DNA from: Halieaceae bacterium
GTDB lineage: Bacteria; Pseudomonadota; Gammaproteobacteria; Pseudomonadales; Halieaceae
Reading direction: 5' to 3'
DNA: 60,507 nucleotides
Assembly (NCBI GenBank): GCA_902520195.1
Contig: CABYND010000011.1
Coordinates: forward strand, 1 to 60,507
Position 1 is the stretch's first letter, and each line of letters begins with the position of its first letter. A program made the translations under genes and the position numbers. Under the pieces are notes generated by a model that did not search any database, was not told the origin of the DNA, and saw nothing but the letters and a program-made list of their open reading frames with translations. This document shows positions 1-60,507 of this stretch, one piece after another.

Positions 1-59
1 CCCCATCTGTTTCATCACAGCCCGAGCGTCCATAGTCGTGTGTACCGGCCCCGCAGAGC

Positions 60-386
60 TCAGTCGCCGCCCTCTTCAGCGCCAGCAGATACGAGCTCTT
101 TTAATTCGCCGGAGGCTTCCATATCGCACACAATGTCGCAGCCACCTATCAGCTCACCGTCGACCCATAGCTGAGGGAAGGTCGGCCAGTTGGCATAGGT
201 AGGCAAATTCGCCCGGATCTCCGGGCTGCTCAGCACGTCGACGTAGGCGAATTTCTCCCCGCAGGACATGAGCGCCTGCACGGTACGCGCAGAGAAGCCA
301 CACTGCGGTTGGTTGGGCGAGCCCTTCATGTAGAGGATGATACGGTTTCCCTCTATTTGCTCGCGGATGGTTTCCATGATGTCCAT
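60..386 (-). CDS. grxD: Monothiol glutaredoxin, Grx4/GrxD type
   Basis: Encodes a 108-residue monothiol glutaredoxin, a family that carries or transfers [2Fe-2S] clusters with glutathione and BolA partners in the cytoplasm. Visible signatures are the KGSPNQPQCGFS segment containing the single-cysteine CGFS active site, WPTFPQLWVDGELIGG (the cis-Pro and glutathione-binding region) and GCDIV. The frame stays open upstream to 497, but I chose the ATG at 386 because a GGAG lies 7 bases before it and the resulting length fits the family. It is divergent from argD. Function is confident from the CGFS motif. Confidence 0.93.
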   Translation of the reverse strand: MDIMETIREQIEGNRIILYMKGSPNQPQCGFSARTVQALMSCGEKFAYVDVLSSPEIRANLPTYANWPTFPQLWVDGELIGGCDIVCDMEASGELKELVSAGAEEGGD

Positions 387-564
387 AAACTGCTCCGTAT
401 TGAAAGCGATCAGGCTTGATTCGGCTGGCACCGAGACTGCTATTGTAATACGACAACGGCGCGGCGAGCGCGGCGAGGGATGTAAAACCGCACACACTGT
501 GGATTTGACTCAAGCGGACGCTCCGCTACTCTTGCTCCCCCGCGGATATAAGGGCTGATCCCCG

Positions 565-1761
565 ATGCCAGACGCGTCGCCCGCCATCATGCCGACATAC
601 GGTCGCCTGCCCGTCACCTTCTCCAGAGGGGAAGGTGCTGTGTTGTACGACATGGACGACCACGCCTATCTCGATGGTGTGTCGGGCATCGCAGTAACGA
701 ATCTGGGACACCAGTATCCGCGCGTGACTGAGGCAGTCGCCGAACAGGCTAGCCGCCTCATTCATACCTCCAATCTGTTCCATATTGGCTTGCAGGAAGC
801 TGTCGCAGAGCAACTGCGCGCCGCGACCGGCATGGAAAACATGTTCTTCTGCAACTCGGGCGCAGAGGCGAACGAGGCGGCCATCAAACTCGCGCGCCGC
901 TATGGCGATCAAAAAGGCATTGCTTCACCACAGATCGTTGTGCTCGATGGCGCCTTTCACGGCCGCACCCTCGGCGCGCTGTCCGCGACCGGCAACCAAA
1001 AAATCCGACAGGGATTTGGCCCGCTGCTTGAGGGATTCCAGCGCGTCGCGCCAGACGACCTCTCCGCCGTCGAGGCACTGGCGGCTGAGCGCCAGGATAT
1101 CGTTGCGGTACTAGTAGAACCGATTCTGGGCGAGGGCGGCATCAAGCCGCTGGCCACAGACTTTCTTCAGGGGCTGCGCAGAGTGTGCGATCAGCACGAA
1201 TGGCTGTTGATATTTGATGAAGTGCAAACCGGCAACGGTCGCTGCGGATCAATTTACGTATTTGAGCAGCTGGGCGTTGACCCCGATGTCTTGCTGACCG
1301 CCAAGGGGCTGGGCAATGGTCTGCCTATTGGTGTTTGCATGGCGAAGGGGGTCGCGGCGGAGCAGTTGGGCCCGGGCGATCACGGCTCCACCTATGGCGG
1401 CAACCCGCTCTGCTGCGCGGCAGCGCAAGCCGTGCTAACCGCGCTGGCCGAGGACGGCGTGATGCAACAGGCCGCCAACATCCGCGAGGCGCTGGTCAGC
1501 GCACTGCAAGCCAACCTCCGCGATGCCAAGTTAATCAGCGAAGTGCGCGGCACGGGACTCATGATCGGCATTCAGCCCAGTACCGCGACCGGTGAGATCG
1601 TGAAACGCGGCCTGGACCGCGGTTTACTGCTCAATATTGCGGGGGGCGATACCATTCGTGTGTTACCGCCGCTCGTCATGACCCTCGAGCAAGCTGGCGA
1701 GTTGGGCGCTGGCATCGCTCACATTCTCAACGACGTCGCCAGCCAGGAAAACAACCCATGA
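565..1761 (+). CDS. argD: Acetylornithine / succinyldiaminopimelate aminotransferase
   Basis: A 398-residue class III PLP aminotransferase. In this family it converts N-acetylglutamate semialdehyde to N-acetylornithine and often also serves lysine synthesis. Visible features are SGAEANE (98-104), the FHGRT segment (131-135), the cofactor-binding aspartate in FDEVQ (D218) and the Schiff-base lysine in LTAKGLGNG (K247). The usual GRTG after the Walker-like DEVQTG is GRCG here, a mild variation. Its last codon overlaps the start of argF in an ATGA, so the two are translationally coupled. ArgD rather than AruC/GabT is supported by the argF linkage. Confidence 0.93.
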
Positions 1762-2666
1762 CTGCGCCAAGACACTTTCTCACCCTGATGGATCTCGCGC
1801 CCGATGAAATCCGGGCGCTGATTGCGCGTGCGATTGAATTGAAAACGCAGCACCGCGCCGGCACCGCGCCACGCAGTCTCGAGGGCAAAGTCTTGGCGAT
1901 GATTTTCACCAAAGCCTCGACCCGCACCCGCGTCTCTTTCGAAGCCGGCATGGCGCAGCTCGGCGGCAGCGCGCTGTTTCTATCAGGACAAGACACACAA
2001 CTGGGGCGCGGCGAACCGATTGAGGACAGCGCCCGGGTAATCTCCTCGATGGTCGACATCGTCATGATCAGAACCTTCGCCCACGCGGACGTTGAAGATT
2101 TTGCCGCGCACTCCAGCGTGCCCGTCATTAACGGCCTGACCGACGACTACCACCCCTGCCAAATACTGGCGGATCTGCAGACCTACTTCGAAGTAAGAGG
2201 AGATATCAGCGGACGCAAGGTCTGCTGGTTAGGAGACGGCAACAACGTCTGTCACTCCTGGATGAATGCGGCCCGACAACTCGACTTCGAGCTGGTGGTG
2301 GCGTGCCCCGAGGGGTACGACCCGGACCGCGCGCTGCTGACGGCGTGCGAAGCGCATGCGCGGATCGACCGAGATCCCGCTGCCGCAGTAGAAGGCGCGC
2401 ACCTGTTAGTGACGGATGTCTGGGCGTCGATGGGTCAGGAGAGTGAACAGGCGGCGCGCGAGGCCTTCTTGGCACCTTACCAACTAAATCGATCGCTGCT
2501 CGATCGCGCGTCTTCGGACGCCCTGTATTTGCATTGCCTGCCCGCCCATCGGGGCGAGGAAATCACGGCGGAGCTCATGGACGCACCCGATTCCGTCGTC
2601 TGGCAAGAAGCGGAAAACCGTTTGCATGCGCAAAAAGCACTGATGGAGTTACTGCTCAGCGCCTGA
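1758..2666 (+). CDS. argF: Ornithine carbamoyltransferase
   Basis: A 302-residue anabolic ornithine carbamoyltransferase that makes citrulline from ornithine and carbamoyl phosphate for arginine synthesis. The carbamoyl-phosphate loop STRTR is at 54-58, HPCQ at 132-135, the ornithine-binding SMG at about 224-226 and the catalytic [11 protein letters not shown] at 259-269. The length equals that of the usual proteobacterial ArgF. The start overlaps the argD stop by 4 bases, giving an argD-argF operon. The HCLP motif separates it from aspartate carbamoyltransferase. Confidence 0.95.
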
Positions 2667-2856
2667 TGACACCAACCGAGTCTAAAGCCGCGGGTATTAC
2701 CGATTTTTCCGCGATAATTATAAAAATCTTCCACGTCCGGCATGCGCGGGGATAAGCTCGTTTTCAATCTAAAAGTCAGTGACTTAGCGCTGCTGGCCCG
2801 CTGGGCGCGATGCGTTACCCACAGAATGTTCACAAAAAAGACCCAGCATCCTCTGC

Positions 2857-2885
2857 TTGCATTGTCGGTCATACCCGCCTATCTT
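2857..2885 (+). promoter_or_regulatory. Predicted sigma70 promoter for nrdAB
   Basis: TTGCAT (2857-2862), a 17-base spacer, then TATCTT (2880-2885). Transcription would start near 2892. The -10 element sits inside the upstream NrdR-like box, the arrangement expected for repression by NrdR. Confidence 0.55.
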
Positions 2886-2889
2886 GGGG
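2874..2889 (+). promoter_or_regulatory. NrdR-like box 1 (weak)
   Basis: A degenerate 16-base palindrome centred at 2881.5, within a longer imperfect inverted repeat TACCC...GGGTA (2872-2891). The right half matches the NrdR consensus better than the left. Its centre is 32 bases from that of the second box, which is the helical-phase spacing known for tandem NrdR boxes. Confidence 0.4.
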
Positions 2890-2905
2890 TAGCCGGAGCA
2901 GTGAA

Positions 2906-2921
2906 CCCCTACATATAGGTG
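2906..2921 (+). promoter_or_regulatory. NrdR-like box 2
   Basis: A 16-base site with the near-palindromic core CCTACATATAGG (2908-2919), close to the C-W-A-T-A-T-A-T-W-G core of NrdR boxes. It lies at about +14 to +29 of the predicted transcript. The ATP-cone repressor NrdR is known to bind such pairs upstream of nrd operons. Confidence 0.5.
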
Positions 2922-3021
2922 TTGAGCTAGAAAACCAAGTAAAGCTCAACGTAGACCCGTTTCCGGTAAAAAAAGGACCAGCACATCACAAGAAATTGGC
3001 GTTTCAGAGGCAGCCCAAGAT

Positions 3022-5907
3022 ATGCAAACAGGCAGTGAGTCAATAAAACAAGAAAGCGTCGCTTCCACTCAAGCTGCGACTAGAGAAAACCCCAATCCGA
3101 CACGATTGTCCGCCACTGCGCCGGGCCAATTGCGGGTCATTAAACGTAATGGCACCGTGGTCCCGTTTGAAGACAGCAAAATCACGGTAGCGATCACCAA
3201 GGCCTTTTTGGCTGTGGAAGGTGGCACCGCTGCTGCCAGCAGCCGCATTCATGAAACGGTTGCCAACCTGACCGCGCAGGTCGTCGCGACCTTCAAACGC
3301 CGCATGCCCTCGGGCGGCACGCTGCATATCGAGGACATTCAGGATCAGGTCGAGCTGGAATTAATGCGCGGCGGCGAGCACAAAATCGCGCGAGACTACG
3401 TGATCTACCGAGAAGCGCGACGCCAGGAACGCGATGCAAAAGTCGAGCTATCTCCCGAATCGCAGGCCGCGGCAAAGGGCATCAACATTGTCCAGTCCGA
3501 CGGTAGCAAAACACCTCTAGATATTGAACGCATCGGCACGATCGTCGCCGAGGCCTGTGCCGGACTGCAGGATGTCACCGAGTCCGCCATCATCGATGAG
3601 GCCCTGCGCAATCTCTACGACGGCGTCTCAGCAAAAGAGTGCAGCACCTCACTGGTGATCACGGCGCGCACGCTGATTGAACAGGAGCCCAACTACAGCT
3701 ACGCGGCCGCGAGACTGCTACTCGATGATCTGCGCGCGGAAGGCCTGAGCTTCATGGGGGTCGCAGAAAGCGCCACCCAGGCAGAGATGAGCACGTATTA
3801 CCCGCGGGCACTCAAGGCGTTTATCCAACGCGGTATTGAGCTGGAGCTGCTGGCACCGAACCTCGCCGAGTTTGACCTCGACGTGCTGGGCGAGGCGCTG
3901 GAGGCAGAGCGGGATCTGCAGTTTACCTACCTCGGGCTGCAGACCTTGTATGACCGTTACTTTATCCACAGCGACGAGGTGCGTTTCGAGCTGCCGCAGA
4001 TTTTCTTTATGCGCGTCGCAATGGGGCTCTCCGTTCGGGAAGATAACCCCAACGCGCGAGCGATCGAGTTTTATCGACTGCTGTCGTCCTTCGACTACAT
4101 GAGCTCGACACCGACGCTGTTCAATTCCGGTACCCTACGGCCGCAGCTGAGCTCCTGTTACCTCACGACCGTGCCAGACGATCTGTTCGGCATTTACGGC
4201 GCGATTCAGGACAACGCCATGCTGTCCAAGTTCGCAGGGGGACTAGGCAACGACTGGACACCGGTGCGGGCGCTGGGTGCTTACATCAAAGGCACCAACG
4301 GCAAAAGCCAGGGCATCGTGCCCTTCCTGAAAGTCGTTAATGACACTGCTGTGGCAGTGAATCAGGGTGGAAAGCGCAAGGGGGCGGTGTGCGCCTATCT
4401 AGAAACATGGCACATGGATATCGAGGAGTTCCTCGACCTGCGCAAGAACACCGGTGATGACCGTCGACGCACACACGACATGAATACCGCTAATTGGATC
4501 CCCGATCTGTTTATGAAGCGGGTATTCGAGGATGGCGACTGGACCCTGTTCTCCCCCAACGACGTGCCGGACCTGCATGATCTGTACGGCACCGCGTTCG
4601 AGGAGCGCTACGAGCAATACGAGCAGATGGCGCGGGATGGCGAACTCAAGCTCCATAAAACGCTGAAGGCACAAAACCTGTGGCGCAAGATGCTGGGCAT
4701 GATCTTTGAGACCGGCCACCCCTGGATGACCTTCAAAGACCCCTGCAACTTGCGCTCGCCCCAGCAACACTTTGGCGTGGTGCACTCCTCCAATCTCTGC
4801 ACCGAGATCACGCTGAACACGAACTCGGAAGAGATCGCGGTCTGCAATCTGGGCTCGGTCAACCTGCCGCAGCACATTGAGAACGGTGAGCTAAATCTCG
4901 ACAAGTTGAAAGGCACCGTGCGCACGGCGATCCGTATGCTCGATAACGTAATCGACATCAATTACTACTCTGTACCGCAGGCTGAGACATCAAACTTCCG
5001 TCATCGCCCGATTGGCCTTGGCCTGATGGGCTTTCAGGATGCGCTCTACAAGATCGATGCGCCTTACGGATCCGAAGACGCGGTCACTTTCGCAGATCGG
5101 TCCATGGAGGCCATCAGCTACTTTGCCATCGAAGCGTCCAGCGAGCTGTCGAGTGAGCGAGGCAGCTACTCATCCTATGATGGATCGCTGTGGAGCCGCG
5201 GCATCTTCCCGCTCGATTCACTAGAAATCCTGATTGAGCAGCGTGGCGAAAAATACATCGACGTCAATCGTGACAAGACCCTCGACTGGGATGCCTTGAA
5301 GGCCAAAGTTGCCTCCGCGGGCATGCGCAATTCAAACGTGATGGCTATCGCACCAACGGCAACCATTGCCAACATCACCGGCGTATCGCAGTCCATCGAA
5401 CCCACCTATCAGAACCTGTATGTCAAATCGAATCTGTCCGGTGAGTTCACTGTCGTGAACCCGTACCTGGTCAATGACCTGAAGAGTCGCGACCTCTGGG
5501 ACAAAGTCATGGTCAACGACCTAAAATACTTCGATGGCAGCGTGCAGACCATCGATCGTATTCCAGCCGACCTGAAAGCCAAGTACGCGACTGCGTTTGA
5601 GGTCGAGCCCCGCTGGTTGGTAGACAGCGCGAGCCGGCGCCAGAAGTGGATTGATCAGGCGCAGTCTTTGAATCTTTACATTAATAATGCCAGCGGCAAG
5701 AAGCTGGACGTGACCTACCGCATGGCGTGGTTCAGCGGTCTCAAGACAACGTACTACCTAAGATCTCTGGCCGCCACCGGTACCGAAAAATCGACGGTAG
5801 ATACGGGCAATCTCAATGCCGTGTCCAGCGCTACCAAAACCCCACAGCCGGCGCCAGTGCCTCAGGCCTGCTCGCTGGACGATCCAGACTGTGAAGCCTG
5901 CCAGTAA
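3022..5907 (+). CDS. nrdA: Class Ia ribonucleoside-diphosphate reductase, alpha subunit
   Basis: A 961-residue catalytic subunit that reduces ribonucleoside diphosphates to deoxyribonucleotides. Two ATP-cone domains occupy about residues 25-125 and 150-245, as in the Pseudomonas NrdA with duplicated cones; typically only the first is a functional allosteric site. The active site is visible as SSCYL (C379), NLCTE (N591, C593, E595) and the partner cysteine C608. The C-terminal tail ends in a CxxC (C957, C960) that passes reducing equivalents. The start is the first good ATG after the leader, with only a weak Shine-Dalgarno. nrdB follows after 35 bases. Confidence 0.96.
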   Translation: MQTGSESIKQESVASTQAATRENPNPTRLSATAPGQLRVIKRNGTVVPFEDSKITVAITKAFLAVEGGTAAASSRIHETVANLTAQVVATFKRRMPSGGTLHIEDIQDQVELELMRGGEHKIARDYVIYREARRQERDAKVELSPESQAAAKGINIVQSDGSKTPLDIERIGTIVAEACAGLQDVTESAIIDEALRNLYDGVSAKECSTSLVITARTLIEQEPNYSYAAARLLLDDLRAEGLSFMGVAESATQAEMSTYYPRALKAFIQRGIELELLAPNLAEFDLDVLGEALEAERDLQFTYLGLQTLYDRYFIHSDEVRFELPQIFFMRVAMGLSVREDNPNARAIEFYRLLSSFDYMSSTPTLFNSGTLRPQLSSCYLTTVPDDLFGIYGAIQDNAMLSKFAGGLGNDWTPVRALGAYIKGTNGKSQGIVPFLKVVNDTAVAVNQGGKRKGAVCAYLETWHMDIEEFLDLRKNTGDDRRRTHDMNTANWIPDLFMKRVFEDGDWTLFSPNDVPDLHDLYGTAFEERYEQYEQMARDGELKLHKTLKAQNLWRKMLGMIFETGHPWMTFKDPCNLRSPQQHFGVVHSSNLCTEITLNTNSEEIAVCNLGSVNLPQHIENGELNLDKLKGTVRTAIRMLDNVIDINYYSVPQAETSNFRHRPIGLGLMGFQDALYKIDAPYGSEDAVTFADRSMEAISYFAIEASSELSSERGSYSSYDGSLWSRGIFPLDSLEILIEQRGEKYIDVNRDKTLDWDALKAKVASAGMRNSNVMAIAPTATIANITGVSQSIEPTYQNLYVKSNLSGEFTVVNPYLVNDLKSRDLWDKVMVNDLKYFDGSVQTIDRIPADLKAKYATAFEVEPRWLVDSASRRQKWIDQAQSLNLYINNASGKKLDVTYRMAWFSGLKTTYYLRSLAATGTEKSTVDTGNLNAVSSATKTPQPAPVPQACSLDDPDCEACQ

Positions 5908-5942
5908 CAGCGGGCCACACGTTGTAATAGGAGAAGATGATT

Positions 5943-7190
5943 ATGTTGACTTGGGACGACTACAATCAGGAAGACAGTGTGGCTGCGACAGCAGCCCCCG
6001 AACCCGCCGTGGTGGCGGCAGCCGCTGCGGCGCAGGAGGTTGTGACAGCGCCTGAACCCGCGGCTTCACAGCCTGCATCTGCCGAGCCTTCGCCCGAGGC
6101 GATGCAAGCGGCGGAAGCCGTCATCGCCAATATGGATGCATCAGCTGGCGTAAAAGAGCTTGAAATGGGTGCGTCACGCGTATCGGTTGATGAGAAAGCG
6201 ATGATCAACTGCCGCGCTGACCTCAATCAGCTCGTGCCCTTCAAGTACGACTGGGCTTGGCAAAAGTACCTCGACGGCTGCGCCAACCACTGGATGCCGC
6301 AGGAAATTAACATGACCGCTGACGTCGCCACATGGAAGAGCAGCGACGGTCTGAGCGAGGACGAGCGCCGCATCGTGATGCGTTCCCTCGGATATTTCTC
6401 GACAGCGGATTCGCTGGTGGCCAATAACCTGGTGCTGGGCATCTACCGGTTGGTCACCAACCCAGAGTGCCGGCAGTATCTGCTGCGTCAGGCCTTTGAA
6501 GAGGCGATCCATACCCACGCATACCAGTACTGCATCGAGTCCCTCGGCATGGATGAAGGCGAGGTCTTCAACATGTATCGCGAGGTGCCGTCGGTAGCGA
6601 AAAAGGCCGCGTGGTCCATCAGCCATACACACGAGCTGTCTGACCCCAACTTCAGCACCGGCACCATCGAGGCTGACCAGCAGTTACTGCGCAACCTGAT
6701 TGGTTTCTATGGCGTCACAGAGGGCATCTTCTTCTACTGCGGCTTCACGCAAATCCTGTCCATGGGTCGCCGTAACAAGATGACGGGCGTCGCAGAGCAG
6801 TTCCAGTACATCCTTCGGGACGAGTCGATGCACCTGAACTTTGGCATCGACGTGATCAACCAGATCAAATTGGAAAATCCACATCTTTGGACCGAGAAGT
6901 TCAAGGAAGAGGTGTCTCAGATGATTCTTGAGGGCACTGCACTCGAAATCGAGTACGCTCGCGACACCATGCCGCGGGGCGTCCTAGGCATGAACGCAGC
7001 GATGATGGAAGAGTATCTGCACTTTATCGCCAACAGACGCCTGACCCAGCTGGGACTTTCCGAGCAGTTCCCGGGAGCACAAAATCCCTTCCCGTGGATG
7101 TCAGAGATCATGGACCTACGGAAAGAGAAGAACTTCTTTGAGACCCGAGTCATCGAGTATCAGACAGGCGGCGCTCTGAGCTGGGACTGA
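5943..7190 (+). CDS. nrdB: Class Ia ribonucleoside-diphosphate reductase, beta subunit
   Basis: A 415-residue radical-generating subunit carrying the diiron-tyrosyl cofactor. Iron ligands and the radical tyrosine are visible in FSTADS (Asp), [10 protein letters not shown] (Glu, His and the radical Tyr), VTEGIFF (Glu) and [10 protein letters not shown] (Glu, His). An Ala/Pro/Glu-rich segment of about 60 residues precedes the ferritin-like core; Pseudomonas NrdB proteins have a comparable extension. An ATG also occurs at 5937, but the start at 5943 has GGAG at 9 bases and yields the family-typical MLTWDD N-terminus. A terminator follows. Confidence 0.96.
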
Positions 7191-7208
7191 GCGATCTCTC
7201 ACTGAGAA

Positions 7209-7233
7209 AAGGCGCATTCGTTGCGCCTTCTTT
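7209..7233 (+). terminator. Rho-independent terminator after nrdB
   Basis: Stem AAGGCGC / GCGCCTT (7209-7215 and 7223-7229) with a 7-base loop, followed by CTTT. It closes the nrdAB operon 18 bases after the stop codon. Confidence 0.75.
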
Positions 7234-7340
7234 ACGGACACATAGAAAGCCAGTATCCGCCATCCACTTATGGTTCTAACGCCGCCACTGATCGGCGATA
7301 AACGCTACACTCTGCGGCCAAGAAAGCAGAGTGATATGTT

Positions 7341-8294
7341 ATGTCGTTATGGGATCGTATTGATGCTGAGAGCAAACCAGCGCTGAATATGCTCTGGGAG
7401 GCCATACCCAGAGGCCTGAACAGCATCCCGGATATTGTTGCGCGTCGCGCTGCCTACAGTGCCTTTCGTGCCGCCGCCCCTAAAGCTGATTACCCTCATC
7501 TGAACGTTACTGATCACACTTTCCAAGGCCCGGGTGGCGATCTTGGTCTGAGGCTTTATCGGCCTATTGCGGCAGATGACGAAGCACCGGGACTGATCTA
7601 CATCCATGGTGGCGGCATGATAATGGGTAACCTGGAGAGTCAGGACGAAGTCCTAAAGATTTGTGCATCAGAACTTCGCATGCCTATTGCCTCACTGGAT
7701 TATCGTAAAGCGCCGGAGCACCCCTATCCCGCCGCGCCTGAAGACTGCTACGCGGGCGTATGTTGGGTCTTCGAGCATGCCTCGGATCTTGGTATGGATT
7801 CTCATAATATGGGCCTCATGGGGGTCTCAGCTGGCGGGGGACTTGCGCTGGCAGCCGCACTCATGCTGCGCGACCGACAAGGGCCAAGCCTGAAATATCT
7901 CGTGCCCCTGTGCCCCATGATTGACGACCGGCACCATACAGACTCCTCGAAAACCGTGTTAGACATCGGCGTCTGGGATCGAGAAGCTTCAATCGAGGCA
8001 TGGAATTGGTACCTCTGCAACTCAGCACCTGACGCCTATGCGGCGCCAGCGAGAGCGGAGAATTTATCGGGTCTGCCACCCACCTACATTGATGTCGGCG
8101 ATCTCGATCTGTTCCGAGACGAGGACATGCTCATCGCGCAACGCCTGTCCGCCGCGGGCGTCCCGGTGGAGTTTCACTTATGGACAGGGGCGTACCACGT
8201 GTCGGAACTATTTGCGCCTCAGGCCACGCTTAGCAAGCGAATCTGGGCGACCCGCTATGCGGCGATCAGAAGGCTGGCTGGATTAGAAACCTGA
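7341..8294 (+). CDS. Alpha/beta hydrolase, hormone-sensitive-lipase (HSL) family esterase
   Basis: A 317-residue carboxylesterase of the bacterial HSL family, which hydrolyses short- to medium-chain esters. The oxyanion-hole HGGG is at 89-92, the nucleophile elbow GVSAGG places Ser163, the acid is the Asp in DVGDLD (about D256) and the base is H286 in GAYHV. There is no signal peptide, so it is probably cytoplasmic. The ribosome binding site is weak. It stands alone between the nrdAB terminator and the GFA gene; the substrate is unknown. Confidence 0.85.
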   Translation: MSLWDRIDAESKPALNMLWEAIPRGLNSIPDIVARRAAYSAFRAAAPKADYPHLNVTDHTFQGPGGDLGLRLYRPIAADDEAPGLIYIHGGGMIMGNLESQDEVLKICASELRMPIASLDYRKAPEHPYPAAPEDCYAGVCWVFEHASDLGMDSHNMGLMGVSAGGGLALAAALMLRDRQGPSLKYLVPLCPMIDDRHHTDSSKTVLDIGVWDREASIEAWNWYLCNSAPDAYAAPARAENLSGLPPTYIDVGDLDLFRDEDMLIAQRLSAAGVPVEFHLWTGAYHVSELFAPQATLSKRIWATRYAAIRRLAGLET

Positions 8295-8411
8295 CGCCAA
8301 CAATGCAATAAGCCGCATCAGGAGGCTCCGGTCAGCTACGATTTATGCGTTGCCCCATGAATTTAGGCTGATAGAGTGTTCGCTTTTATGCCAGTAGCTG
8401 TGGAGCTCAAC

Positions 8412-8819
8412 ATGCAAAAAGGTCAGTGCTTATGTGGCAGCGTCCAGTACGAGTTTGATGAGACCCAGATCGCTATGGGCCTTCATTGCCACTGCAAAGA
8501 TTGCCAACGCGTAACTGGATCCGGCAAGGCAACCGTGATCATGTTCCCGCGAAATGCCGTCAAGATTGAAGGCGACTACAAAACTTATGCGTCGCTGGGA
8601 ATTGAAGGATCCCACGTAAATCGGGGTTTCTGCCCCATATGCGGCAGCCAGATGTTCACTTTCGTCGATGAGCTCCCAGGCCAGATGTTTATCAAAGCGG
8701 GAGGTATGGAAGACACCAGCTGGCTTTCTGTAGACACTACCTGCTGGACCAGTACGGCGCGTGACTGGTTACCGCCCGACCGCAACACCGTCACCTTCGC
8801 TGGCAACCCTGGGAAATAA
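8412..8819 (+). CDS. GFA (glutathione-dependent formaldehyde-activating)/CENP-V family protein
   Basis: A 135-residue zinc protein of the GFA/CENP-V family. The zinc sites are visible as CLCG (C6, C8), HCHCKDC and FCPICGSQ. Family members are named after a glutathione-formaldehyde adduct enzyme, but that activity is doubtful for most, so the function is open. The frame is open from 8376; I chose the ATG at 8412 because GGAG lies 6 bases before it and the zinc motif then starts near the N-terminus as in relatives. Confidence 0.82.
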   Translation: MQKGQCLCGSVQYEFDETQIAMGLHCHCKDCQRVTGSGKATVIMFPRNAVKIEGDYKTYASLGIEGSHVNRGFCPICGSQMFTFVDELPGQMFIKAGGMEDTSWLSVDTTCWTSTARDWLPPDRNTVTFAGNPGK

Positions 8820-8997
8820 ATTGCCACCGAAGCCTGCCACGGCCTCATCTCGTTATTCAGAGGGCGGGCAGCGGCACTAAACCGTATATTGCTAACTGAT
8901 TGTTTTAATGATTTTTTAACCAGGCTGATCTATGGGCATTATGCACTGTTTTTCTAAAGGAGGTCGCTCACGCCCCCAACTCAACCCCTGTGTAAAA

Positions 8998-9019
8998 AAA
9001 CAAACGCCCCTGTTTGCTT
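8998..9019 (+). promoter_or_regulatory. Island operator, copy e (TonB receptor promoter)
   Basis: Half-sites AAACAAAC (8998-9005) and GTTTGCTT (9012-9019) with a 6-base spacer: 15 of 16 positions fit AAACAARC-N6-GYTTGTTT. A TTGCTT (9014-9019) in the right half is followed 16 bases later by TAACCT (9036-9041), a plausible promoter for the receptor gene at 9099. The rest of the gap 8820-9098 shows nothing else clear. Confidence 0.6.
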
Positions 9020-9098
9020 ACGATGCCGTCTTGTGTAACCTCTCGCATGGTAGTCACATCGACCTTAATAAAACTAATAGTATTTTTGGAGTCATGCC

Positions 9099-11321
9099 AT
9101 GAGACAGCATTCCCTGAGAATGTCCCCTATTACGATTGCGATCGCAGCCACGTCGCTGGGGACAGTAGGTTCACTTCCGATCACGACAATCGCGCAAGCA
9201 CAGGACAGCTTGATTGAAGAAGTTGTTGTTACTGCTCGAAAGAGGCAGGAATCCCTTCAAGATGTTCCAGTAGCTGTGACGGCACTGACGCCAAACCAGC
9301 TGGAAAGAGGCTCTATTCAGCGCACGACCGATATCGACAAGATGGTGCCAAACGTCGAGCTGCACCAGACCTACATTGGTTCCGAATCTCTCAGCGCCAG
9401 CATCAGGGGTATTGGCTTTGACGACATCGAAAAATCGCTTGAGCCCACAGTGGGCGTGGCCGTCGATGGCGTGTTCATGGCTAGCAACTCCGGCGCCGTA
9501 TTCGACCTGTTCGACGTCGAATCTGTAGAGGTATTACGCGGACCTCAGGGTACCTTGTTTGGCCGGAATACGATTGGCGGTGTCATCAATGTTACGCGTA
9601 GCAAGCCCACGGGTGAATGGGGTATTAAGTTGCAGGGGACTTTCGGTGATCAGGACATGACTGACATCAAAGGCGTGCTAAATATGCCACTGGGCGCGAA
9701 CGGCGGTATCAAGCTCGCGTTCAAAAATATTGAGTCAGATTCTCACGTCTACAACACCACACTTAATGGCCGCAGGGAGTTCCGTGACTCCACCACTGTG
9801 TCAGCAACGATCCGATACGACTTCACCGAGAATACATCGGTGATGTTTACTTATGATGACTATGACCACGATACCATCGCCCCGGACAACCTGATGGTAG
9901 GCCCATTCCCAGAGCCATTGACGGGCTACCTTAACTCGCAGTCCAATGACTACAAGACCTCTCCGCAGCTCAACCCGCTGGAGGCGTATATGTGGGGCGA
10001 CAACTCCACCCTTCAAGTGACTCACAATTGGGCAGGGCACCAGTTCAAGTACACCATGGGCATCATGGACTACGAGGAAGAGGTGCATGAATCTTCGTGG
10101 GGCTCTTCAACGGTATTCTTTCCCGTCAATCGTGATCAGGAGTTCAAACAAACCTCGCACGAACTCCAGATCAGCTCCGATTCAGACGGGCCTTTGAATT
10201 ATGTCGCCGGCTTCTATTATCTTGAGGCGGATTCCTACATCACCTCAGGGCCCATTCAGCCCTTTACTGTAAATCACGAAGCCGAAGCGCAGGCGTTATA
10301 CGGCGAGCTGACCTATGATTTCAACGAGCAGTGGTCCATGACGCTTGGAGCGCGTTACACTGAAGAGGACAAGAACATGCAAACGTATTCTTGGCCACCA
10401 GTGGTCGGCGATGCAGATCGCATTGCTGGTAACATCGATCCAAGCGTGTTGCAGATGGCGGCGACACCAGAGTTCTCGGATGACAACCTGACGTACCGCG
10501 CTGTGATCCAGCGCAACTTCTCTAAGGGAATGGTCTACGCGTCATACTCGTCGGGCTTCCGTAGCGGCGGCTTCTTTAACCGCGGCACATCACCTGCTGA
10601 AGTGGAGCCCTACGACTCGGAGGAGGTCGACAGCATCGAAATCGGTCTGCGTTCCAACCCCACCGAGAACACGCAGCTCAATCTGACGTACTTCAACTCT
10701 GAATACACGGACATGCAACTTCCACTGATCACGCCTGCAAGCTTCCCGGAGTGCGGCAAAGGTGGAGCCGAGGAAGATGCCGCGGGAATCACCTGCTCTT
10801 TCATCGCAAACGTTGGTGAAACCAGCATGGACGGACTCGAGGTTGAGGGCATATGGATGCCTACGTCAGCGCTAACATTGCGAGCCGCGTTGGGCACGCT
10901 GGATGCCAGCTATGACTCTTATGATTATGCCGGTCGTGACATCGCAAACGTCGCCCAGCTGCTGTACGCCCCCGAACTGACCTGGAGCATCGGTGCAGAG
11001 CACATCTCTCAAGTGTTCGGCGGTGAACTCATCCTCACCGCCAACTACAGCTTCCAGGACGAGGTCTTCACTCAAACGCCATGGGCGATCTATGACCCTG
11101 CCACATTCCCCAAAATCACTATCGACGATTGGGAAAGTTTCGACGTTTCAGCGACCTACTTACGCGATACTGAAAATGGCACCTTCAAAGTAATCCTATA
11201 CGGTACTGACGTCTTGGAGGACGGTAATCGTGTTCAGCGTCGGTATACAACGGGCTCTTTTACATGGGCTGAGTTGGCTCCACGACAGCAGTTTGGCGTT
11301 ACTGTCGGTTACGAATTCTGA
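9099..11321 (+). CDS. TonB-dependent outer-membrane receptor
   Basis: A 740-residue outer-membrane receptor for energised uptake. An N-terminal signal peptide ends near AQA (about residue 33). The TonB box EEVVVTARKR follows, then the plug domain with SIRGIG, VAVDGVF and EVLRGPQGTLFGRNTIGGVINV, then a beta-barrel ending in a terminal aromatic residue (GYEF). GGAG lies 7 bases before the ATG. It is the first gene of the catabolic island and has the island operator upstream, so it may import the substrate of the pathway; the ligand cannot be deduced. A terminator follows. Confidence 0.93.
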   Translation: MRQHSLRMSPITIAIAATSLGTVGSLPITTIAQAQDSLIEEVVVTARKRQESLQDVPVAVTALTPNQLERGSIQRTTDIDKMVPNVELHQTYIGSESLSASIRGIGFDDIEKSLEPTVGVAVDGVFMASNSGAVFDLFDVESVEVLRGPQGTLFGRNTIGGVINVTRSKPTGEWGIKLQGTFGDQDMTDIKGVLNMPLGANGGIKLAFKNIESDSHVYNTTLNGRREFRDSTTVSATIRYDFTENTSVMFTYDDYDHDTIAPDNLMVGPFPEPLTGYLNSQSNDYKTSPQLNPLEAYMWGDNSTLQVTHNWAGHQFKYTMGIMDYEEEVHESSWGSSTVFFPVNRDQEFKQTSHELQISSDSDGPLNYVAGFYYLEADSYITSGPIQPFTVNHEAEAQALYGELTYDFNEQWSMTLGARYTEEDKNMQTYSWPPVVGDADRIAGNIDPSVLQMAATPEFSDDNLTYRAVIQRNFSKGMVYASYSSGFRSGGFFNRGTSPAEVEPYDSEEVDSIEIGLRSNPTENTQLNLTYFNSEYTDMQLPLITPASFPECGKGGAEEDAAGITCSFIANVGETSMDGLEVEGIWMPTSALTLRAALGTLDASYDSYDYAGRDIANVAQLLYAPELTWSIGAEHISQVFGGELILTANYSFQDEVFTQTPWAIYDPATFPKITIDDWESFDVSATYLRDTENGTFKVILYGTDVLEDGNRVQRRYTTGSFTWAELAPRQQFGVTVGYEF

Positions 11322-11344
11322 ACTGATCCTCGTACAATGCGAAA

Positions 11345-11366
11345 GCCACCTGCGGGTGGCTTTTTT
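11345..11366 (+). terminator. Rho-independent terminator after the TonB receptor
   Basis: Stem GCCACC / GGTGGC with loop TGCG, followed by six T residues (11361-11366). It separates the receptor from the downstream reductase, although read-through is possible. Confidence 0.85.
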
Positions 11367-11421
11367 GTGCCTGATCAGACACCCTCTTTCGCAGAAAACA
11401 GACATAACAAGGACGCCTGAG

Positions 11422-12423
11422 ATGATGCACTCCGTCGTGCTGGCCAGAAGGCCACAGGGGAACCCCGTTGAGGCCGATTTTGCCGTCCGAGAGGCCCCCC
11501 TGCCGGAGGTGGGTAATGGATTTTTTCTTACCCGCAACACTTTCATCTCGCTGGATGCGGGCTTTCGCAACTGGATGAACGAGGACTCGGGAGACGAAGT
11601 GTTACCGGCCATGGAATTGGACGAGCCCGTCATGGGCCTAGTGCTCGCCGAAGTGCTGGAATCAAAACACCCCGACTATCAGGTCGGTGACAAGCTGATG
11701 GCTCGCTTTGCCTGGCAAACCCACAGCCTGAGCGATGGCAGCGATTTTATTGCCAGACTCCCCGCTCAACTCGAGTTCAACCCCAGCGCCTACATGGGCG
11801 TCTTGGGCGACACGGGCATGTCGGCCTACTTCGGTCTGACCGACATTGCCAAACCCACCGCCGATGATTGCGTCTTGATCAGTGGCGCGGGCGGTGCGGT
11901 GGGCACCATTGCCGGCCAGATCGCCAAACTGTCAGGGGCTCGGGTGGTGGGCATCGTGGGCTCACAGGCCAAGTCTCACTGGCTGTGCGATACCCTGGGC
12001 TATGATGCGGCCGTCGTACGTTCAGGAGACGCACCGCTGGCAAAGGCCATTGGTGAGGCTTGTCCGGATGGCGTGGATGTGTTTTTCGATAATGTCGGTG
12101 GACAGACGCTGGAAGCGGTCATCAGCAATATGAATCACCGCGGTCGACTCGTGCTATGCGGCGCCATATCGGGGTATGGCGTGACGCCTCACGGGCCGAA
12201 CAATCTGTTTGAACTGATCACCAAAGAGCTGAAGGTGGAGGGCTTCATGACCCACTTTCGGCACGATCGCTATGACGAAGCCCGGGAGCACCTCTCCCAG
12301 TGGTTGCGCGACGGCGTCATTCAGTCGCCAGAGCATCGCCTCGAGGGGATCGAGAACGTTGGCAAGGCCTTTGCTGATCTGTTTGCCGGCGAGAACTTCG
12401 GCAAGACCATCGTCGCGTTGTAG
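11422..12423 (+). CDS. Zinc-free MDR NAD(P)H-dependent reductase (curcumin/2-alkenal reductase-like)
   Basis: A 333-residue medium-chain reductase of the CurA/PTGR/leukotriene B4 dehydrogenase group, which saturates alpha,beta-unsaturated ketones with NADPH. The nucleotide fold shows ISGAGGAVGTIAGQIAK (about 153-169), followed by DVFFDNVGG and RLVLCGAIS. Structural and catalytic zinc cysteines are absent, as expected. The open frame runs back into the receptor gene, but AAGGA 8 bases before the tandem ATGATG at 11422 fixes the start. It converges with the P450 gene, leaving 17 bases. Two close paralogues lie at 13653 and 15196. Confidence 0.85.
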   Translation: MMHSVVLARRPQGNPVEADFAVREAPLPEVGNGFFLTRNTFISLDAGFRNWMNEDSGDEVLPAMELDEPVMGLVLAEVLESKHPDYQVGDKLMARFAWQTHSLSDGSDFIARLPAQLEFNPSAYMGVLGDTGMSAYFGLTDIAKPTADDCVLISGAGGAVGTIAGQIAKLSGARVVGIVGSQAKSHWLCDTLGYDAAVVRSGDAPLAKAIGEACPDGVDVFFDNVGGQTLEAVISNMNHRGRLVLCGAISGYGVTPHGPNNLFELITKELKVEGFMTHFRHDRYDEAREHLSQWLRDGVIQSPEHRLEGIENVGKAFADLFAGENFGKTIVAL

Positions 12424-12440
12424 ACGCAATGCCAGCATCA

Positions 12441-13649
12441 CTAGCCAAGCGTCACCTTGATAGGAAGCGTATCGAGCCCCATGGTCGTGCCACCGTGACC
12501 GATGACGGCCTCCTCTGAAACGAGCTCGAGCGACGCGACGCGCTCGAAAAAGGCCTCCATTACGACCCGCACCTCCATCTTGGCCACATGCAGGCCAATG
12601 CATTTGTGCGCGCCGGCACCAAAAGCGTGGTGCTGGTTGCGCTCTTTCTTGCTGCGATCCGGATTAAACGTATCGGGATCGGCAAACGTTCGCTCGTCCC
12701 GGTCAGTGACAAAGCTTGGGATCACAATATTGTCGCCGGCGCGAAACTGGACTCCGTGGAACACCGTGTCCTGCTCACAAATGCGGTTCAGATTGATGAA
12801 AGCGTGCATGCGCAGAAACTCGTCGACCGAATCGGCAATCTTGCTGCAGTCCGACTTGAGGCTGTCAAATAGCGCTGCATCCCGCGCGAGATGGCGAATG
12901 ATGAAACTGAGCATGGTGGCCACGGTGTCGATGCTCGCAAGGAACAGCAGGTAGCAGATCGCGTGTACCTCTTCCAGAGAGAGCTTCTCTCCTTCCACAT
13001 CGACATTGAGCAGCATGTCGACAATGTCATCCTTCGGGTTATCCACGTGTTGTGTCACCACCTCAAAGAGATAACCGCCGATCTTCTCCCCGCAGGCGAT
13101 GCGCTCTTCCATGGTGGGTGCCCGATAAAAGCCCGTCTCCCAGGCATAAAATTCATCGAGGCGCTCAGGCTCCAATCCCAGCTGGCGAACAAACAGCCCC
13201 ATTGATATGGGCTTCGCGGCCTTCCACAAAAAATCAAACTCGCCGGTGGGCAAGACTTCGTCCAGCACCTCAGCGGCGAGCGCTTCTGCTCCTGTTTGCA
13301 AGCGCGCCACAGCTGTGGGCTCAAAAATGGGGAGTAAGAGACGGCGGTAACGCCGGTGCTCATGGGCTTCGCTCTCCAGCGGGATGAGTCGCGGGCGCTG
13401 CTCCATGTTGGCGGGGATGCCAATCGGAAATGAGCCAAACAATTCGGCGTTGCTGAGGACTTCCCGGGCCAATTCGTGTGAAGTGATCAGCCAATGGCCT
13501 CCGTTGTGGGGGGTATATACGATGTCCCGAGGGTCTTTTGCCAGTGAGTCAAGGAACAGCTGCTGGGGATCCGCGAAAAATCTGCTGTCGCCGACAATGT
13601 CAAAATCACTTTGTAACGCCTCAGGCACCTGGCTCAGTTGTGTCGGCAT
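12441..13649 (-). CDS. Cytochrome P450
   Basis: A 402-residue soluble bacterial P450 monooxygenase. The I-helix oxygen-binding motif is ASIDTV, the ExxR is E277-F-L-R280, and the haem-binding loop FGAGAHKCIG places the axial ligand at C350. The loop resembles CYP101/CYP111-type terpenoid hydroxylases, but I do not assign a family. It is last in the operon Rieske ferredoxin - MDR - P450. Its GGAG lies 6 bases before the ATG and overlaps the stop of the upstream MDR gene (3 bases apart), so translation is probably coupled. Likely role: hydroxylation of the island's substrate. Confidence 0.92.
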   Translation of the reverse strand: MPTQLSQVPEALQSDFDIVGDSRFFADPQQLFLDSLAKDPRDIVYTPHNGGHWLITSHELAREVLSNAELFGSFPIGIPANMEQRPRLIPLESEAHEHRRYRRLLLPIFEPTAVARLQTGAEALAAEVLDEVLPTGEFDFLWKAAKPISMGLFVRQLGLEPERLDEFYAWETGFYRAPTMEERIACGEKIGGYLFEVVTQHVDNPKDDIVDMLLNVDVEGEKLSLEEVHAICYLLFLASIDTVATMLSFIIRHLARDAALFDSLKSDCSKIADSVDEFLRMHAFINLNRICEQDTVFHGVQFRAGDNIVIPSFVTDRDERTFADPDTFNPDRSKKERNQHHAFGAGAHKCIGLHVAKMEVRVVMEAFFERVASLELVSEEAVIGHGGTTMGLDTLPIKVTLG

Positions 13650-13652
13650 CAG

Positions 13653-14657
13653 TTACTCCAGTCCAACTAGGCACTTGCCTCTGGATACCCCATGCATCAT
13701 GTCGCAGAACGCGCGAGGGGTCTCAGACAAGCCGCTATAAATCTGCTCATAGCTTTTCAGAGTGCCCCCAGCCAAACGATTCTGAAGATCTTTTAAAATC
13801 GCAGGAAACTCCTCCACGTGATCAGTCACCATGAACCCCTCCATACGAACTCGTTTGGTCACGAGCTCATAACTATTAAAGAGAGGCTCAACCAGCCCTT
13901 CGTACTCCGAAATCGCCCCCGAAAGGGCTATACGAGCACCCTCCTTAAGCTGCGCCATGACCGTATCCAGAACATGACCACCAACGTTATCGAAATAGAC
14001 ATCAATGCCATCTGGAACCGCATCGCGAAGGCTCTGATCAAGGTCCGGCTGTGTCTCGCGATCAATAACCAAATCGTAACCCACTTCCTCCACCAGCCAA
14101 TCGGCTTTGCTTCGCGTGCTGGTCAAGCCTACAACTCTGCATCCCTCAGCCTTAGCTAACTGACCGGCCACAGTGCCAACGGCACCACCAGCAGCGCTGA
14201 TCACCACGGTTTCACCGGCTCTGGGGTTACCGACTCTATAAAGACCCACCCAGGCCGTCATACCAGTCAGCCCAAGGGTCGACATATATTGGTGCAGCGG
14301 CACTCCGTCTGCTGGCGATAAGGTGTTACAGAGGTCTGAACCATCTAAAACACTGAACTGCTCCCAGGCGGTTCTAGCGCTCACAATGCACCCCACCGGA
14401 TAACCAGAGTTGCGGGACTCGATCACCTCTCCGATCACGACACCCTGAACAGGATCGCCTATCTGCATTCCTGGCAGATAATTATCTCCAGCGCCCTCAG
14501 CCATCCAGTGACGAAAACCAGCATCCAAGGACAACCACATATTTTTTGTACGAAAGAAGCCTTCTTCGCAAGGGACGCTAGGGCGCTCGACAAGCTGAAA
14601 GTCCGATTCAGTGACCCTCCCGACCGGATGTTTACTCAGCACTATTGCTTGATTCAT
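13653..14657 (-). CDS. Zinc-free MDR NAD(P)H-dependent reductase
   Basis: A 334-residue paralogue of the reductases at 11422 and 15196. It shows ISAAGGAVGTVAGQLAK, DVYFDNVGG and RIALSGAIS in the same order. It lies between the Rieske ferredoxin and the P450 in one leftward operon. The ribosome binding site is a poorly spaced GAGG. Family knowledge supports reduction of an activated C=C bond; the actual substrate is unknown. Confidence 0.85.
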   Translation of the reverse strand: MNQAIVLSKHPVGRVTESDFQLVERPSVPCEEGFFRTKNMWLSLDAGFRHWMAEGAGDNYLPGMQIGDPVQGVVIGEVIESRNSGYPVGCIVSARTAWEQFSVLDGSDLCNTLSPADGVPLHQYMSTLGLTGMTAWVGLYRVGNPRAGETVVISAAGGAVGTVAGQLAKAEGCRVVGLTSTRSKADWLVEEVGYDLVIDRETQPDLDQSLRDAVPDGIDVYFDNVGGHVLDTVMAQLKEGARIALSGAISEYEGLVEPLFNSYELVTKRVRMEGFMVTDHVEEFPAILKDLQNRLAGGTLKSYEQIYSGLSETPRAFCDMMHGVSRGKCLVGLE

Positions 14658-14728
14658 ATGCTGTTTTACCTCGTTTCAAAGTCGTTATTGTCAACGGCAC
14701 ATTCTTTTGCGACTTGCCGATAATCCCG

Positions 14729-15043
14729 TCAGTTGTGTAAGGCAACCTCGATCACGCCGTCGACAACCCGCACCTCATAAGTGAGTAGTGCCTCTCGAGT
14801 CAGCTGCCCCATGGGCGTGCCGTCGCGCAGATCAAAACGGACGCCATGTAGTGGGCAAGAAATGAAACAACCGCGCATGCGCCCACCCTCTAGCTCAGCC
14901 TCCTGATGCGTGCACCGATTTTCCACTGCGTAGAGCTCTCCCGCCGCGCGACAAATCAGCACCTTGCTACCGTTAACGGTCACAGCGCGACTGTCGTTGT
15001 TTGCAAGCTCGGCGTCGGCGAGGGCGGGATGAAAATCAGTCAC
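14729..15043 (-). CDS. Small Rieske-type [2Fe-2S] ferredoxin
   Basis: A 104-residue single-domain Rieske protein with both cluster-binding boxes: CTH (in NRCTHQEAELEGG) and CPLHG (in CFISCPLHGVRFDL). Such proteins carry electrons to Rieske oxygenases or sometimes to P450s. No ATG gives a sensible length; the GTG at 15043 has AGGAG 6 bases upstream and gives the typical N-terminus, whereas the open frame extends to 15127. It leads the operon with the MDR and P450 genes and is controlled from the divergent region with operator copy a. No ferredoxin reductase gene is visible in the window. Confidence 0.85.
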   Translation of the reverse strand: MTDFHPALADAELANNDSRAVTVNGSKVLICRAAGELYAVENRCTHQEAELEGGRMRGCFISCPLHGVRFDLRDGTPMGQLTREALLTYEVRVVDGVIEVALHN

Positions 15044-15120
15044 ACCAGTCTCCTGTTCGTTGAGTTGTTGCGGGCAAAATAGGCTCGGGACCGAAATGTT
15101 AGCACCGCGTTTTCCGAAAA

Positions 15121-15142
15121 AAACCATCTTGCTTGCTTATTT
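15121..15142 (+). promoter_or_regulatory. Island operator, copy a (divergent promoter region)
   Basis: Half-sites AAACCATC (15121-15128) and GCTTATTT (15135-15142), spacer 6; 13 of 16 positions fit AAACAARC-N6-GYTTGTTT. TTGCTT (15133-15138), then 17 bases, then TAGGCT (15156-15161) forms a rightward promoter for the reductase at 15196. The site lies between divergent operons starting at 15043 and 15196. Confidence 0.55.
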
Positions 15143-15195
15143 TTCATGCCCTCGCTAGGCTCTCGGCTCACCCATTTTTCCTCGCTGAGGTCAGC

Positions 15196-16206
15196 ATGAG
15201 CCACGGTAATAAACAACAATGGATTTTGGCAAAGCGCCCCGAGGGGATGCCGGACTCATCCGAGGTAATTCTTCAGGATGCGCCGATCCCAGAGACCGGG
15301 CCGGGCATGCTCCTCGTGAAAAACCACTACATCTCCCTCGATCCCGCGATTCGTGGCTGGATGTCTGATATCCCCAATTATTTACCGCCCATCCCGATCG
15401 GCGATCCAGTGCGGGCCACGGTGGTTGGCGAGGTGCTGGAGAGTGGCAGCGATAACATCAAAGCCGGTGACTTTGTGTTCGGTCTCGGCGGATGGGAGAC
15501 CCACAGCACCATCCCCGTCGACTTCTGCACCAGGGTGCCGGTCGACAATTCTTTCCCGCTTCACTATTACGTCAACATTCTCGGCGCCGTTGGGCTGACA
15601 CCCTACTTCGCCATCGCGGATGTTGGGCAAGCACAGCCCGGCCAGACCATGCTGATGAGTGCGGCCGCGGGCGCCGTGGGCTCTGTGGGCGGACAGATCG
15701 CGAAGCTCATGGGCTTGCGAGTCGTCGGCATCGCCGGCACAGAGGAGAAGTGTCAGTGGGTCGTCCACGAACTGGGCTTTGACGACTGCATTAACTATCG
15801 CGCGGCAGTTGACATGGAGGCGGCGATCCGCACCGCGTGCCCCGAGGGCGTCGATTTTTATTTCGACAATGTGGGCGGTAAGATTCTTGATGCGGCATTG
15901 CTCAACATGAACAAGGACTCCACGTTGCTTTTCTGCGGGACCATCAGCACCTACAACGCCACGGAACCCGTTCCTGGGCCCTACAACTACTGGCAGATTC
16001 TGGCGCGGACTATCACGGTCAAAGGCTATTTGGTTAGCGACCACTACCACAGGATCGAAGAGGGGCAAGCAGCCCTCAGTAAGTGGGTGAAAGATGACAA
16101 GATCAAGTTCCGCGAGCACATCAATGAGGGCATCGAGAACTGTCTGGATACCTACAACTTGCTCTTCACCGGCGGCAACGAAGGCAAGTTGATGCTGAAG
16201 CTGTAA
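15196..16206 (+). CDS. Zinc-free MDR NAD(P)H-dependent reductase
   Basis: A 336-residue third paralogue of the curcumin/2-alkenal reductase-like group. Visible signatures are MSAAAGAVGSVGGQIAKL, DFYFDNVGG and TLLFCGTIS. The frame opens at 15133, but the ATG at 15196 has GAGG 5 bases before it and matches the N-termini of the paralogues. It is transcribed alone from the divergent region with operator a, and ends before a strong bidirectional terminator. Confidence 0.86.
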   Translation: MSHGNKQQWILAKRPEGMPDSSEVILQDAPIPETGPGMLLVKNHYISLDPAIRGWMSDIPNYLPPIPIGDPVRATVVGEVLESGSDNIKAGDFVFGLGGWETHSTIPVDFCTRVPVDNSFPLHYYVNILGAVGLTPYFAIADVGQAQPGQTMLMSAAAGAVGSVGGQIAKLMGLRVVGIAGTEEKCQWVVHELGFDDCINYRAAVDMEAAIRTACPEGVDFYFDNVGGKILDAALLNMNKDSTLLFCGTISTYNATEPVPGPYNYWQILARTITVKGYLVSDHYHRIEEGQAALSKWVKDDKIKFREHINEGIENCLDTYNLLFTGGNEGKLMLKL

Positions 16207-16270
16207 GACGGACTCGCTCAATGGCTGTCGCGCGACACCCCCATAGAAAGTCGCGCGACTCACCCACATG

Positions 16271-16299
16271 AAAAAGGGCCCTGTGAGGGCCCTTTTTTA
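16271..16299. terminator. Bidirectional terminator between convergent genes
   Basis: Stem AAAAAGGGCCC / GGGCCCTTTTTT with loop TGTGA. The A and T tracts on both sides allow termination of the reductase from the left and of the Rieske oxygenase gene from the right. Confidence 0.88.
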
Positions 16300-16368
16300 T
16301 TATCAGTCTTGGTAACTCGTTATGCAGGTAGCGCTCGGTGATGCGGAGCGCAGGAATTCGCGACGCTA

Positions 16369-17550
16369 TCAGAGCTCCGGTTTCGGAGCGTTAGTATCGC
16401 CGTCGCTGTACCATTTCACCCAGCGATGAAAATACTGGTTGCCCCGCTCATTGCGGCCAAACAACACGCTCTTCATCAGCCCGGTCTCCAAGCCCTGTTG
16501 TAGTTTCAGGCCGACGTTATAGTCCTCCTCCTGCACCACATTACGCAGCCAATCCGCCATCTCGATGCGCGCTGCCACGTCCTCCTCAGTCTCGGGTGGG
16601 GTCGGGTGGAGAAAATGCAAAATGGTAGTGTTTTCCATCGGACCCGGGCCCGGGATCATCTGTGCCACTTGCGTGATTTCCTCAGCTATGAAGATCGACA
16701 CGTTCGGGAAGAACAGCCGAATGAAGTCGAAGCCATTGGTTTCATGCTGCCACAGCTCGTCCCGGTCGACGTCGCCCAGTTCAAGCACGTTTTTTGCAGC
16801 AAACCCGACCAGCTGATGAGGCCCGTGTGCATCGTACTCCATCACGTTGGTAAACGTTCTGGGTTCGATGGTCTCTGGATGGGCGGCCTTGAAGTGGTAA
16901 CCCTCCAAGTAGCCGTCGTATGCAACCTTCCAATTGGGCCCGTGGATAATGCGGTGACCCACATAGGTCCACTGGTCCATGCCCTTCTTCGCCACATCAT
17001 CCATCATCGCACCGAGGTAGGCGCGAATGTCGACATCACTCTCGGCATCCAGCACCGCGAAGATCAGTCCACCCTCCTCGTGGCAGGGGAACTGCACCAG
17101 ATCCCGGGCACCCTCGCACACGTCGCCGAACTTCGGCGCATCGGCGATGGCACGCAGTGCGCCGTCGGACTTGAAGGTCCAACCATGGTAGGGGCAGCTG
17201 AACAATTTTTGATTGCCGCAGGGTTCTGAGGTGAGCTGCATACCGCGGTGGGTACAGACATTCATCAGAACCTTGGCCGAACCGTCTGCTTGCCGGGTGA
17301 TCAACAGCGGTATACCCAGGATCTCAAGCGAGCGAAAATCGCCCGGGTTAGGGATCTCTTGAGTTACCCCCACCAGTATTGGCAGGCTTTTAAAGATGCA
17401 GTTCATCTCACGCTGCCACTGCTCGGCATCCGTATATTCAGTGGAGGGCACCTCCATGGTGCGTTCTGCCCAATCCGTCGTGCCGTTGGCAACGTGATCT
17501 ATCAGGCGACCTGCCATGCGGCTGTATTGAATTTTGGTGTCTACCGTCAT
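16369..17550 (-). CDS. Rieske non-haem iron oxygenase, alpha subunit
   Basis: A 393-residue ring-hydroxylating-type oxygenase. The N-terminal Rieske domain has CTHRG (C99, H101) and CPYHGW (C119, H122). The catalytic domain has NWK followed by DGYLEGYHFKAAH, supplying the iron histidines H219 and H224, with a downstream acidic ligand probably in EEDYNVGL. Family members insert oxygen into aromatic, steroid or other hydrophobic substrates and need external ferredoxin and reductase. It follows the ABM-fold gene by 30 bases in a leftward operon controlled with operator b. No beta subunit gene is adjacent, so it may be an alpha-only enzyme. Confidence 0.9.
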   Translation of the reverse strand: MTVDTKIQYSRMAGRLIDHVANGTTDWAERTMEVPSTEYTDAEQWQREMNCIFKSLPILVGVTQEIPNPGDFRSLEILGIPLLITRQADGSAKVLMNVCTHRGMQLTSEPCGNQKLFSCPYHGWTFKSDGALRAIADAPKFGDVCEGARDLVQFPCHEEGGLIFAVLDAESDVDIRAYLGAMMDDVAKKGMDQWTYVGHRIIHGPNWKVAYDGYLEGYHFKAAHPETIEPRTFTNVMEYDAHGPHQLVGFAAKNVLELGDVDRDELWQHETNGFDFIRLFFPNVSIFIAEEITQVAQMIPGPGPMENTTILHFLHPTPPETEEDVAARIEMADWLRNVVQEEDYNVGLKLQQGLETGLMKSVLFGRNERGNQYFHRWVKWYSDGDTNAPKPEL

Positions 17551-17580
17551 CGTTTCTCTCTCTTATTTCCCAGTCTGCCG

Positions 17581-17898
17581 CTATTCAGGCATCACCAAGT
17601 CACCCACGGAGCTGACCTCGTAGCGACGTACTTCCATATCCAATATCTCAAGTGCGGCACAGGCCTCCAAAAAGGCCGCCACATGGGGCGTCTTGAGGTG
17701 TGCGTCCAAGTCCGCCTGCGATGCCCACTGCTCTGATACCCAAACGACACAAGGATCGGCGACGTCCACAGCAATACCATACCACTGGCATCCCGCCTCC
17801 TCGCGGGTTGCCGCCACCACGGCCTTGGCCGCTTCTGCATAAGCCGGTGCACTCTCTGCGCTGAGCTGAATCCGGACAATCACGCTAACTGTGCTCAT
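17581..17898 (-). CDS. ABM-fold (antibiotic biosynthesis monooxygenase-like) protein
   Basis: A 105-residue ferredoxin-like, dimeric alpha-beta-barrel protein: MSTVSVIVRIQL, a helix rich in alanine, EEAGCQWYGIAVD, WVSEQWASQADLDAHLKTPH. Such small proteins act as cofactor-free oxygenases, isomerases or haem handlers; the role here is unknown. The ATG at 17898 is preferred over the upstream opening at 17997 because homologues begin with this beta strand and a G-rich stretch precedes it. It is first in an operon with the Rieske oxygenase. Confidence 0.72.
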   Translation of the reverse strand: MSTVSVIVRIQLSAESAPAYAEAAKAVVAATREEAGCQWYGIAVDVADPCVVWVSEQWASQADLDAHLKTPHVAAFLEACAALEILDMEVRRYEVSSVGDLVMPE

Positions 17899-18202
17899 AT
17901 TGACCCCCAAATATGCCGCCTGACTCGACGCAAAAGCGTCGGTCTTACGACTATTCTGCACAGCCGCCAACCTAGGTTTCGCCACAGAAAAAGTCAAGCG
18001 TGCTTGCTTTTTTACAGCGCCCTACCTAACCTTGGGCGGCATCGCAGGACCACAATAATAACGTCATTGAACTATCGGGCGGGGCGTCATTACCTTTGAC
18101 CGGGGCAAAACCCCTGTCGAATGCAGAGAACTCGTCAGTGAACGGTGCCGACAGGTATTCCATTCCATCACCCCCCGAGAGTCAGGCTGAAGGAGACCAT
18201 CA
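17899..18202. promoter_or_regulatory. Divergent intergenic region with operator b
   Basis: A 304-base gap between the leftward ABM gene and the rightward SDR gene. It holds operator copy b (17992-18013) and a rightward promoter-like pair TTGCTT (18004-18009) and TAACCT (18027-18032) at 17-base spacing. Nothing else clear is seen in its second half apart from the AAGGAG of the SDR gene. Confidence 0.55.
17992..18013 (+). promoter_or_regulatory. Island operator, copy b
   Basis: Half-sites AGTCAAGC (17992-17999) and GCTTTTTT (18006-18013), spacer 6; 13 of 16 positions fit the consensus. It also contains a perfect short inverted repeat CAAGC-GT-GCTTG. Confidence 0.55.
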
Positions 18203-18985
18203 GTGAGTAACAGGTTGCAGGGCAAAGTTGCCCTCATTACCGGCGGCACGAACGGCATCGGTAAGGCCGCTGTGCAAGGCATGACCCGCGAAGGTGCGAA
18301 AGTCGTCTTTACCGGCAACAACATCGAGGCCGGCAATCAGATCGCCAGCGATACTGGCGCAACCTTCATCCAGCACGCGGTGCAGGACGTTGAGGGTTGG
18401 GAGGCAGTCAAAGCGGCCATTCGAGACCAGCACGGACGGCTGGACGTCACGTTTTCGAACGCGGGTACCAACGCGGGTGACAGCGATATCGAGACCGTCG
18501 AAGTCGATGCCTGGAAAAATCTCGTCGACATTAATTTGACGGGCATGATGCTCGCGATCAAAGCGAGCATCGAGCTCATGAAGGCTAGTCCCGATGGTAG
18601 CGGCGGCTCCATCATCCTGAACAGTTCCATTAACGGCATGCTCGCATTGGCGGGGGATGTCACCTACTCGACCACCAAAGGCGCGCTGCGCCTGCTGGCC
18701 AAATCCACTGCCGTGCATTTGGCGAAAACCAAAACCGGCATTCGCTGCAACTCGATCCACCCCGGGGTCATTCAAACGCCTTTAATTCAAGGCGCTATTG
18801 ATGGCGCGCCTGATCCTGCTGCCGCAAGAGGCATGCTGGAAGGCATTGCCCCCATGGGCCGGCTGGGCAGCATGGAAGAAATCGTGTCGCTGGTGATTTA
18901 CCTCGCCTCCGAGGAGGCGAAATTTGTGACAGGTTCAGAGATCGTGATCGATGGGGGCTCTACCGCCGGGCTGCCGGGCGTCTGA
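18203..18985 (+). CDS. Short-chain dehydrogenase/reductase (classical SDR)
   Basis: A 260-residue NAD(P)-dependent alcohol dehydrogenase or ketoreductase. The cofactor motif TGGTNGIG is at 13-20, NAG at 86-88, and the catalytic Ser (NSS, about 141-142), Tyr155 and Lys159 (YSTTK) are present. It starts with GTG, supported by AAGGAG 7 bases upstream. The gene is transcribed rightward from the divergent region with operator b and converges on the SnoaL gene. Substrate unknown; in this setting a hydroxy-intermediate of the island is likely. Confidence 0.88.
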   Translation: MSNRLQGKVALITGGTNGIGKAAVQGMTREGAKVVFTGNNIEAGNQIASDTGATFIQHAVQDVEGWEAVKAAIRDQHGRLDVTFSNAGTNAGDSDIETVEVDAWKNLVDINLTGMMLAIKASIELMKASPDGSGGSIILNSSINGMLALAGDVTYSTTKGALRLLAKSTAVHLAKTKTGIRCNSIHPGVIQTPLIQGAIDGAPDPAAARGMLEGIAPMGRLGSMEEIVSLVIYLASEEAKFVTGSEIVIDGGSTAGLPGV

Positions 18986-19000
18986 GACGCCCAATCAAGT

Positions 19001-19408
19001 CTACTCGCCGTGCAACACCTTAAAGACGCGGCGACTGAACTTCCACTCGCCGTCGACCTTGACGCACTCATCATCGTATTGACCCCGGGGACGTAACTCG
19101 GTGCCGTCCTGCATCACCGCGACTTCATCGGTGTAACTGCGCATGGTGGCATGATCGCCGTCGACGGTAATCACGCCCGGCATGGCCATCATGTTCACAA
19201 AAGGAAACATTTTCATCGCCTCAAGCCACGCACCCACAATGGTCTCTCGACCCTGAAGACCCTCCATATCCAGATGCGGGAGCTCCCACACACCGTCTTC
19301 CGCCCACGTGGATCCCCACACCGCCGCGTCTCGCTGATTCACACCCTCGCAGTATCGCTCCAGCAAAGCGCGAATGCCCTGTTGGTCTTCAAAATGTTGG
19401 TCACTCAT
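19001..19408 (-). CDS. SnoaL-like (NTF2-fold) protein
   Basis: A 135-residue SnoaL-like cone-shaped protein: QQGIRALLERYCEGVNQRD, WAEDGVWELP, then beta strands ending in WKFSRRVFKVLHG. This fold contains isomerases, dehydratases such as bile-acid 7-alpha-dehydratase and scytalone dehydratase, and non-catalytic members. It is too short for a typical Rieske oxygenase beta subunit, which shares the fold. GGGAG lies 8 bases before the ATG. It follows the TetR and SDR genes in one leftward operon. Confidence 0.75.
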   Translation of the reverse strand: MSDQHFEDQQGIRALLERYCEGVNQRDAAVWGSTWAEDGVWELPHLDMEGLQGRETIVGAWLEAMKMFPFVNMMAMPGVITVDGDHATMRSYTDEVAVMQDGTELRPRGQYDDECVKVDGEWKFSRRVFKVLHGE

Positions 19409-19452
19409 CGTCAGTACTCCCTTTATCGCGCTCGCAATCGCTTCGCGCCGTT

Positions 19453-20217
19453 TTATTGATTGATCAGGCCACCATCGATCACCATTTGCGCGCCCGTCAT
19501 GTAAGTGGATAAATCAGACACCAAGAACAGTGCTGCATCGGCAATGGTGTGTGGCGGCCCCATGTATCCCATGGGGACTGCCGCGTTCAGCTTCACATAC
19601 TCCTCAGGGTTATCTACCGACGACTGCCGCTGCATATTGGTGTCGATCAGCCCGGGGTGAATCGTATTGCAACGAATACCCTCAGCGGCTGTCTCGGCGG
19701 CGATGGTCTTGGTAAAGCCAATCACGCCCCCTTTTGCTGCCGCATAAGCACTGCAGGCGGGCACGCCGACAAGTGCCGCCACCGATGACATGTTTATGAT
19801 GGATCCTTTGACACCGGTCTCGCGCATTACTGCGACCGCTTTTTGAGTGCCAAGAAAAACACTGGTCATGTTGACCAACATCTGCCGGTTGTAATCGGCC
19901 AAACTGAGTTCGGGCAATGTTTTCAATATCGCGATACCCGCATTATTAATAAGGGCGTCCAATCGCCCATGCTCGTCGCGGATCTGGGCCATGGTGCTGT
20001 CCCAGACTGCCTCGTCCGTCACATCCTGCTGCCAGGCCTGGGCTTGCCAGCCCGCCCCCTGAATTTCTGCTGCCGTGCGCGCGGCCCCCTCACCATCTAC
20101 ATCGGTCACGATGACAGTCGCACCCTCACTCGCCAGCTTGTGCGCGATCGCATGGCCCAACCCTGGGTTAGATGCGCCGCCGGTTACCAGACAGATCTTG
20201 CCATCTACCATTCCCAT
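19453..20217 (-). CDS. Short-chain dehydrogenase/reductase (classical SDR)
   Basis: A 254-residue NAD(P)-dependent oxidoreductase with TGGASNPGLG (12-21), NNAG (91-94), catalytic Ser in NMSS (about 144-145), Tyr158 and Lys162. An aspartate after the second strand (TDVDG) suggests preference for NAD(H). A perfect AGGAGGT precedes the first ATG. It lies between the TetR gene (68 bases upstream) and the SnoaL gene (44 bases downstream). Substrate unknown. Confidence 0.88.
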   Translation of the reverse strand: MGMVDGKICLVTGGASNPGLGHAIAHKLASEGATVIVTDVDGEGAARTAAEIQGAGWQAQAWQQDVTDEAVWDSTMAQIRDEHGRLDALINNAGIAILKTLPELSLADYNRQMLVNMTSVFLGTQKAVAVMRETGVKGSIINMSSVAALVGVPACSAYAAAKGGVIGFTKTIAAETAAEGIRCNTIHPGLIDTNMQRQSSVDNPEEYVKLNAAVPMGYMGPPHTIADAALFLVSDLSTYMTGAQMVIDGGLINQ

Positions 20218-20285
20218 GTTTACCTCCTAGTTATCGACACTCACGACGAGCCCTGGCCTGAAGACACTTGGCTCTCGCAGTTGAT

Positions 20286-20972
20286 TCAAAGTTCACCATC
20301 GCCCGTATCAGCGAGATAGATCCGCTCCAGGTGGTCCGTCACCGTCTCAATCACGCGTTTGGCGCGCTGCTCCCGATTGGATGAGCGATGCGCTACGGCC
20401 ATGCCCTGCATCACAAATTGCACCAGATCGTGTGCCGCCTGCAGCGACTTCACCTGTTTCCAGTGCGGAAAGACCGAGCGCACCGTCTTCAAGAACTCCC
20501 GCTCAAAATCGCGCTCCACCTCGCCTACGGCCTCGGCCAGTTCCGGATCCGTGCGCGCCGCGCCCAGCAATTCCTGATAAGCGATAAATGACGGCAGATT
20601 GACGTACCTCCAGGCGTTTTCCACAGACACCCTAATCGCGGCGCGGGTCAGCGTTTGATCGGGAGAATCAATATCGGTCATCAGCGCGCGGTATTCGTTC
20701 AACCGTCTGACATGCAAATAGCCTACGACGGCATTCATCACAGCGGCGCGTGAAGGAAAGTGATGCATCATCGCGCCGCGGGAGACACTGGCTTCATCAG
20801 AGATCATCGCTGTTGTCGTATTGACGTAGCCATGTTCGACAAAGCAGCGCACGGCCGCCTCGAGAATAGCCTGACGGGTCAGCGCGCTCTTTTCCGCTTG
20901 CCAGCCATCGCCGACACGTCCCGCGGCGCTCCGTCGGCTGGACTTGGCGCGGCTCGCTTTCCTTGCTGTCAT
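20286..20972 (-). CDS. TetR/AcrR-family transcriptional regulator
   Basis: A 228-residue repressor-type regulator. A basic N-terminal arm (about 30 residues) precedes the TetR helix-turn-helix: LTRQAILEAAVRCFVEHGYVNTTTAMISDEASVSRGAMMHHF, given here by its key parts around residues 31-74. The C-terminal ligand and dimer domain is not recognised. It starts 80 bases from operator copy c. I infer that it recognises the 22-base palindrome found at five places in the island, and represses until a pathway intermediate, possibly an acyl-CoA, binds. That link is not proven by sequence. Confidence 0.88.
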   Translation of the reverse strand: MTARKASRAKSSRRSAAGRVGDGWQAEKSALTRQAILEAAVRCFVEHGYVNTTTAMISDEASVSRGAMMHHFPSRAAVMNAVVGYLHVRRLNEYRALMTDIDSPDQTLTRAAIRVSVENAWRYVNLPSFIAYQELLGAARTDPELAEAVGEVERDFEREFLKTVRSVFPHWKQVKSLQAAHDLVQFVMQGMAVAHRSSNREQRAKRVIETVTDHLERIYLADTGDGEL

Positions 20973-21051
20973 GCTGTTCCCCGTGATTCTTTCTGTGCTT
21001 GCAGGAGCGGCCCCAAGTGTGCGGCCACATCGTGAGTATGGCGTTCACGGC

Positions 21052-21073
21052 AAACAAACCGGCTTGCTTTTTT
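21052..21073 (+). promoter_or_regulatory. Island operator, copy c (next to the TetR gene)
   Basis: Half-sites AAACAAAC (21052-21059) and GCTTTTTT (21066-21073), spacer 6; 15 of 16 positions fit. TTGCTT (21064-21069) is followed after 18 bases by TAGACT (21088-21093), a rightward promoter for the DUF35-thiolase operon. It also lies 80 bases upstream of the TetR start, consistent with autoregulation. Confidence 0.6.
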
Positions 21074-21170
21074 TATCGGCAGTATCCTAGACTGATTTTT
21101 ATAAAGCGGCCAGCCTGAGCAGCTCTCAGCACTCTCACAAGCTGGTTCGCACAGTATTTCGGGGACCGCC

Positions 21171-21605
21171 ATGTCCAACGCCAAACCACTCCATGAGGGG
21201 CTGTTCAGCTGGCCGGCAGACACGCCTAGTCTGATCGGCACCCGCTGCCTCGACTGCGGAGAGCACGCGTTTCCAAGCCAATCCGCCTGCCGAGCCTGCT
21301 CGGGACAAAACATGGCCCCAGCTGATCTTGGCAGCGAGGGCACGCTGTGGACCTGGACGATACAGTCGTTTATGCCCAAAACCCCTTATCGTACTGACGA
21401 AACACCAGAGACTTTCACGCCCTACGGGGTAGGCTATATCGAGCTGGCTTGTGGCCTTAAAGTAGAGAGCCGCCTACGTGAGAATACGCCGGAGCAACTC
21501 ACCATTGGCATGCCGATGAAAATGGAAATGATCACCGTGCGCAAAGATGAAGAGGGTACTGACCTGTTGACCTTCCAGTTCTGCGCGGCAGAGGAGCAAC
21601 ACTGA
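21171..21605 (+). CDS. DUF35 / OB-fold zinc protein, thiolase partner
   Basis: A 144-residue protein with an N-terminal rubredoxin-like zinc ribbon (C26, C29, C40, C43) and a C-terminal OB-fold, the DUF35 arrangement. Family members bind thiolase-like partners, as in the Ltp2-ChsH2 aldolase complex of steroid side-chain degradation and in archaeal mevalonate enzymes. Its stop overlaps the thiolase start (TGATG), supporting a complex. It is first in the operon DUF35 - thiolase - Rieske oxygenase. Confidence 0.88.
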   Translation: MSNAKPLHEGLFSWPADTPSLIGTRCLDCGEHAFPSQSACRACSGQNMAPADLGSEGTLWTWTIQSFMPKTPYRTDETPETFTPYGVGYIELACGLKVESRLRENTPEQLTIGMPMKMEMITVRKDEEGTDLLTFQFCAAEEQH

Positions 21606-22747
21606 TGGACGTGGCAATTGTTGGACTGGGGATGCACCCCTTTGGCAGAACCCCCACTATGTCCGGCCTTGAGCAAGGTGCGGCCGCGGCCCGGGCAGCA
21701 CTTGCTGACGCAGGCACCGACTTCAAACGCATGGAGTTCGCCTTTGGCGGCAGCCAGGACAGCGGCAATGCCGACTCGCTGGTGAATTTACTGGGCCTCA
21801 CCGGACTTCAGTTCACCAACGTGGCAAACGGTTGCGCAACGGGAGGTAGCTCTCTTAACGCAGCCTACTCGGCGATCAAAAGTGGCCAATACGACGTCGG
21901 TTTGGTAGTTGGCTTCGACAAACATGACCGCGGTGCCTTCAACCCGCAGCCCGCTGACTGGGGACTCGACGACTGGTACGGCGAAACCGGCCTGATGCTG
22001 ACCACTCAATATTTCGGCATGAAGATTCAGCGCTACATGCACGACCACGGCATCTCACGGGAGACACTACTCCGCGTTGCCGAGAAAGCGTTCCGCAACG
22101 GCTCGCTGACCCCGACGGCGTGGCGGCAGACGGCGCTGTCGTGGGAAGAGATTGATAATGCACCTATGGTCAGTGAGCCGCTCAACAAATACATGTTTTG
22201 TTCGCCGGCTGAAGGCGGCTGCGCCCTGATCGTCTGCCGCGCCGATATCGCACACGAATTTCATCCACGCCCGGTCTATTTGAAAACCGCTGTGGTGCGC
22301 TCCAGAAACTACGGCAGTTTCGAGGTGTTCAGTCCTGCTCAACCGCCAGAGGTTGCAGATTCGCCGACGGTGACCGCCTCGCAGGCCGCTTTTGAGCTGG
22401 CAGGGGTGGGGCCGGAAGATATCGATGTCGCCCAACTTCAGGACACTGAGGTCGGCGCGGAAATCATGCACATGGCCGAGAACGGCTTTTGTGATCACGG
22501 CGATCAAGAACAATGGCTGGCCGACGGGATGACTGAAATTGGCGGCCGGCTGCCCGTCAATACTGATGGTGGCTGCCTCGCCAATGGCGAACCCGTTGGG
22601 GCGTCAGGGCTGAGACAGGTGCAAGAAATTTGCGTGCAACTACGGGGTGATGGCGGTGCACGACAGGTACCGAACGAGCCCAAAGTTGGCTATACCCACG
22701 TGTACGGTGCACCGGGCATCAGTGGCGTGAATATTCTCGCGCGCTGA
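21605..22747 (+). CDS. Thiolase-fold lipid-transfer/SCP-x-like enzyme (possible aldolase)
   Basis: A 380-residue thiolase-superfamily protein. The nucleophile-position cysteine is present (NVANGCATGG, C77). The usual GHP histidine loop reads NGEPVGASG with Glu329 in its place, and the C-terminal Cys-Gly-Gly motif is replaced by YGAPGISG. This pattern, together with the adjacent DUF35 gene, fits the Ltp-type retro-aldolases or other non-thiolytic members better than true thiolases. It would act on a CoA ester, possibly to release a short chain. Substrate unknown. Confidence 0.82.
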   Translation: MDVAIVGLGMHPFGRTPTMSGLEQGAAAARAALADAGTDFKRMEFAFGGSQDSGNADSLVNLLGLTGLQFTNVANGCATGGSSLNAAYSAIKSGQYDVGLVVGFDKHDRGAFNPQPADWGLDDWYGETGLMLTTQYFGMKIQRYMHDHGISRETLLRVAEKAFRNGSLTPTAWRQTALSWEEIDNAPMVSEPLNKYMFCSPAEGGCALIVCRADIAHEFHPRPVYLKTAVVRSRNYGSFEVFSPAQPPEVADSPTVTASQAAFELAGVGPEDIDVAQLQDTEVGAEIMHMAENGFCDHGDQEQWLADGMTEIGGRLPVNTDGGCLANGEPVGASGLRQVQEICVQLRGDGGARQVPNEPKVGYTHVYGAPGISGVNILAR

Positions 22748-22790
22748 GCGCGCGTTTCGTTAACTCAAGCGAAGTTCAAAAGGATTACCC

Positions 22791-24170
22791 ATGGCGAACG
22801 CAGAACAAAAGCAACAGGGCGATGGCGGCCGGTTCGTCGGCACGACCTGGCAGGACCTGCTTGACCTGGAAACCGTCGATGTCCCCGAATATCTGCGGAT
22901 TCAGAATAACCCTGATATGGGCGACGAGGATCTCTCTGTCGAGCGCTATATCAGTCAGGAGTTCTTCAACAAAGAGAAAGAAGAAATGTGGCCCCGTGTC
23001 TGGCAAATGGCCTGCCGCGAGGAAGAGATCCCCGAGCCGGGTGATCACCACGTCTACTGGATTATCGACCGCAGTGTGATCGTCACCCGAACACCATCAG
23101 GCAAGATCAAAGGCTACATTAATTCATGCCGACATCGCGGGAGATGTTTGCGCGACGAGTCGGGATCTGTCGATAAATTCCGCTGCCCCTTCCACGGCGC
23201 TACCTGGGATCTGGAAGGACAGTTCCAGGGCATCCCCAATCAGTGGGACTTTGAGCATATTGAAGGCCGCGACATGAGCCTGCCACAGGTCAAAGTCGCG
23301 ACTTGGGGTGGCTTCGTGTTCATCAATTTTGATCAGGATGCGCCACCCCTCGAAGACTACATGGATGTGCTGCCCGATCACTTCAAGCGCTTTCCATTAG
23401 AGGAGTACTTCACGGGTGTGCACGTACAACGCGTGATGAACTGCAACTGGAAAGTGGGCGCCGAGGCCTTCATGGAGTCCTGGCACACCGTGGAAACCCA
23501 CAAGCAAATCCTCACCTTCACCGGCGATGCCAACTCGCAGTACGACTGCTGGGGAGACAACGTTAGTCGATCAGTGACGCCAATGGGTGTGGCTAGCCCA
23601 CACCTGAGCGATGTCTCGGAAGAGACCATCACTCGCGACATTCTGAAACTTTCTGGTCGGATGGCGACAGATAGTGACGAAGGCGTCGAGATGAAAGACG
23701 GCCAAAGTGCGCGGGAGTATGTGGCGCAAATGAATCGGGAGATGTTTGAGGAAGCCGCAGGGGAGCAATTCGATGACCCAACGATGGCCGAGCTTCAGGA
23801 TGCGATTCTCTACAGCCTGTTCCCGAACTTCCAAGTCTGGATCGGCTACGGTGGCAACATCGTTTATCGCTTCTTGCCCAATGGAAATGACCCCGACAGC
23901 TGCATATTCGACGTGCGCATTCTGCTGCGATACCCCAAAGGTAGTGAGCGCCCGGCCGCAGTCCCCTGCACAGTGATACCCGCTGATCAGCCCTTTGCGT
24001 CCCACGAAGAGCTGGGCTCGCTGGGAGGGGTTTTTGATCAGGATGACGCCAACCTGCCGGCAGTACAGAAGGGTATGAAAAACTCAGCGACTGGTAAGGT
24101 CATTCTCGCCAGCTATCAGGAAAGCCGAATCCGGCATTTGCATCAGACCATCGACAAATACCTGAATTAA
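22791..24170 (+). CDS. Rieske non-haem iron oxygenase, alpha subunit (second type)
   Basis: A 459-residue oxygenase clearly different from the one at 16369. The Rieske ligands are CRHRG (C113, H115) and CPFHG (C132, H135). The mononuclear iron histidines are H232 and H237 in ESWHTVETH after NWK (220-221), with the carboxylate ligand probably in the QDDANLPAVQKG segment. AAAGGA lies 6 bases before the ATG, 43 bases after the thiolase gene, so it is the third gene of that operon. A terminator follows. It needs an external electron supply; the ferredoxin at 14729 is a candidate. Confidence 0.9.
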   Translation: MANAEQKQQGDGGRFVGTTWQDLLDLETVDVPEYLRIQNNPDMGDEDLSVERYISQEFFNKEKEEMWPRVWQMACREEEIPEPGDHHVYWIIDRSVIVTRTPSGKIKGYINSCRHRGRCLRDESGSVDKFRCPFHGATWDLEGQFQGIPNQWDFEHIEGRDMSLPQVKVATWGGFVFINFDQDAPPLEDYMDVLPDHFKRFPLEEYFTGVHVQRVMNCNWKVGAEAFMESWHTVETHKQILTFTGDANSQYDCWGDNVSRSVTPMGVASPHLSDVSEETITRDILKLSGRMATDSDEGVEMKDGQSAREYVAQMNREMFEEAAGEQFDDPTMAELQDAILYSLFPNFQVWIGYGGNIVYRFLPNGNDPDSCIFDVRILLRYPKGSERPAAVPCTVIPADQPFASHEELGSLGGVFDQDDANLPAVQKGMKNSATGKVILASYQESRIRHLHQTIDKYLN

Positions 24171-24202
24171 ACCAACCGGACTTACTGGCGACAAAAAACA
24201 AA

Positions 24203-24223
24203 AAGCCCCGCTAAGCGGGGCTT
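24203..24223. terminator. Terminator between convergent genes
   Basis: Perfect 9-base stem AAGCCCCGC / GCGGGGCTT with a TAA loop; an A-rich run on the left would serve as a T tract for leftward transcripts. It lies between the Rieske oxygenase and the convergent SnoaL gene. Confidence 0.8.
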
Positions 24224-24244
24224 ATCATTGCGCGGGTTGTTAAA

Positions 24245-24649
24245 TCACGCGGCGCTACTGTAGTGAACCCAGGCATCCACAATGGGCTTGGGGTCAAAGT
24301 AATAGGGGCGAATCTCGCACACTTTGCCGTCACGGAAGCGAAACAACTCTGCCAGTTGCGCGGAGGCAAGACTGGGATCTTCGAAGCGGAAAGAAATCAC
24401 ATTGATCACATAATCGCCGCCGACGGTCATCCCCTCGGGCTCAAGGTCAGCAACCTTCAATGTCCCGAAGACATGTGAGTACAAATCGCGCAGCGCTCTC
24501 TTGCCGCGGTACTCCCCAGCCATCGGAAGGCCCTCGGCCTCAATGATGAAAAAATCGTCGGTCAGCATGGTCTCGGCGGTATCAAAATCCCCGGCACCCG
24601 TTGTGGCATAGAGTTGCTGTACAAAAGCCATCTTCTCGTCATCGGTCAT
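24245..24649 (-). CDS. SnoaL-like (NTF2-fold) protein
   Basis: A 134-residue SnoaL-like protein: VQQLYATTGAGDFDTAETML, DDFFIIEAEGLPMAGEYRGK, then LAELFRFRDGKVCEIRPYYFDP, a typical ketosteroid-isomerase-like layout. Catalytic residues cannot be assigned. A G-rich ribosome binding site precedes the ATG. It follows the acyl-CoA dehydrogenase at 24760 in a leftward operon, 110 bases downstream. It may isomerise or hydrate a pathway intermediate, or have no catalytic role. Confidence 0.78.
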   Translation of the reverse strand: MTDDEKMAFVQQLYATTGAGDFDTAETMLTDDFFIIEAEGLPMAGEYRGKRALRDLYSHVFGTLKVADLEPEGMTVGGDYVINVISFRFEDPSLASAQLAELFRFRDGKVCEIRPYYFDPKPIVDAWVHYSSAA

Positions 24650-24759
24650 CGTCTTACCCCCCCTCTTTATGGTTGTCTGTATCGCTCTAGTGCGACTCCG
24701 CGGCCATGACTCAGAGTCACCGCCAGCGGTTTTAAATTCACCGCGCCAGCATCAAGCGA

Positions 24760-25989
24760 TTAACTCGACGCCTCAGCGTACTGCTGAATAATGCGTTTGC
24801 CGAGTGCCATTTGGTGCACCTCATCGGGACCATCCGCCTGACGACACCAGCGCGCATAGTTAAACTGCTCGGCCATACACCAATCCTCGGTCAGCCCGCC
24901 CGCGCCGTGCATTTGCATGCAGCGGTCGATAATCGCCTGAACCATCAGCGGCACGCTGATTTTAGTGGCTGAGATCAGTTCGATTGAGGGCTTCACACCG
25001 TGATGATCGATGTGCCAGCAGGTCTTGTGAACCAATAATCGCGCCATTTCCAGCTCGGCATAGCTCTTGGCGATGTTCTCGCGAATCGACTGATGCTGGC
25101 TCAGTTTTTTGCCAAAGGTTTCCCGGTCTTCGACGCGCTGACAGGCGAGCTCAAGGCAGCGCTGCCCGGCACCGATAAGACGCATGCAATGGTGCATGCG
25201 GCCGGGGGCCAGACGGCTCTGGGCAATCTCGAATCCCCTGCCCTCACCGAGCAGAAGATTTTCTGCGGGCACGCGAACATCAGTGAACGTCACCTCGGCA
25301 TGCCCAATCGGTGCGTCGTCATAGCCGAGCGTGGTCAGTGGGCGCAATACTTCAACACCCGGTGTGTCTTTGGGCACAAGAATCTGAGTTTGCTGCAAAT
25401 GTCGGTTCGGGTTCTCGGCATCGCTCTTACCCATGACGATAAAAATTTTGCAGCGTTCGTAGGGCGCACCGGTGATGAACCACTTATGACCATTCAGAAC
25501 CCATTCGTCACCGTCACGGCGGATATCGAGCTGGATATTGGTCGCATCACTGGAGGCAACCTGTGGCTCGGTCATGGCGTAGGAAGAGCGGATCTCTCCG
25601 GCCAGGAGCGGTGACAGCCAATCGACCCTCTGCGCTTCCGTGCCAAACTTCATCAGCACTTCCATATTGCCGGTGTCTGGCGCGTTGCAGTTGAACACCT
25701 CCGGCGACCATATTACGCGCCCCATTTCTTCAGCCAACGGCGCGTAATCCAGAAAGCTCATGCCGCCATGATCGCTGTACTCAGCGTATTCAGGTGGCAC
25801 AAAGAGATTCCAGAGCCCCGTGCTTCGGGCCTTGTCCTTTAAAGATTCGACGAGAGGCATGGACGCGAAGCGGTTGTCGGCGCCCGCAAGCGCCTCCTGA
25901 TGAGCCACCTCATTCGGATAGATGTGCTCTGCCATAAAGGCCTGTAACTCTGCCAGTATGCGCGTGCTCTTCTCACTCGGACCTATCAT
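24760..25989 (-). CDS. Acyl-CoA dehydrogenase, ACAD10/11-like
   Basis: A 409-residue FAD-dependent acyl-CoA dehydrogenase. The flavin and substrate signatures YAMTEPQVASSDATN and WFITGA are present, followed by RVPAENLLLGEGRGF and the end segment MQMHGAGGLTEDWCMA. The last motif ADGPDEVHQ takes the place of the YEGT segment, as in the ACAD10/11 group, which accepts unusual or branched acyl chains. It is transcribed leftward from the region with operator d, opposite the CoA synthetase. It probably introduces a double bond into a pathway acyl-CoA. Confidence 0.9.
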   Translation of the reverse strand: MIGPSEKSTRILAELQAFMAEHIYPNEVAHQEALAGADNRFASMPLVESLKDKARSTGLWNLFVPPEYAEYSDHGGMSFLDYAPLAEEMGRVIWSPEVFNCNAPDTGNMEVLMKFGTEAQRVDWLSPLLAGEIRSSYAMTEPQVASSDATNIQLDIRRDGDEWVLNGHKWFITGAPYERCKIFIVMGKSDAENPNRHLQQTQILVPKDTPGVEVLRPLTTLGYDDAPIGHAEVTFTDVRVPAENLLLGEGRGFEIAQSRLAPGRMHHCMRLIGAGQRCLELACQRVEDRETFGKKLSQHQSIRENIAKSYAELEMARLLVHKTCWHIDHHGVKPSIELISATKISVPLMVQAIIDRCMQMHGAGGLTEDWCMAEQFNYARWCRQADGPDEVHQMALGKRIIQQYAEASS

Positions 25990-26061
25990 GAAACCCCTCT
26001 GATACTGTGATCACCCGCTCTCCGCCGCCACACCCAGAACCAGGCTGTTCTGCAACGGGCA

Positions 26062-26083
26062 AAACAAGCGGGCTGGTTTGTTT
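26062..26083 (+). promoter_or_regulatory. Island operator, copy d (best match)
   Basis: Half-sites AAACAAGC (26062-26069) and GTTTGTTT (26076-26083), spacer 6; all 16 positions fit AAACAARC-N6-GYTTGTTT. TTGTTT (26078-26083), 16 bases, then TATATA (26100-26105) forms a rightward promoter for the CoA synthetase operon. The site lies between divergent genes starting at 25989 and 26184. Confidence 0.65.
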
Positions 26084-26183
26084 TAAGCGGCGCTCATACT
26101 ATATAGTCATCGACCGCCAACAGAAACCACCGCGACGGAGATCAACGTTACTGTGCTGACGGAAGCGGGTATGGGGCGCCCTC

Positions 26184-27842
26184 ATGTGCGCACCCTCTCG
26201 TGATAACAACACCGATGGCGAGTACCAGGCTGGGGAATCAGTGAATCTCATCACCGACACATCGTTCAGGGACACGACACTGGCGGCGCTGGCGCAAGAG
26301 CGCGCGTCCGCGCGACCTGATGACACGGCGCTGCTGTTCGACTCGGGCGTTCAGTTATCCTTCGCGGAGGCATGGCAGCAGGCCAATCAACTGGCCAGAG
26401 GGGTTCAGCAGCTGGGCGTCAAACCGGGCGCCACGCTCACCTTTCAACTCCCCAATATTCCCGAAGCCGTGCCGCTAGCGATCGCTGCATCCATTTGCGG
26501 GCTGGTCATCAACCCGGTGGTGCCGATTTATCGCGGCAAAGAACTTGGGTTCATTCTGGGCGACGCCAAGACTGAAATCCTGTTCATACCGCACCGCATT
26601 CGCGACTTTGACTATGTCGACATGGTTCGTGAGTTGCGCTCCGGCCTGCCCCACCTGCGGCATGTCGTCTGCTGTGGCGGCGAGGATGACCTGACTGAGG
26701 ACGTGCTGCGTTTTGAAGACGTGATGATGAGTGGTGGCGCCGGATTGGCCGACATCGCGCCAGTGGATCCCGACGACACCAAGGTCGTGCTCTATACCTC
26801 GGGCACCACCGGCAATCCCAAAGCCGTGCGTCACAGTCATAACACCCTCGCCAAAGCAATGGACAACGGCGTGATTGCGTGGGGCTTGGATGAGCGGGAT
26901 ATGATGTTGATGCCGTCTCCGGTGACCCACGTCACAGGCTACGTCAACGGTATCGAGCTGCCCTTTTTCACCAATACGAAAGTGCTGCTGATGGAAAGCT
27001 GGGTGGTGAGCCGCGCCGTGGAGCTCATCGAGGCACACCACGCGACAACCTGCGTGAGTGCCACCCCTTTTCTGCGCGAGCTGGTGGACGCCTGCCGTGA
27101 TCAGGATAAAGATCTGCCAAGCTTCCGGCTGTTCGCCTGCGGCGGCGCGGCGGTACCCTCTGCACTGATCTACGAGGCCAGTGAGGTGCTGGCCAACTGC
27201 CGCGCGGTGCGCGTTTACGGCTCTACTGAAGTGCCCTTGGTCACAGTTGGATTTGTGGCAAACGACGAAACTCACTTGGCCGCGGAAACCGACGGCCGGG
27301 TCTTCAACTACGAAGTCAAAATCTGCGATGAAGATGGCCAGGACGTTGGCCGGAACGCCGATGGGGAGATCTGGGTGCGAGGGCCCGCGATGATGCAGGG
27401 CTATCGGGATGCGGAGCAGAACGCCGTTGCGTTTTCCGAGGAGGGTTTCTTTAAAACCGGTGACATCGGACAACTTCTTGACTCTGAGGCCATCGTCATC
27501 ACGGACCGCAAAAAAGACATTATCATTCGCGGGGGCGAGAATTTGTCGGCCCGAGAGATCGAGGAGATCGTGCTACTTCATCCAGCAGTGGCTGAAGCGG
27601 CAGCGGTCTCGGCGCCACATGAGCGATTGGGCGAGGGCGTGGCCGTCTTCGTCACGCTGTGCGGCGACGAGGCACCCACACTGGCCACGTTAACAGCGCT
27701 ATGTGCTGAGCACCAGTTGGCCAAACAGAAATGGCCACAGTGGCTATCTGTCGTAGCTGAAATGCCGAAAACACCTTCGGGTAAGATTCAGAAGGCCGCG
27801 TTGAGAGCGCAATTGAAGGAACAGGGTGTCCAGCTCAGCTGA
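26184..27842 (+). CDS. Acyl-CoA synthetase (ANL superfamily AMP-dependent ligase)
   Basis: A 552-residue ligase that activates a carboxylic acid to its CoA ester through an acyl-adenylate. The P-loop YTSGTTGNPK is at 204-213; GSTE, KTGDIGQL, the hinge segment TDRKKDIIIRGGENLS and the catalytic lysine K534 (TPSGK) follow in order. Both possible starts have weak ribosome binding sites: ATG 26184 and GTG 26241 (533 residues); I keep the ATG. It resembles the FadD/cyclohexanecarboxylate-CoA ligase type. As first gene of the operon with two dehydrogenases it likely commits the substrate to beta-oxidation-like steps. Confidence 0.9.
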   Translation: MCAPSRDNNTDGEYQAGESVNLITDTSFRDTTLAALAQERASARPDDTALLFDSGVQLSFAEAWQQANQLARGVQQLGVKPGATLTFQLPNIPEAVPLAIAASICGLVINPVVPIYRGKELGFILGDAKTEILFIPHRIRDFDYVDMVRELRSGLPHLRHVVCCGGEDDLTEDVLRFEDVMMSGGAGLADIAPVDPDDTKVVLYTSGTTGNPKAVRHSHNTLAKAMDNGVIAWGLDERDMMLMPSPVTHVTGYVNGIELPFFTNTKVLLMESWVVSRAVELIEAHHATTCVSATPFLRELVDACRDQDKDLPSFRLFACGGAAVPSALIYEASEVLANCRAVRVYGSTEVPLVTVGFVANDETHLAAETDGRVFNYEVKICDEDGQDVGRNADGEIWVRGPAMMQGYRDAEQNAVAFSEEGFFKTGDIGQLLDSEAIVITDRKKDIIIRGGENLSAREIEEIVLLHPAVAEAAAVSAPHERLGEGVAVFVTLCGDEAPTLATLTALCAEHQLAKQKWPQWLSVVAEMPKTPSGKIQKAALRAQLKEQGVQLS

Positions 27843-27867
27843 GCACCGGATCGAGAGGATACGAACC

Positions 27868-29067
27868 GTGAATGCTTCCAATCCCATACCCACTGACTAC
27901 GAGACTTTCAGAACGTCCATTCGGGCATTTCTGAGAGAGGCGCTGACCCCGGAGCTTGTCCGGGCGGGCGAACGCACGACCAGCGTGTTCTCCGATTTCG
28001 AGGCGGGTCGCCGCTGGCAGAGCATCCTGCACGCTAAAGGCTGGGGCGCGCCGGAGTGGCCGATGGAGCACGGCGGCACAGGTTGGGACATTCAGCAGCG
28101 CTATATTTTTCTTGAGGAGTGCAAGCTTGCCAACGCGCCGAACCCAGTAATGATGGGCGTACAGATGCTGGGACCCATGCTGATGCACTTTGGTACCGAG
28201 GCGCAGAAAACCCAATTTCTTCCCGGCATCATCTCGGGTGATGACGTGTGGTGTCAGGGCTATTCTGAGCCCGGCTCCGGTTCGGATCTCGCCTCGTTGA
28301 AAACAACAGCGGACCGCGATGGTGACGAATACGTGGTCAACGGCACCAAGATCTGGACCAGCATGGCGCATCACTCCAACTGGATCTTCTGTCTGGTGCG
28401 CACGGACAAGAATGTAAAACCACAAGCGGGGATCAGCTTTCTATTAATCGATATGGCCACTCCGGGCATCACGGTGGCCCCTTTCCCGAGCCTCGATGGC
28501 GAGGTCGAGCAGTGCCAGGTGTTTTTCGAGAACGTGCGTGTGCCCGCTATCAACCTGTTGGGCGAGGAAAATCAGGGCTGGACGGTGGCCAAGTACCTGC
28601 TGGAGTTTGAGCGCGGCGGGCAGCATTTCACCATTGAGCTAAAAAAGCAGTTGGGCAAACTCCAGGGCGCCTTGGCGAACCCCAACAGTCGCGCTGTTGA
28701 TGATCCTACCTACGCCTACCGGGTAGCGGAGACCGAGATTGACGTCATGGCACTGGAACAGACCGAACTGCGCATCAAGGGCAGCCTTTCAGCCGGCGAT
28801 AATCCAGGCGCTTTGTCCTCTCTGGTGAAGGTCTCGGGCACGGAGCTCGGCCAGCGCTGCGCCGAACTGTTGATCGAAGCGGCCGGTCAGAGCGCCATGC
28901 CCTGGCAAAGCGAAGTGCTCGCGCCTGACTACACGGGAGACACCGCCGCGCCTGCCGAATCTGTGACTACCATGGCTGAATACATCAACAGTCGCGCCAC
29001 TACCATTTATGGCGGCACCGCCGAAATTCAGCGCGGCATCATCGCCAAGCATGTACTGGGACTCTGA
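27868..29067 (+). CDS. Acyl-CoA dehydrogenase, alpha-type subunit of a probable heteromeric pair
   Basis: A 399-residue acyl-CoA dehydrogenase with YSEPGSGSDLASLKT, GTKIWTS and the C-terminal YGGTAEIQRGIIAKHVLGL. The YGGT motif lacks the MCAD-type glutamate; the base is probably the Glu in EFERGG, as in IVD/FadE26-like enzymes. The frame is open from 27826, but the GTG at 27868 has AGAGGA 8 bases upstream and avoids overlap with the synthetase gene. The next gene starts 4 bases after its stop and encodes a shorter dehydrogenase, the pattern of steroid-type alpha2beta2 enzymes (ChsE-like). Confidence 0.9.
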   Translation: MNASNPIPTDYETFRTSIRAFLREALTPELVRAGERTTSVFSDFEAGRRWQSILHAKGWGAPEWPMEHGGTGWDIQQRYIFLEECKLANAPNPVMMGVQMLGPMLMHFGTEAQKTQFLPGIISGDDVWCQGYSEPGSGSDLASLKTTADRDGDEYVVNGTKIWTSMAHHSNWIFCLVRTDKNVKPQAGISFLLIDMATPGITVAPFPSLDGEVEQCQVFFENVRVPAINLLGEENQGWTVAKYLLEFERGGQHFTIELKKQLGKLQGALANPNSRAVDDPTYAYRVAETEIDVMALEQTELRIKGSLSAGDNPGALSSLVKVSGTELGQRCAELLIEAAGQSAMPWQSEVLAPDYTGDTAAPAESVTTMAEYINSRATTIYGGTAEIQRGIIAKHVLGL

Positions 29068-29070
29068 TTC

Positions 29071-30174
29071 ATGTCGGGGCACATGACAGAGGACCAGACT
29101 CTTCTGCAGGACGCGGCGGAGCGCTATCTGCGCGACAGCTACGACTTCAACCAGCGGCGGGGGCGGATTGCCGAGGGCGTCTACAGTGACCCCAACCAGT
29201 GGCAAGCCTTTGCCGAAATGGGCTGGCTGGCACTGCCCGTCGCAGAGGAGTTTGGGGGGCTGGGAATGGGCGTACGGGAGATGGCCATGTTGGCTGAACT
29301 GTGCGGGCAGTTCCTTGTCACTGAACCCCTCATAGACGCACTGGCAGCAACGCACGCCATTATCGGCGTCGGCTTGCAGCAAGAGAGCTTGTTACCCCGG
29401 GTTGCCGAGGGAGAACTGATACCGGTTGCAGCGATTGATGAAGCTGAGACGGCTTCGCGACTCACACCCGCTACCACACTGACTTACACTGACGAGGGGT
29501 GGCATCTCTCTGGCGCGAAGCACTGGATCAGCGCCGGCGCCTCAGCCACTCATTTAACGGTACTGGCACTGAGCGCTGACGGACTCGCCTGGGTGTTGGT
29601 CCCCACCGCGGCCGACGGCGTCGAGTGTGAGCGCTTCCCGACTCATGACGGGCGCGGCGGCATGAACTGCCGATTCGATCTCCTGCTCGAGGCTGATCAC
29701 ATTCTACTGCAAGGGCAACCTGCCTCCGATGCTTTGGAGGCGTATCGGGCGCTGGCGATGACACTGAGCAGCGCCGAGACGCTGGGCGCGACACAGGCTG
29801 CGCTCGACACTACCGTGGACTACACCAAACAGCGCGTACAATTTGGACAGCCACTGGCTTCTTTTCAGGCACTGCAGCACCGCATGTCCAACATGCTGAT
29901 CCAGACGGAGCTTACGCGGTCACTGATTTACGCCGCCTGCAACGCCGCGGATAGCGGTCGTGACGATGCGGCGCGGTTTGCCCGAGCAGCAAAAGTAAAA
30001 GCGACTACGGTGGGTCGGAAAGTATCTCAGGAGGCGATTCAGCTGCACGGTGGCATTGCGACCACCGATGAATATATTGTGGGACACTTTTTCAAACGCA
30101 TTACCGCGCTGGAAAGCTGGGTATGCTCCAAGGGTGAAGCGCTAAAGGAATTCATGGCGCTCTCGCCGTCCTAG
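29071..30174 (+). CDS. Acyl-CoA dehydrogenase, beta-type subunit of a probable heteromeric pair
   Basis: A 367-residue acyl-CoA dehydrogenase-fold protein. The N-terminal and middle domains are divergent: the canonical TEPGSGSD segment is replaced by IDEAETASRLTPATT. The C-terminal part has QRVQFGQPLASFQALQH and QLHGGIATTDEYIVGHFFKR, typical of FadE27/ChsE5-like subunits that help build a shared FAD site. It follows the alpha-type gene with a 3-base gap and without its own good ribosome binding site, so coupled translation is likely. Confidence 0.87.
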   Translation: MSGHMTEDQTLLQDAAERYLRDSYDFNQRRGRIAEGVYSDPNQWQAFAEMGWLALPVAEEFGGLGMGVREMAMLAELCGQFLVTEPLIDALAATHAIIGVGLQQESLLPRVAEGELIPVAAIDEAETASRLTPATTLTYTDEGWHLSGAKHWISAGASATHLTVLALSADGLAWVLVPTAADGVECERFPTHDGRGGMNCRFDLLLEADHILLQGQPASDALEAYRALAMTLSSAETLGATQAALDTTVDYTKQRVQFGQPLASFQALQHRMSNMLIQTELTRSLIYAACNAADSGRDDAARFARAAKVKATTVGRKVSQEAIQLHGGIATTDEYIVGHFFKRITALESWVCSKGEALKEFMALSPS

Positions 30175-30246
30175 ATCTCACTGGAAGAGCGCAAAATACA
30201 GGGCTTCCACACCGAACCGAATGACATAAAACCAAGGAGAAAAATA

Positions 30247-31008
30247 ATGGACCTGCAACTGAAAGATAAAGTGGCGCTGATCACCGGCTCGACTAAGGGT
30301 ATTGGCCGCGCCATCGCCGAGACGCTGGCGGATGAGGGTTGCCACGTTGGTGTCTGCGCACGGAATGAGGCCGAGGTAGAAGAAACGGTCGCCGCATTGA
30401 CCGCTAAAGGCGTGAAGGCCTATGGCAGCGTGGTAGACGTTACAGACGCCGCATCGATGGAAGCCTGGGTGAACCAGTGTGCCGACGCGCTGGGCGGCAT
30501 TGATATCTTTGTACCCAACGTTTCCGCAGGCGGCGCGGATAGCTCTGAAGCGGGATGGCGGGCCAACTTCGAGGCCGACATGTTGGCAACCTGGCGCGGC
30601 GTTGAACTCACTACACCGCATATTTCCAAGTCGGGCTCAGGGGCTATTGTCATTATCTCTACCACTGCCGCGGTAGAAGCTTTCGCAGGTCCCAGCCCCT
30701 ACGGCGCGATCAAAGCAGGGCTACTGAACTATTCCAGCAATTTATCGCAAGCACTGGCGGCGTCGGGCGTGCGGGTCAATGCTGTGAGCCCCGGCCCAAT
30801 CTTTTTCGAAGGTGGCGCCTGGGAACAAATCAAGACTCACATGACCGATTTCTACGATGCGACAGTCGCCAGTATCCCGATGGGCAGAATGGGTACCAAC
30901 TATGAAATCGCAGATACCGTGGCATTTCTGGCCAGCCCCCGCTCGGCGTTTACGACCGGCGCTAACGTCGTGGTCGACGGCGGCTTTACCAAACGTGTAC
31001 AGTTCTGA
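30247..31008 (+). CDS. Short-chain dehydrogenase/reductase
   Basis: A 253-residue SDR with TGSTKGIG (13-20), Ser in IISTT (about 138), Tyr152 and Lys156 (PYGAIK). The usual NNAG segment reads PNVSAGG, a variation seen in some beta-ketoacyl-ACP-reductase-like SDRs. AAGGAG lies 6-7 bases before the ATG. It starts 72 bases after the acyl-CoA dehydrogenase gene with no terminator between, so it is probably the last gene of that operon and of the island. Confidence 0.87.
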   Translation: MDLQLKDKVALITGSTKGIGRAIAETLADEGCHVGVCARNEAEVEETVAALTAKGVKAYGSVVDVTDAASMEAWVNQCADALGGIDIFVPNVSAGGADSSEAGWRANFEADMLATWRGVELTTPHISKSGSGAIVIISTTAAVEAFAGPSPYGAIKAGLLNYSSNLSQALAASGVRVNAVSPGPIFFEGGAWEQIKTHMTDFYDATVASIPMGRMGTNYEIADTVAFLASPRSAFTTGANVVVDGGFTKRVQF

Positions 31009-31032
31009 GTCCGCACCGCTACTAAACTCCAC

Positions 31033-31060
31033 AAAAAACCCGGCTTAGGCCGGGGTTTTT
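31033..31060. terminator. Terminator between convergent genes
   Basis: AAAAACCCGGC, TTA loop, GGCCGGGGTTTTT: a GC-rich imperfect stem flanked by A and T tracts. It lies between the SDR gene and the leftward yqcC-like gene and marks the right edge of the island. Confidence 0.8.
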
Positions 31061-31085
31061 GTATCTGCTTTGTATCTGGAAAGCC

Positions 31086-31421
31086 CTAGTCGACATAGGT
31101 AATCAGTTGGTCCAAGTCACGAAGCGTCGAGATAAGTGTCTCGGTTGGTAGCCCCCTCTTGCCGATTGTCTCCTCTGCCATGGGCGCAATCGCACAGCGC
31201 TCAGGCAACGCCCCACCCGACGTCAGTACCTCGTAGAGGGTGGGTAGAAAAATAAACTGCAACCACTCCTCGAACTCGAGCGAGTCCATGGCAAAAGGTT
31301 GCTCCGAGCTCAACGCTTCCTGAGATGGCGATTCGTCAGACCATAAGTTCAGCTGACGCAACGCGGCCTCGAGATCAATCAGTTGCGCTGCGATGGCACT
31401 CCGCGGGCCTTCCAGTTCCAA
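31086..31421 (-). CDS. yqcC: YqcC-like (DUF446) protein
   Basis: A 111-residue all-helical protein of the YqcC family: LEAALRQLNLW, QPFAMDSLEFEEWLQFIFLP and CAIAPMAEE are family hallmarks. Its function is not known. The start is a TTG, supported by GGAG 6 bases before it; no closer ATG gives full length. It stands alone, with about 180 bases before dinG that show nothing clear. Confidence 0.85.
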   Translation of the reverse strand: MELEGPRSAIAAQLIDLEAALRQLNLWSDESPSQEALSSEQPFAMDSLEFEEWLQFIFLPTLYEVLTSGGALPERCAIAPMAEETIGKRGLPTETLISTLRDLDQLITYVD

Positions 31422-31603
31422 GTCTCTCTCCCTGTCATGATCCGGTCACTCGCCTCATCGAGCGCCCCAGTCTCTGAATATTACTGGTACTGAAGCCGGT
31501 TTTACCTATCACAGCGATCAATGGCTGGCCCCGGGCTGACTTAGCGGCAAAGACTGCGTGCGCACGTCTCCTCACTGCGTTTGATCGGACACCTATACCG
31601 CGA

Positions 31604-33733
31604 TCAGCCCAGCTCCATGCTGAAGGCCGGCAAGCTCTCAAGAATCGCCCGACCGTAACGACGGCTGATCAAGCGCGTATCCAATAGCGTTACCCTGCCC
31701 TCGTCTTCCTCGGTTCGGAGCAACCGCCCGCTGGCCTGTACCAGCTTCTGTGCTGCGTCCGGGACACTGATCTCCATGAATGGGTCCCGTCCCTGTGCCT
31801 CCAGAAGCTCAGAGTGTGCCGCCGCGATGGGATCATCCGGCACCGCAAAAGGAAGCTTGGCGATCACCACGTGCCGGCAATATTCGCCGGGCAAATCAAT
31901 GCCCTCAAAGAAGCTGGCCAGACCAAAGATCGCAGAAGCCTCTCCGGCATCAATATGCGCCCGATGCTGGTTCAACAACCGGGCTTTACTCATCCGATCC
32001 TGAACCAACACATGGTGGGTGAGCACCGGTTCAATCTGTTCGAGCACCGCTTCCATCTGCCGTCGTGACGTAAACAGTAATAGAACACCCTGCTCTCCCG
32101 AGATCAGCCCGGGAAGCACCTCAACCAACTCCCGGGTGTGTGCCTCCTGATTACCGGGATCTGACGTCATCGCCGGCACACAAAAAGTGGCTCTCCCGGG
32201 ATCAAAAGGACTCGCGACCTGCTTCCATCGGGCACTGACCGGCACGCCGGACCGCTCACGAAATCGCTCAAAAGTCCCCAATGCAGAGAGCGTTGCTGAG
32301 GTGATGACTGCCCCCGCTGCGCGCTGCCACAGTGCGTCATCCAGGAGCTCACCCGGCAGGATCGGGCTCGCCTTACACTCCACACTCTGTGGCATACCGC
32401 GATGCTGGCACCAACGGGCCCAGCCATCTCCCGGCTCACCCTCTCCCGGCGCATCGGCAAAGGCACGCCAGACCGCGAGTTGTTGTTCAGCTCTGGCGAC
32501 CAACCCTTGCGCATTGGCAAGATTCAGATCCGGGTCCGCCGCACCAGCGATCGCGCTGTCAGCCGATGAAGATCTCGCCGTCTGACTGTTCTCCAACGCC
32601 GCCTCCAAGCGCGCTGCCTCGCGATAGAGCTGACCCCACTGCGCAACAAGCCCTGCGGCCTGTTCAGCAAGAGATACTGGAACGCGGCCATGGGGAAAGC
32701 GATGTTCTGCGCGCTCAAAATCTGCCTCGGGCAACAACTGCCACAGCAGCTCCGCGATATCCTCGCTGCGCTGTATGAGGTCACCCACGAGCGATGTCAT
32801 GGCCGGAATCAGGCGCTCGTCCAAGCCCTGCGCCACCCAGGTTTCAGCGCTCGCGACCAGCCATCGCTCGCTGTCCCGGAGCCCTTGTAATGTTCCGCCG
32901 GAATGGAACCGCAGGGCAAACTGATTGAGACACTTCGCGGGCAGCTGATGGCCCTCATCAAACACATACAGGCTGTCTTCGGGAGCGGGCAGGATGACAC
33001 CCCCACCTAATCGGAGGTCAGAGAGCACCAGATCGTGATTGGTGACGATCACGTCGGCCTCGTCGAGCCCTTCGCGGGCGCGAAAAAAGCTGCACTGGGC
33101 AATATGCGGGCATCGCCTGCCCGTGCACTGGCTTTGATCCGTGGTAATGAGTCTCCGTACACTAGGTGATAGTTGCTCAGGCCAGGCATCCAGATCGCCG
33201 TCCCAGCTCGCATCACCCAATGCCTGAATCATCTCTTCGAGCGTCGGGCCAGCCAATTCCTCCTCCGCGCCAAAAAATTCGTCGGGATAGAGCGGTATCA
33301 GCGGATCCGCGCCATGGTCCGAAAGCTGGTGATCAAGCTTGAGAAGACACACGTATCGGCCGCGACCCTTGGCCAGCGCGGCATCGAATTTGAGGCCGCT
33401 GTGCTGCATGATATCCGGCAGATCGCGGAGTAGCAGCTGTTCCTGCAGTGCCACGGTCGCAGAGGCGACCACCAGCTTTTTGCCTCGGGCGCGCGCGATC
33501 GGCAGTGCCGCCACAAGATAGGCAATGGTCTTTCCGGTGCCCGTGCCAGCCTCGACCACGGCGATCGGCGTCTCGGCCTCCGGGTCAGCCAACGCGTTGG
33601 CGACCTCTGCAATCATCTGGCGCTGCCCCCAACGCGGCAACAGATTGAGTGAATCGGTCAGTTCCTGGTACGCAGCACGAATCTCGGCTTGCAGGCCTTC
33701 ATCAATCACATGATCGGTCCTGATCCGTGACAT
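31604..33733 (-). CDS. dinG: ATP-dependent DNA helicase, DinG family (XPD-like)
   Basis: A 709-residue superfamily 2 helicase. Walker A GTGTGKT is at 63-69 and the DEAH-type box reads DEGH (259-262). Four cysteines, C129, C203, C208 and C214, fit the [4Fe-4S] cluster of DinG/XPD helicases. DinG unwinds DNA with 5'-3' polarity, including R-loops, and aids replication past transcription. Length is close to E. coli DinG. The start overlaps the end of the upstream acyltransferase gene by 32 bases, so the two are co-transcribed. Confidence 0.93.
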   Translation of the reverse strand: MSRIRTDHVIDEGLQAEIRAAYQELTDSLNLLPRWGQRQMIAEVANALADPEAETPIAVVEAGTGTGKTIAYLVAALPIARARGKKLVVASATVALQEQLLLRDLPDIMQHSGLKFDAALAKGRGRYVCLLKLDHQLSDHGADPLIPLYPDEFFGAEEELAGPTLEEMIQALGDASWDGDLDAWPEQLSPSVRRLITTDQSQCTGRRCPHIAQCSFFRAREGLDEADVIVTNHDLVLSDLRLGGGVILPAPEDSLYVFDEGHQLPAKCLNQFALRFHSGGTLQGLRDSERWLVASAETWVAQGLDERLIPAMTSLVGDLIQRSEDIAELLWQLLPEADFERAEHRFPHGRVPVSLAEQAAGLVAQWGQLYREAARLEAALENSQTARSSSADSAIAGAADPDLNLANAQGLVARAEQQLAVWRAFADAPGEGEPGDGWARWCQHRGMPQSVECKASPILPGELLDDALWQRAAGAVITSATLSALGTFERFRERSGVPVSARWKQVASPFDPGRATFCVPAMTSDPGNQEAHTRELVEVLPGLISGEQGVLLLFTSRRQMEAVLEQIEPVLTHHVLVQDRMSKARLLNQHRAHIDAGEASAIFGLASFFEGIDLPGEYCRHVVIAKLPFAVPDDPIAAAHSELLEAQGRDPFMEISVPDAAQKLVQASGRLLRTEEDEGRVTLLDTRLISRRYGRAILESLPAFSMELG

Positions 33734-34871
33734 CGCGCGCCAACCGACGGCTCACCGGGTTGGCGTACATGGTCAGCAGCCACTGCTGGTGCTCACTGGG
33801 CGCACTCTCAATGCGGGCCCGAAACGACTGCTCTGTCACCGAGCCTTCTTGAAAGGTGAGTTCCGCCGGGACGCTCTCACCATGTAACCACTCCCACGCC
33901 CAGCGATTGGTTTGGTAAAGCCGGTAATGTTGGGCCATTTGTCGGTCCAGCGCGGCAACCACCTCCTCCACCGACAAATCTGCCGGCAACGGTTCGCCAA
34001 AGTGCAAATGAACGCAGCCCTTTTCACCCGTAATGCCTCGGGCAATCGAGGACACATCCTCGAACTCCGCCTTGACGTAACCCTCGCCCGCGGCAAGCTC
34101 GGCCGCCTTCAGCGCATCACAGGGATCCACCTCGTAAGCAATCACCAGTGGGACAATATTGAGATCCGAGAGCACTGCCTCCTGTGCCTCTCCCCCCTCT
34201 CGGGACAGGGTGAGCATTTTGATCACCGCGGGCTCGGTGAGATCGCGCCCGTCCTTGGCCCGACCCTCACGATGCGCGATCCAGATCGGGTCCCGCCCCG
34301 TGTTTACGGAGTCACGGATATATTGAGACAGCAGCTTGGTCGCCGCCAACAGTGCCCTCGGACCACTGACATTCCGCTTAACAACAAAGCTCTTGTTGAG
34401 TCGCATCAGGTCGGCCACCCAGGGTTTGGAGAGCAAATTGTCACCAATGGCAATCGCCAGCGTGCTGGCGCCCGCCCGGTGCAGCGCGTAATTGGCATAG
34501 GCCGGGTCCATCACAATATCCCGGTGGTTACCGAGATAGACCCGGGCGGCACTCAAATCCAATTCGTCGATACCACTGACGGTAAAACGCGATGTTTTTT
34601 TGATCATCCGCGACAGATTGGGGGCGATCAGGTTCTGGAGATCCTCTACGGTTAGAAGTCGTCTTGCCGCCAACCGCAACCAGATCTTGCCCATTTGTCT
34701 TGCCAGGGCAGGCCACAGTGCGCTGACACGCGGCAGCCGCCAGAGCGCGATGGTCTCTGCCAGCTCGGCATCCCGCGAGAGTCGTTTGAGTACTTCGGGC
34801 GCGTCCAGATTGGAATAGGGCCGAATCTCCGCGAACGGGTCATCGGGCTCTGACGCTGAGGAATCTGTCAT
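33702..34871 (-). CDS. PlsC-domain acyltransferase (1-acylglycerol-3-phosphate acyltransferase-like)
   Basis: A 389-residue acyltransferase. The catalytic GNHRDIVMD motif (N115, H116, D122 in this numbering; HX5D spacing instead of the usual HX4D) and the substrate-binding HREGRAKDGRD segment are visible. The protein is longer than standard PlsC, with a C-terminal helical extension, and no membrane helix is obvious. The frame opens at 34952; I chose the ATG at 34871. It would acylate a glycerophospholipid precursor or related lipid. It overlaps dinG downstream and diverges from a small membrane protein gene. Confidence 0.83.
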   Translation of the reverse strand: MTDSSASEPDDPFAEIRPYSNLDAPEVLKRLSRDAELAETIALWRLPRVSALWPALARQMGKIWLRLAARRLLTVEDLQNLIAPNLSRMIKKTSRFTVSGIDELDLSAARVYLGNHRDIVMDPAYANYALHRAGASTLAIAIGDNLLSKPWVADLMRLNKSFVVKRNVSGPRALLAATKLLSQYIRDSVNTGRDPIWIAHREGRAKDGRDLTEPAVIKMLTLSREGGEAQEAVLSDLNIVPLVIAYEVDPCDALKAAELAAGEGYVKAEFEDVSSIARGITGEKGCVHLHFGEPLPADLSVEEVVAALDRQMAQHYRLYQTNRWAWEWLHGESVPAELTFQEGSVTEQSFRARIESAPSEHQQWLLTMYANPVSRRLARDVTDQDRSCD

Positions 34872-34968
34872 GTTGGTACCGTCATCGAACGCTGGTGTAT
34901 TGTGCCGTTGCTGCGGGCTTTCTGGTACCCTGCGCACCGTTCGGCAACCCACCTTTCAGAGACCGGAA

Positions 34969-35193
34969 ATGGAAGCTTCAAGTTCCTTTTTGATGACACT
35001 CGGTGCAGCGTCACTGCTGATCAGCTGGATCCTGCTACTCATTGCCGCCTGGCGGGAAGAATACGCCTGGGGCATGTTTGCCCTGCTGCTCCCGCCAGTA
35101 GGTTATGGCTACGCCCTATTCCGGCTAGATAAAGCAGGGGCTTCCGTGGGTTGCGCCCTGCTAGGATGGATTCTGATTTGGTTGGGCTGGTAA
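34969..35193 (+). CDS. Small hydrophobic membrane protein
   Basis: A 74-residue protein of unknown function. It has three hydrophobic stretches: SFLMTLGAASLLISWILLLI, WGMFALLLPPVGYGYALF and VGCALLGWILIWLGW, separated by short charged loops. The reading frame opens at 34870, but that would overlap the acyltransferase start; the ATG at 34969 has a GAGA-type ribosome binding site. It lies just before rpsT. I do not recognise a named family. Confidence 0.6.
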   Translation: MEASSSFLMTLGAASLLISWILLLIAAWREEYAWGMFALLLPPVGYGYALFRLDKAGASVGCALLGWILIWLGW

Positions 35194-35237
35194 ACAGGTA
35201 AAACACCCTATTATCGAGTGGCCAGGCCCCTCTGCAG

Positions 35238-35266
35238 TTGACATTAAACCGTGTATCTCAGATGAT
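35238..35266 (+). promoter_or_regulatory. Predicted promoter for rpsT
   Basis: A perfect TTGACA (35238-35243), 17-base spacer, and GATGAT (35261-35266) upstream of the ribosomal gene start at 35301. Confidence 0.45.
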
Positions 35267-35300
35267 TCGCAGCCTTTTTTAGACCCCATGGAGCACAACG

Positions 35301-35567
35301 GTGGCTAATACACCCCAAGCAAGAAAGCGGGCGCGCCAGAACGACAAGCGTCGCACGCACAATGCGAGCCTAAGGTCGCTGGTTCGCACCAAGATTAAGC
35401 AGGTTATCGCGGCAGCCGAAAAGGGTAACGCCGACGACGCCCGAGCCGCCTATGATTCGGCCGTCCCTGTGATTGACAGAATGGCAAACCGCGGCATCAT
35501 CAAGAAAAACAAGGCAGCCCGCCATAAGAGCCGGCTGAACGCCCGCGTCAAGGCAATGGCGAGCTAA
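35301..35567 (+). CDS. rpsT: 30S ribosomal protein S20
   Basis: An 88-residue basic, three-helix ribosomal protein: MANTPQARKRARQNDKRR, then SLVRTKIKQVIAA and KAARHKSRLNARVKA. It binds 16S rRNA early in 30S assembly. The start codon is GTG with GGAG 7 bases upstream. The E. coli gene also has a non-ATG start (TTG) that contributes to its autoregulation, so the weak start here may have the same role. Confidence 0.96.
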   Translation: MANTPQARKRARQNDKRRTHNASLRSLVRTKIKQVIAAAEKGNADDARAAYDSAVPVIDRMANRGIIKKNKAARHKSRLNARVKAMAS

Positions 35568-35592
35568 GATCTTTCAGGGTTGGCCGCCTCGC

Positions 35593-35871
35593 TCAGTCGG
35601 TGAGATAGTGATCCAGCCCCGCTTCAATCTCTCTGGTGATGACCCCTTTCAGGGGTCGCATCATGAGCCCCAAGCGCACCTCACCCACGACACGGTCCGC
35701 ATCCAGCGTGACGGCGCCTGAGAACCCCTTTCCATCGAACTGAATCGTTCCGGCCTCTCGCGCCACCAAGGCACCAAGGGCATATCCAAGGTGCGCGGCA
35801 AGCCTCTCCAAGGCCGCCTCCTGAGCGGCCTGATCCAGTTGATGACGGCGCGACAAACGAATAACAGACAT
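35593..35871 (-). CDS. Polyhydroxyalkanoate granule region-like protein (PHA_gran_rgn family)
   Basis: A 92-residue protein resembling the putative polyhydroxyalkanoic acid system proteins: IRLSRRHQLDQAAQEAALERLA, a central IQFDGKGFSGAVTL, and LGLMMRPLKGVITREIEAGL. The biochemical role is not established. It converges with rpsT and diverges from hslO. A phasin and a PhaD-like regulator about 9 kb away support a PHA link. Confidence 0.75.
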   Translation of the reverse strand: MSVIRLSRRHQLDQAAQEAALERLAAHLGYALGALVAREAGTIQFDGKGFSGAVTLDADRVVGEVRLGLMMRPLKGVITREIEAGLDHYLTD

Positions 35872-35944
35872 TCAATAATCAGATTGGGGCTGGGTAGCAA
35901 TCCCGCTATCCTACACTCCCTCTAATGATTGGTATCACTCCGCG

Positions 35945-36808
35945 ATGAGCCACCCCGCCGACAGCAGTCAACGTTTCCTGTTTGACGGCGTCAACGTGCG
36001 TGGCGAATCGGTGCAAATTTCGGCCGCGCTGACCGATATGCTGGCCAATCAGGCCTATAGCGCCACGTTGAAGCGCCTGCTGGGCGAATTTGCGGCAGCC
36101 GCTGTGCTGATCAGCAACAATCTCAAATATCAAGGCCGCATTATTCTGCAAGCTCGGAGCAAGCAAGCGGTATCGCTGGTCATGGTCGAGTGCTCCAGTG
36201 AGCGCCACATCCGCGGCATTGCTCAGGGCGATCTCAGCGCCGAGGCCGATGATCCCATGAACCTGCTGACAGACGGGCAATTGGTCCTGACCGTGGAACG
36301 CGAGGCGGGCCAACGGTATCAGGGCATCGTTGCACTCGCGGAGGGCACGCTGGCAGGGGCTCTGGAGGATTACTTCTCACAGAGTGAGCAACTGGGCACA
36401 CGGTTTTGGCTCGCCTCTGACGGGGCACGCAGTGCGGGACTAATGCTGCAGCAGTTGCCTGCGCAGCTGACAGACGCAGAGGCACGCAGCGAGCAGTGGT
36501 CAACGCTGTGTTTACTGACCGAGACGCTACACGCGGATGAGCTGTTGGGCCTAACGCCAGAAGCGTTGTTATTCAAGCTCTATCAGGAGGAAACCGTAAC
36601 GGTATACCCACCGGCCCCTATTTTGTTTAAATGTCGGTGCAGTCGTGAGCGAAGCGCCGACGCGATATCCCTGTTGCCCGAGTCTGAGCGAGAGGAGATC
36701 CTCGCTGAACAAGGCGACATCACGATGACCTGTGAGTTGTGTGGTACGACCTATCGATTTGGTCGGGAAGTTTTGCCCCCTCACGGCGCAGGGACAACGC
36801 TGCATTAA
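35945..36808 (+). CDS. hslO: Redox-activated chaperone Hsp33
   Basis: A 287-residue holdase that is switched on by oxidation. The C-terminal redox switch has the zinc ligands CRC (C230, C232) and CELC (C263, C266), with the expected spacing of about 30 residues between pairs. The N-terminal domain starts with QRFLFDGVNVRGESV. The start ATG has only a weak ribosome binding site. It is followed by pckA on the same strand after 76 bases. Confidence 0.94.
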   Translation: MSHPADSSQRFLFDGVNVRGESVQISAALTDMLANQAYSATLKRLLGEFAAAAVLISNNLKYQGRIILQARSKQAVSLVMVECSSERHIRGIAQGDLSAEADDPMNLLTDGQLVLTVEREAGQRYQGIVALAEGTLAGALEDYFSQSEQLGTRFWLASDGARSAGLMLQQLPAQLTDAEARSEQWSTLCLLTETLHADELLGLTPEALLFKLYQEETVTVYPPAPILFKCRCSRERSADAISLLPESEREEILAEQGDITMTCELCGTTYRFGREVLPPHGAGTTLH

Positions 36809-36884
36809 ATCGATGACGTAGACGCATCGAATTGAGAAAAAATGCTTAACAGCAGAATAGATAGTACTCAGCACGGAAACCAAC

Positions 36885-38447
36885 ATGAGCGAAGCTGCCA
36901 TTTCCACCCCGGATGTTCACTCCGGTCTCCCTTCAACTGAACTGATTGACATGGCCCTGGCACGGGGTGAAGGTGTGCTGTCCGACACCGGCGCACTGCG
37001 TGTCGAGACGGGTGCACGCACGGGCCGCTCTCCGGCAGATCGGTTTGTCGTAAGGGAGCCCTCCAGCGAGGACGCTATAGACTGGGGCGGCGTCAACCGC
37101 CCATTTAATGCAGACCGGTTTGATGCCCTCTGGGAGCGGGTCAAGTCGCACGCCAATCAGTCAGAGACCTGGGTGCAACACCTGCACGTGGGAGAGCACA
37201 GCGATCACTACCTGCCCGTCAAAGTCATTACCGCCACAGCCTGGCAGTCCCTGTTTGGCCGCAACATGTTCATCCGCCCTGACACATACAACCCCGCCAA
37301 CAAGCCTGAGTGGAAGATCCTCAACGTAGCCGACTTTGTCTGTGACCCCGAGCGCGATGGCACCCACTCGGATGCCACCGTCATCATTAATTTCGGTCAG
37401 CGAAAAGTGCTGATTGCGGGGATGCGTTACGCAGGCGAGATGAAAAAAGCCATGTTCTCGGTGCAGAATTTCCTGCTCCCCGAGAAGGATGTCATGCCAA
37501 TGCACTGTTCCGCCAACATTGGCGAAGATGGCGACACCACCTTGTTTTTCGGCTTGTCGGGTACCGGTAAGACCACCTTGTCAGCAGACCCGGAGCGCTA
37601 CCTCATCGGCGATGACGAGCACGGCTGGTCCAAGGGCTCTGTCTTTAACATCGAGGGCGGCTGCTACGCCAAGACCATTGATCTGAGTCGCAAAAATGAA
37701 CCGGTTATCTGGGACGCGATTCGCGGCGGCGCCATCATTGAGAATGTGGTGCTGGATGATCGGGGGCAGGCCGACTACAGCGATACCAGCCTGACCGAGA
37801 ATGGCCGCTGCTGCTATCCACTGGAGCATGTCGATAAACGCTCAGAAACCAACAGCGGCGGCGAGCCCAAATGCGTTATTTTTCTGACCTGTGATGTCTT
37901 TGGGGTGCTGCCGCCGATTTCGATCTTGTCAAAAGAGGCCGCCGCGTTTCACTTTCTCTCGGGTTACACCGCGCGGGTTGGCTCTACCGAGGTCGGCGCT
38001 GCGGCGGGTATCAACCCCACTTTCTCAACCTGCTTTGGTGCGCCTTTCATGCCTCGACCGGCGGGGGACTATGCCGAACTGCTGATCAAACGAATCGAAG
38101 ACTTCGATAGCCAGGTCTATCTGATCAATACCGGCTGGACGGGCGGCTCGGGCGCCCCGGGCGGCTCTGGATCGCGCTTCCCAATCCCGGTTACCCGCGC
38201 GGTGGTGAAAGCGGCACAGGACGGCGTGCTGGTGGGTGTCGAGACCCGTCACATCGAGAGCCTTAATCTGGACTATCCGGTCAGCATCCCGGGCGTGGAC
38301 GACCAATATGTCGATCCCAAGGCGGGCTGGGGCGACGACCCGGCCTACGAGGCTCAGGCAAGCCAATTGGCAGCGCTGTTCCTCGAAAATATTGCCAACT
38401 TCGACGTCAGCGAAGCGATCGTGGCGGCGGGTCCGAAGAGCGCCTGA
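36885..38447 (+). CDS. pckA: Phosphoenolpyruvate carboxykinase (ATP)
   Basis: A 520-residue gluconeogenic enzyme that converts oxaloacetate and ATP to phosphoenolpyruvate. Visible motifs are [12 protein letters not shown] near the N-terminus, the kinase-1a P-loop GLSGTGKT (223-230), the metal-binding IGDDEHGW and the INTGWTGG segment. The length is typical of ATP-type enzymes. The hslO-pckA pairing is common in gammaproteobacteria, though pckA may have its own promoter in the 76-base gap. It suits a bacterium living on organic acids and lipids. Confidence 0.96.
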
Positions 38448-38471
38448 ATTCGAGGACGTAACCTTTTGGAA

Positions 38472-41400
38472 TCAGCTGGCCGAGGTCGATAACGCTGGCG
38501 CGCTATCCTTACCACCGAACCATCTCGCTCGCAATGCGCGTGCGTCCTCGGCAATCAGATACAGCGCCGGCACCAACACCAGCGTGACCCCCGTAGCGAA
38601 CAGCACGCCAAACGACAGCGACGTCACCATCGGTATCAGGAATTGCGCCTGAACGCTGGTCTCAGACATAATAGGCAACAGGCCAACAAAGGTGGTCAGC
38701 GAGGTCAGAATGATCGGCCGGAACCGGTCTTCGCCCGCCTGTAACAATGCCGTCACCAATTCCGTGCCCTCCTCCCGGAGGCGATTGATACGGTCAATCA
38801 GCACCAGATTGTCGTTGACCACAACGCCGGCACACGCCGTCACCCCCATGATAGAAAACATGCTGACCTGCCAGCCCAGAATCATGTGGCCAAAAATGGC
38901 GCCCATCAGACCGAACGGTACGGCGGTCAGAATCAACAGCGGCTGCCAATAGGACCGGAAGGCGACCGCCATTAGGGCGTAGATCACCATCATGGCGAGT
39001 GCCATCAGCCGCACAGTGGCCTCACGAAACTCAATTTCTTCCTGCAATTCCCCATCCAGGTTCACAAACAAGTCCGGGTACTGCTGTTGCCACTTCGGTA
39101 AGTAATCTCGGAACACAGACTGCACGATCGCGCGAGGCGGCGGACCGTTGGCTTCAACGTCTGCCTCAACTTCCAGTGTCCGAAGGCGATCCAGTCGCTC
39201 CAGTTTCTGATAGCCGGCTTCGACCCGATAGGTGGCTACGGCCTCAAAGGGCACCTCGCCACCATCGGGGGTACGAATGTACATGTCACTCAAATTAGCA
39301 ATAGCGAGCCGCTCTATCTCTGGATAACGCACCATGACCTTGACGTCTTCTCTCCCTCTGGGAACACGCTGGGCCTCCGCACCATAAAACGCCTGCCTCA
39401 CTTGCCGCGCCACATCCGCCAAACCCACACCCAGTGTTTCGGCCGCCGGCTTTAACTCCAGCACCAACTCGTCCCGGGGGCTGTCAAAGCTGTCCGAGAC
39501 ATCAAAAACCCCGGGGTAGGAGAGCAGCGCTTCTCGCACATCCCCCGCCATCGCCTCCAAATCCTCAACCTTGCGTGAGGCGAGCACGAGTCTGATGGGT
39601 TTGCCAGGATCGCGGATGGTGTAATCCATGCGCACTTCTTTGGCCTCACTGAGCGATCCCGAGTCGGACCTCAGCTCAAGGGCAAAAGCCTCTGTATCCA
39701 CCCCTTCGCTGACAGTGGCGATCACCACCTCTACCTCGTTCTCGTTGGCGCGACCCAGAATGCTGCCGATGGCCGGCGCGTCCTCATATTCGGGGCGCTG
39801 GTTCCACTCGGTTTTCAGCGCTTCGGCTGCATCCACAACGCGCTGCATCACCAGCTCCGACTGCGAGAAAGAGCCGCCCTCGGGCATCACAATTTTCGCC
39901 TCGACAAAGTCGGAATTAATGCGCGGGAAAAACGCCGACCTCAGCCAACCGCCACCATAAAGGGCGACACTTAAACTGAGCATGACCAGGAAGAAACCCG
40001 CCACCAGCAGATGGTGCTGCAGCGCCCACTGCAAACACGGCCGGTACCGGTTTCGCGCTAAAGACACCAACCAATCGGCGCATCGATGTCGCCAATTCTC
40101 GAGCCGCTTCAACAGTGGCGTTGCGGCAGGCTGCTCGGGACCTAATCGTGAGAGGTGCGCCGGCAAGATCCACAGACATTCGACCAACGAGAACATCAGC
40201 ACCATCAGGACCACAACCGGGATCCCCTTGGCCGCGTGAGCCCACTCACCCGGCATAAACATCATGGGCGCAAAGAACACCATCGTGCTGATCACGGCGA
40301 ACAGCACCGGCTTAAATACCTCGCGGACGCCCCAAAAGGCCGCTGCTTCGCCCTCCACACCTCTGGTCTGCGCCGTATGAATAGACTCACCGACGATGAT
40401 GGCATCGTCCACCACAATGCCCAACACCAGCAGAAAGGCGAATAGAGAAATCATATTGAGGCCGACGCCGGTGTAGGGGAGTATGAAAAATGCACCTAAG
40501 AAGGCGACGGCGATACCCACCGACACCCACACTGCCACAGCCGGCCTCAGGAAGAGCACCAACACCAAAAACACCAACAGCAGACCACCCAAGCCGTTCT
40601 TCAGTAGCGTCTCGACACGTCCCTTAAACGGTACCGCTGCGTCACGCCAGAAAGACAGGGTGGCCCCTTCAGGTAAGTTTGGTTTCTGCTTTGCCACCCA
40701 CTCATTGATGAACCTAGAGGACTGCACCACATCGGGGTTGGTGGTGACATACGCATACAAACCGTGGCCGGGCATTCCATCAAAACGACTGACGGTATCG
40801 ACATCCTCAAAACCGTCATCAATCGTGGCGACTTCGCCCAAATAAATCTGCGTGCCGTCCCTCGCTGTCAGCAACACGATGCGCTCAAAATCCTCCCGGT
40901 AATAGGCTTGGCCCCGGGTTTGCACGCGGATGTCACCGTCGATGCCTTTAATCGCACCCGCCGGCAAGTTCAGTGAGGCTGACTGGATCGCGCGGACCAC
41001 ATCGTCGAAAGAAAGGTTATGACGCCGCAGATCCAATTCCGATACATTGACTGACACTTCGTATCGACGCGGCGACACCAGATCGACAACCGAGATCCAG
41101 GGCTGACGAGCCAGATCGTCGCGCAGGGTCTCGCCAAGCTCTTTGAGCTCCCATTCATCGAGCTCGCCCGCTAACTGCACGATGCCTAGCATATGGCGGT
41201 AGATGAGCTCGGTGACCACGGGACGCTCGGCGTCGGTTGGGAAAGTGGTGATCGCGTCGACCCGGGTTTTAATCTCGTTGGCCAGTCGCTGGGTGGGGTA
41301 GCCTGTAAGCGCCTCAACGATGACTTGCCCCATACCATCAGAAGCGGTAGAGCGGATCTCCTTGATACCGTCGAGGTCGTGAATCGCCTCCTCGATCCGC

Positions 41401-41606
41401 ACACAGATCTGCTCTTCCACCTCTCTCGGGCTAGCCCCAGGAAACGGCATGGCGATGCTAATACGATCGACGACGGGGGTGGGAAAAAACTGTTTATCCA
41501 GGCCCGGGATGTTATATAGCCCACCGATCACCAACACCACCATAAGGAGGTTTGCTGCAATCGGATTGGAGATGAACCAGCCTAGAAGGCCCGGTTTGTC
41601 AGCCAC
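38472..41606 (-). CDS. RND-superfamily efflux transporter (AcrB/HAE1-like)
   Basis: A 1044-residue inner-membrane proton antiporter pump. There are the usual 12 membrane segments (first at about 12-30), two large periplasmic loops, the RND signature near FPGASPREVEEQ (55-66), and the paired aspartates D400/D401 in TM4 (GIVVDDAIIV) for proton relay. The start codon is GTG, overlapping the end of the upstream adaptor gene by 8 bases. No TolC-like outer-membrane channel is next to it. Substrates unknown. Confidence 0.92.
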   Translation of the reverse strand: MADKPGLLGWFISNPIAANLLMVVLVIGGLYNIPGLDKQFFPTPVVDRISIAMPFPGASPREVEEQICVRIEEAIHDLDGIKEIRSTASDGMGQVIVEALTGYPTQRLANEIKTRVDAITTFPTDAERPVVTELIYRHMLGIVQLAGELDEWELKELGETLRDDLARQPWISVVDLVSPRRYEVSVNVSELDLRRHNLSFDDVVRAIQSASLNLPAGAIKGIDGDIRVQTRGQAYYREDFERIVLLTARDGTQIYLGEVATIDDGFEDVDTVSRFDGMPGHGLYAYVTTNPDVVQSSRFINEWVAKQKPNLPEGATLSFWRDAAVPFKGRVETLLKNGLGGLLLVFLVLVLFLRPAVAVWVSVGIAVAFLGAFFILPYTGVGLNMISLFAFLLVLGIVVDDAIIVGESIHTAQTRGVEGEAAAFWGVREVFKPVLFAVISTMVFFAPMMFMPGEWAHAAKGIPVVVLMVLMFSLVECLWILPAHLSRLGPEQPAATPLLKRLENWRHRCADWLVSLARNRYRPCLQWALQHHLLVAGFFLVMLSLSVALYGGGWLRSAFFPRINSDFVEAKIVMPEGGSFSQSELVMQRVVDAAEALKTEWNQRPEYEDAPAIGSILGRANENEVEVVIATVSEGVDTEAFALELRSDSGSLSEAKEVRMDYTIRDPGKPIRLVLASRKVEDLEAMAGDVREALLSYPGVFDVSDSFDSPRDELVLELKPAAETLGVGLADVARQVRQAFYGAEAQRVPRGREDVKVMVRYPEIERLAIANLSDMYIRTPDGGEVPFEAVATYRVEAGYQKLERLDRLRTLEVEADVEANGPPPRAIVQSVFRDYLPKWQQQYPDLFVNLDGELQEEIEFREATVRLMALAMMVIYALMAVAFRSYWQPLLILTAVPFGLMGAIFGHMILGWQVSMFSIMGVTACAGVVVNDNLVLIDRINRLREEGTELVTALLQAGEDRFRPIILTSLTTFVGLLPIMSETSVQAQFLIPMVTSLSFGVLFATGVTLVLVPALYLIAEDARALRARWFGGKDSAPALSTSAS

Positions 41607-42792
41607 TGGTCGGCCTCACCGCTGCAACCTCAATCGCGGCGCCGGCTGCCAACAGGCTGCTTTGCTCCGCAACGACCTGCTCGCCTGCGCTGATACCGCG
41701 CACCCAGACCCGGTCTTGCTCGCGCCTGAGCAGTTTTACAGGCAGTCTTTCCAGTCGGCTGTTTTCGTTCACCAGCAGCACGGTATTGTCCCCGCGCAAC
41801 GCAGTAGCGGGTAATTCGACCGATTGTTGGATCGGCTTACCGCGGATGCTTGCCTCCACAAACAGTCCCGGCGTCAGCGGTGGTCTTTGCGAGCCGCTGT
41901 CTCCGAACGGATTGTTTACTTCCGCAATCGCAAACGTGACGCGGCTGTCGCGGTCGATACTAGCTTCGACCCGGGCTATCTTGCCTTGCCACTGCCAGCG
42001 CTCACCACCGAATCGCGCGCTCAAGACCACCTCGGGGTAGGCCTCTACCGCTGTTTCAAACAGCGGCAGTTCCAGCAGTGCGAGCTGAGAATCACTGATC
42101 GGCAGATGCACCTCAACCCGCTCTGTGGCGTAGATCTGTGCCAACACGGTACCGGGAGCGACAAACTGTCCCAGATCTACCGACTTCTTCTCCAGTCGAC
42201 CGTCAAAGGGGGCGCGTACCGTTGTCCGCTCCAGAGCCAGCTCAGCCGCGGCCACATCAGCCTGGGCTGCCGCAAGCGAAGCCTCGGCGGCGCGGAGTTG
42301 CGGCTTGCGCAAAAACAAATCGTTCGCCTCGCTGGTGCCAAGCTCACGCCACTCTCGCTGCGCCTGCAGGTTACGGCCTCGCTCCTCCGCGACGCGCTGT
42401 GCGGCGGCAGCCTCCTGAGCACGGGCTCTGGCGATGGCAAACTCATAATCCGCTTGTTCGAGTTGCAGCAGGATGTCTCCTGCCCTGAAAAAACGCCCGC
42501 CGAGGAATCGATCACTCACGCTCTCCACTTTTCCGCTGACCTGTGCAACCAGTTCGACGCGCCTGACCGGCTCTACGGTACCTTGAGTGCGGACCGAGAT
42601 ACTGTGGTCGGCGGGGGCAGCCACAATGGCATCCACCAGCGGGCGACGCGGCTCCGGAAACTGGGTTGGCTGGGTTTGCGGCTTACCCACCAACACCAGG
42701 AAACAGACCGCCAAACCGGCCGTCGTAAACGCCGCCGAGCCGAGCAATCGTCGGCGGGAAAACCGGCTGCTTTTGACGTTTTTGTCAGTCAT
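41599..42792 (-). CDS. RND efflux periplasmic adaptor (membrane fusion protein)
   Basis: A roughly 397-residue adaptor. After an N-terminal membrane anchor (LLGSAAFTTAGLAVCFLVLV) it shows the lipoyl half RVELVAQVSGKVESV, an alpha-helical hairpin rich in Ala/Glu/Arg, the second lipoyl half APFDGRLEKKSVDLGQFV and a beta-barrel. It links the pump to an outer-membrane channel. Start alternatives are the ATGs at 42813 and 42792; neither has a good ribosome binding site. It is co-transcribed with the pump gene. Confidence 0.88.
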   Translation of the reverse strand: MTDKNVKSSRFSRRRLLGSAAFTTAGLAVCFLVLVGKPQTQPTQFPEPRRPLVDAIVAAPADHSISVRTQGTVEPVRRVELVAQVSGKVESVSDRFLGGRFFRAGDILLQLEQADYEFAIARARAQEAAAAQRVAEERGRNLQAQREWRELGTSEANDLFLRKPQLRAAEASLAAAQADVAAAELALERTTVRAPFDGRLEKKSVDLGQFVAPGTVLAQIYATERVEVHLPISDSQLALLELPLFETAVEAYPEVVLSARFGGERWQWQGKIARVEASIDRDSRVTFAIAEVNNPFGDSGSQRPPLTPGLFVEASIRGKPIQQSVELPATALRGDNTVLLVNENSRLERLPVKLLRREQDRVWVRGISAGEQVVAEQSSLLAAGAAIEVAAVRPTSG

Positions 42793-42912
42793 TGGTGAAT
42801 CACTACTTTCCATGTACGTGAGCTTCGGGGGCGGAATCCTAGCGCTATACGCGGAGCAAAGATATTTGGCCCAGTGTGCAAAGCTACCAAACGGCGTTTG
42901 CAAAGGGTTTGT

Positions 42913-43959
42913 TCAGTTTTTCTGGGCCTTATCCACAACATGCATTAAAGCTACCGCAATGATCTCGGGCACCTCCTCTTGCAGAAAATGTCCTGCCTCC
43001 GTCTCAGTGACAGGTGCAGTTGGAAACATTGTCTGAGTAAAGGGCAGACCCCTACCTAATATGGGGTCGTTCATCCCCCAGACCAGCTCAACCGGGATAT
43101 CCAATCCCTCCACGTAGCGCTCAATATTCCGCAGCGCGGGTGAACTAGCGTGGTCAGGCCCATCTGCCACCATTCGCATAAGCGCCAGCGTCGCTTTGCC
43201 ATTGCCGCTGTCCTCGAGTGGACGTCGATAAAGATCCATGACCTCCGGCGGCATCGTCGTCGGATCGCCTTGGACACCGGCCAAACGCTTGAAAAAAAAT
43301 GAGGACATAGCTTCCACCACAAACTCCCCAACCAGCGGCGTTTTCACCAGCGCATGGGCCCTGCTAAGATCCATGGGCGCGCGCGGGGCGCGAAACCCGG
43401 TATTCATGACCAAAGCCCCTTTCAGCACTCCTGGCGACAATGACAAGGCACCCATGCCCACGGGCCCTTCCCAATCCTGACCCGCATAAACTGCCTCTGT
43501 GAGGTCGAGTGTTGTCAACACACGGTTCATCCAGCGCATGTGGTTATCGAGAGTGTGGTCGCTCGCCGGAATCTTGGTGGAGAAACCGAGCCCCACCATG
43601 GTCGGCATGATGACCCTGAAGCGATCCAAAGGCAGTAGCTCTGGGACCCTTCGATACAGCAAGCCAGCAGTCGGATTGCCGTGCTGGAGGTAGACCGGGT
43701 ACCCCTGACCGATCTCCAGCACATGGTTCTTAATACCGGGCTCAACTTCGATGAAGTAACTTTTGTAATCGTCACTGACTACGGCGGCCGCATAGTCGGG
43801 GAGCGGGAAAGCCTCGAATTCGCCCACATCCAGCTCAACCTTACCCTCGCCCTTGGGGATGATGCGCTCAGCGTCCCGCACTAACACCAAGGCAGCGACT
43901 AAGAGTGAGGCGGCGAGGACTAACGCTACTCGTAACGTTGTTCTTAACGCTGTTCTCAT
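42913..43959 (-). CDS. Alpha/beta hydrolase, haloalkane dehalogenase-like, membrane-anchored or exported
   Basis: A 348-residue hydrolase. An N-terminal hydrophobic segment (about residues 8-27) suggests export or anchoring. The core shows HGNP (93-96), VGLGFST, the nucleophile in GQDWEG (D162, followed by W163), an acid in WGMNDP, and the base H324 in EAGHFLQEE. An Asp nucleophile followed by Trp and the Asn in HGNP match haloalkane dehalogenases, which use the Trp and Asn to hold halide. Epoxide hydrolase is the main alternative. AGAGG lies 6 bases before the ATG. Confidence 0.78.
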   Translation of the reverse strand: MRTALRTTLRVALVLAASLLVAALVLVRDAERIIPKGEGKVELDVGEFEAFPLPDYAAAVVSDDYKSYFIEVEPGIKNHVLEIGQGYPVYLQHGNPTAGLLYRRVPELLPLDRFRVIMPTMVGLGFSTKIPASDHTLDNHMRWMNRVLTTLDLTEAVYAGQDWEGPVGMGALSLSPGVLKGALVMNTGFRAPRAPMDLSRAHALVKTPLVGEFVVEAMSSFFFKRLAGVQGDPTTMPPEVMDLYRRPLEDSGNGKATLALMRMVADGPDHASSPALRNIERYVEGLDIPVELVWGMNDPILGRGLPFTQTMFPTAPVTETEAGHFLQEEVPEIIAVALMHVVDKAQKN

Positions 43960-44120
43960 TGCCAGCCTCTCTGAACAGTCGATATATTGGCATTTATTAT
44001 GTCAATTTATGTTGGTCTGTGCGAAATTGCCACGGCCACCCAGCTTTTTAGAGGGCGGATTCTAATTTTCAACGCCACACTACGTGGCGATTTCAACACA
44101 CCTCAATGAGGGGAAACGTC

Positions 44121-44603
44121 ATGGCAGATGCCGAAACCAAAGCAGCGCCCAAGGCTGCAGCCAGGAAAGCTGCGGTAAAGCAAGCCCCGGCCAAGGCCAA
44201 AAAGGCCCCGGCAAAAAAAAAGCTGGCCGCCAAAACCAAGGCGAAGGCAAGCACCAAAGCCAAAACCCGAGCGCGACCCAAGGCCATCGATACCGGCCGC
44301 AACGCACTGCTTGCAGGCCTGGGCGTCTATGGCAAGGCCTACGATCAGGTACTGGAGCAGTTCGCCAATCTGCAGGAGCAGGTAGACGAGGCGCAAACCC
44401 GTCTTACCGAGCGCCGCAAGCAGGCTGAAGATCTCTACAAGTCACTGATCAAGCGTGGCACAGCGGTCGAGAAAGAGGCGCTGAAGGCGCTGGCAGATCT
44501 GGAGCTCGACTCACTGGCTGATCGCTCCAAGCTGGAAGCACAGATGAAAAAGGCGAAGTCTCGCTTTGACGAGCTGAAGACCAAGCTTGGTAAAGCTGCC
44601 TAA
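44121..44603 (+). CDS. Phasin-family PHA granule protein with a basic Ala/Lys-rich tail
   Basis: A 160-residue protein. The first 55 or so residues are a histone-like low-complexity region of repeated AKKAPAKKK and KAKASTKAK type; the rest is an amphipathic helix and coiled coil (AIDTGRNALLAGLGVYGKAYDQ, then EQVDEAQTRLTERRKQ), as in phasins. Pseudomonas PhaF has the same two parts in reverse order and binds both PHA granules and DNA. The ATG at 44121 has GGGG 7 bases upstream and is preferred over the one at 44106. A PhaD-like gene follows. Confidence 0.82.
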   Translation: MADAETKAAPKAAARKAAVKQAPAKAKKAPAKKKLAAKTKAKASTKAKTRARPKAIDTGRNALLAGLGVYGKAYDQVLEQFANLQEQVDEAQTRLTERRKQAEDLYKSLIKRGTAVEKEALKALADLELDSLADRSKLEAQMKKAKSRFDELKTKLGKAA

Positions 44604-44631
44604 ACCCACCTTTTAGCGTCCGTTTTTTTCG

Positions 44632-44652
44632 GGGGAGCATTGCTCCCCTTTT
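44632..44652 (+). terminator. Rho-independent terminator after the phasin gene
   Basis: Stem GGGGAGC / GCTCCCC with a 3-base loop, followed by TTTTAT. It lies 28 bases after the phasin stop codon. Confidence 0.8.
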
Positions 44653-44801
44653 ATATAGATGTCGCTTTCAACGCGGTGCTGTGGGACCCCGTAAAACCTG
44701 GCGCAGATTCAGGTAAGCGCCGGAACTGTGTTTCAGTGGGCAGCCGGGCCTGCAGCGCGCGGCGCATCACGCGCCGTCCCGGCAAGGTACACTGACGTCC
44801 C

Positions 44802-45464
44802 ATGAAAACCGCGGAACGCATTCTGGTCGTCGCCACCGAGCTCTTCAATGAGCGCGGGGAGCGCAATGTCACAGCCAGTGACATTGCGCTCGAGCTGGAT
44901 ATAAGCCCAGGCAACCTTTACTACCACTACAAGGGCAAGGACAGCATTCTCTCGGCCATTTTCGCTCGCTTCTATTGGGATGTTGCCAGTGCACTCGCAA
45001 CGCCCATTATTGAAACTGGGTTTTTGGATGCAGATGACGTAGTCGAGAGAAGCTGGCTATTCCTCACCGTCGTGATGGAATCGATGTTCGCGACGCGCTT
45101 CTTCTATCTCAATCAAAACGACCTCATGTATCGCTATCCCGACATTGACCGTGGTATGCGCAGATTGATGTCGCTCAAACGCCAAATGGCCCGGCAGTTA
45201 GCCTCCACACTGCTGGGCTCTGTTGACATTCATGCGCACCCCCAGCGTTTTGATCAGGTCTCTGACAGCATGGCCATGACGCTCATGTTTTGGCTTAGCT
45301 TTGAGCAACTCATGGAAGCATCACAAAAGCCGCAACAGGTTATCCATCGCGCGGTTTTACAGGTGCTATCTCACTGCGCACCGTATTTAGGCGATAAACA
45401 GGCCGATTTCTACGCAGAATGTGAGCTAATCAATGCTCGACTACTCGACGATCGGCCCTCGTAA
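44802..45464 (+). CDS. phaD: TetR-family regulator, PhaD-like
   Basis: A 220-residue regulator. The N-terminal domain MKTAERILVVATELFNERG, NVTASDIALELDISPGNLYYHYKGKDSIL closely follows the pattern of Pseudomonas PhaD, which controls the phasin genes phaI/phaF. Its location directly downstream of a phasin gene supports the same role, although a terminator and nearly 200 bases separate them. The gene symbol rests on this resemblance and context. No clear ribosome binding site precedes the ATG. Confidence 0.8.
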   Translation: MKTAERILVVATELFNERGERNVTASDIALELDISPGNLYYHYKGKDSILSAIFARFYWDVASALATPIIETGFLDADDVVERSWLFLTVVMESMFATRFFYLNQNDLMYRYPDIDRGMRRLMSLKRQMARQLASTLLGSVDIHAHPQRFDQVSDSMAMTLMFWLSFEQLMEASQKPQQVIHRAVLQVLSHCAPYLGDKQADFYAECELINARLLDDRPS

Positions 45465-45571
45465 GGTACTATTCGGGGTGCTTACCTAAGCTTTGCCGGC
45501 GTGAGTAGCTGGTCGGCAATCGATGAGTACAACAGTGACGAAGCGTTAATCCGAAGAAATGGAGCCAGATT

Positions 45572-46054
45572 ATGACTATCGCCGTAGGAGATTGCATTCC
45601 AAACTGCACCCTGTCAGTAATGGGTAGCGAGGGTCCCGCACCCGTATCGACTGCTGACCTCTTCAACAATAATAAAATTCTGATGTTTGCCGTCCCCGGG
45701 GCCTTCACGCCCGGATGCTCTATGACGCATTTACCTGGGTATGTCGCAAACGCGGACAAGATCAAGGAAATGGGTGTCGACGGCATCATTTGCCTGTCAG
45801 TGAACGATGCATTTGTGATGCATGCTTGGGGCGAGGCGCAAAATTCAAATGACTCCATTGTCATGCTGGCCGACGGCAACGGCGAGTTCACCCAAATGCT
45901 GGGGCTGGAAATGGACGCTTCTGGGTTCGGCATGGCGATGCGCAGTCAGCGTTATGCCCTGATTGCAGAAGACGGCAAAATCACGCATCTCAATATTGAA
46001 GACGGTCCGGGCGTAGACGTCAGTTCTGCTGAGACCATGATGGCGCTGCTCTGA
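45572..46054 (+). CDS. Peroxiredoxin, Prx5/AhpE-type
   Basis: A 160-residue thiol peroxidase. The peroxidatic cysteine is C49 in PGAFTPGCSMTHLPGY; a second conserved cysteine lies in DGIICLSVNDAFVM (about C73). It reduces hydrogen peroxide and organic hydroperoxides with glutaredoxin, glutathione or thioredoxin. GGAG lies 7 bases before the ATG. It stands alone between phaD and the convergent SLC13 transporter gene. No fused glutaredoxin domain is present. Confidence 0.93.
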   Translation: MTIAVGDCIPNCTLSVMGSEGPAPVSTADLFNNNKILMFAVPGAFTPGCSMTHLPGYVANADKIKEMGVDGIICLSVNDAFVMHAWGEAQNSNDSIVMLADGNGEFTQMLGLEMDASGFGMAMRSQRYALIAEDGKITHLNIEDGPGVDVSSAETMMALL

Positions 46055-46149
46055 GACAAGACATTAACCCCCGCGCATCGCGCTATCAGCAGGTGCGTGG
46101 CGGGGTTCTCTCAGTCCGCGCAAAGGGGTAGATGGAAGAGCCAGCCCGA

Positions 46150-47541
46150 CTAGGTCAGTAATACCCACGCCACCGTGGCAATGAGTAACGCTCCTATCAG
46201 ATTCAATGCAAATCCCTCTCTGACCATCCGCCGAATTGGCAATTCCCCGCTCCCGAAGACCACCGCGTTGGGTGCAGTGGCCACGGGTAGCATAAACGCA
46301 CAGCTGGCACTCATGGCAGCGGGTACCATAAGCCAGAGCGGATCGATCTCTACAGCCAAGGCCACTGCGGCCAGCACAGGCATCAGTAGCGCCGTTGTTG
46401 CCGTATTGGAGGTCGCCTCAGTGAGAAACGTTACCGCCAGGGCCAACAAAAGCATCATTGCAAAGACCGGTAGCGCAGCCACTGCGGTCAATGCATCGCC
46501 GACTTGGGCACTGAGTCCCGAAGCCACAAAAGCGCGTGCCAAACAGATGCCTCCACCGAACAACAGGAGCACTCCCCAGGGAATTTGACTCGCCTTCGCC
46601 CAATCGATGAGCGGTTCCCCCTGATTATCGCGCACCACGAACAGCGCAACGACCGCCAATAACGCTACTGACGCGTCGTTTGCCGCTGGTAAATCAAGCC
46701 ATGTCTGCCAGCCGCCGAGAGGTTCAGCGCGCGTTATCCAAGCCACGGCAGTGAGAACAAACACAACGAGCACCCGCCTCTCGGCGCTCCTCCAAGGGCC
46801 AACCGCTGGCACCTGAATATCCAACTCTCTGGGTACAGCACGTGTCACCCACCACCACGCCAGAGGCAAAAGAGTCAGTACAACCGGCATGCCCCAGGAC
46901 ATCCACTGCCCGAAGCTGATGGTCTGAGCCGTGTTTTCCTCGTATACCTGCACCAAAATAAGGTTTGGAGGTGTGCCGATTGGCGTTCCTAAACCGCCAA
47001 TGCTGCAGGACCACGCTAACCCCAGCAGAAGTGGCGCTGCCAAACTATTACGGTCTGAACAGGAGGCCAACACTGCCAGTGCTACCGGCATGAGCATCAA
47101 AATTGAGGCCGTGTTGGAGATCCACATGCTCAGCAGCGCGCCCGCGATCATAAATCCCAGCACCAAACGACGCGGCTTGTGTCCGCCCACCAGGTTAACC
47201 ACGTACAGCGCAATGCGATGATGGGCGCCCGTGCTTTCCATACCGCGGGAGAGCAAAAAGCCCCCGAGTAACAGAATGATCAGCGGTGACCCGACCGACG
47301 CCCCGACTTGTTCCGAAGTCAGGATCCCCGAGATGGGAAAAACTGCGATCGGCAACAGCGAGGTCACCGGAATGGGCAGCGGCTCAAAAATCCACCACAA
47401 CATGCACAGCCACGCTACCACCGCTGTAATAACGATTGCTTCTGGTTGCTCCAACGCCGCCATAATGACGGCCAGGCATAATCCGGACACTAGGCCCGGC
47501 CAGATACTTTCTCGTGGATCAAGGAAGTTCAACGTTTTCAT
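46150..47541 (-). CDS. SLC13/DASS-family sodium:anion symporter
   Basis: A 463-residue inner-membrane transporter with about 11-12 hydrophobic segments. The paired Ser-Asn-Thr signatures are present: MWISNTAS in the first half and TEATSNTATT in the second. Family members import di- and tricarboxylates or sulfate with sodium; the exact substrate is not deducible. The frame is open to 47607, which would overlap the divergent moaA, so the ATG at 47541 is preferred, although a GGAG directly abuts it. Confidence 0.88.
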   Translation of the reverse strand: MKTLNFLDPRESIWPGLVSGLCLAVIMAALEQPEAIVITAVVAWLCMLWWIFEPLPIPVTSLLPIAVFPISGILTSEQVGASVGSPLIILLLGGFLLSRGMESTGAHHRIALYVVNLVGGHKPRRLVLGFMIAGALLSMWISNTASILMLMPVALAVLASCSDRNSLAAPLLLGLAWSCSIGGLGTPIGTPPNLILVQVYEENTAQTISFGQWMSWGMPVVLTLLPLAWWWVTRAVPRELDIQVPAVGPWRSAERRVLVVFVLTAVAWITRAEPLGGWQTWLDLPAANDASVALLAVVALFVVRDNQGEPLIDWAKASQIPWGVLLLFGGGICLARAFVASGLSAQVGDALTAVAALPVFAMMLLLALAVTFLTEATSNTATTALLMPVLAAVALAVEIDPLWLMVPAAMSASCAFMLPVATAPNAVVFGSGELPIRRMVREGFALNLIGALLIATVAWVLLT

Positions 47542-47585
47542 CTCCTGTATGCTCCCCAACCCGCGCCCTTGTGTAAACTCCTCTG

Positions 47586-48590
47586 ATGGCCCCTGATCGT
47601 CCGACACAGCTGATCGACCGCTTCGATCGCCAGATTTCGTACCTGCGTCTGTCCGTGACAGACCGCTGTGATTTTCGATGTCAGTACTGCATGGCAGAGA
47701 CCATGGAATTCCTGCCTCGGTCCGAGGTACTGACCATCGAGGAGCTCCTCAGAACTGCGCGCCTGTTCACCGAATTGGGCGTGCGGAAAATCCGCGTCAC
47801 CGGAGGCGAACCGCTGATTCGACGGGGCGTTCATGAGCTGTTCGAAGGGCTGGGCGCCCTCGCTGGCCTCGACTCGCTGGCGCTGACCACCAATGGCAGC
47901 CAACTTGCTGACTCTGGGCATGCCCTGCGCGATGCCGGCGTAAACTCGATCAACATCAGTCTCGATAGCCTGCAGGCCGAACGTTTCAAAGCCATTACCC
48001 GTATAGGTGACCTCAATACCGTATTGCGGGGCATCGATCGTGCCGTGGAATGCGGCTTCGATCGTATCCGACTGAATGCGGTGATACTCGACGGACTCAA
48101 TCGCGACGAGGTGGTGCCACTCACCCACTATGCACTGGAGAGGGGTATCCATATTGCCTTCATCGAAGAGATGCCCCTTGGGCAGGTCAATGTGGGCGGC
48201 AAACCTCTGGCCTATGTGTCATCCGACACGCTACAGGAGGAATTGGCAGAACATTTTACTCTGGTGCCCATGACCGCCTCGGATACCGCCGGGCCGGCCA
48301 GAGATTTTCTGATTGCCGATTCGCAAACGCAGGTGGGCTTTATTTCACCTCACAGTCACAATTTTTGCGCCCAGTGCAACCGTTTGAGGATTAGTGCCGA
48401 GGGGCGCCTGCTGATGTGCCTGGGCAACGAGGAATCCATCGACCTCAGAGGGCTGCTGCGCGCAGGTAGCACGGATGAAGAGATTAAAACCACTATTATT
48501 GAAAGCCTCAGCATCAAGCCCGAGCGCCATGTCTTTGACCAGCCCGAGCAGCCGCAAATCGTGCGGTTTATGAATGCGACCGGTGGTTGA
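47586..48590 (+). CDS. moaA: GTP 3',8-cyclase (molybdenum cofactor biosynthesis protein A)
   Basis: A 334-residue radical SAM enzyme that starts molybdenum cofactor synthesis from GTP together with MoaC. The N-terminal [4Fe-4S] cluster motif CDFRCQYC gives C28, C32 and C35; the second cluster is in HNFCAQCNRLRIS and the following MCLGNE. The essential C-terminal Gly-Gly is present (NATGG). It diverges from the transporter by 44 bases and has no clear Shine-Dalgarno. No other mo- genes are in the window; a MoxR/vWA pair follows. Confidence 0.95.
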   Translation: MAPDRPTQLIDRFDRQISYLRLSVTDRCDFRCQYCMAETMEFLPRSEVLTIEELLRTARLFTELGVRKIRVTGGEPLIRRGVHELFEGLGALAGLDSLALTTNGSQLADSGHALRDAGVNSINISLDSLQAERFKAITRIGDLNTVLRGIDRAVECGFDRIRLNAVILDGLNRDEVVPLTHYALERGIHIAFIEEMPLGQVNVGGKPLAYVSSDTLQEELAEHFTLVPMTASDTAGPARDFLIADSQTQVGFISPHSHNFCAQCNRLRISAEGRLLMCLGNEESIDLRGLLRAGSTDEEIKTTIIESLSIKPERHVFDQPEQPQIVRFMNATGG

Positions 48591-48630
48591 ATGCTGGTCC
48601 GATCCCTTTAAGCCAAATCGAGAGAATCCC

Positions 48631-49569
48631 TTGTCTAATACCCACTACCCAGCTCTGAGCGGCATTGATGCGATCCAGCAGGCTTTCGAGTCAGCGGGGT
48701 ATATCTGCACAACGCGCATCGCCACCGTCGTGCGGCTAGCCGCTGCGCTCGAAAAGCCGGTGTTGATCGAGGGCCCACCCGGCGTGGGGAAGACCGAGCT
48801 GGCCAAGACCTGTGCGATGGTCGTAGACCGCCCGCTAGTGCGTCTCCAGTGCTACGAGGGGCTGGACGAGAGCAAAGCGCTCTACGAATGGAAGTACGGC
48901 AAACAGCTCTTGTACACCCAGCTGTTAAGAGAGCAGTTGGGGGATGTGCTCGATGGTGCCAAGGGGCTCAATGAGTCTATGAATCGGTTGCACCAGTTCA
49001 GTGATGTTTTCTACTCCGAGGCCTTTTTGGAGTCGCGACCGCTCTTGAAAGCAATGGAAGAAGATAACGGCGGTGTATTACTCATCGATGAAATCGATAA
49101 AGCCGACTTTGAATTTGAGTCCATGCTCCTGGAGGTGCTGTCTGATTTTCAGGTGTCTATACCAGAACTCGGGACCATTCAGGCGCATTCCAAACCCCTG
49201 GTTTTCCTGACCAGCAACGATACGCGCGACCTGTCCGATGCACTGAAGCGACGCTGTCTGCATCTCCACATACCTTTCCCCTCGATTGAACTCGAGGCGC
49301 GGATCGTCGCCAGCCGGGTCCCGGATCTCGCGCAATCCATGACCGATCAGCTGGTGCGCTTTGTGCATGCCATCCGCTCTCTGGACCTGAAAAAAGCACC
49401 GGCCATCTCGGAGACGGTAGATTGGGCCAAAAGTTTGGTGCTGCTCCATGCCAAAGATCTGGATGGGTCGCTTGTTCAGGACACCCTCAACGTGCTGCTC
49501 AAGTATGAAGAGGACATCCAGATTGCAGAGGGTCAGTTGCCCAAACTGATGGCTGCCGCCGCAGGCTGA
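48631..49569 (+). CDS. MoxR-family AAA+ ATPase
   Basis: A 312-residue AAA+ ATPase. Walker A GPPGVGKT is at 48-55, Walker B is GGVLLIDEIDKAD, and FLTSNDTRDLSDALKRRCLH holds sensor and arginine-finger elements. MoxR ATPases act with von Willebrand proteins as chaperones that insert metals or activate enzymes; CoxD, for example, matures the molybdenum CO dehydrogenase. I chose the TTG at 48631 (GAGAGA 5 bases before it); the frame is open from 48574 inside moaA. The vWA gene follows after 2 bases. Confidence 0.87.
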   Translation: MSNTHYPALSGIDAIQQAFESAGYICTTRIATVVRLAAALEKPVLIEGPPGVGKTELAKTCAMVVDRPLVRLQCYEGLDESKALYEWKYGKQLLYTQLLREQLGDVLDGAKGLNESMNRLHQFSDVFYSEAFLESRPLLKAMEEDNGGVLLIDEIDKADFEFESMLLEVLSDFQVSIPELGTIQAHSKPLVFLTSNDTRDLSDALKRRCLHLHIPFPSIELEARIVASRVPDLAQSMTDQLVRFVHAIRSLDLKKAPAISETVDWAKSLVLLHAKDLDGSLVQDTLNVLLKYEEDIQIAEGQLPKLMAAAAG

Positions 49570-49571
49570 CG

Positions 49572-50996
49572 TTGTCAGTGGATTCCCCAAATACGGCGCG
49601 TGCTGCGGCAAGCAGTGATCAGTTGCTGGCCTTTGTACAGTACCTGCGTGGGAAGAAGATCCCTGTCTCACCTGCCGACACCCTTGATGCCGTTGAGGTG
49701 GCCGAACTGGTGGGCTACCAGGATCGGGCCCTGCTCAAAAACGGACTTGCGGCTGCGTTGGCAAAATCTAGACACGAGTTGAGCGTATTCGAGGTGGCAT
49801 TCGACGACTATTTTCAGCCAATCCCCGAGCGCCCGCCCGCGGGCGGTCAGTCAGATGCCAAGCCAGAGGTGTCTTCAGCAAACCCATCTGAGCAGCCGCC
49901 CCAGAAAGACCCGGCAAACCCAGGTGAAGATCCACTGGAAGGGCTGCGCGGCAATTCACTTTTTGACGCGCTCGAATCGCAGGACGAAAGCGCGCTGTCC
50001 TTGGCCATTGAGACGGCTGCGGCAGACGCCAAGGTCGAGGAGATTTCGCTTTTCACCCAGCGCGGCCAATACGTGCGCAAGATACTGGACGCGCTGGGTG
50101 ACGAGGCGCTGCGCGAGGCGGCGATTGAATTCGAGCAAAGCGAGCCCGCTGCCTTTGAGGTGGTTCAGGCGCTTCGGGAGCAACTCCGCGAACGGGTGCG
50201 TGATCGCGTGGAGCGCGCCTATTTGATTCATGCGAGTGCGGCCACCGAGGACCTGCTGGACGAGTCCCTGTCGAAACTAAAACTCGGCAACGTGGATCAC
50301 AGCCAGATGGCCCGGCTCAAACGCCTGATGGACCGCATGGCACGGAAACTTGCAGCGCGGCATGGCCGCCGCCGCCACCGCTACCGTCGAGGCAAACTGC
50401 ACGTGGGGGAGACGGTGCGCCGTGCGATCCCCACCGATGGCATCCCTTTTCATCCGCGCTGGCGCAAAATCGAGCGAAAACGGCCTCAGATCATGGCGAT
50501 CTGCGACGTCAGTGGTTCAGTAGCAGCTTACGCCAAGTTCTTGCTGATGTTTCTTTATGCATTGCAGGACGTCTTACCACGTACCCGAAGCTTTGCATTT
50601 TCTGCAGCCCTCGGTGAGGTGAGCGACCTGTTAGCCACGCTACCGGTTGAGGAGGCGATCGAGCGGGTGAATCTAAAATACGGGGGTGCCACCGACTATG
50701 GTCGGGCGCTGCAGGACTTTTCCGAGCTGGCCCTTGCTGAGGTAAACAGCGCGACCACGGTTATTGTGCTGGGTGACGCGCGGAACAACCAGGCCGACCC
50801 GCGACTGGATCTTCTAGGGGAGATCAAGTCACGCGCCAGGCAACTGATCTGGCTCAACCCAGAATCCCCGCGACTCTGGGGAACTGGTGATTCAGAAATG
50901 TTACGAGTGAAGAAAGAGTGTCACTTGGCCAAGGAGTGCCAAAATCTCAAACAGTTAGAACGCGTGATTGACAAAATATTGTCAGACAGGCGTTGA
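49572..50996 (+). CDS. CoxE-like von Willebrand factor A domain protein
   Basis: A 474-residue protein paired with the MoxR ATPase. An N-terminal helical region (LLAFVQYLRGKKIPVSPADT) is followed by a Pro/Glu-rich linker (about 85-125), a long charged middle part and the vWA domain with the metal-ion site DVSGS (312-316) and a later GGATDYGRAL. The likely start is a TTG at 49572, or a GTG at 49578. It forms the substrate-recognising half of a MoxR/vWA chaperone; the client is unknown. Confidence 0.86.
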   Translation: MSVDSPNTARAAASSDQLLAFVQYLRGKKIPVSPADTLDAVEVAELVGYQDRALLKNGLAAALAKSRHELSVFEVAFDDYFQPIPERPPAGGQSDAKPEVSSANPSEQPPQKDPANPGEDPLEGLRGNSLFDALESQDESALSLAIETAAADAKVEEISLFTQRGQYVRKILDALGDEALREAAIEFEQSEPAAFEVVQALREQLRERVRDRVERAYLIHASAATEDLLDESLSKLKLGNVDHSQMARLKRLMDRMARKLAARHGRRRHRYRRGKLHVGETVRRAIPTDGIPFHPRWRKIERKRPQIMAICDVSGSVAAYAKFLLMFLYALQDVLPRTRSFAFSAALGEVSDLLATLPVEEAIERVNLKYGGATDYGRALQDFSELALAEVNSATTVIVLGDARNNQADPRLDLLGEIKSRARQLIWLNPESPRLWGTGDSEMLRVKKECHLAKECQNLKQLERVIDKILSDRR

Positions 50997-51207
50997 AATA
51001 GTCTTGGCTAACATGCGTCTTCACACTATTGGGGATTCAAATACAGATAACTACTATCCATATCGCCGCCAAGAGCCTTGAGCTTAATGCGAAAAACGTT
51101 TCCCCCCTATACGGTGCGCCTTTGGCGCCGTACACTCCGCTCCAATTTAATCCCTGAAGGAGGCACAACCTAGGTGGTTGTCCTCAAATTCTCACACAGG
51201 AGCCACC
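50997..51207 (+). other. gshA leader region with imperfect inverted repeat
   Basis: A 211-base gap between the vWA gene and gshA. It holds an imperfect GC-rich inverted repeat ACGGTGCGCC / GGCGCCGT (51111-51131, TTT loop) without a T tract. No convincing promoter pair was found. The base composition turns AT-richer from about here onward. Confidence 0.35.
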
Positions 51208-52788
51208 GTGTCGAATCACTCTGCGATCTTCCGAAAGGTGCTCGAGACTGATCCACAGTGGCTGAATCAGATTCGTCGTGGGGTAGAAAAGGAAAGCCTT
51301 CGAGTCAGTGAAGATCAAGCGGAGCTGGCACAAACACCTCATCCCTCAGGCCTGGGTTCTGCGCTCACTCACCCTTCAATCACTACTGATTACTCAGAAG
51401 CACTCCTCGAGTTTATTACGCCGGTATCGGCCTCTATCGCCGAAACCGAGAGAGCTCTGCACAATTTGCACCTTTACACAGTAAGACAGTTAAACGGTGA
51501 GCTACTGTGGAACGCTAGCATGCCCTGTATCGTCCAAGGGGACGCGGGTATTCCTATTGCACAATTTGGCACCTCCAATGTAGGCCAAATGAAGCGGATA
51601 TATCGCAACGGTCTGAGTGTGCGCTATGGGCGAAAGATGCAAGCTATCGCCGGTATTCACTATAACTTCTCCATGCATGAATCTTTTTGGGCTGAAGCCA
51701 ATAAATTGGAGGGCAACCTACTGAGCACAGAGGCACTTCAGACAGAGGGCTACCTCGCTCTAATCAGGAACTTCTTTTCCAGGGTCTGGCTATTAATGTA
51801 TCTGATTGGTGCATCACCAGCAGTATGTGCCAGTTTTGTGCAAGGCAATCCGTCTCACCCCCTGCAACCAATTGGAGACCACCAAGATAGTTATTATCTG
51901 CCCTTTTCTACGTCTCTTCGGATGGGAGATCTGGGCTACACCAGCCAAGCACAGTCAGGAATAAATGTTTGCTATAACGACTTGGACGAATACATCTCGG
52001 CATTACGTAATGCCATCTTGACAACGCACCAACCCTATTCCGCCTTTAGTTCAATGGACAATGGAGAGCGTGCTCAGCTTAATGACTCTCTCCTTCAAAT
52101 TGAAAATGAGTATTACAGCCCTATCCGCCCCAAGCGAGTTACGCGCAGCGGGGAGGCCCCTGTGGTTGCCTTGACGAGAGGCGGAATCGAATACGTTGAG
52201 GTGAGGTGTATCGATATTAACCCTTTCGTACCGCTGGGAATCGATAGCGACACAATGCGTCTACTCGACTTGTTTATACTATCTTGCCTGATTGATGAAA
52301 GCCCGCATTGCGACGCTCTTGGACAACAGCGTAATGACATCAATCTCCAGCGCGTAGTTAATCGCGGCCGAGAACCCGGTCTCACTCTTCTTTCAGCGGG
52401 TGGAAGCGAGGTAACTCTGAGTGAGTTAGCCGACCCTACCCTAACCAGCATGGCAGAGATAGCCGGTTGGTTCGACTGCGCGACGGGGGGTGACGGCAGC
52501 TATCCGAAAGCTGTAACTGAAGCACAGCAGAAAGTTTCGGACCCCTCTTTGACGCCGTCCGCCAGGATTCTGAGCGAAATGCAGAAAGACGGAATGAGCT
52601 ATCGACAATTAGCATGGAACTATTCGAGAAAATGGCACGCCAAGCATTTGGACCAATCATTAGATCGAGCGACTCTCGCTTCTCTCGAGGCTCAAGCACG
52701 TGACTCTCTAGCAGGACAGCGAAAGCTGGAGGCTGAGCAAACGCAACATTTTGAGGATTACTTGGCTAAATTTTATTCTCAGTACTGA
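51208..52788 (+). CDS. gshA: Glutamate-cysteine ligase (type 1, proteobacterial)
   Basis: A 526-residue enzyme that joins glutamate and cysteine, the first step of glutathione synthesis. Visible family segments are RRGVEKESLRV, TTDYSEALLEFITP, the IYRNGLSVRYGRKMQAIAGIHYNFS region and YVEVRCIDINPF. It starts with GTG, supported by AGGAG 5 bases before it; the frame is open from 51178. Its codon use and base composition are clearly more AT-rich than those of the genes on its left, a possible sign of transfer or different history. Confidence 0.95.
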   Translation: MSNHSAIFRKVLETDPQWLNQIRRGVEKESLRVSEDQAELAQTPHPSGLGSALTHPSITTDYSEALLEFITPVSASIAETERALHNLHLYTVRQLNGELLWNASMPCIVQGDAGIPIAQFGTSNVGQMKRIYRNGLSVRYGRKMQAIAGIHYNFSMHESFWAEANKLEGNLLSTEALQTEGYLALIRNFFSRVWLLMYLIGASPAVCASFVQGNPSHPLQPIGDHQDSYYLPFSTSLRMGDLGYTSQAQSGINVCYNDLDEYISALRNAILTTHQPYSAFSSMDNGERAQLNDSLLQIENEYYSPIRPKRVTRSGEAPVVALTRGGIEYVEVRCIDINPFVPLGIDSDTMRLLDLFILSCLIDESPHCDALGQQRNDINLQRVVNRGREPGLTLLSAGGSEVTLSELADPTLTSMAEIAGWFDCATGGDGSYPKAVTEAQQKVSDPSLTPSARILSEMQKDGMSYRQLAWNYSRKWHAKHLDQSLDRATLASLEAQARDSLAGQRKLEAEQTQHFEDYLAKFYSQY

Positions 52789-52834
52789 AAAGAGAGTTGC
52801 TCGTTGTGGCAGGATCTGTAACTGGCTAAATAAT

Positions 52835-52856
52835 GAAGCGCCCTAGCGAGCGCTTC
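52835..52856. terminator. Possible terminator hairpin between convergent genes
   Basis: Perfect 7-base stem GAAGCGC / GCGCTTC with an 8-base loop, between gshA and the convergent porin gene. There is no T tract, so it may instead be a Rho-dependent end or a transcript-stabilising hairpin. Confidence 0.35.
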
Positions 52857-52894
52857 CGAATTGACACGACTACAGATTGCTATCGCCAGGAGAA

Positions 52895-53626
52895 CTACAT
52901 CTCGATATCAACGGCATAAGATACGACGAACTTGACTTGGTCGTTATCGTAACCACCTTCGGCAGCCCCGCCCTTTACATCGGTATCGGAGATCATGAAG
53001 GTGAAACCACCCTTCGAAATGGTGACGTTGTAGTCATAGTAACCCTCTGCGTTACCGTTGAACGCTTCCGCGAAATCTCCATCGTGATGTCCGATGTGTA
53101 AGCCAATGCCGACGCCGTTGCCGATCTCAAAACCGTAATCCAACGACAGATAATAAGCCTCACCAAAGCCAAAATCCTGTCCTGGAGCCTCGTCGGCTTC
53201 CGTGTCTGCCAATACATTGTACTGAGCACTGAAATTACCAATACCCACACCTATGTATACTTCGCTGAAGTCAAACTCTGCTTCTTTGTCATAGTTATAG
53301 TAAAGGTACCCGACATCCCAGCTGATATCGCCAGTGTCAAAGGCGAATCCAGCGTAAATGTCGTGCTCATAAGAGTACACGTCACCTGCACCATAGTTTA
53401 CGTTGGAAGCCCAAGTTCCGACATAAAAACCACTATCTCCAGCGTAATCGATACCGCCCTGAACGGCCGCTTCATTTTCTGTCTGGGTAAGCCCTCGCCA
53501 AATATAGTTGCTCGTCATTGAAGCATTAGCGGACCATTCCCCTGCCTGGGAAGACGCTGAAAACGCACACACCAGGACGGCGGGCAAAGCAATTGCGGAA
53601 ATTCTGCGGGAATTGTCTCTGTTCAT
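52895..53626 (-). CDS. TorF-like outer-membrane porin (Gcw_chp family)
   Basis: A 243-residue beta-barrel protein. A signal peptide ends near SSQA (about residue 28). The mature part begins with the family hallmark SANASMTSNYIWRGLTQTENEAAVQGGIDY, here given around residues 30-58, and continues with alternating aromatic beta strands. It is acidic, as expected for marine outer-membrane proteins. GAGGA lies 6 bases before the ATG at 53626, preferred over 53650. The function is a putative porin of unknown specificity. Confidence 0.87.
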   Translation of the reverse strand: MNRDNSRRISAIALPAVLVCAFSASSQAGEWSANASMTSNYIWRGLTQTENEAAVQGGIDYAGDSGFYVGTWASNVNYGAGDVYSYEHDIYAGFAFDTGDISWDVGYLYYNYDKEAEFDFSEVYIGVGIGNFSAQYNVLADTEADEAPGQDFGFGEAYYLSLDYGFEIGNGVGIGLHIGHHDGDFAEAFNGNAEGYYDYNVTISKGGFTFMISDTDVKGGAAEGGYDNDQVKFVVSYAVDIEM

Positions 53627-53970
53627 GGTAGTTCCTCGTGATGTCATCAAAATATAAGTAGTCCGGCACGTGAGCTAACGGACCTTGACAACACGTGCAT
53701 GAGCTCGGACACACGTTGACTTGCAAAAGGCGGGCCAAAAATCTTATGTTATTGTTTTTATTGTATTTATCTATTTTTTCCGCCTGGTTTCAGGCGTAAT
53801 CGCTCAAGCCAGCCTTGCTAGTAAAGGCTACGAATGCTCTATATGAGTGCGGAGGCGCACAAAGTTGGCGCAACGCCGCGGCTGGAACGACACCAATTCA
53901 GAAAGCACGGGTTAATCCAGACCGCAACTCATTTACGTAAGCTCCCTTACTTGTCATGGAGCCTTCTCCT
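53627..53970. other. Divergent AT-rich intergenic region
   Basis: A 344-base gap between the porin gene and a small secreted-protein gene. It contains a strongly AT-rich tract at about 53738-53778, suitable for promoters in either direction or a nucleoid-protein site. I found no confident -35/-10 pair, RNA gene or repeat. Confidence 0.4.
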
Positions 53971-54306
53971 ATGATCCCTCGCGGCCGCTCAATCTGCTTA
54001 CCTCTCTTTTTTTTAACTGGGATTTGCCACTCAGCTTCAGCAAACCAAGTAAATTGCGACGAAATCGTCTCGCAGACTGTTATGGAAATGAAAGCTGGGG
54101 CTAGCGGGTGGTGGACTGAAGATACGGCCCGAATGGCAGCCATGGCGGCCGCTACAGCCTGCTTCAAAACCAAGGCTGTTGAGATGACGAAAGCGCCCCC
54201 TCAAGAGAACGATAGTATCAAGTCGAACGAGTTTATGGGCCTCAAGGTGAGGCCATTAACTGGGCCCCCTAGCCGAAAACCATACCAACGTACTGACCGA
54301 GATTGA
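53971..54306 (+). CDS. Small putative secreted protein, unknown function
   Basis: A 111-residue protein I do not recognise. A signal peptide (ICLPLFFLTGICHSASA) is followed by a short mature domain with two cysteines: NQVNCDEIVSQTVMEMKAG and AAMAAATACFKTKA, which could form a helical hairpin with one disulfide. The tail is polar and Pro-rich. The ATG at 53971 has GGAG 9 bases upstream; an in-frame ATG at 53956 has none. It belongs to the AT-richer block. Confidence 0.55.
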   Translation: MIPRGRSICLPLFFLTGICHSASANQVNCDEIVSQTVMEMKAGASGWWTEDTARMAAMAAATACFKTKAVEMTKAPPQENDSIKSNEFMGLKVRPLTGPPSRKPYQRTDRD

Positions 54307-54438
54307 CCACTCGCTCATCCACTGACAGAAAAAGGCACCTCAACAGCGTCACCACAGTTAACCAAAACTAACCCTGTCAAATTGCTACTGTTAAAGTGAG
54401 GATCACATGAGTGGCCGGGGGGTACAAAGAGGAGTGCA

Positions 54439-55167
54439 TTAATCACCATCTGCAGGCGTAATGGATATCAGTTCAACATCAAACACCAGAGTTGCATTAG
54501 GCCCAATCATCTGGCCAGCACCGCCCTCTCCGTAGCCGAGCTCCGGGGGAATGATAAACTTGAATTTACCTCCGGGCTTCATCAACTGAAGGCCCTCGGT
54601 CCAACCGGGAATCACCTGCGTCAAGCCGAAAGTCACGGTCTGGCCACGCTCAATGCTGCTATCAAAGACCGAACCATCGATCAGTCGGCCCTCGTAGTGT
54701 ACCTCGACTGAGTCCGCGGCCACCGGGTTATCACCCTCGCCGGGCTCCATCACGATGTACTGCAGACCGGATTCAGTGGTTTGCACGTCCTCATTGGCAC
54801 TCATCTCTTCCATATACGCTTTGCCTGCCTCCAAGTTTGACTGCGCCTGCTCCACGCGCTCGGCTTCCGCTTCTGACTGACGCCGCTCCTGAAACGCAGA
54901 CATTTCGGTATTGATTTCCTCATCCGTCAGCCTTGCCTCGGCACCGGTCATCGCGTCCTCAAGACCGGCAGCGTAAGCGGCCGCATCGACCTGCATACCA
55001 TCAGCGGACATTCGCTGACCCATGCGCAGGCCAATGCCATAGCTGAGTCGCGCGTTGGTCGACTCCAGGGTGACTTCCTGCTCCTGCGAGGCGCCACCAC
55101 AGCCCAGCAGGGCCATCATCAGCCCAACCAGGGACAGGTGGCCGACTACTTTTATCGAGGTGCTCAT
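54439..55167 (-). CDS. FKBP-type peptidyl-prolyl isomerase lipoprotein (FkpA/Mip-like)
   Basis: A 242-residue envelope protein. The signal peptide ends in a lipobox LLGC, predicting lipid anchoring. An alpha-helical dimerisation region (about 35-130) precedes the FKBP domain with VEVHYEGRLIDGSVFDSS, VIPGWTEGLQLM and the ELGYGEGG and LVFDVELISI strands. It catalyses prolyl isomerisation and assists folding in the periplasm. I chose the ATG at 55167 (GGGAGA 9 bases before it) over a TTG two codons upstream. Confidence 0.92.
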   Translation of the reverse strand: MSTSIKVVGHLSLVGLMMALLGCGGASQEQEVTLESTNARLSYGIGLRMGQRMSADGMQVDAAAYAAGLEDAMTGAEARLTDEEINTEMSAFQERRQSEAEAERVEQAQSNLEAGKAYMEEMSANEDVQTTESGLQYIVMEPGEGDNPVAADSVEVHYEGRLIDGSVFDSSIERGQTVTFGLTQVIPGWTEGLQLMKPGGKFKFIIPPELGYGEGGAGQMIGPNATLVFDVELISITPADGD

Positions 55168-55209
55168 GCCCAACGTTCTCCCTGTTCCGTTTGCAATGGA
55201 GGGGCGATA

Positions 55210-55722
55210 CTACGTCGACTCGAGAAGCAGTGCCACCAGTTGCTCTCTTTCGGCGGCAAATTTACCGTGCTCAAAACCGGACAGCGTCAGCATATTAACG
55301 TTCATCCGCGCCGCGGCATGTTCCACGGTCTCTGCCGTCAACATTTCTCTGGTCATGTCGTCCTGAGCCGCACTGCGAAGTGACTCAGTGCTGACCCACA
55401 TCAACTCGGCTAGATGACGCTCCGCCTCGACCTCGAGCTGAAGCAAATGTCTTCGCGCGTCCTCTTTGGTCGCATCGCCCTTCCATTGCTCCCGCACAGC
55501 GCGCAGCGGCAACACCACGTTATCAATCCAGGTTCCCGTGGTGTCTCGCATTGCCGCAACATCGTGGTGTTCTAATCGGCGCCCTTCGGTAGATAACCAA
55601 GCAGCAAACAAGGCCTCCAGTATGACCAAGTCTGCCTGTGACTGTAGTGTCAGCAGCAGTGCTTGTGTGGGTTCCCGGGCATATTGTCTCAACGCCCAGT
55701 CCCAGAATGTTGCCACGGTCAA
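55210..55722 (-). CDS. TIGR02444/DUF2390 family protein
   Basis: A 170-residue mostly helical protein of unknown function. The family opening FWDWALRQYAREPTQALLLTLQ is visible as WDWAL and LLLTLQSQ near the N-terminus, followed by LEALFAAWLS and VVLPLRAVREQWK. The start is probably the TTG at 55722, with GGGAGG 7 bases upstream; a GTG at 55716 is the alternative. Its ribosome binding site lies within a G-rich four-tract motif. Confidence 0.8.
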   Translation of the reverse strand: MTVATFWDWALRQYAREPTQALLLTLQSQADLVILEALFAAWLSTEGRRLEHHDVAAMRDTTGTWIDNVVLPLRAVREQWKGDATKEDARRHLLQLEVEAERHLAELMWVSTESLRSAAQDDMTREMLTAETVEHAAARMNVNMLTLSGFEHGKFAAEREQLVALLLEST

Positions 55723-55723
55723 G

Positions 55724-55747
55724 CCCTAACCTCCCTCTCCCTCTCCC
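55724..55747 (-). other. G-quadruplex-forming motif over a ribosome binding site
   Basis: On the minus strand four GGG tracts occur (55745-55747, 55739-55741, 55733-55735, 55724-55726) with loops of 3, 3 and 6 bases. The motif includes the GGGAGG Shine-Dalgarno of the gene starting at 55722 and touches the stop codon of the upstream GIY-YIG gene. It could fold in the mRNA and limit translation. Confidence 0.6.
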
Positions 55748-56025
55748 TATTCTGCGCCCGCAATGATTGCCAGCTTTTGCTCCCTGCTGAGACGACGTAG
55801 CGCATGCTCCCTTTGCTGGGCATCGGATCGCGAGTCACAGGCCTCGGACCACACCAATGCCACCGGCCGACGCGCCTGGGTATAACGGGCGCCGCCAGCC
55901 AATTGCCCATTGTGTTGCTGAAGCCGTCTGGCCAGATCCGTGGTGACACCCACGTACAGCGACTGATCGGCACATTGCAAAAGATAGACCTGCCATGTTG
56001 CGTCTTGTCCTGTGTCTGTATTCAT
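55747..56025 (-). CDS. GIY-YIG domain protein (YhbQ/UPF0213-like)
   Basis: A 92-residue single-domain GIY-YIG nuclease-fold protein. The motif is VYLLQCADQSLYVGVT, with the conserved Arg in DLARRLQQHN and Glu in QQREHALRRL. UPF0213 proteins bind or nick DNA weakly; the biological role is unclear. No good ribosome binding site precedes the ATG. It is followed by the TIGR02444 gene after a 24-base gap that forms the G-rich motif. Confidence 0.87.
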   Translation of the reverse strand: MNTDTGQDATWQVYLLQCADQSLYVGVTTDLARRLQQHNGQLAGGARYTQARRPVALVWSEACDSRSDAQQREHALRRLSREQKLAIIAGAE

Positions 56026-56143
56026 TAGCTGATAACGGAGTAATGGTCAAAGCTTGCCGGTTGGCAGGCAGTGCGATATTTTCTCGTTGCCATGACACCA
56101 ATCCCAGACCGCGGCTGACACCCTGCCTGACAACGGAGCACCT

Positions 56144-56470
56144 ATGAGCGCTGAGATTCTGCACGTGACCGACGACAACTTCGACGCGGAGGTGCTCTCC
56201 AGCGACCTGCCCGTGCTGGTGGATTTTTGGGCCGAGTGGTGTGGCCCCTGCAAGATGATTGCCCCCATCCTCGAGGAGATTGCCACAGAATACGCGGGAA
56301 AGGTCAAAGTCTGTAAGGTCGACGTTGACGCCAACCCTGACATGCCGGGCAAGTTCAACATCCGCGGCATCCCGACCCTGATCATGTTTAAAGGCGGCAA
56401 TGCCGTAGACACCAAAGTCGGCGCGCTGTCCAAGACCCAACTGAGCGAATTTGTCGACAGCGTGGCTTAG
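56144..56470 (+). CDS. trxA: Thioredoxin 1
   Basis: A 108-residue thioredoxin. The redox site WCGPCK is within [15 protein letters not shown], the cis-Pro is in [12 protein letters not shown]. It reduces protein disulfides, including ribonucleotide reductase encoded at 3022-7190. GGAG lies 6 bases before the ATG. Its place directly upstream of rho is the usual trxA-rho order in gammaproteobacteria. Confidence 0.96.
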
Positions 56471-56810
56471 ACCAGCGTCGAATGTTAAGAGACGCCAGCC
56501 GAGATAAGGGGCCATAGATAGGTACCAACAGGTGGCAAAGGGGCATAAATACCCCTATATTTTTGCTGGACGCGCCCATCTTCGGGTGCTAACTTATAGT
56601 AATCGGGACCTGTGTGGCTCCCGTTGCACCCGAACTTCTCTTTTTTCACCATAGCAGCAAAGCCCTTGGCCAGCGAGCTGATTGAGTGAGCTTAGGGACC
56701 GTTCAGGTCAATTTCTACCCCGACCCGCACCAGCACAAGAAGCAACAAGTATCGGCGGGGCAGACCTTTTCCCTACTGAACCTTTTTATCTATCTATTCG
56801 GAAGCGATTC
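56471..56810 (+). promoter_or_regulatory. Long rho leader with C-rich, G-poor tract
   Basis: A 340-base gap between trxA and the rho start. It holds a weak terminator for trxA, a lone TATAGT -10-like element (56595-56600) without a good -35, and a C-rich tract at 56709-56748 (16 C against 5 G in 40 bases by my count) resembling a rut site. A short GTG-started frame at 56686-56904 overlaps the start of rho. In E. coli the rho leader mediates autoregulation by Rho. Confidence 0.45.
56539..56565 (+). terminator. Probable terminator after trxA
   Basis: Short stem AGGGG / CCCCT with an 8-base AT-rich loop, followed by ATATTTTTG. The stem is only five pairs, so efficiency may be partial. Confidence 0.45.
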
Positions 56811-58355
56811 GTGGAAGACCAAACCAGCACCAACACCGAAGAGTTGGAAGCCACCAACAGTGATGCCCCTAGCGATGAGGAGGCTACTGAAATCACCAAA
56901 ATGAACGGGCGAACCCTCAAGCTCAAAGCCCCCGAGGCTGAGCCATCTAGCGAGGCATCGGGCGACGCACCGACTGAAGCCGAGACGAGTGGTGAGAAGG
57001 GCGGTGAAGAAGCACCTCAGGGCCGCTCCCGACGGGGACGACAGCGACGTCCGCGTCGTGACCCCAACACCCCCAGCGAAAATCCCATGAGTCTGACCGA
57101 CCTGAAAAACAAGTCGACTCAGGAGCTGATTGATATGGCCCGAGAGATGGGCGTCGAGAACATGGCGCGCTCACGCAAGCAGGACATCATCTTTGCCCTG
57201 CTCAAGCGCCATGCCAAGAGCGGCGAAGACATCTGGGGCGATGGTGTATTGGAGATCCTGCAGGACGGCTTCGGATTCCTGAGATCGGCAGACAGTTCTT
57301 TTCTTGCTGGACCCGATGACATTTACGTGAGCCCTAGCCAGATTCGGCGCTTTAACTTGCGCACCGGCGACACCGTCACCGGCATGATTCGACCGCCCAA
57401 GGATTCCGAGCGTTACTTCGCGCTGCTGAAAGTGAAGGACGTTAATTTTGAGTCCCCGGAGAGCGCCAAAAGCAAGATCCTGTTTGAAAACCTCACGCCA
57501 CTCTTTCCCAATGAGCGCTTAACCCTGGAGAAGGGGAATGGCTCTACCGAGGACCTTACGGGTCGCCTGATTGACCTCGTGGCGCCGATTGGCAAGGGAC
57601 AGCGTGGACTTCTCGTCGCACCGCCGAAGGCTGGCAAGACGATCATGATGCAGAACATTGCGCAGGCGATCATCTCCAACAACCCCGAGTGTTACGTGAT
57701 CGTACTGCTCATCGACGAGCGGCCGGAAGAAGTGACCGAGATGCAGCGCTCGGTGGGCGCGCGCGGCGCCGAAGTCGTCGCCTCCACCTTCGATGAACCG
57801 CCCTCGCGCCACGTTCAGGTCGCCGACATGGTGATCGAAAAAGCCAAGCGGCTGGTAGAGCACAAACGCGACGTGGTCATCCTGCTCGACTCGATCACGC
57901 GCCTCGCCCGCGCCTACAATACGGTCATACCCAGCTCCGGCAAAGTACTGACCGGTGGTGTGGACGCCCACGCATTGGAGCGACCCAAGCGTTTCTTCGG
58001 CGCGGCCAGAAATATCGAGGAAGGCGGCAGCCTCTCCATTATTGCCACAGCGCTCATTGATACCGGCTCAAAGATGGATGAGGTGATCTACGAGGAATTC
58101 AAGGGCACCGGCAACATGGAGCTGCACCTCGATCGCAAGATTGCAGAAAAGCGGGTCTACCCCGCCATCAATATCCGTCGATCTGGAACCCGTCGCGAAG
58201 AGCTGCTGACCGGCGATGAAGAACTGCAGCGCATGTGGATTCTGCGCAAACTGCTCCACGGCATGGAAGATCTGCCGGCCATCGAGTTCCAGCTCGACAA
58301 GCTGAAGGATACCAAGTCCAACGAAGAGTTCTTTAAGTCAATGAAGCGGAAGTAA
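56811..58355 (+). CDS. rho: Transcription termination factor Rho with N-terminal extension
   Basis: An RNA-dependent hexameric helicase that ends transcription. The canonical Rho begins at [15 protein letters not shown] (57087) and runs 422 residues: RNA-binding cold-shock domain (GFGFLR), Walker [22 protein letters not shown], and the R-loop region [20 protein letters not shown]. In front lies about 92 residues of acidic low complexity ending in a basic patch ([15 protein letters not shown]). The GTG at 56811 has GGAAG 6 bases before it; the internal ATG at 57087 has no ribosome binding site, so I think the extension is translated. An open TTG frame from 56682 is less likely. Confidence 0.93.
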
Positions 58356-58364
58356 TCCCTCGTC

Positions 58365-59861
58365 ATGCCCAGCTTTGTCGACCTGAGGGAGTTCATTAGC
58401 GAGCTCGAGAAACGGGGCGACCTGGTCCGCATCACCGCTGAGGTCGACCCCAATCTGGAGATGACCGAAATCGCCGACCGTACCTTACGCGGCGGCGGCC
58501 CAGCACTGTTATTCGAAAACCCCAAAGGTTCTGATATTCCTGTACTCGCCAATCTGTTTGGCGCGGAGCGGCGCGTCGCACTCGGCATGGGCGAAGAGAC
58601 TGTCGAAGCTTTGCGCGATGTCGGCGAACTGCTGGCCTACCTGCGCCAACCCGATCCTCCTAAAGGCTTTCGGGATCTTGTGGACAAGGCGCCGCTGCTG
58701 AAAAAAATCCTGACCATGGGGCCTAACGTCGTCAAAAAGCCCCCCTGCCAACAGCAGGTGATCAGCGGTGACGCTGTCGACCTAACCCAACTGCCGATTC
58801 AAACCTGTTGGCCCGGCGACGTCGGTCCGCTGGTGACTTGGCCTCTGGTCATTACCCGCGGGCCAGAAAAAGAGCGCATGAATCTGGGTATCTACCGGAT
58901 GCAGCTGCTCGGTCACAACAAACTGATCATGCGCTGGCTATCGCATCGCGGCGGCGCGCTAGATTTTCGGGACTGGCACTTGAAGCGGCCCGGAGAGCCC
59001 TACCCCGTCGCTGTGGCGCTGGGCGCTGACCCGGCCACCACCCTAGGGGCCGTCACCCCGGTGCCTGATACCCTGTCCGAGTACGCTTTTGCAGGACTGC
59101 TGCGAGGCAAAAAAACCGACCTTGCCCAATGCGTCACCGACGTCTGCCGCAACAACGACCTGATGGTGCCCGCGCACTGCGAGATCATCCTTGAAGGTTA
59201 TATCGACCCCGGAGAGATGGCGGACGAGGGACCCTACGGCGATCACACCGGGTATTACAACGAGGTTGAGCGATTCCCGGTGTTCACCGTGGAGACCATC
59301 ACCACACGCGACAACCCGATTTATCACAGCACCTACACCGGCAGACCGCCGGATGAGCCGGCGATTCTCGGGGTGGCGCTCAATGAAGTATTTGTGCCGC
59401 TGCTTAAAAAACAGTTCCCCGAAATCAGTGATTTCTACTTACCGCCGGAGGGCTGTTCTTATCGCATGGCGGTGGTCACCATGCGAAAGGAGTATCCGGG
59501 TCATGCAAAGCGCGTGATGTTTGGCGTGTGGTCATTCCTGCGGCAGTTCATGTATACCAAGTTCATCATTGTCACTGACGATGATGTGAACGCGAGGTCC
59601 TGGGAGGATGTTATCTGGGCCATGACGACCCGAATGGATCCTGCCCGGGACTGCACCATCGTTGAGAATACACCGATCGACTATCTCGACTTTGCGTCCC
59701 CCGTGGCGGGGCTCGGCTCTAAGATTGGCATGGACGCCACCCACAAGTGGGAAGGCGAAACCGACCGGGAATGGGGCCGTACCATCGCGATGGACGCCGC
59801 CACACGCGAGCGCGTAGATATGTTGTGGGAGTCTCTTGGTATCAACTTGCCAGGCCGCTAG
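58365..59861 (+). CDS. ubiD: 4-hydroxy-3-polyprenylbenzoate decarboxylase
   Basis: A 498-residue UbiD-family decarboxylase of ubiquinone synthesis that uses prenylated FMN made by UbiX. Visible segments are [23 protein letters not shown] in the cofactor pocket and [18 protein letters not shown], which includes the catalytic acid near E288. The length is typical for the proteobacterial UbiD (about 490). It starts 9 bases after the rho stop, with only a distant ribosome binding site, so co-transcription with rho is possible. Confidence 0.95.
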
Positions 59862-59892
59862 CTAAGCGAGCCCGAAAATTCTCGCGATACTG

Positions 59893-60507
59893 CTAGAGCA
59901 GGGCCGCCAAGGCCTCCGCCTCCAGCGCCGACGCCTCGGCCTCTTTACCCTGTTGGCGCAGACAGTCCGCCCAACCTGCAGCGTGTGACGCAGACGGATG
60001 ACGCGCGTGGGCGTCCGCCCAGAGGCCTGCTTCCGTCTCTGCATTACCCTCAATCCGTGCAATACGGGCCAATACAGCGAGGCACCCACCCTCACTGTCC
60101 TCATCGCGCCAACGCTCTAGCGCCTTTTTCATTTTCAGCAGCTGTTTATCGGGTAAGCCAATCATCGCCTCCAGCGTCACCGGTTCGCAATGCTGTTGCA
60201 GGCGTTCCCGGAGCACCCTCTGCAACGCATCCGCTTGAGACTGCAACGTACCCGCTTGCGCGTCCTGTCGCAGGATATCCAGTAACGCTGGCCACAGCGG
60301 TTGCTCAGGTGCTTTGAGCGACTCCGGGGCAAGCTTCCAGACGGACACCGCTGTGGATGCGTCGTCGGCCTCGGACAGCAGCGTTACCCAGGTTGTCCGC
60401 TCCCAAACGTTGATCTGCTCATCGGGTGCTATCCCGGCCTGCCGGACATCGGCCAGCAATTCCGTCAGTGGCTGCCAATCCCGTTGCAGATAGGCCACCT
60501 CAGCTCG
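59893..60507 (-). CDS. hemY: HemY-like TPR protein, C-terminal part (runs off the window)
   Basis: The last 204 or so codons of a gene whose start lies beyond position 60507. The translation is helical and TPR-like: VAYLQRDWQPLTELLADVRQAG, then WRDEDSEGGCLAVLARIARIEG and ASHAAGWADCLRQQGKEAEA. This fits the C-terminal domain of HemY, an inner-membrane protein linked to haem synthesis and usually encoded after hemX. The identification rests on the pattern alone. It converges with ubiD. Confidence 0.72.
   Translation of the reverse strand, partial: RAEVAYLQRDWQPLTELLADVRQAGIAPDEQINVWERTTWVTLLSEADDASTAVSVWKLAPESLKAPEQPLWPALLDILRQDAQAGTLQSQADALQRVLRERLQQHCEPVTLEAMIGLPDKQLLKMKKALERWRDEDSEGGCLAVLARIARIEGNAETEAGLWADAHARHPSASHAAGWADCLRQQGKEAEASALEAEALAALL

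Follow-up and report, generated by a model that had tools for sequence, protein, structure and literature searches.

Five palindromic elements in a 60,507-base stretch of a Halieaceae contig (the window) are, with a probability of about 0.8, the operators at which the TetR-family protein of 20286-20972 would repress the surrounding degradation cluster until an intermediate releases it. Operons for uptake, oxygenases, a CoA ligase and a thiolase are probably under its control. A preliminary description of this DNA had proposed that a single TetR repressor covers the −35 elements of several operons (uptake, oxygenase, CoA ligase and dehydrogenase); an independently trained matrix, conservation of the left half-site and co-occurrence with tetR support the proposal, while the operator geometry, the placement of the −35 and the position of tetR have had to be corrected. 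The regulon had also been thought undescribed, and no account of it or of its operator was found in the open-licence PMC literature searched. TetR regulons as such are known; what appears to be new is a further one. Uncharacterised oxygenase and CoA genes of marine Halieaceae and their kin would thereby be grouped into a defined regulon that has a candidate switch and an operator open to experiment.

The elements and the genes beside them

The elements, with their matrix scores in the window, are as follows.

8998..9015, plus strand: operator 1, a degenerate 18-mer upstream of the TonB receptor gene; score 15.2; conserved in orthologous loci
15121..15138, plus strand: operator 2, between divergent Rieske ferredoxin and zinc-type reductase genes; 21.6; 19/19 orthologous regions
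17992..18009, plus strand: operator 3, between divergent ABM-Rieske oxygenase and short-chain dehydrogenase (SDR) genes; 13.7; 25/25 orthologous regions at 13 or above
21052..21069, plus strand: operator 4, between divergent tetR and the ChsH2-like-thiolase-Rieske operon; 20.4; 28/28 close TetR loci
26062..26079 (18-mer; 22-bp form 26062..26083), plus strand: operator 5, between divergent acyl-CoA dehydrogenase and CoA ligase genes; 20.2; 15/16 orthologous regions

The regulator gene and the predicted targets are:

20286..20972, minus strand: TetR-family regulator, 228 aa, proposed repressor (Pfam TetR_N)
9099..11321, plus strand: TonB-dependent receptor, operator 1 (Pfam PF00593, PF07715)
12441..13649: CYP101-like P450, in the leftward Rieske ferredoxin operon
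13653..14657: zinc-type reductase, in the leftward Rieske ferredoxin operon
14729..15043, minus strand: Rieske ferredoxin, leading the leftward operon at operator 2 (GTG start at 15043 picked from a Shine-Dalgarno-like stretch)
15196..16206, plus strand: zinc-type NADPH-dependent reductase, operator 2; curcumin-reductase-like, below the model cutoff (ATG at 15196 is the chosen start)
16369..17898, minus strand: ABM-domain protein and Rieske oxygenase alpha subunit (393 aa), leftward of operator 3
18203..18985, plus strand: short-chain dehydrogenase, rightward of operator 3
21171..24170, plus strand: ChsH2-like (OB/zinc ribbon) protein, SCP2-type thiolase and Rieske oxygenase (459 aa), operator 4
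24760..25989, minus strand: acyl-CoA dehydrogenase, leftward of operator 5
26184..31008, plus strand: CoA ligase, two acyl-CoA dehydrogenases and a short-chain dehydrogenase, operator 5

The inverted repeat first reported at these five places, AAACAARC-N6-GYTTGTTT with half-site matches of 15, 13, 13, 15 and 16 of 16, was reproduced by a pattern search (1, 3, 3, 1 and 0 mismatches at 8998, 15121, 17992, 21052 and 26062). With up to three mismatches allowed the window holds 9 matches, against 0.45 expected and a maximum of 2 in 100 shuffles; among the 9, those at 8994 and 15117 are 4-bp-shifted overlaps of the sites at 8998 and 15121, and those at 32644 and 47161 are within long ORFs beyond the island. 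Counting from ORFs and Pfam matches bears out that the stretch from 15 to 26 kb has four intergenic regions between divergent genes, with one copy in each, and the fifth copy is, as described, before the TonB receptor, about 100 bp upstream of its start. The tetR gene had been placed 80 bases from the third copy; its start, at 20972, is instead 80 bp from the fourth (21052).

In the window's own genome (2.14 Mb, 69% complete) the N6 pattern at 0-1 mismatch occurs at only three places, all of them island sites. At up to three mismatches it occurs at 27 places versus 24 for the reversed control, so the pattern, when this loose, has no specificity across that genome.

The protein of 20286..20972 has the N-terminal helix-turn-helix domain of the TetR family (TetR_N, PF00440, 52.1 bits versus a cutoff of 24) and an all-helical fold, its AF2 model consisting of helices only (pLDDT 87.4). 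Foldseek matches in the PDB include EthR2, Rv0078, GusR and QacR, with a best E of 6e-06 among the matches listed and a TM score normalised by query of 0.37-0.63 in the 50 listed. The columns of its recognition helix, SRGAMMHHF, are invariant across 31 aligned orthologs.

Conservation and geometry of the operator

A palindromic matrix was trained on 30 tetR upstream regions of relatives, mostly outside Luminiphilus (EM score 551, versus 274-295 in 10 shuffled sets of 29 regions). Random scatter of matrix hits was the outcome against which the preliminary description had wanted the sites checked; this matrix, trained elsewhere, ranks the five first among the distinct places of the 60.5-kb window. 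The best score in shuffled sequence has a mean of 13.1 and a maximum of 17.1, a range that takes in sites 1 (15.2) and 3 (13.7). These two are thus weak by matrix alone, and it is orthologous conservation, not window statistics, that secures them.

At a score of at least 17 the element is present in the tetR region in 28/28 cases, in the reductase/ferredoxin region in 19/19 and in the CoA ligase region in 15 of 16, the sixteenth, below threshold, carrying an N. The SDR/ABM region has it in 25/25 orthologs at 13 or above and in none at 17 or above. (Counts for these four regions include the window itself; 260-bp windows placed at random in these loci, with true sites left in, reach a score of 17 in 4.1% of cases and of 13 in 6.0%.) Before the TonB receptor a site is found in all 22 assessable orthologous loci, 16/16 by pattern and 6/6 by matrix (21.9-26.6), 4 fragments being left out of the count, and in none of four paralogs of about 31-33% identity (matrix −3.5 to 0.4). 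The matrix can thus call distant members of the pathway, separating receptor orthologs with a site from paralogs without one.

The left half-site, which the preliminary description held to be unexplained by shared −35 sequence, is conserved in orthologous promoters as strongly as the right. Together with the independent matrix, this is ground for rejecting chance or a pure −35 coincidence.

The proposed link of the element to the TetR protein is made through sequence, and a regulator encoded elsewhere could own the palindromes, tetR being only one of its targets. This is unlikely. No promoter of the tested form directed toward tetR lies over operator 4 (0/28 copies), and a good site at tetR is absent from a minority of orthologs, both of which suit such a regulator. 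However, the tetR-operator pattern is present in 26 of 57 genomes of the genus, exactly the 26 with a TetR ortholog, and in none of the other 31, the reversed pattern being found in none of the 57; the exact match is one that presence of the island alone could also give. The site also remains beside tetR even where the gene on its far side differs, and a palindrome suits a TetR dimer.

Orthologs from Zhongshania, Aestuariicella, Parahaliea, SAR92 and Shewanella come with sites as well. Among 57 TetR orthologs of at least 50% identity, 50 have an upstream site scoring 17 or more (29/29 of those not used for training and 21/28 of those used); the seven without are L115, L123, L126, L131, L132, L133 and L139 (mostly N). 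Those seven are records named Porticoccaceae, HTCC2207/SAR92, Pseudomonadales or Cellvibrionales. A supposed class of about 40% identical homologs without the operator was dropped, as 5 of its 13 members (L073, L077, L081, L083, L084) score 16.7-22.0 near the tetR start.

The form common to several genera is 18 bp, AAACAAWC-N2-GWTTGTTT. Though the sites of the 22-bp N6 palindrome first described are real, and its symmetry does as well as N2 in three classes of Luminiphilus, it is worse in the other classes; N6 was also not returned as a cross-genus form by the best width-22 EM run in other genera, which is centred on N2. EM scores rise slightly at widths 20 and 22 (600 and 601, versus 553), and so one further A/T pair per side may belong to the operator.

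Because of the tie in Luminiphilus, N6 symmetry is retained as a rival, in the form of a pair of dimers on an operator of about 22 bp (AANC AANC N2 GNTT GNTT plus a further xxTT) that uses N6 and N2 both. This would be a variant of the proposed repression and does not exclude it; we consider it rather improbable. The half-sites do show a 4-bp period, the +4 register scores above 0 at all five window sites (3.5 to 15.9), and QacR, Ms6564 and CgmR are described in passages of PMC4486848 as binding as two dimers. Against it are the N2 centre of the width-22 run and the AT-rich right-hand tail, which may be promoter spacer.

In L. syltensis, a single 3.26-Mb contig, an 18-mer lies some 1.5 Mb away from tetR, at a TonB-receptor gene, and further ones are at a divergent CoA-ligase/SnoaL region and at a wax-ester-synthase-type gene. 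With one mismatch the degenerate 18-mer has forward/reverse counts of 6/8 versus 0/0 for the reversed control in that genome, 3/2 versus 2/0 in the window's own, and 4/5 versus 1/1, 6/5 versus 3/5, 4/4 versus 3/1 and 2/4 versus 0/0 in four others; it is not clean against the control in every genome. The strict 18-mer at up to one mismatch occurs at 5 places in the own, incomplete genome, 3 of them in the island; with 3 for the reversed control, no extra site there is convincing.

Promoter overlap and proposed repression

The promoter elements at the five sites are:

Operator 1: −35 TTGCTT 9014-9019, −10 TAACCT 9036-9041
Operator 2: −35 TTGCTT 15133-15138, −10 TAGGCT 15156-15161
Operator 3, rightward: −35 TTGCTT 18004-18009, −10 TAACCT 18027-18032
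Operator 3, leftward: −35 TTGACT, complement of 17992-17997; −10 TAGGTT, complement of 17969-17974
Operator 4: −35 TTGCTT 21064-21069, −10 TAGACT 21088-21093
Operator 5: −35 TTGTTT 26078-26083, −10 TATATA 26100-26105

All five −10-like hexamers of the preliminary description were found in place. Its −35 within the right half holds for sites 2, 3 and 4; at sites 1 and 5 the −35 is 4 bp further out. TA...T at 16-18 bp from the −35 is present in 28/28, 27/27, 12/12 and 13/13 copies, versus a frequency of 0.020 at random places; in second-clade reductase copies the −10 is absent at the expected spacing in 2 of 8. Site 3 carries both divergent −35s, and both promoters are present in 27/27 copies. 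Operator 4 keeps its rightward promoter in 28/28. Since a leftward, tetR promoter of the tested form is found over operator 4 in none of the 28, autorepression through covering the −35 is unproven; over operator 5, likewise, no leftward acyl-CoA dehydrogenase promoter of that form was seen.

With the −35 and −10 conserved in the classes counted, the shared element might be a sigma-factor promoter and nothing else. It is extremely improbable that it is: the left half lies outside the −35 and is no less conserved, the element stands at two offsets from the −35 (12 and 16), site 3 has two opposed −35s, and other genera have the element with different −10s.

In the proposed mechanism the 18-bp palindrome would be bound by a TetR dimer. 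Its right half contains (sites 2, 3, 4) or abuts (1, 5) a −35 hexamer that forms a sigma-70-like promoter together with a −10 lying 16-18 bp downstream, and RNA polymerase should be kept off by a bound dimer. This would silence the TonB receptor, the oxygenases (Rieske and probably P450), the SDRs and reductase, and the ChsH2-like/thiolase and CoA-ligase/acyl-CoA-dehydrogenase operons. The repressor would be released by an intermediate in the breakdown of the compound, which may be a CoA thioester or a free acid. Not every TetR-family protein only represses, LuxR doing both according to the title of PMC2628434, but activation here is very unlikely, as overlap or abutment of operator and −35 at all five window sites is what steric repression would lead one to expect.

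A wider reading is offered tentatively, and the odds are against it. In the OM60/NOR5, SAR92, Zhongshania, Aestuariicella and Shewanella branches alike, a single TetR lineage whose recognition helix has not changed might be the master switch of an undescribed pathway that breaks down a cyclic isoprenoid- or steroid-like compound. Under its control would be uptake, oxygenase, thiolase and CoA-ligase genes at dispersed places and, in L. syltensis, wax-ester-synthase genes too. Cooperating dimers would bind an operator made up of AANC units of four bases, in which one or two −35 boxes are also present.

Comparison with known systems

On Novosphingobium aromaticivorans pNL2, a 34% identical TetR is beside a Rieske/P450/SnoaL/TonB cluster of the same gene kinds; the stretch has no recognisable 18-mer (best matrix score 9.7). 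Homologs of about 34% identity on two Novosphingobium plasmids have some of the same gene kinds nearby, with the operator absent.

KstR2, the actinobacterial TetR repressor of cholesterol catabolism, is described in passages of PMC3068626 as having a 14-bp operator, AnCAAGnnCTTGnT. The likeness is in layout: a TetR-type repressor with its gene amid the divergent promoters of a small regulon, a palindrome and a catabolic cluster. However, the Halieaceae element is 18 bp, with CAA and TTG 6 bp apart, and the palindromic KstR2 pattern has no match in the 60,507-base window.

PsrA, a TetR repressor of fatty-acid degradation (passages of PMC5343134 and PMC3223726), is likewise gammaproteobacterial and acts over acyl-CoA metabolism. 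Membership was rejected, NCBIfam NF053516 giving 26.3 bits versus a cutoff of 300, and, unlike those of PsrA, the predicted Halieaceae targets are oxygenases, a TonB receptor and an SCP2-type thiolase. The PsrA operator is C/GAAAC-N2-4-GTTTG/C, which resembles the centre of the Halieaceae 18-mer. Nothing on the PsrA motif was found in passages of PMC2958839.

QacR-type operators have overlapping registers within one operator, as the Halieaceae sites do (passages of PMC4486848). QacR itself, in the same passages, has 15-bp half-sites, a 6-bp spacer and two dimers; the likeness of the Halieaceae sites to it is in the overlapping registers of their sequence.

Putative operators of the island

The own genome is 2.14 Mb (69% complete), the window being one entire contig of 60,507 bp, and its closest named relatives, judged by TetR, are Luminiphilus and Halieaceae MAGs. 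The island spans about 9–31 kb of the window.

Gene content of the island
Uptake: TonB receptor
Redox: zinc-type reductases, CYP101-like P450, Rieske ferredoxin, SDRs
Rieske oxygenases: two alpha subunits
CoA genes: ChsH2-like protein with SCP2-type thiolase, three acyl-CoA dehydrogenases, one CoA ligase
Other: ABM-domain protein, SnoaL-like proteins, one TetR

Sites and regulator gene
8998: site 1, TonB receptor
15121: site 2, ferredoxin/reductase
17992: site 3, ABM-Rieske oxygenase/SDR
21052: site 4, tetR/ChsH2-like protein-thiolase
26062: site 5, acyl-CoA dehydrogenase/CoA ligase
20286-20972, minus strand: tetR

The five copies of AAACAARC-N6-GYTTGTTT that a preliminary description had listed are present with the half-site counts it gave (9 matches in the window at up to 3 mismatches, 0.45 expected), and counting bears out one copy in each of four divergent intergenic regions between 15 and 26 kb. 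Its placing of tetR beside the third copy was mistaken; it is the fourth from which 80 bp separates the tetR start. Beyond the island the own genome has no place within one mismatch of this pattern, and at up to 3 mismatches its genome-wide count (27) is not above control (24).

Helicase, acyltransferase, Hsp33 and PEPCK genes flank the island (window 31604-38447), with counterparts of the same length and order in L. syltensis (L204:12007-18933); the length and order of these genes suggest that the island may occupy a conserved chromosomal place.

An independent matrix and conservation of the sites

Palindromic EM was trained on the DNA upstream of 30 tetR genes, taken from a scan of named genomes and chosen to be nearly free of Luminiphilus, though L103, 70% identical, is possibly Luminiphilus-like; L127 and L128 are almost the same sequence. 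The resulting motif was AAACAAtC-AT-GaTTGTTT, with a score of 551 versus 274–295 in ten shuffled sets (L139, mostly N, being omitted from this comparison). Scanning the window with this matrix gave as its top five distinct places the same five sites: 15121 (21.6), 21052 (20.4; 15.9 in a register shifted 4 bp), 26062 (20.2), 8998 (15.2) and 17992 (13.7). The best unrelated places scored 13.2 and 13.0, and in 40 window shuffles the best score averaged 13.1 (maximum 17.1) and the fourth best 9.1 (maximum 11.9).

TetR matches at E 1e-20 or better were found in 60 of 140 family genomes, 25 of them of the same genus besides the own genome. These 25, the window and a single locus from each of two further genera in the family make 28 close tetR loci, all of which carry AAACAA[TA]C-N2-G[CG]TTGCTTTTTTT and then a −10, despite differing flanking DNA and some differing neighbours. 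Where both flanking genes are present in these oriented loci, window included, a site scoring 17 or more lies in the tetR intergenic region in 28/28 and in the ferredoxin/reductase region in 19/19. The ABM-KshA/SDR region has one at 13 or more in 25/25 and at 17 in 0/25, the best register being shifted by 4 in two. The acyl-CoA dehydrogenase/CoA ligase site is kept in 15/16, the sixteenth (L050) having an undetermined base within an otherwise matching stretch. Among 260-bp windows drawn at random from these loci, true sites included, 4.1% reach 17 and 6.0% reach 13.

Thirty TonB-receptor loci were fetched. AAACAAWC-N5-TGTTT is upstream of the receptor in all 16 read first (15 genomes, window included), the window's own site being a degenerate copy. 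The other 14 comprise six further orthologs (44–63% identity), all with an 18-mer found by the matrix (shared form AAACAAWC-N2-GWTTGTTT; scores 21.9–26.6), four paralogs (31–33%), none with one, and four fragments without the upstream region. The receptor is about 1.5 Mb from tetR in L. syltensis, and on a different contig in genomes G059 and G062. In G066 two nearly identical receptor genes (L157, contig C27; L183, contig C42) have identical upstream DNA across the 170 bases shown, reflecting either recent duplication or binning redundancy.

L. syltensis has further 18-mers between a CoA ligase and a SnoaL gene, between a TonB receptor and a LysR gene, and 45 bp before an ORF whose frame continues toward a wax-ester-synthase C-terminal domain encoded in the following stretch (the two were not joined). 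In this assembly the CoA ligase that lies downstream of two operators comes as two separate ORFs (L204:6639-8257).

With up to one mismatch allowed, 26 of 57 genus genomes have the tetR-operator pattern, and these are precisely the genomes with a TetR ortholog; the reversed pattern occurs in 0/57. The site-3 pattern occurs in 28/57, the same 26 plus G073 and G099, whose contigs stop 0.2–0.6 kb past the match. Results are less clear-cut for the degenerate 18-mer pattern: across six genomes, its forward/reverse counts compared with those of reversed controls range from 6/8 vs 0/0 (L. syltensis) to 6/5 vs 3/5 (G062). The co-occurrence of the tetR-operator pattern with TetR excludes scattered chance copies but is no proof of binding, because operator and gene share one island.

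Geometry and overlapping promoters

Complementary pairs, counted within the span of each form, distinct sequences: N2 18-bp vs N6 22-bp
SDR/ABM: 0.70 vs 0.56 (n=21)
TonB receptor: 0.69 vs 0.62 (n=15)
Second-clade CoA ligase: 0.78 vs 0.55 (n=3)
Other genera, selected with the N2 matrix: 0.72 vs 0.57 (n=50)
tetR: 0.69 vs 0.68, tie (n=23)
Reductase: 0.59 vs 0.59, tie (n=16)
First-clade CoA ligase: 0.69 vs 0.70, tie (n=12)

The 22-bp symmetry first described thus ties with the 18-bp form in three classes but loses to it in four. Within the half-site, AANC-AANC, the sequence repeats every 4 bp; this gives rise to the secondary registers and might point to dimers acting in pairs.

That the operator covers the −35 holds for sites 2, 3 and 4, where TTGCTT is inside the right half, but at sites 1 and 5 the −35 starts at offset 16. 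A TA...T hexamer (0.020 at random places) follows 16–18 bp downstream in 28/28 tetR, 27/27 SDR, 12/12 first-clade reductase and 13/13 first-clade CoA ligase copies, and in 6/8 second-clade reductase copies. Site 3 is bidirectional in 27/27, its left half AGTCAAGC being TTGACT on the opposite strand with TA...T 16–18 bp off, and two-way promoter use may explain its departure from consensus. Site 2 has a leftward TGCTA..[AC]T in 11/12; at tetR (0/28) and CoA ligase (0/13) no operator copy is overlapped by a leftward promoter of the form searched for.

Wider distribution and known systems

Of 22 ortholog loci in other genera (Zhongshania, Aestuariicella, Parahaliea, Pseudomaricurvus, SAR92/Porticoccaceae, Shewanella corallii at 37% identity, and others), 18 have at least two separate 18-mers scoring 17 or more and four have a single one (L103, L126, L131, L133). 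A site of 17 or more lies upstream of tetR in 50/57 orthologs of at least 50% identity (29/29 outside the training set, 21/28 inside), and the TetR helix SRGAMMHHF is invariant across 31 aligned proteins. Two Novosphingobium plasmids, examined out of 12 records found, encode homologs at about 34% that lie amid some of the same kinds of genes but have no such site.

On one of these, N. aromaticivorans pNL2 (L214:1-14000), the 34% identical TetR is beside a TonB receptor, a P450, SDRs, SnoaL/NTF2-like proteins and three Rieske oxygenases; this stretch is without the 18-mer, and an intergenic CTGCCGGTTTTAT stretch is common to L214 and L215. Eleven SAR92/Porticoccaceae loci (L106, L113, L116, L120, L122, L126, L127, L129, L131, L132, L133) have a second 18-mer, AAACAG....G.ATGTTT, about 0.24–0.45 kb past the tetR stop, exactly AAACAGACATGCATGTTT in four, with a T-run after it and, in most, upstream of leftward SDR genes. 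In other Halieaceae with a TetR about 40% identical (L077, L081, L083, L084), a related operator half runs into a CTGATT..AA.CAG-type palindrome just upstream of the tetR start, possibly a diverged operator.

The most economical reading of these sequences is that TetR would sterically repress the target promoters and be released by a pathway intermediate. The TetR AF2 model matches TetR-family structures already solved, EthR2 and GusR among them, at a TM of only 0.37–0.63, and therefore no ligand class can be assigned. Given the CYP101-like P450, the Rieske oxygenases, the SCP2-type thiolase and the ChsH2-like protein, the substrate may be a cyclic isoprenoid or a steroid side chain; the OM60 clade is listed among putative steroid degraders in a genome survey (PMC4810484).

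No description of the operator or regulon was found among the literature matches listed. PsrA as the identity of this TetR was ruled out by the PsrA model score. The 14-bp KstR2 operator has no match in the window, and its half-sites are closer together than in the window's operator; in organisation, KstR2 is nonetheless the nearest known system (PMC3068626).
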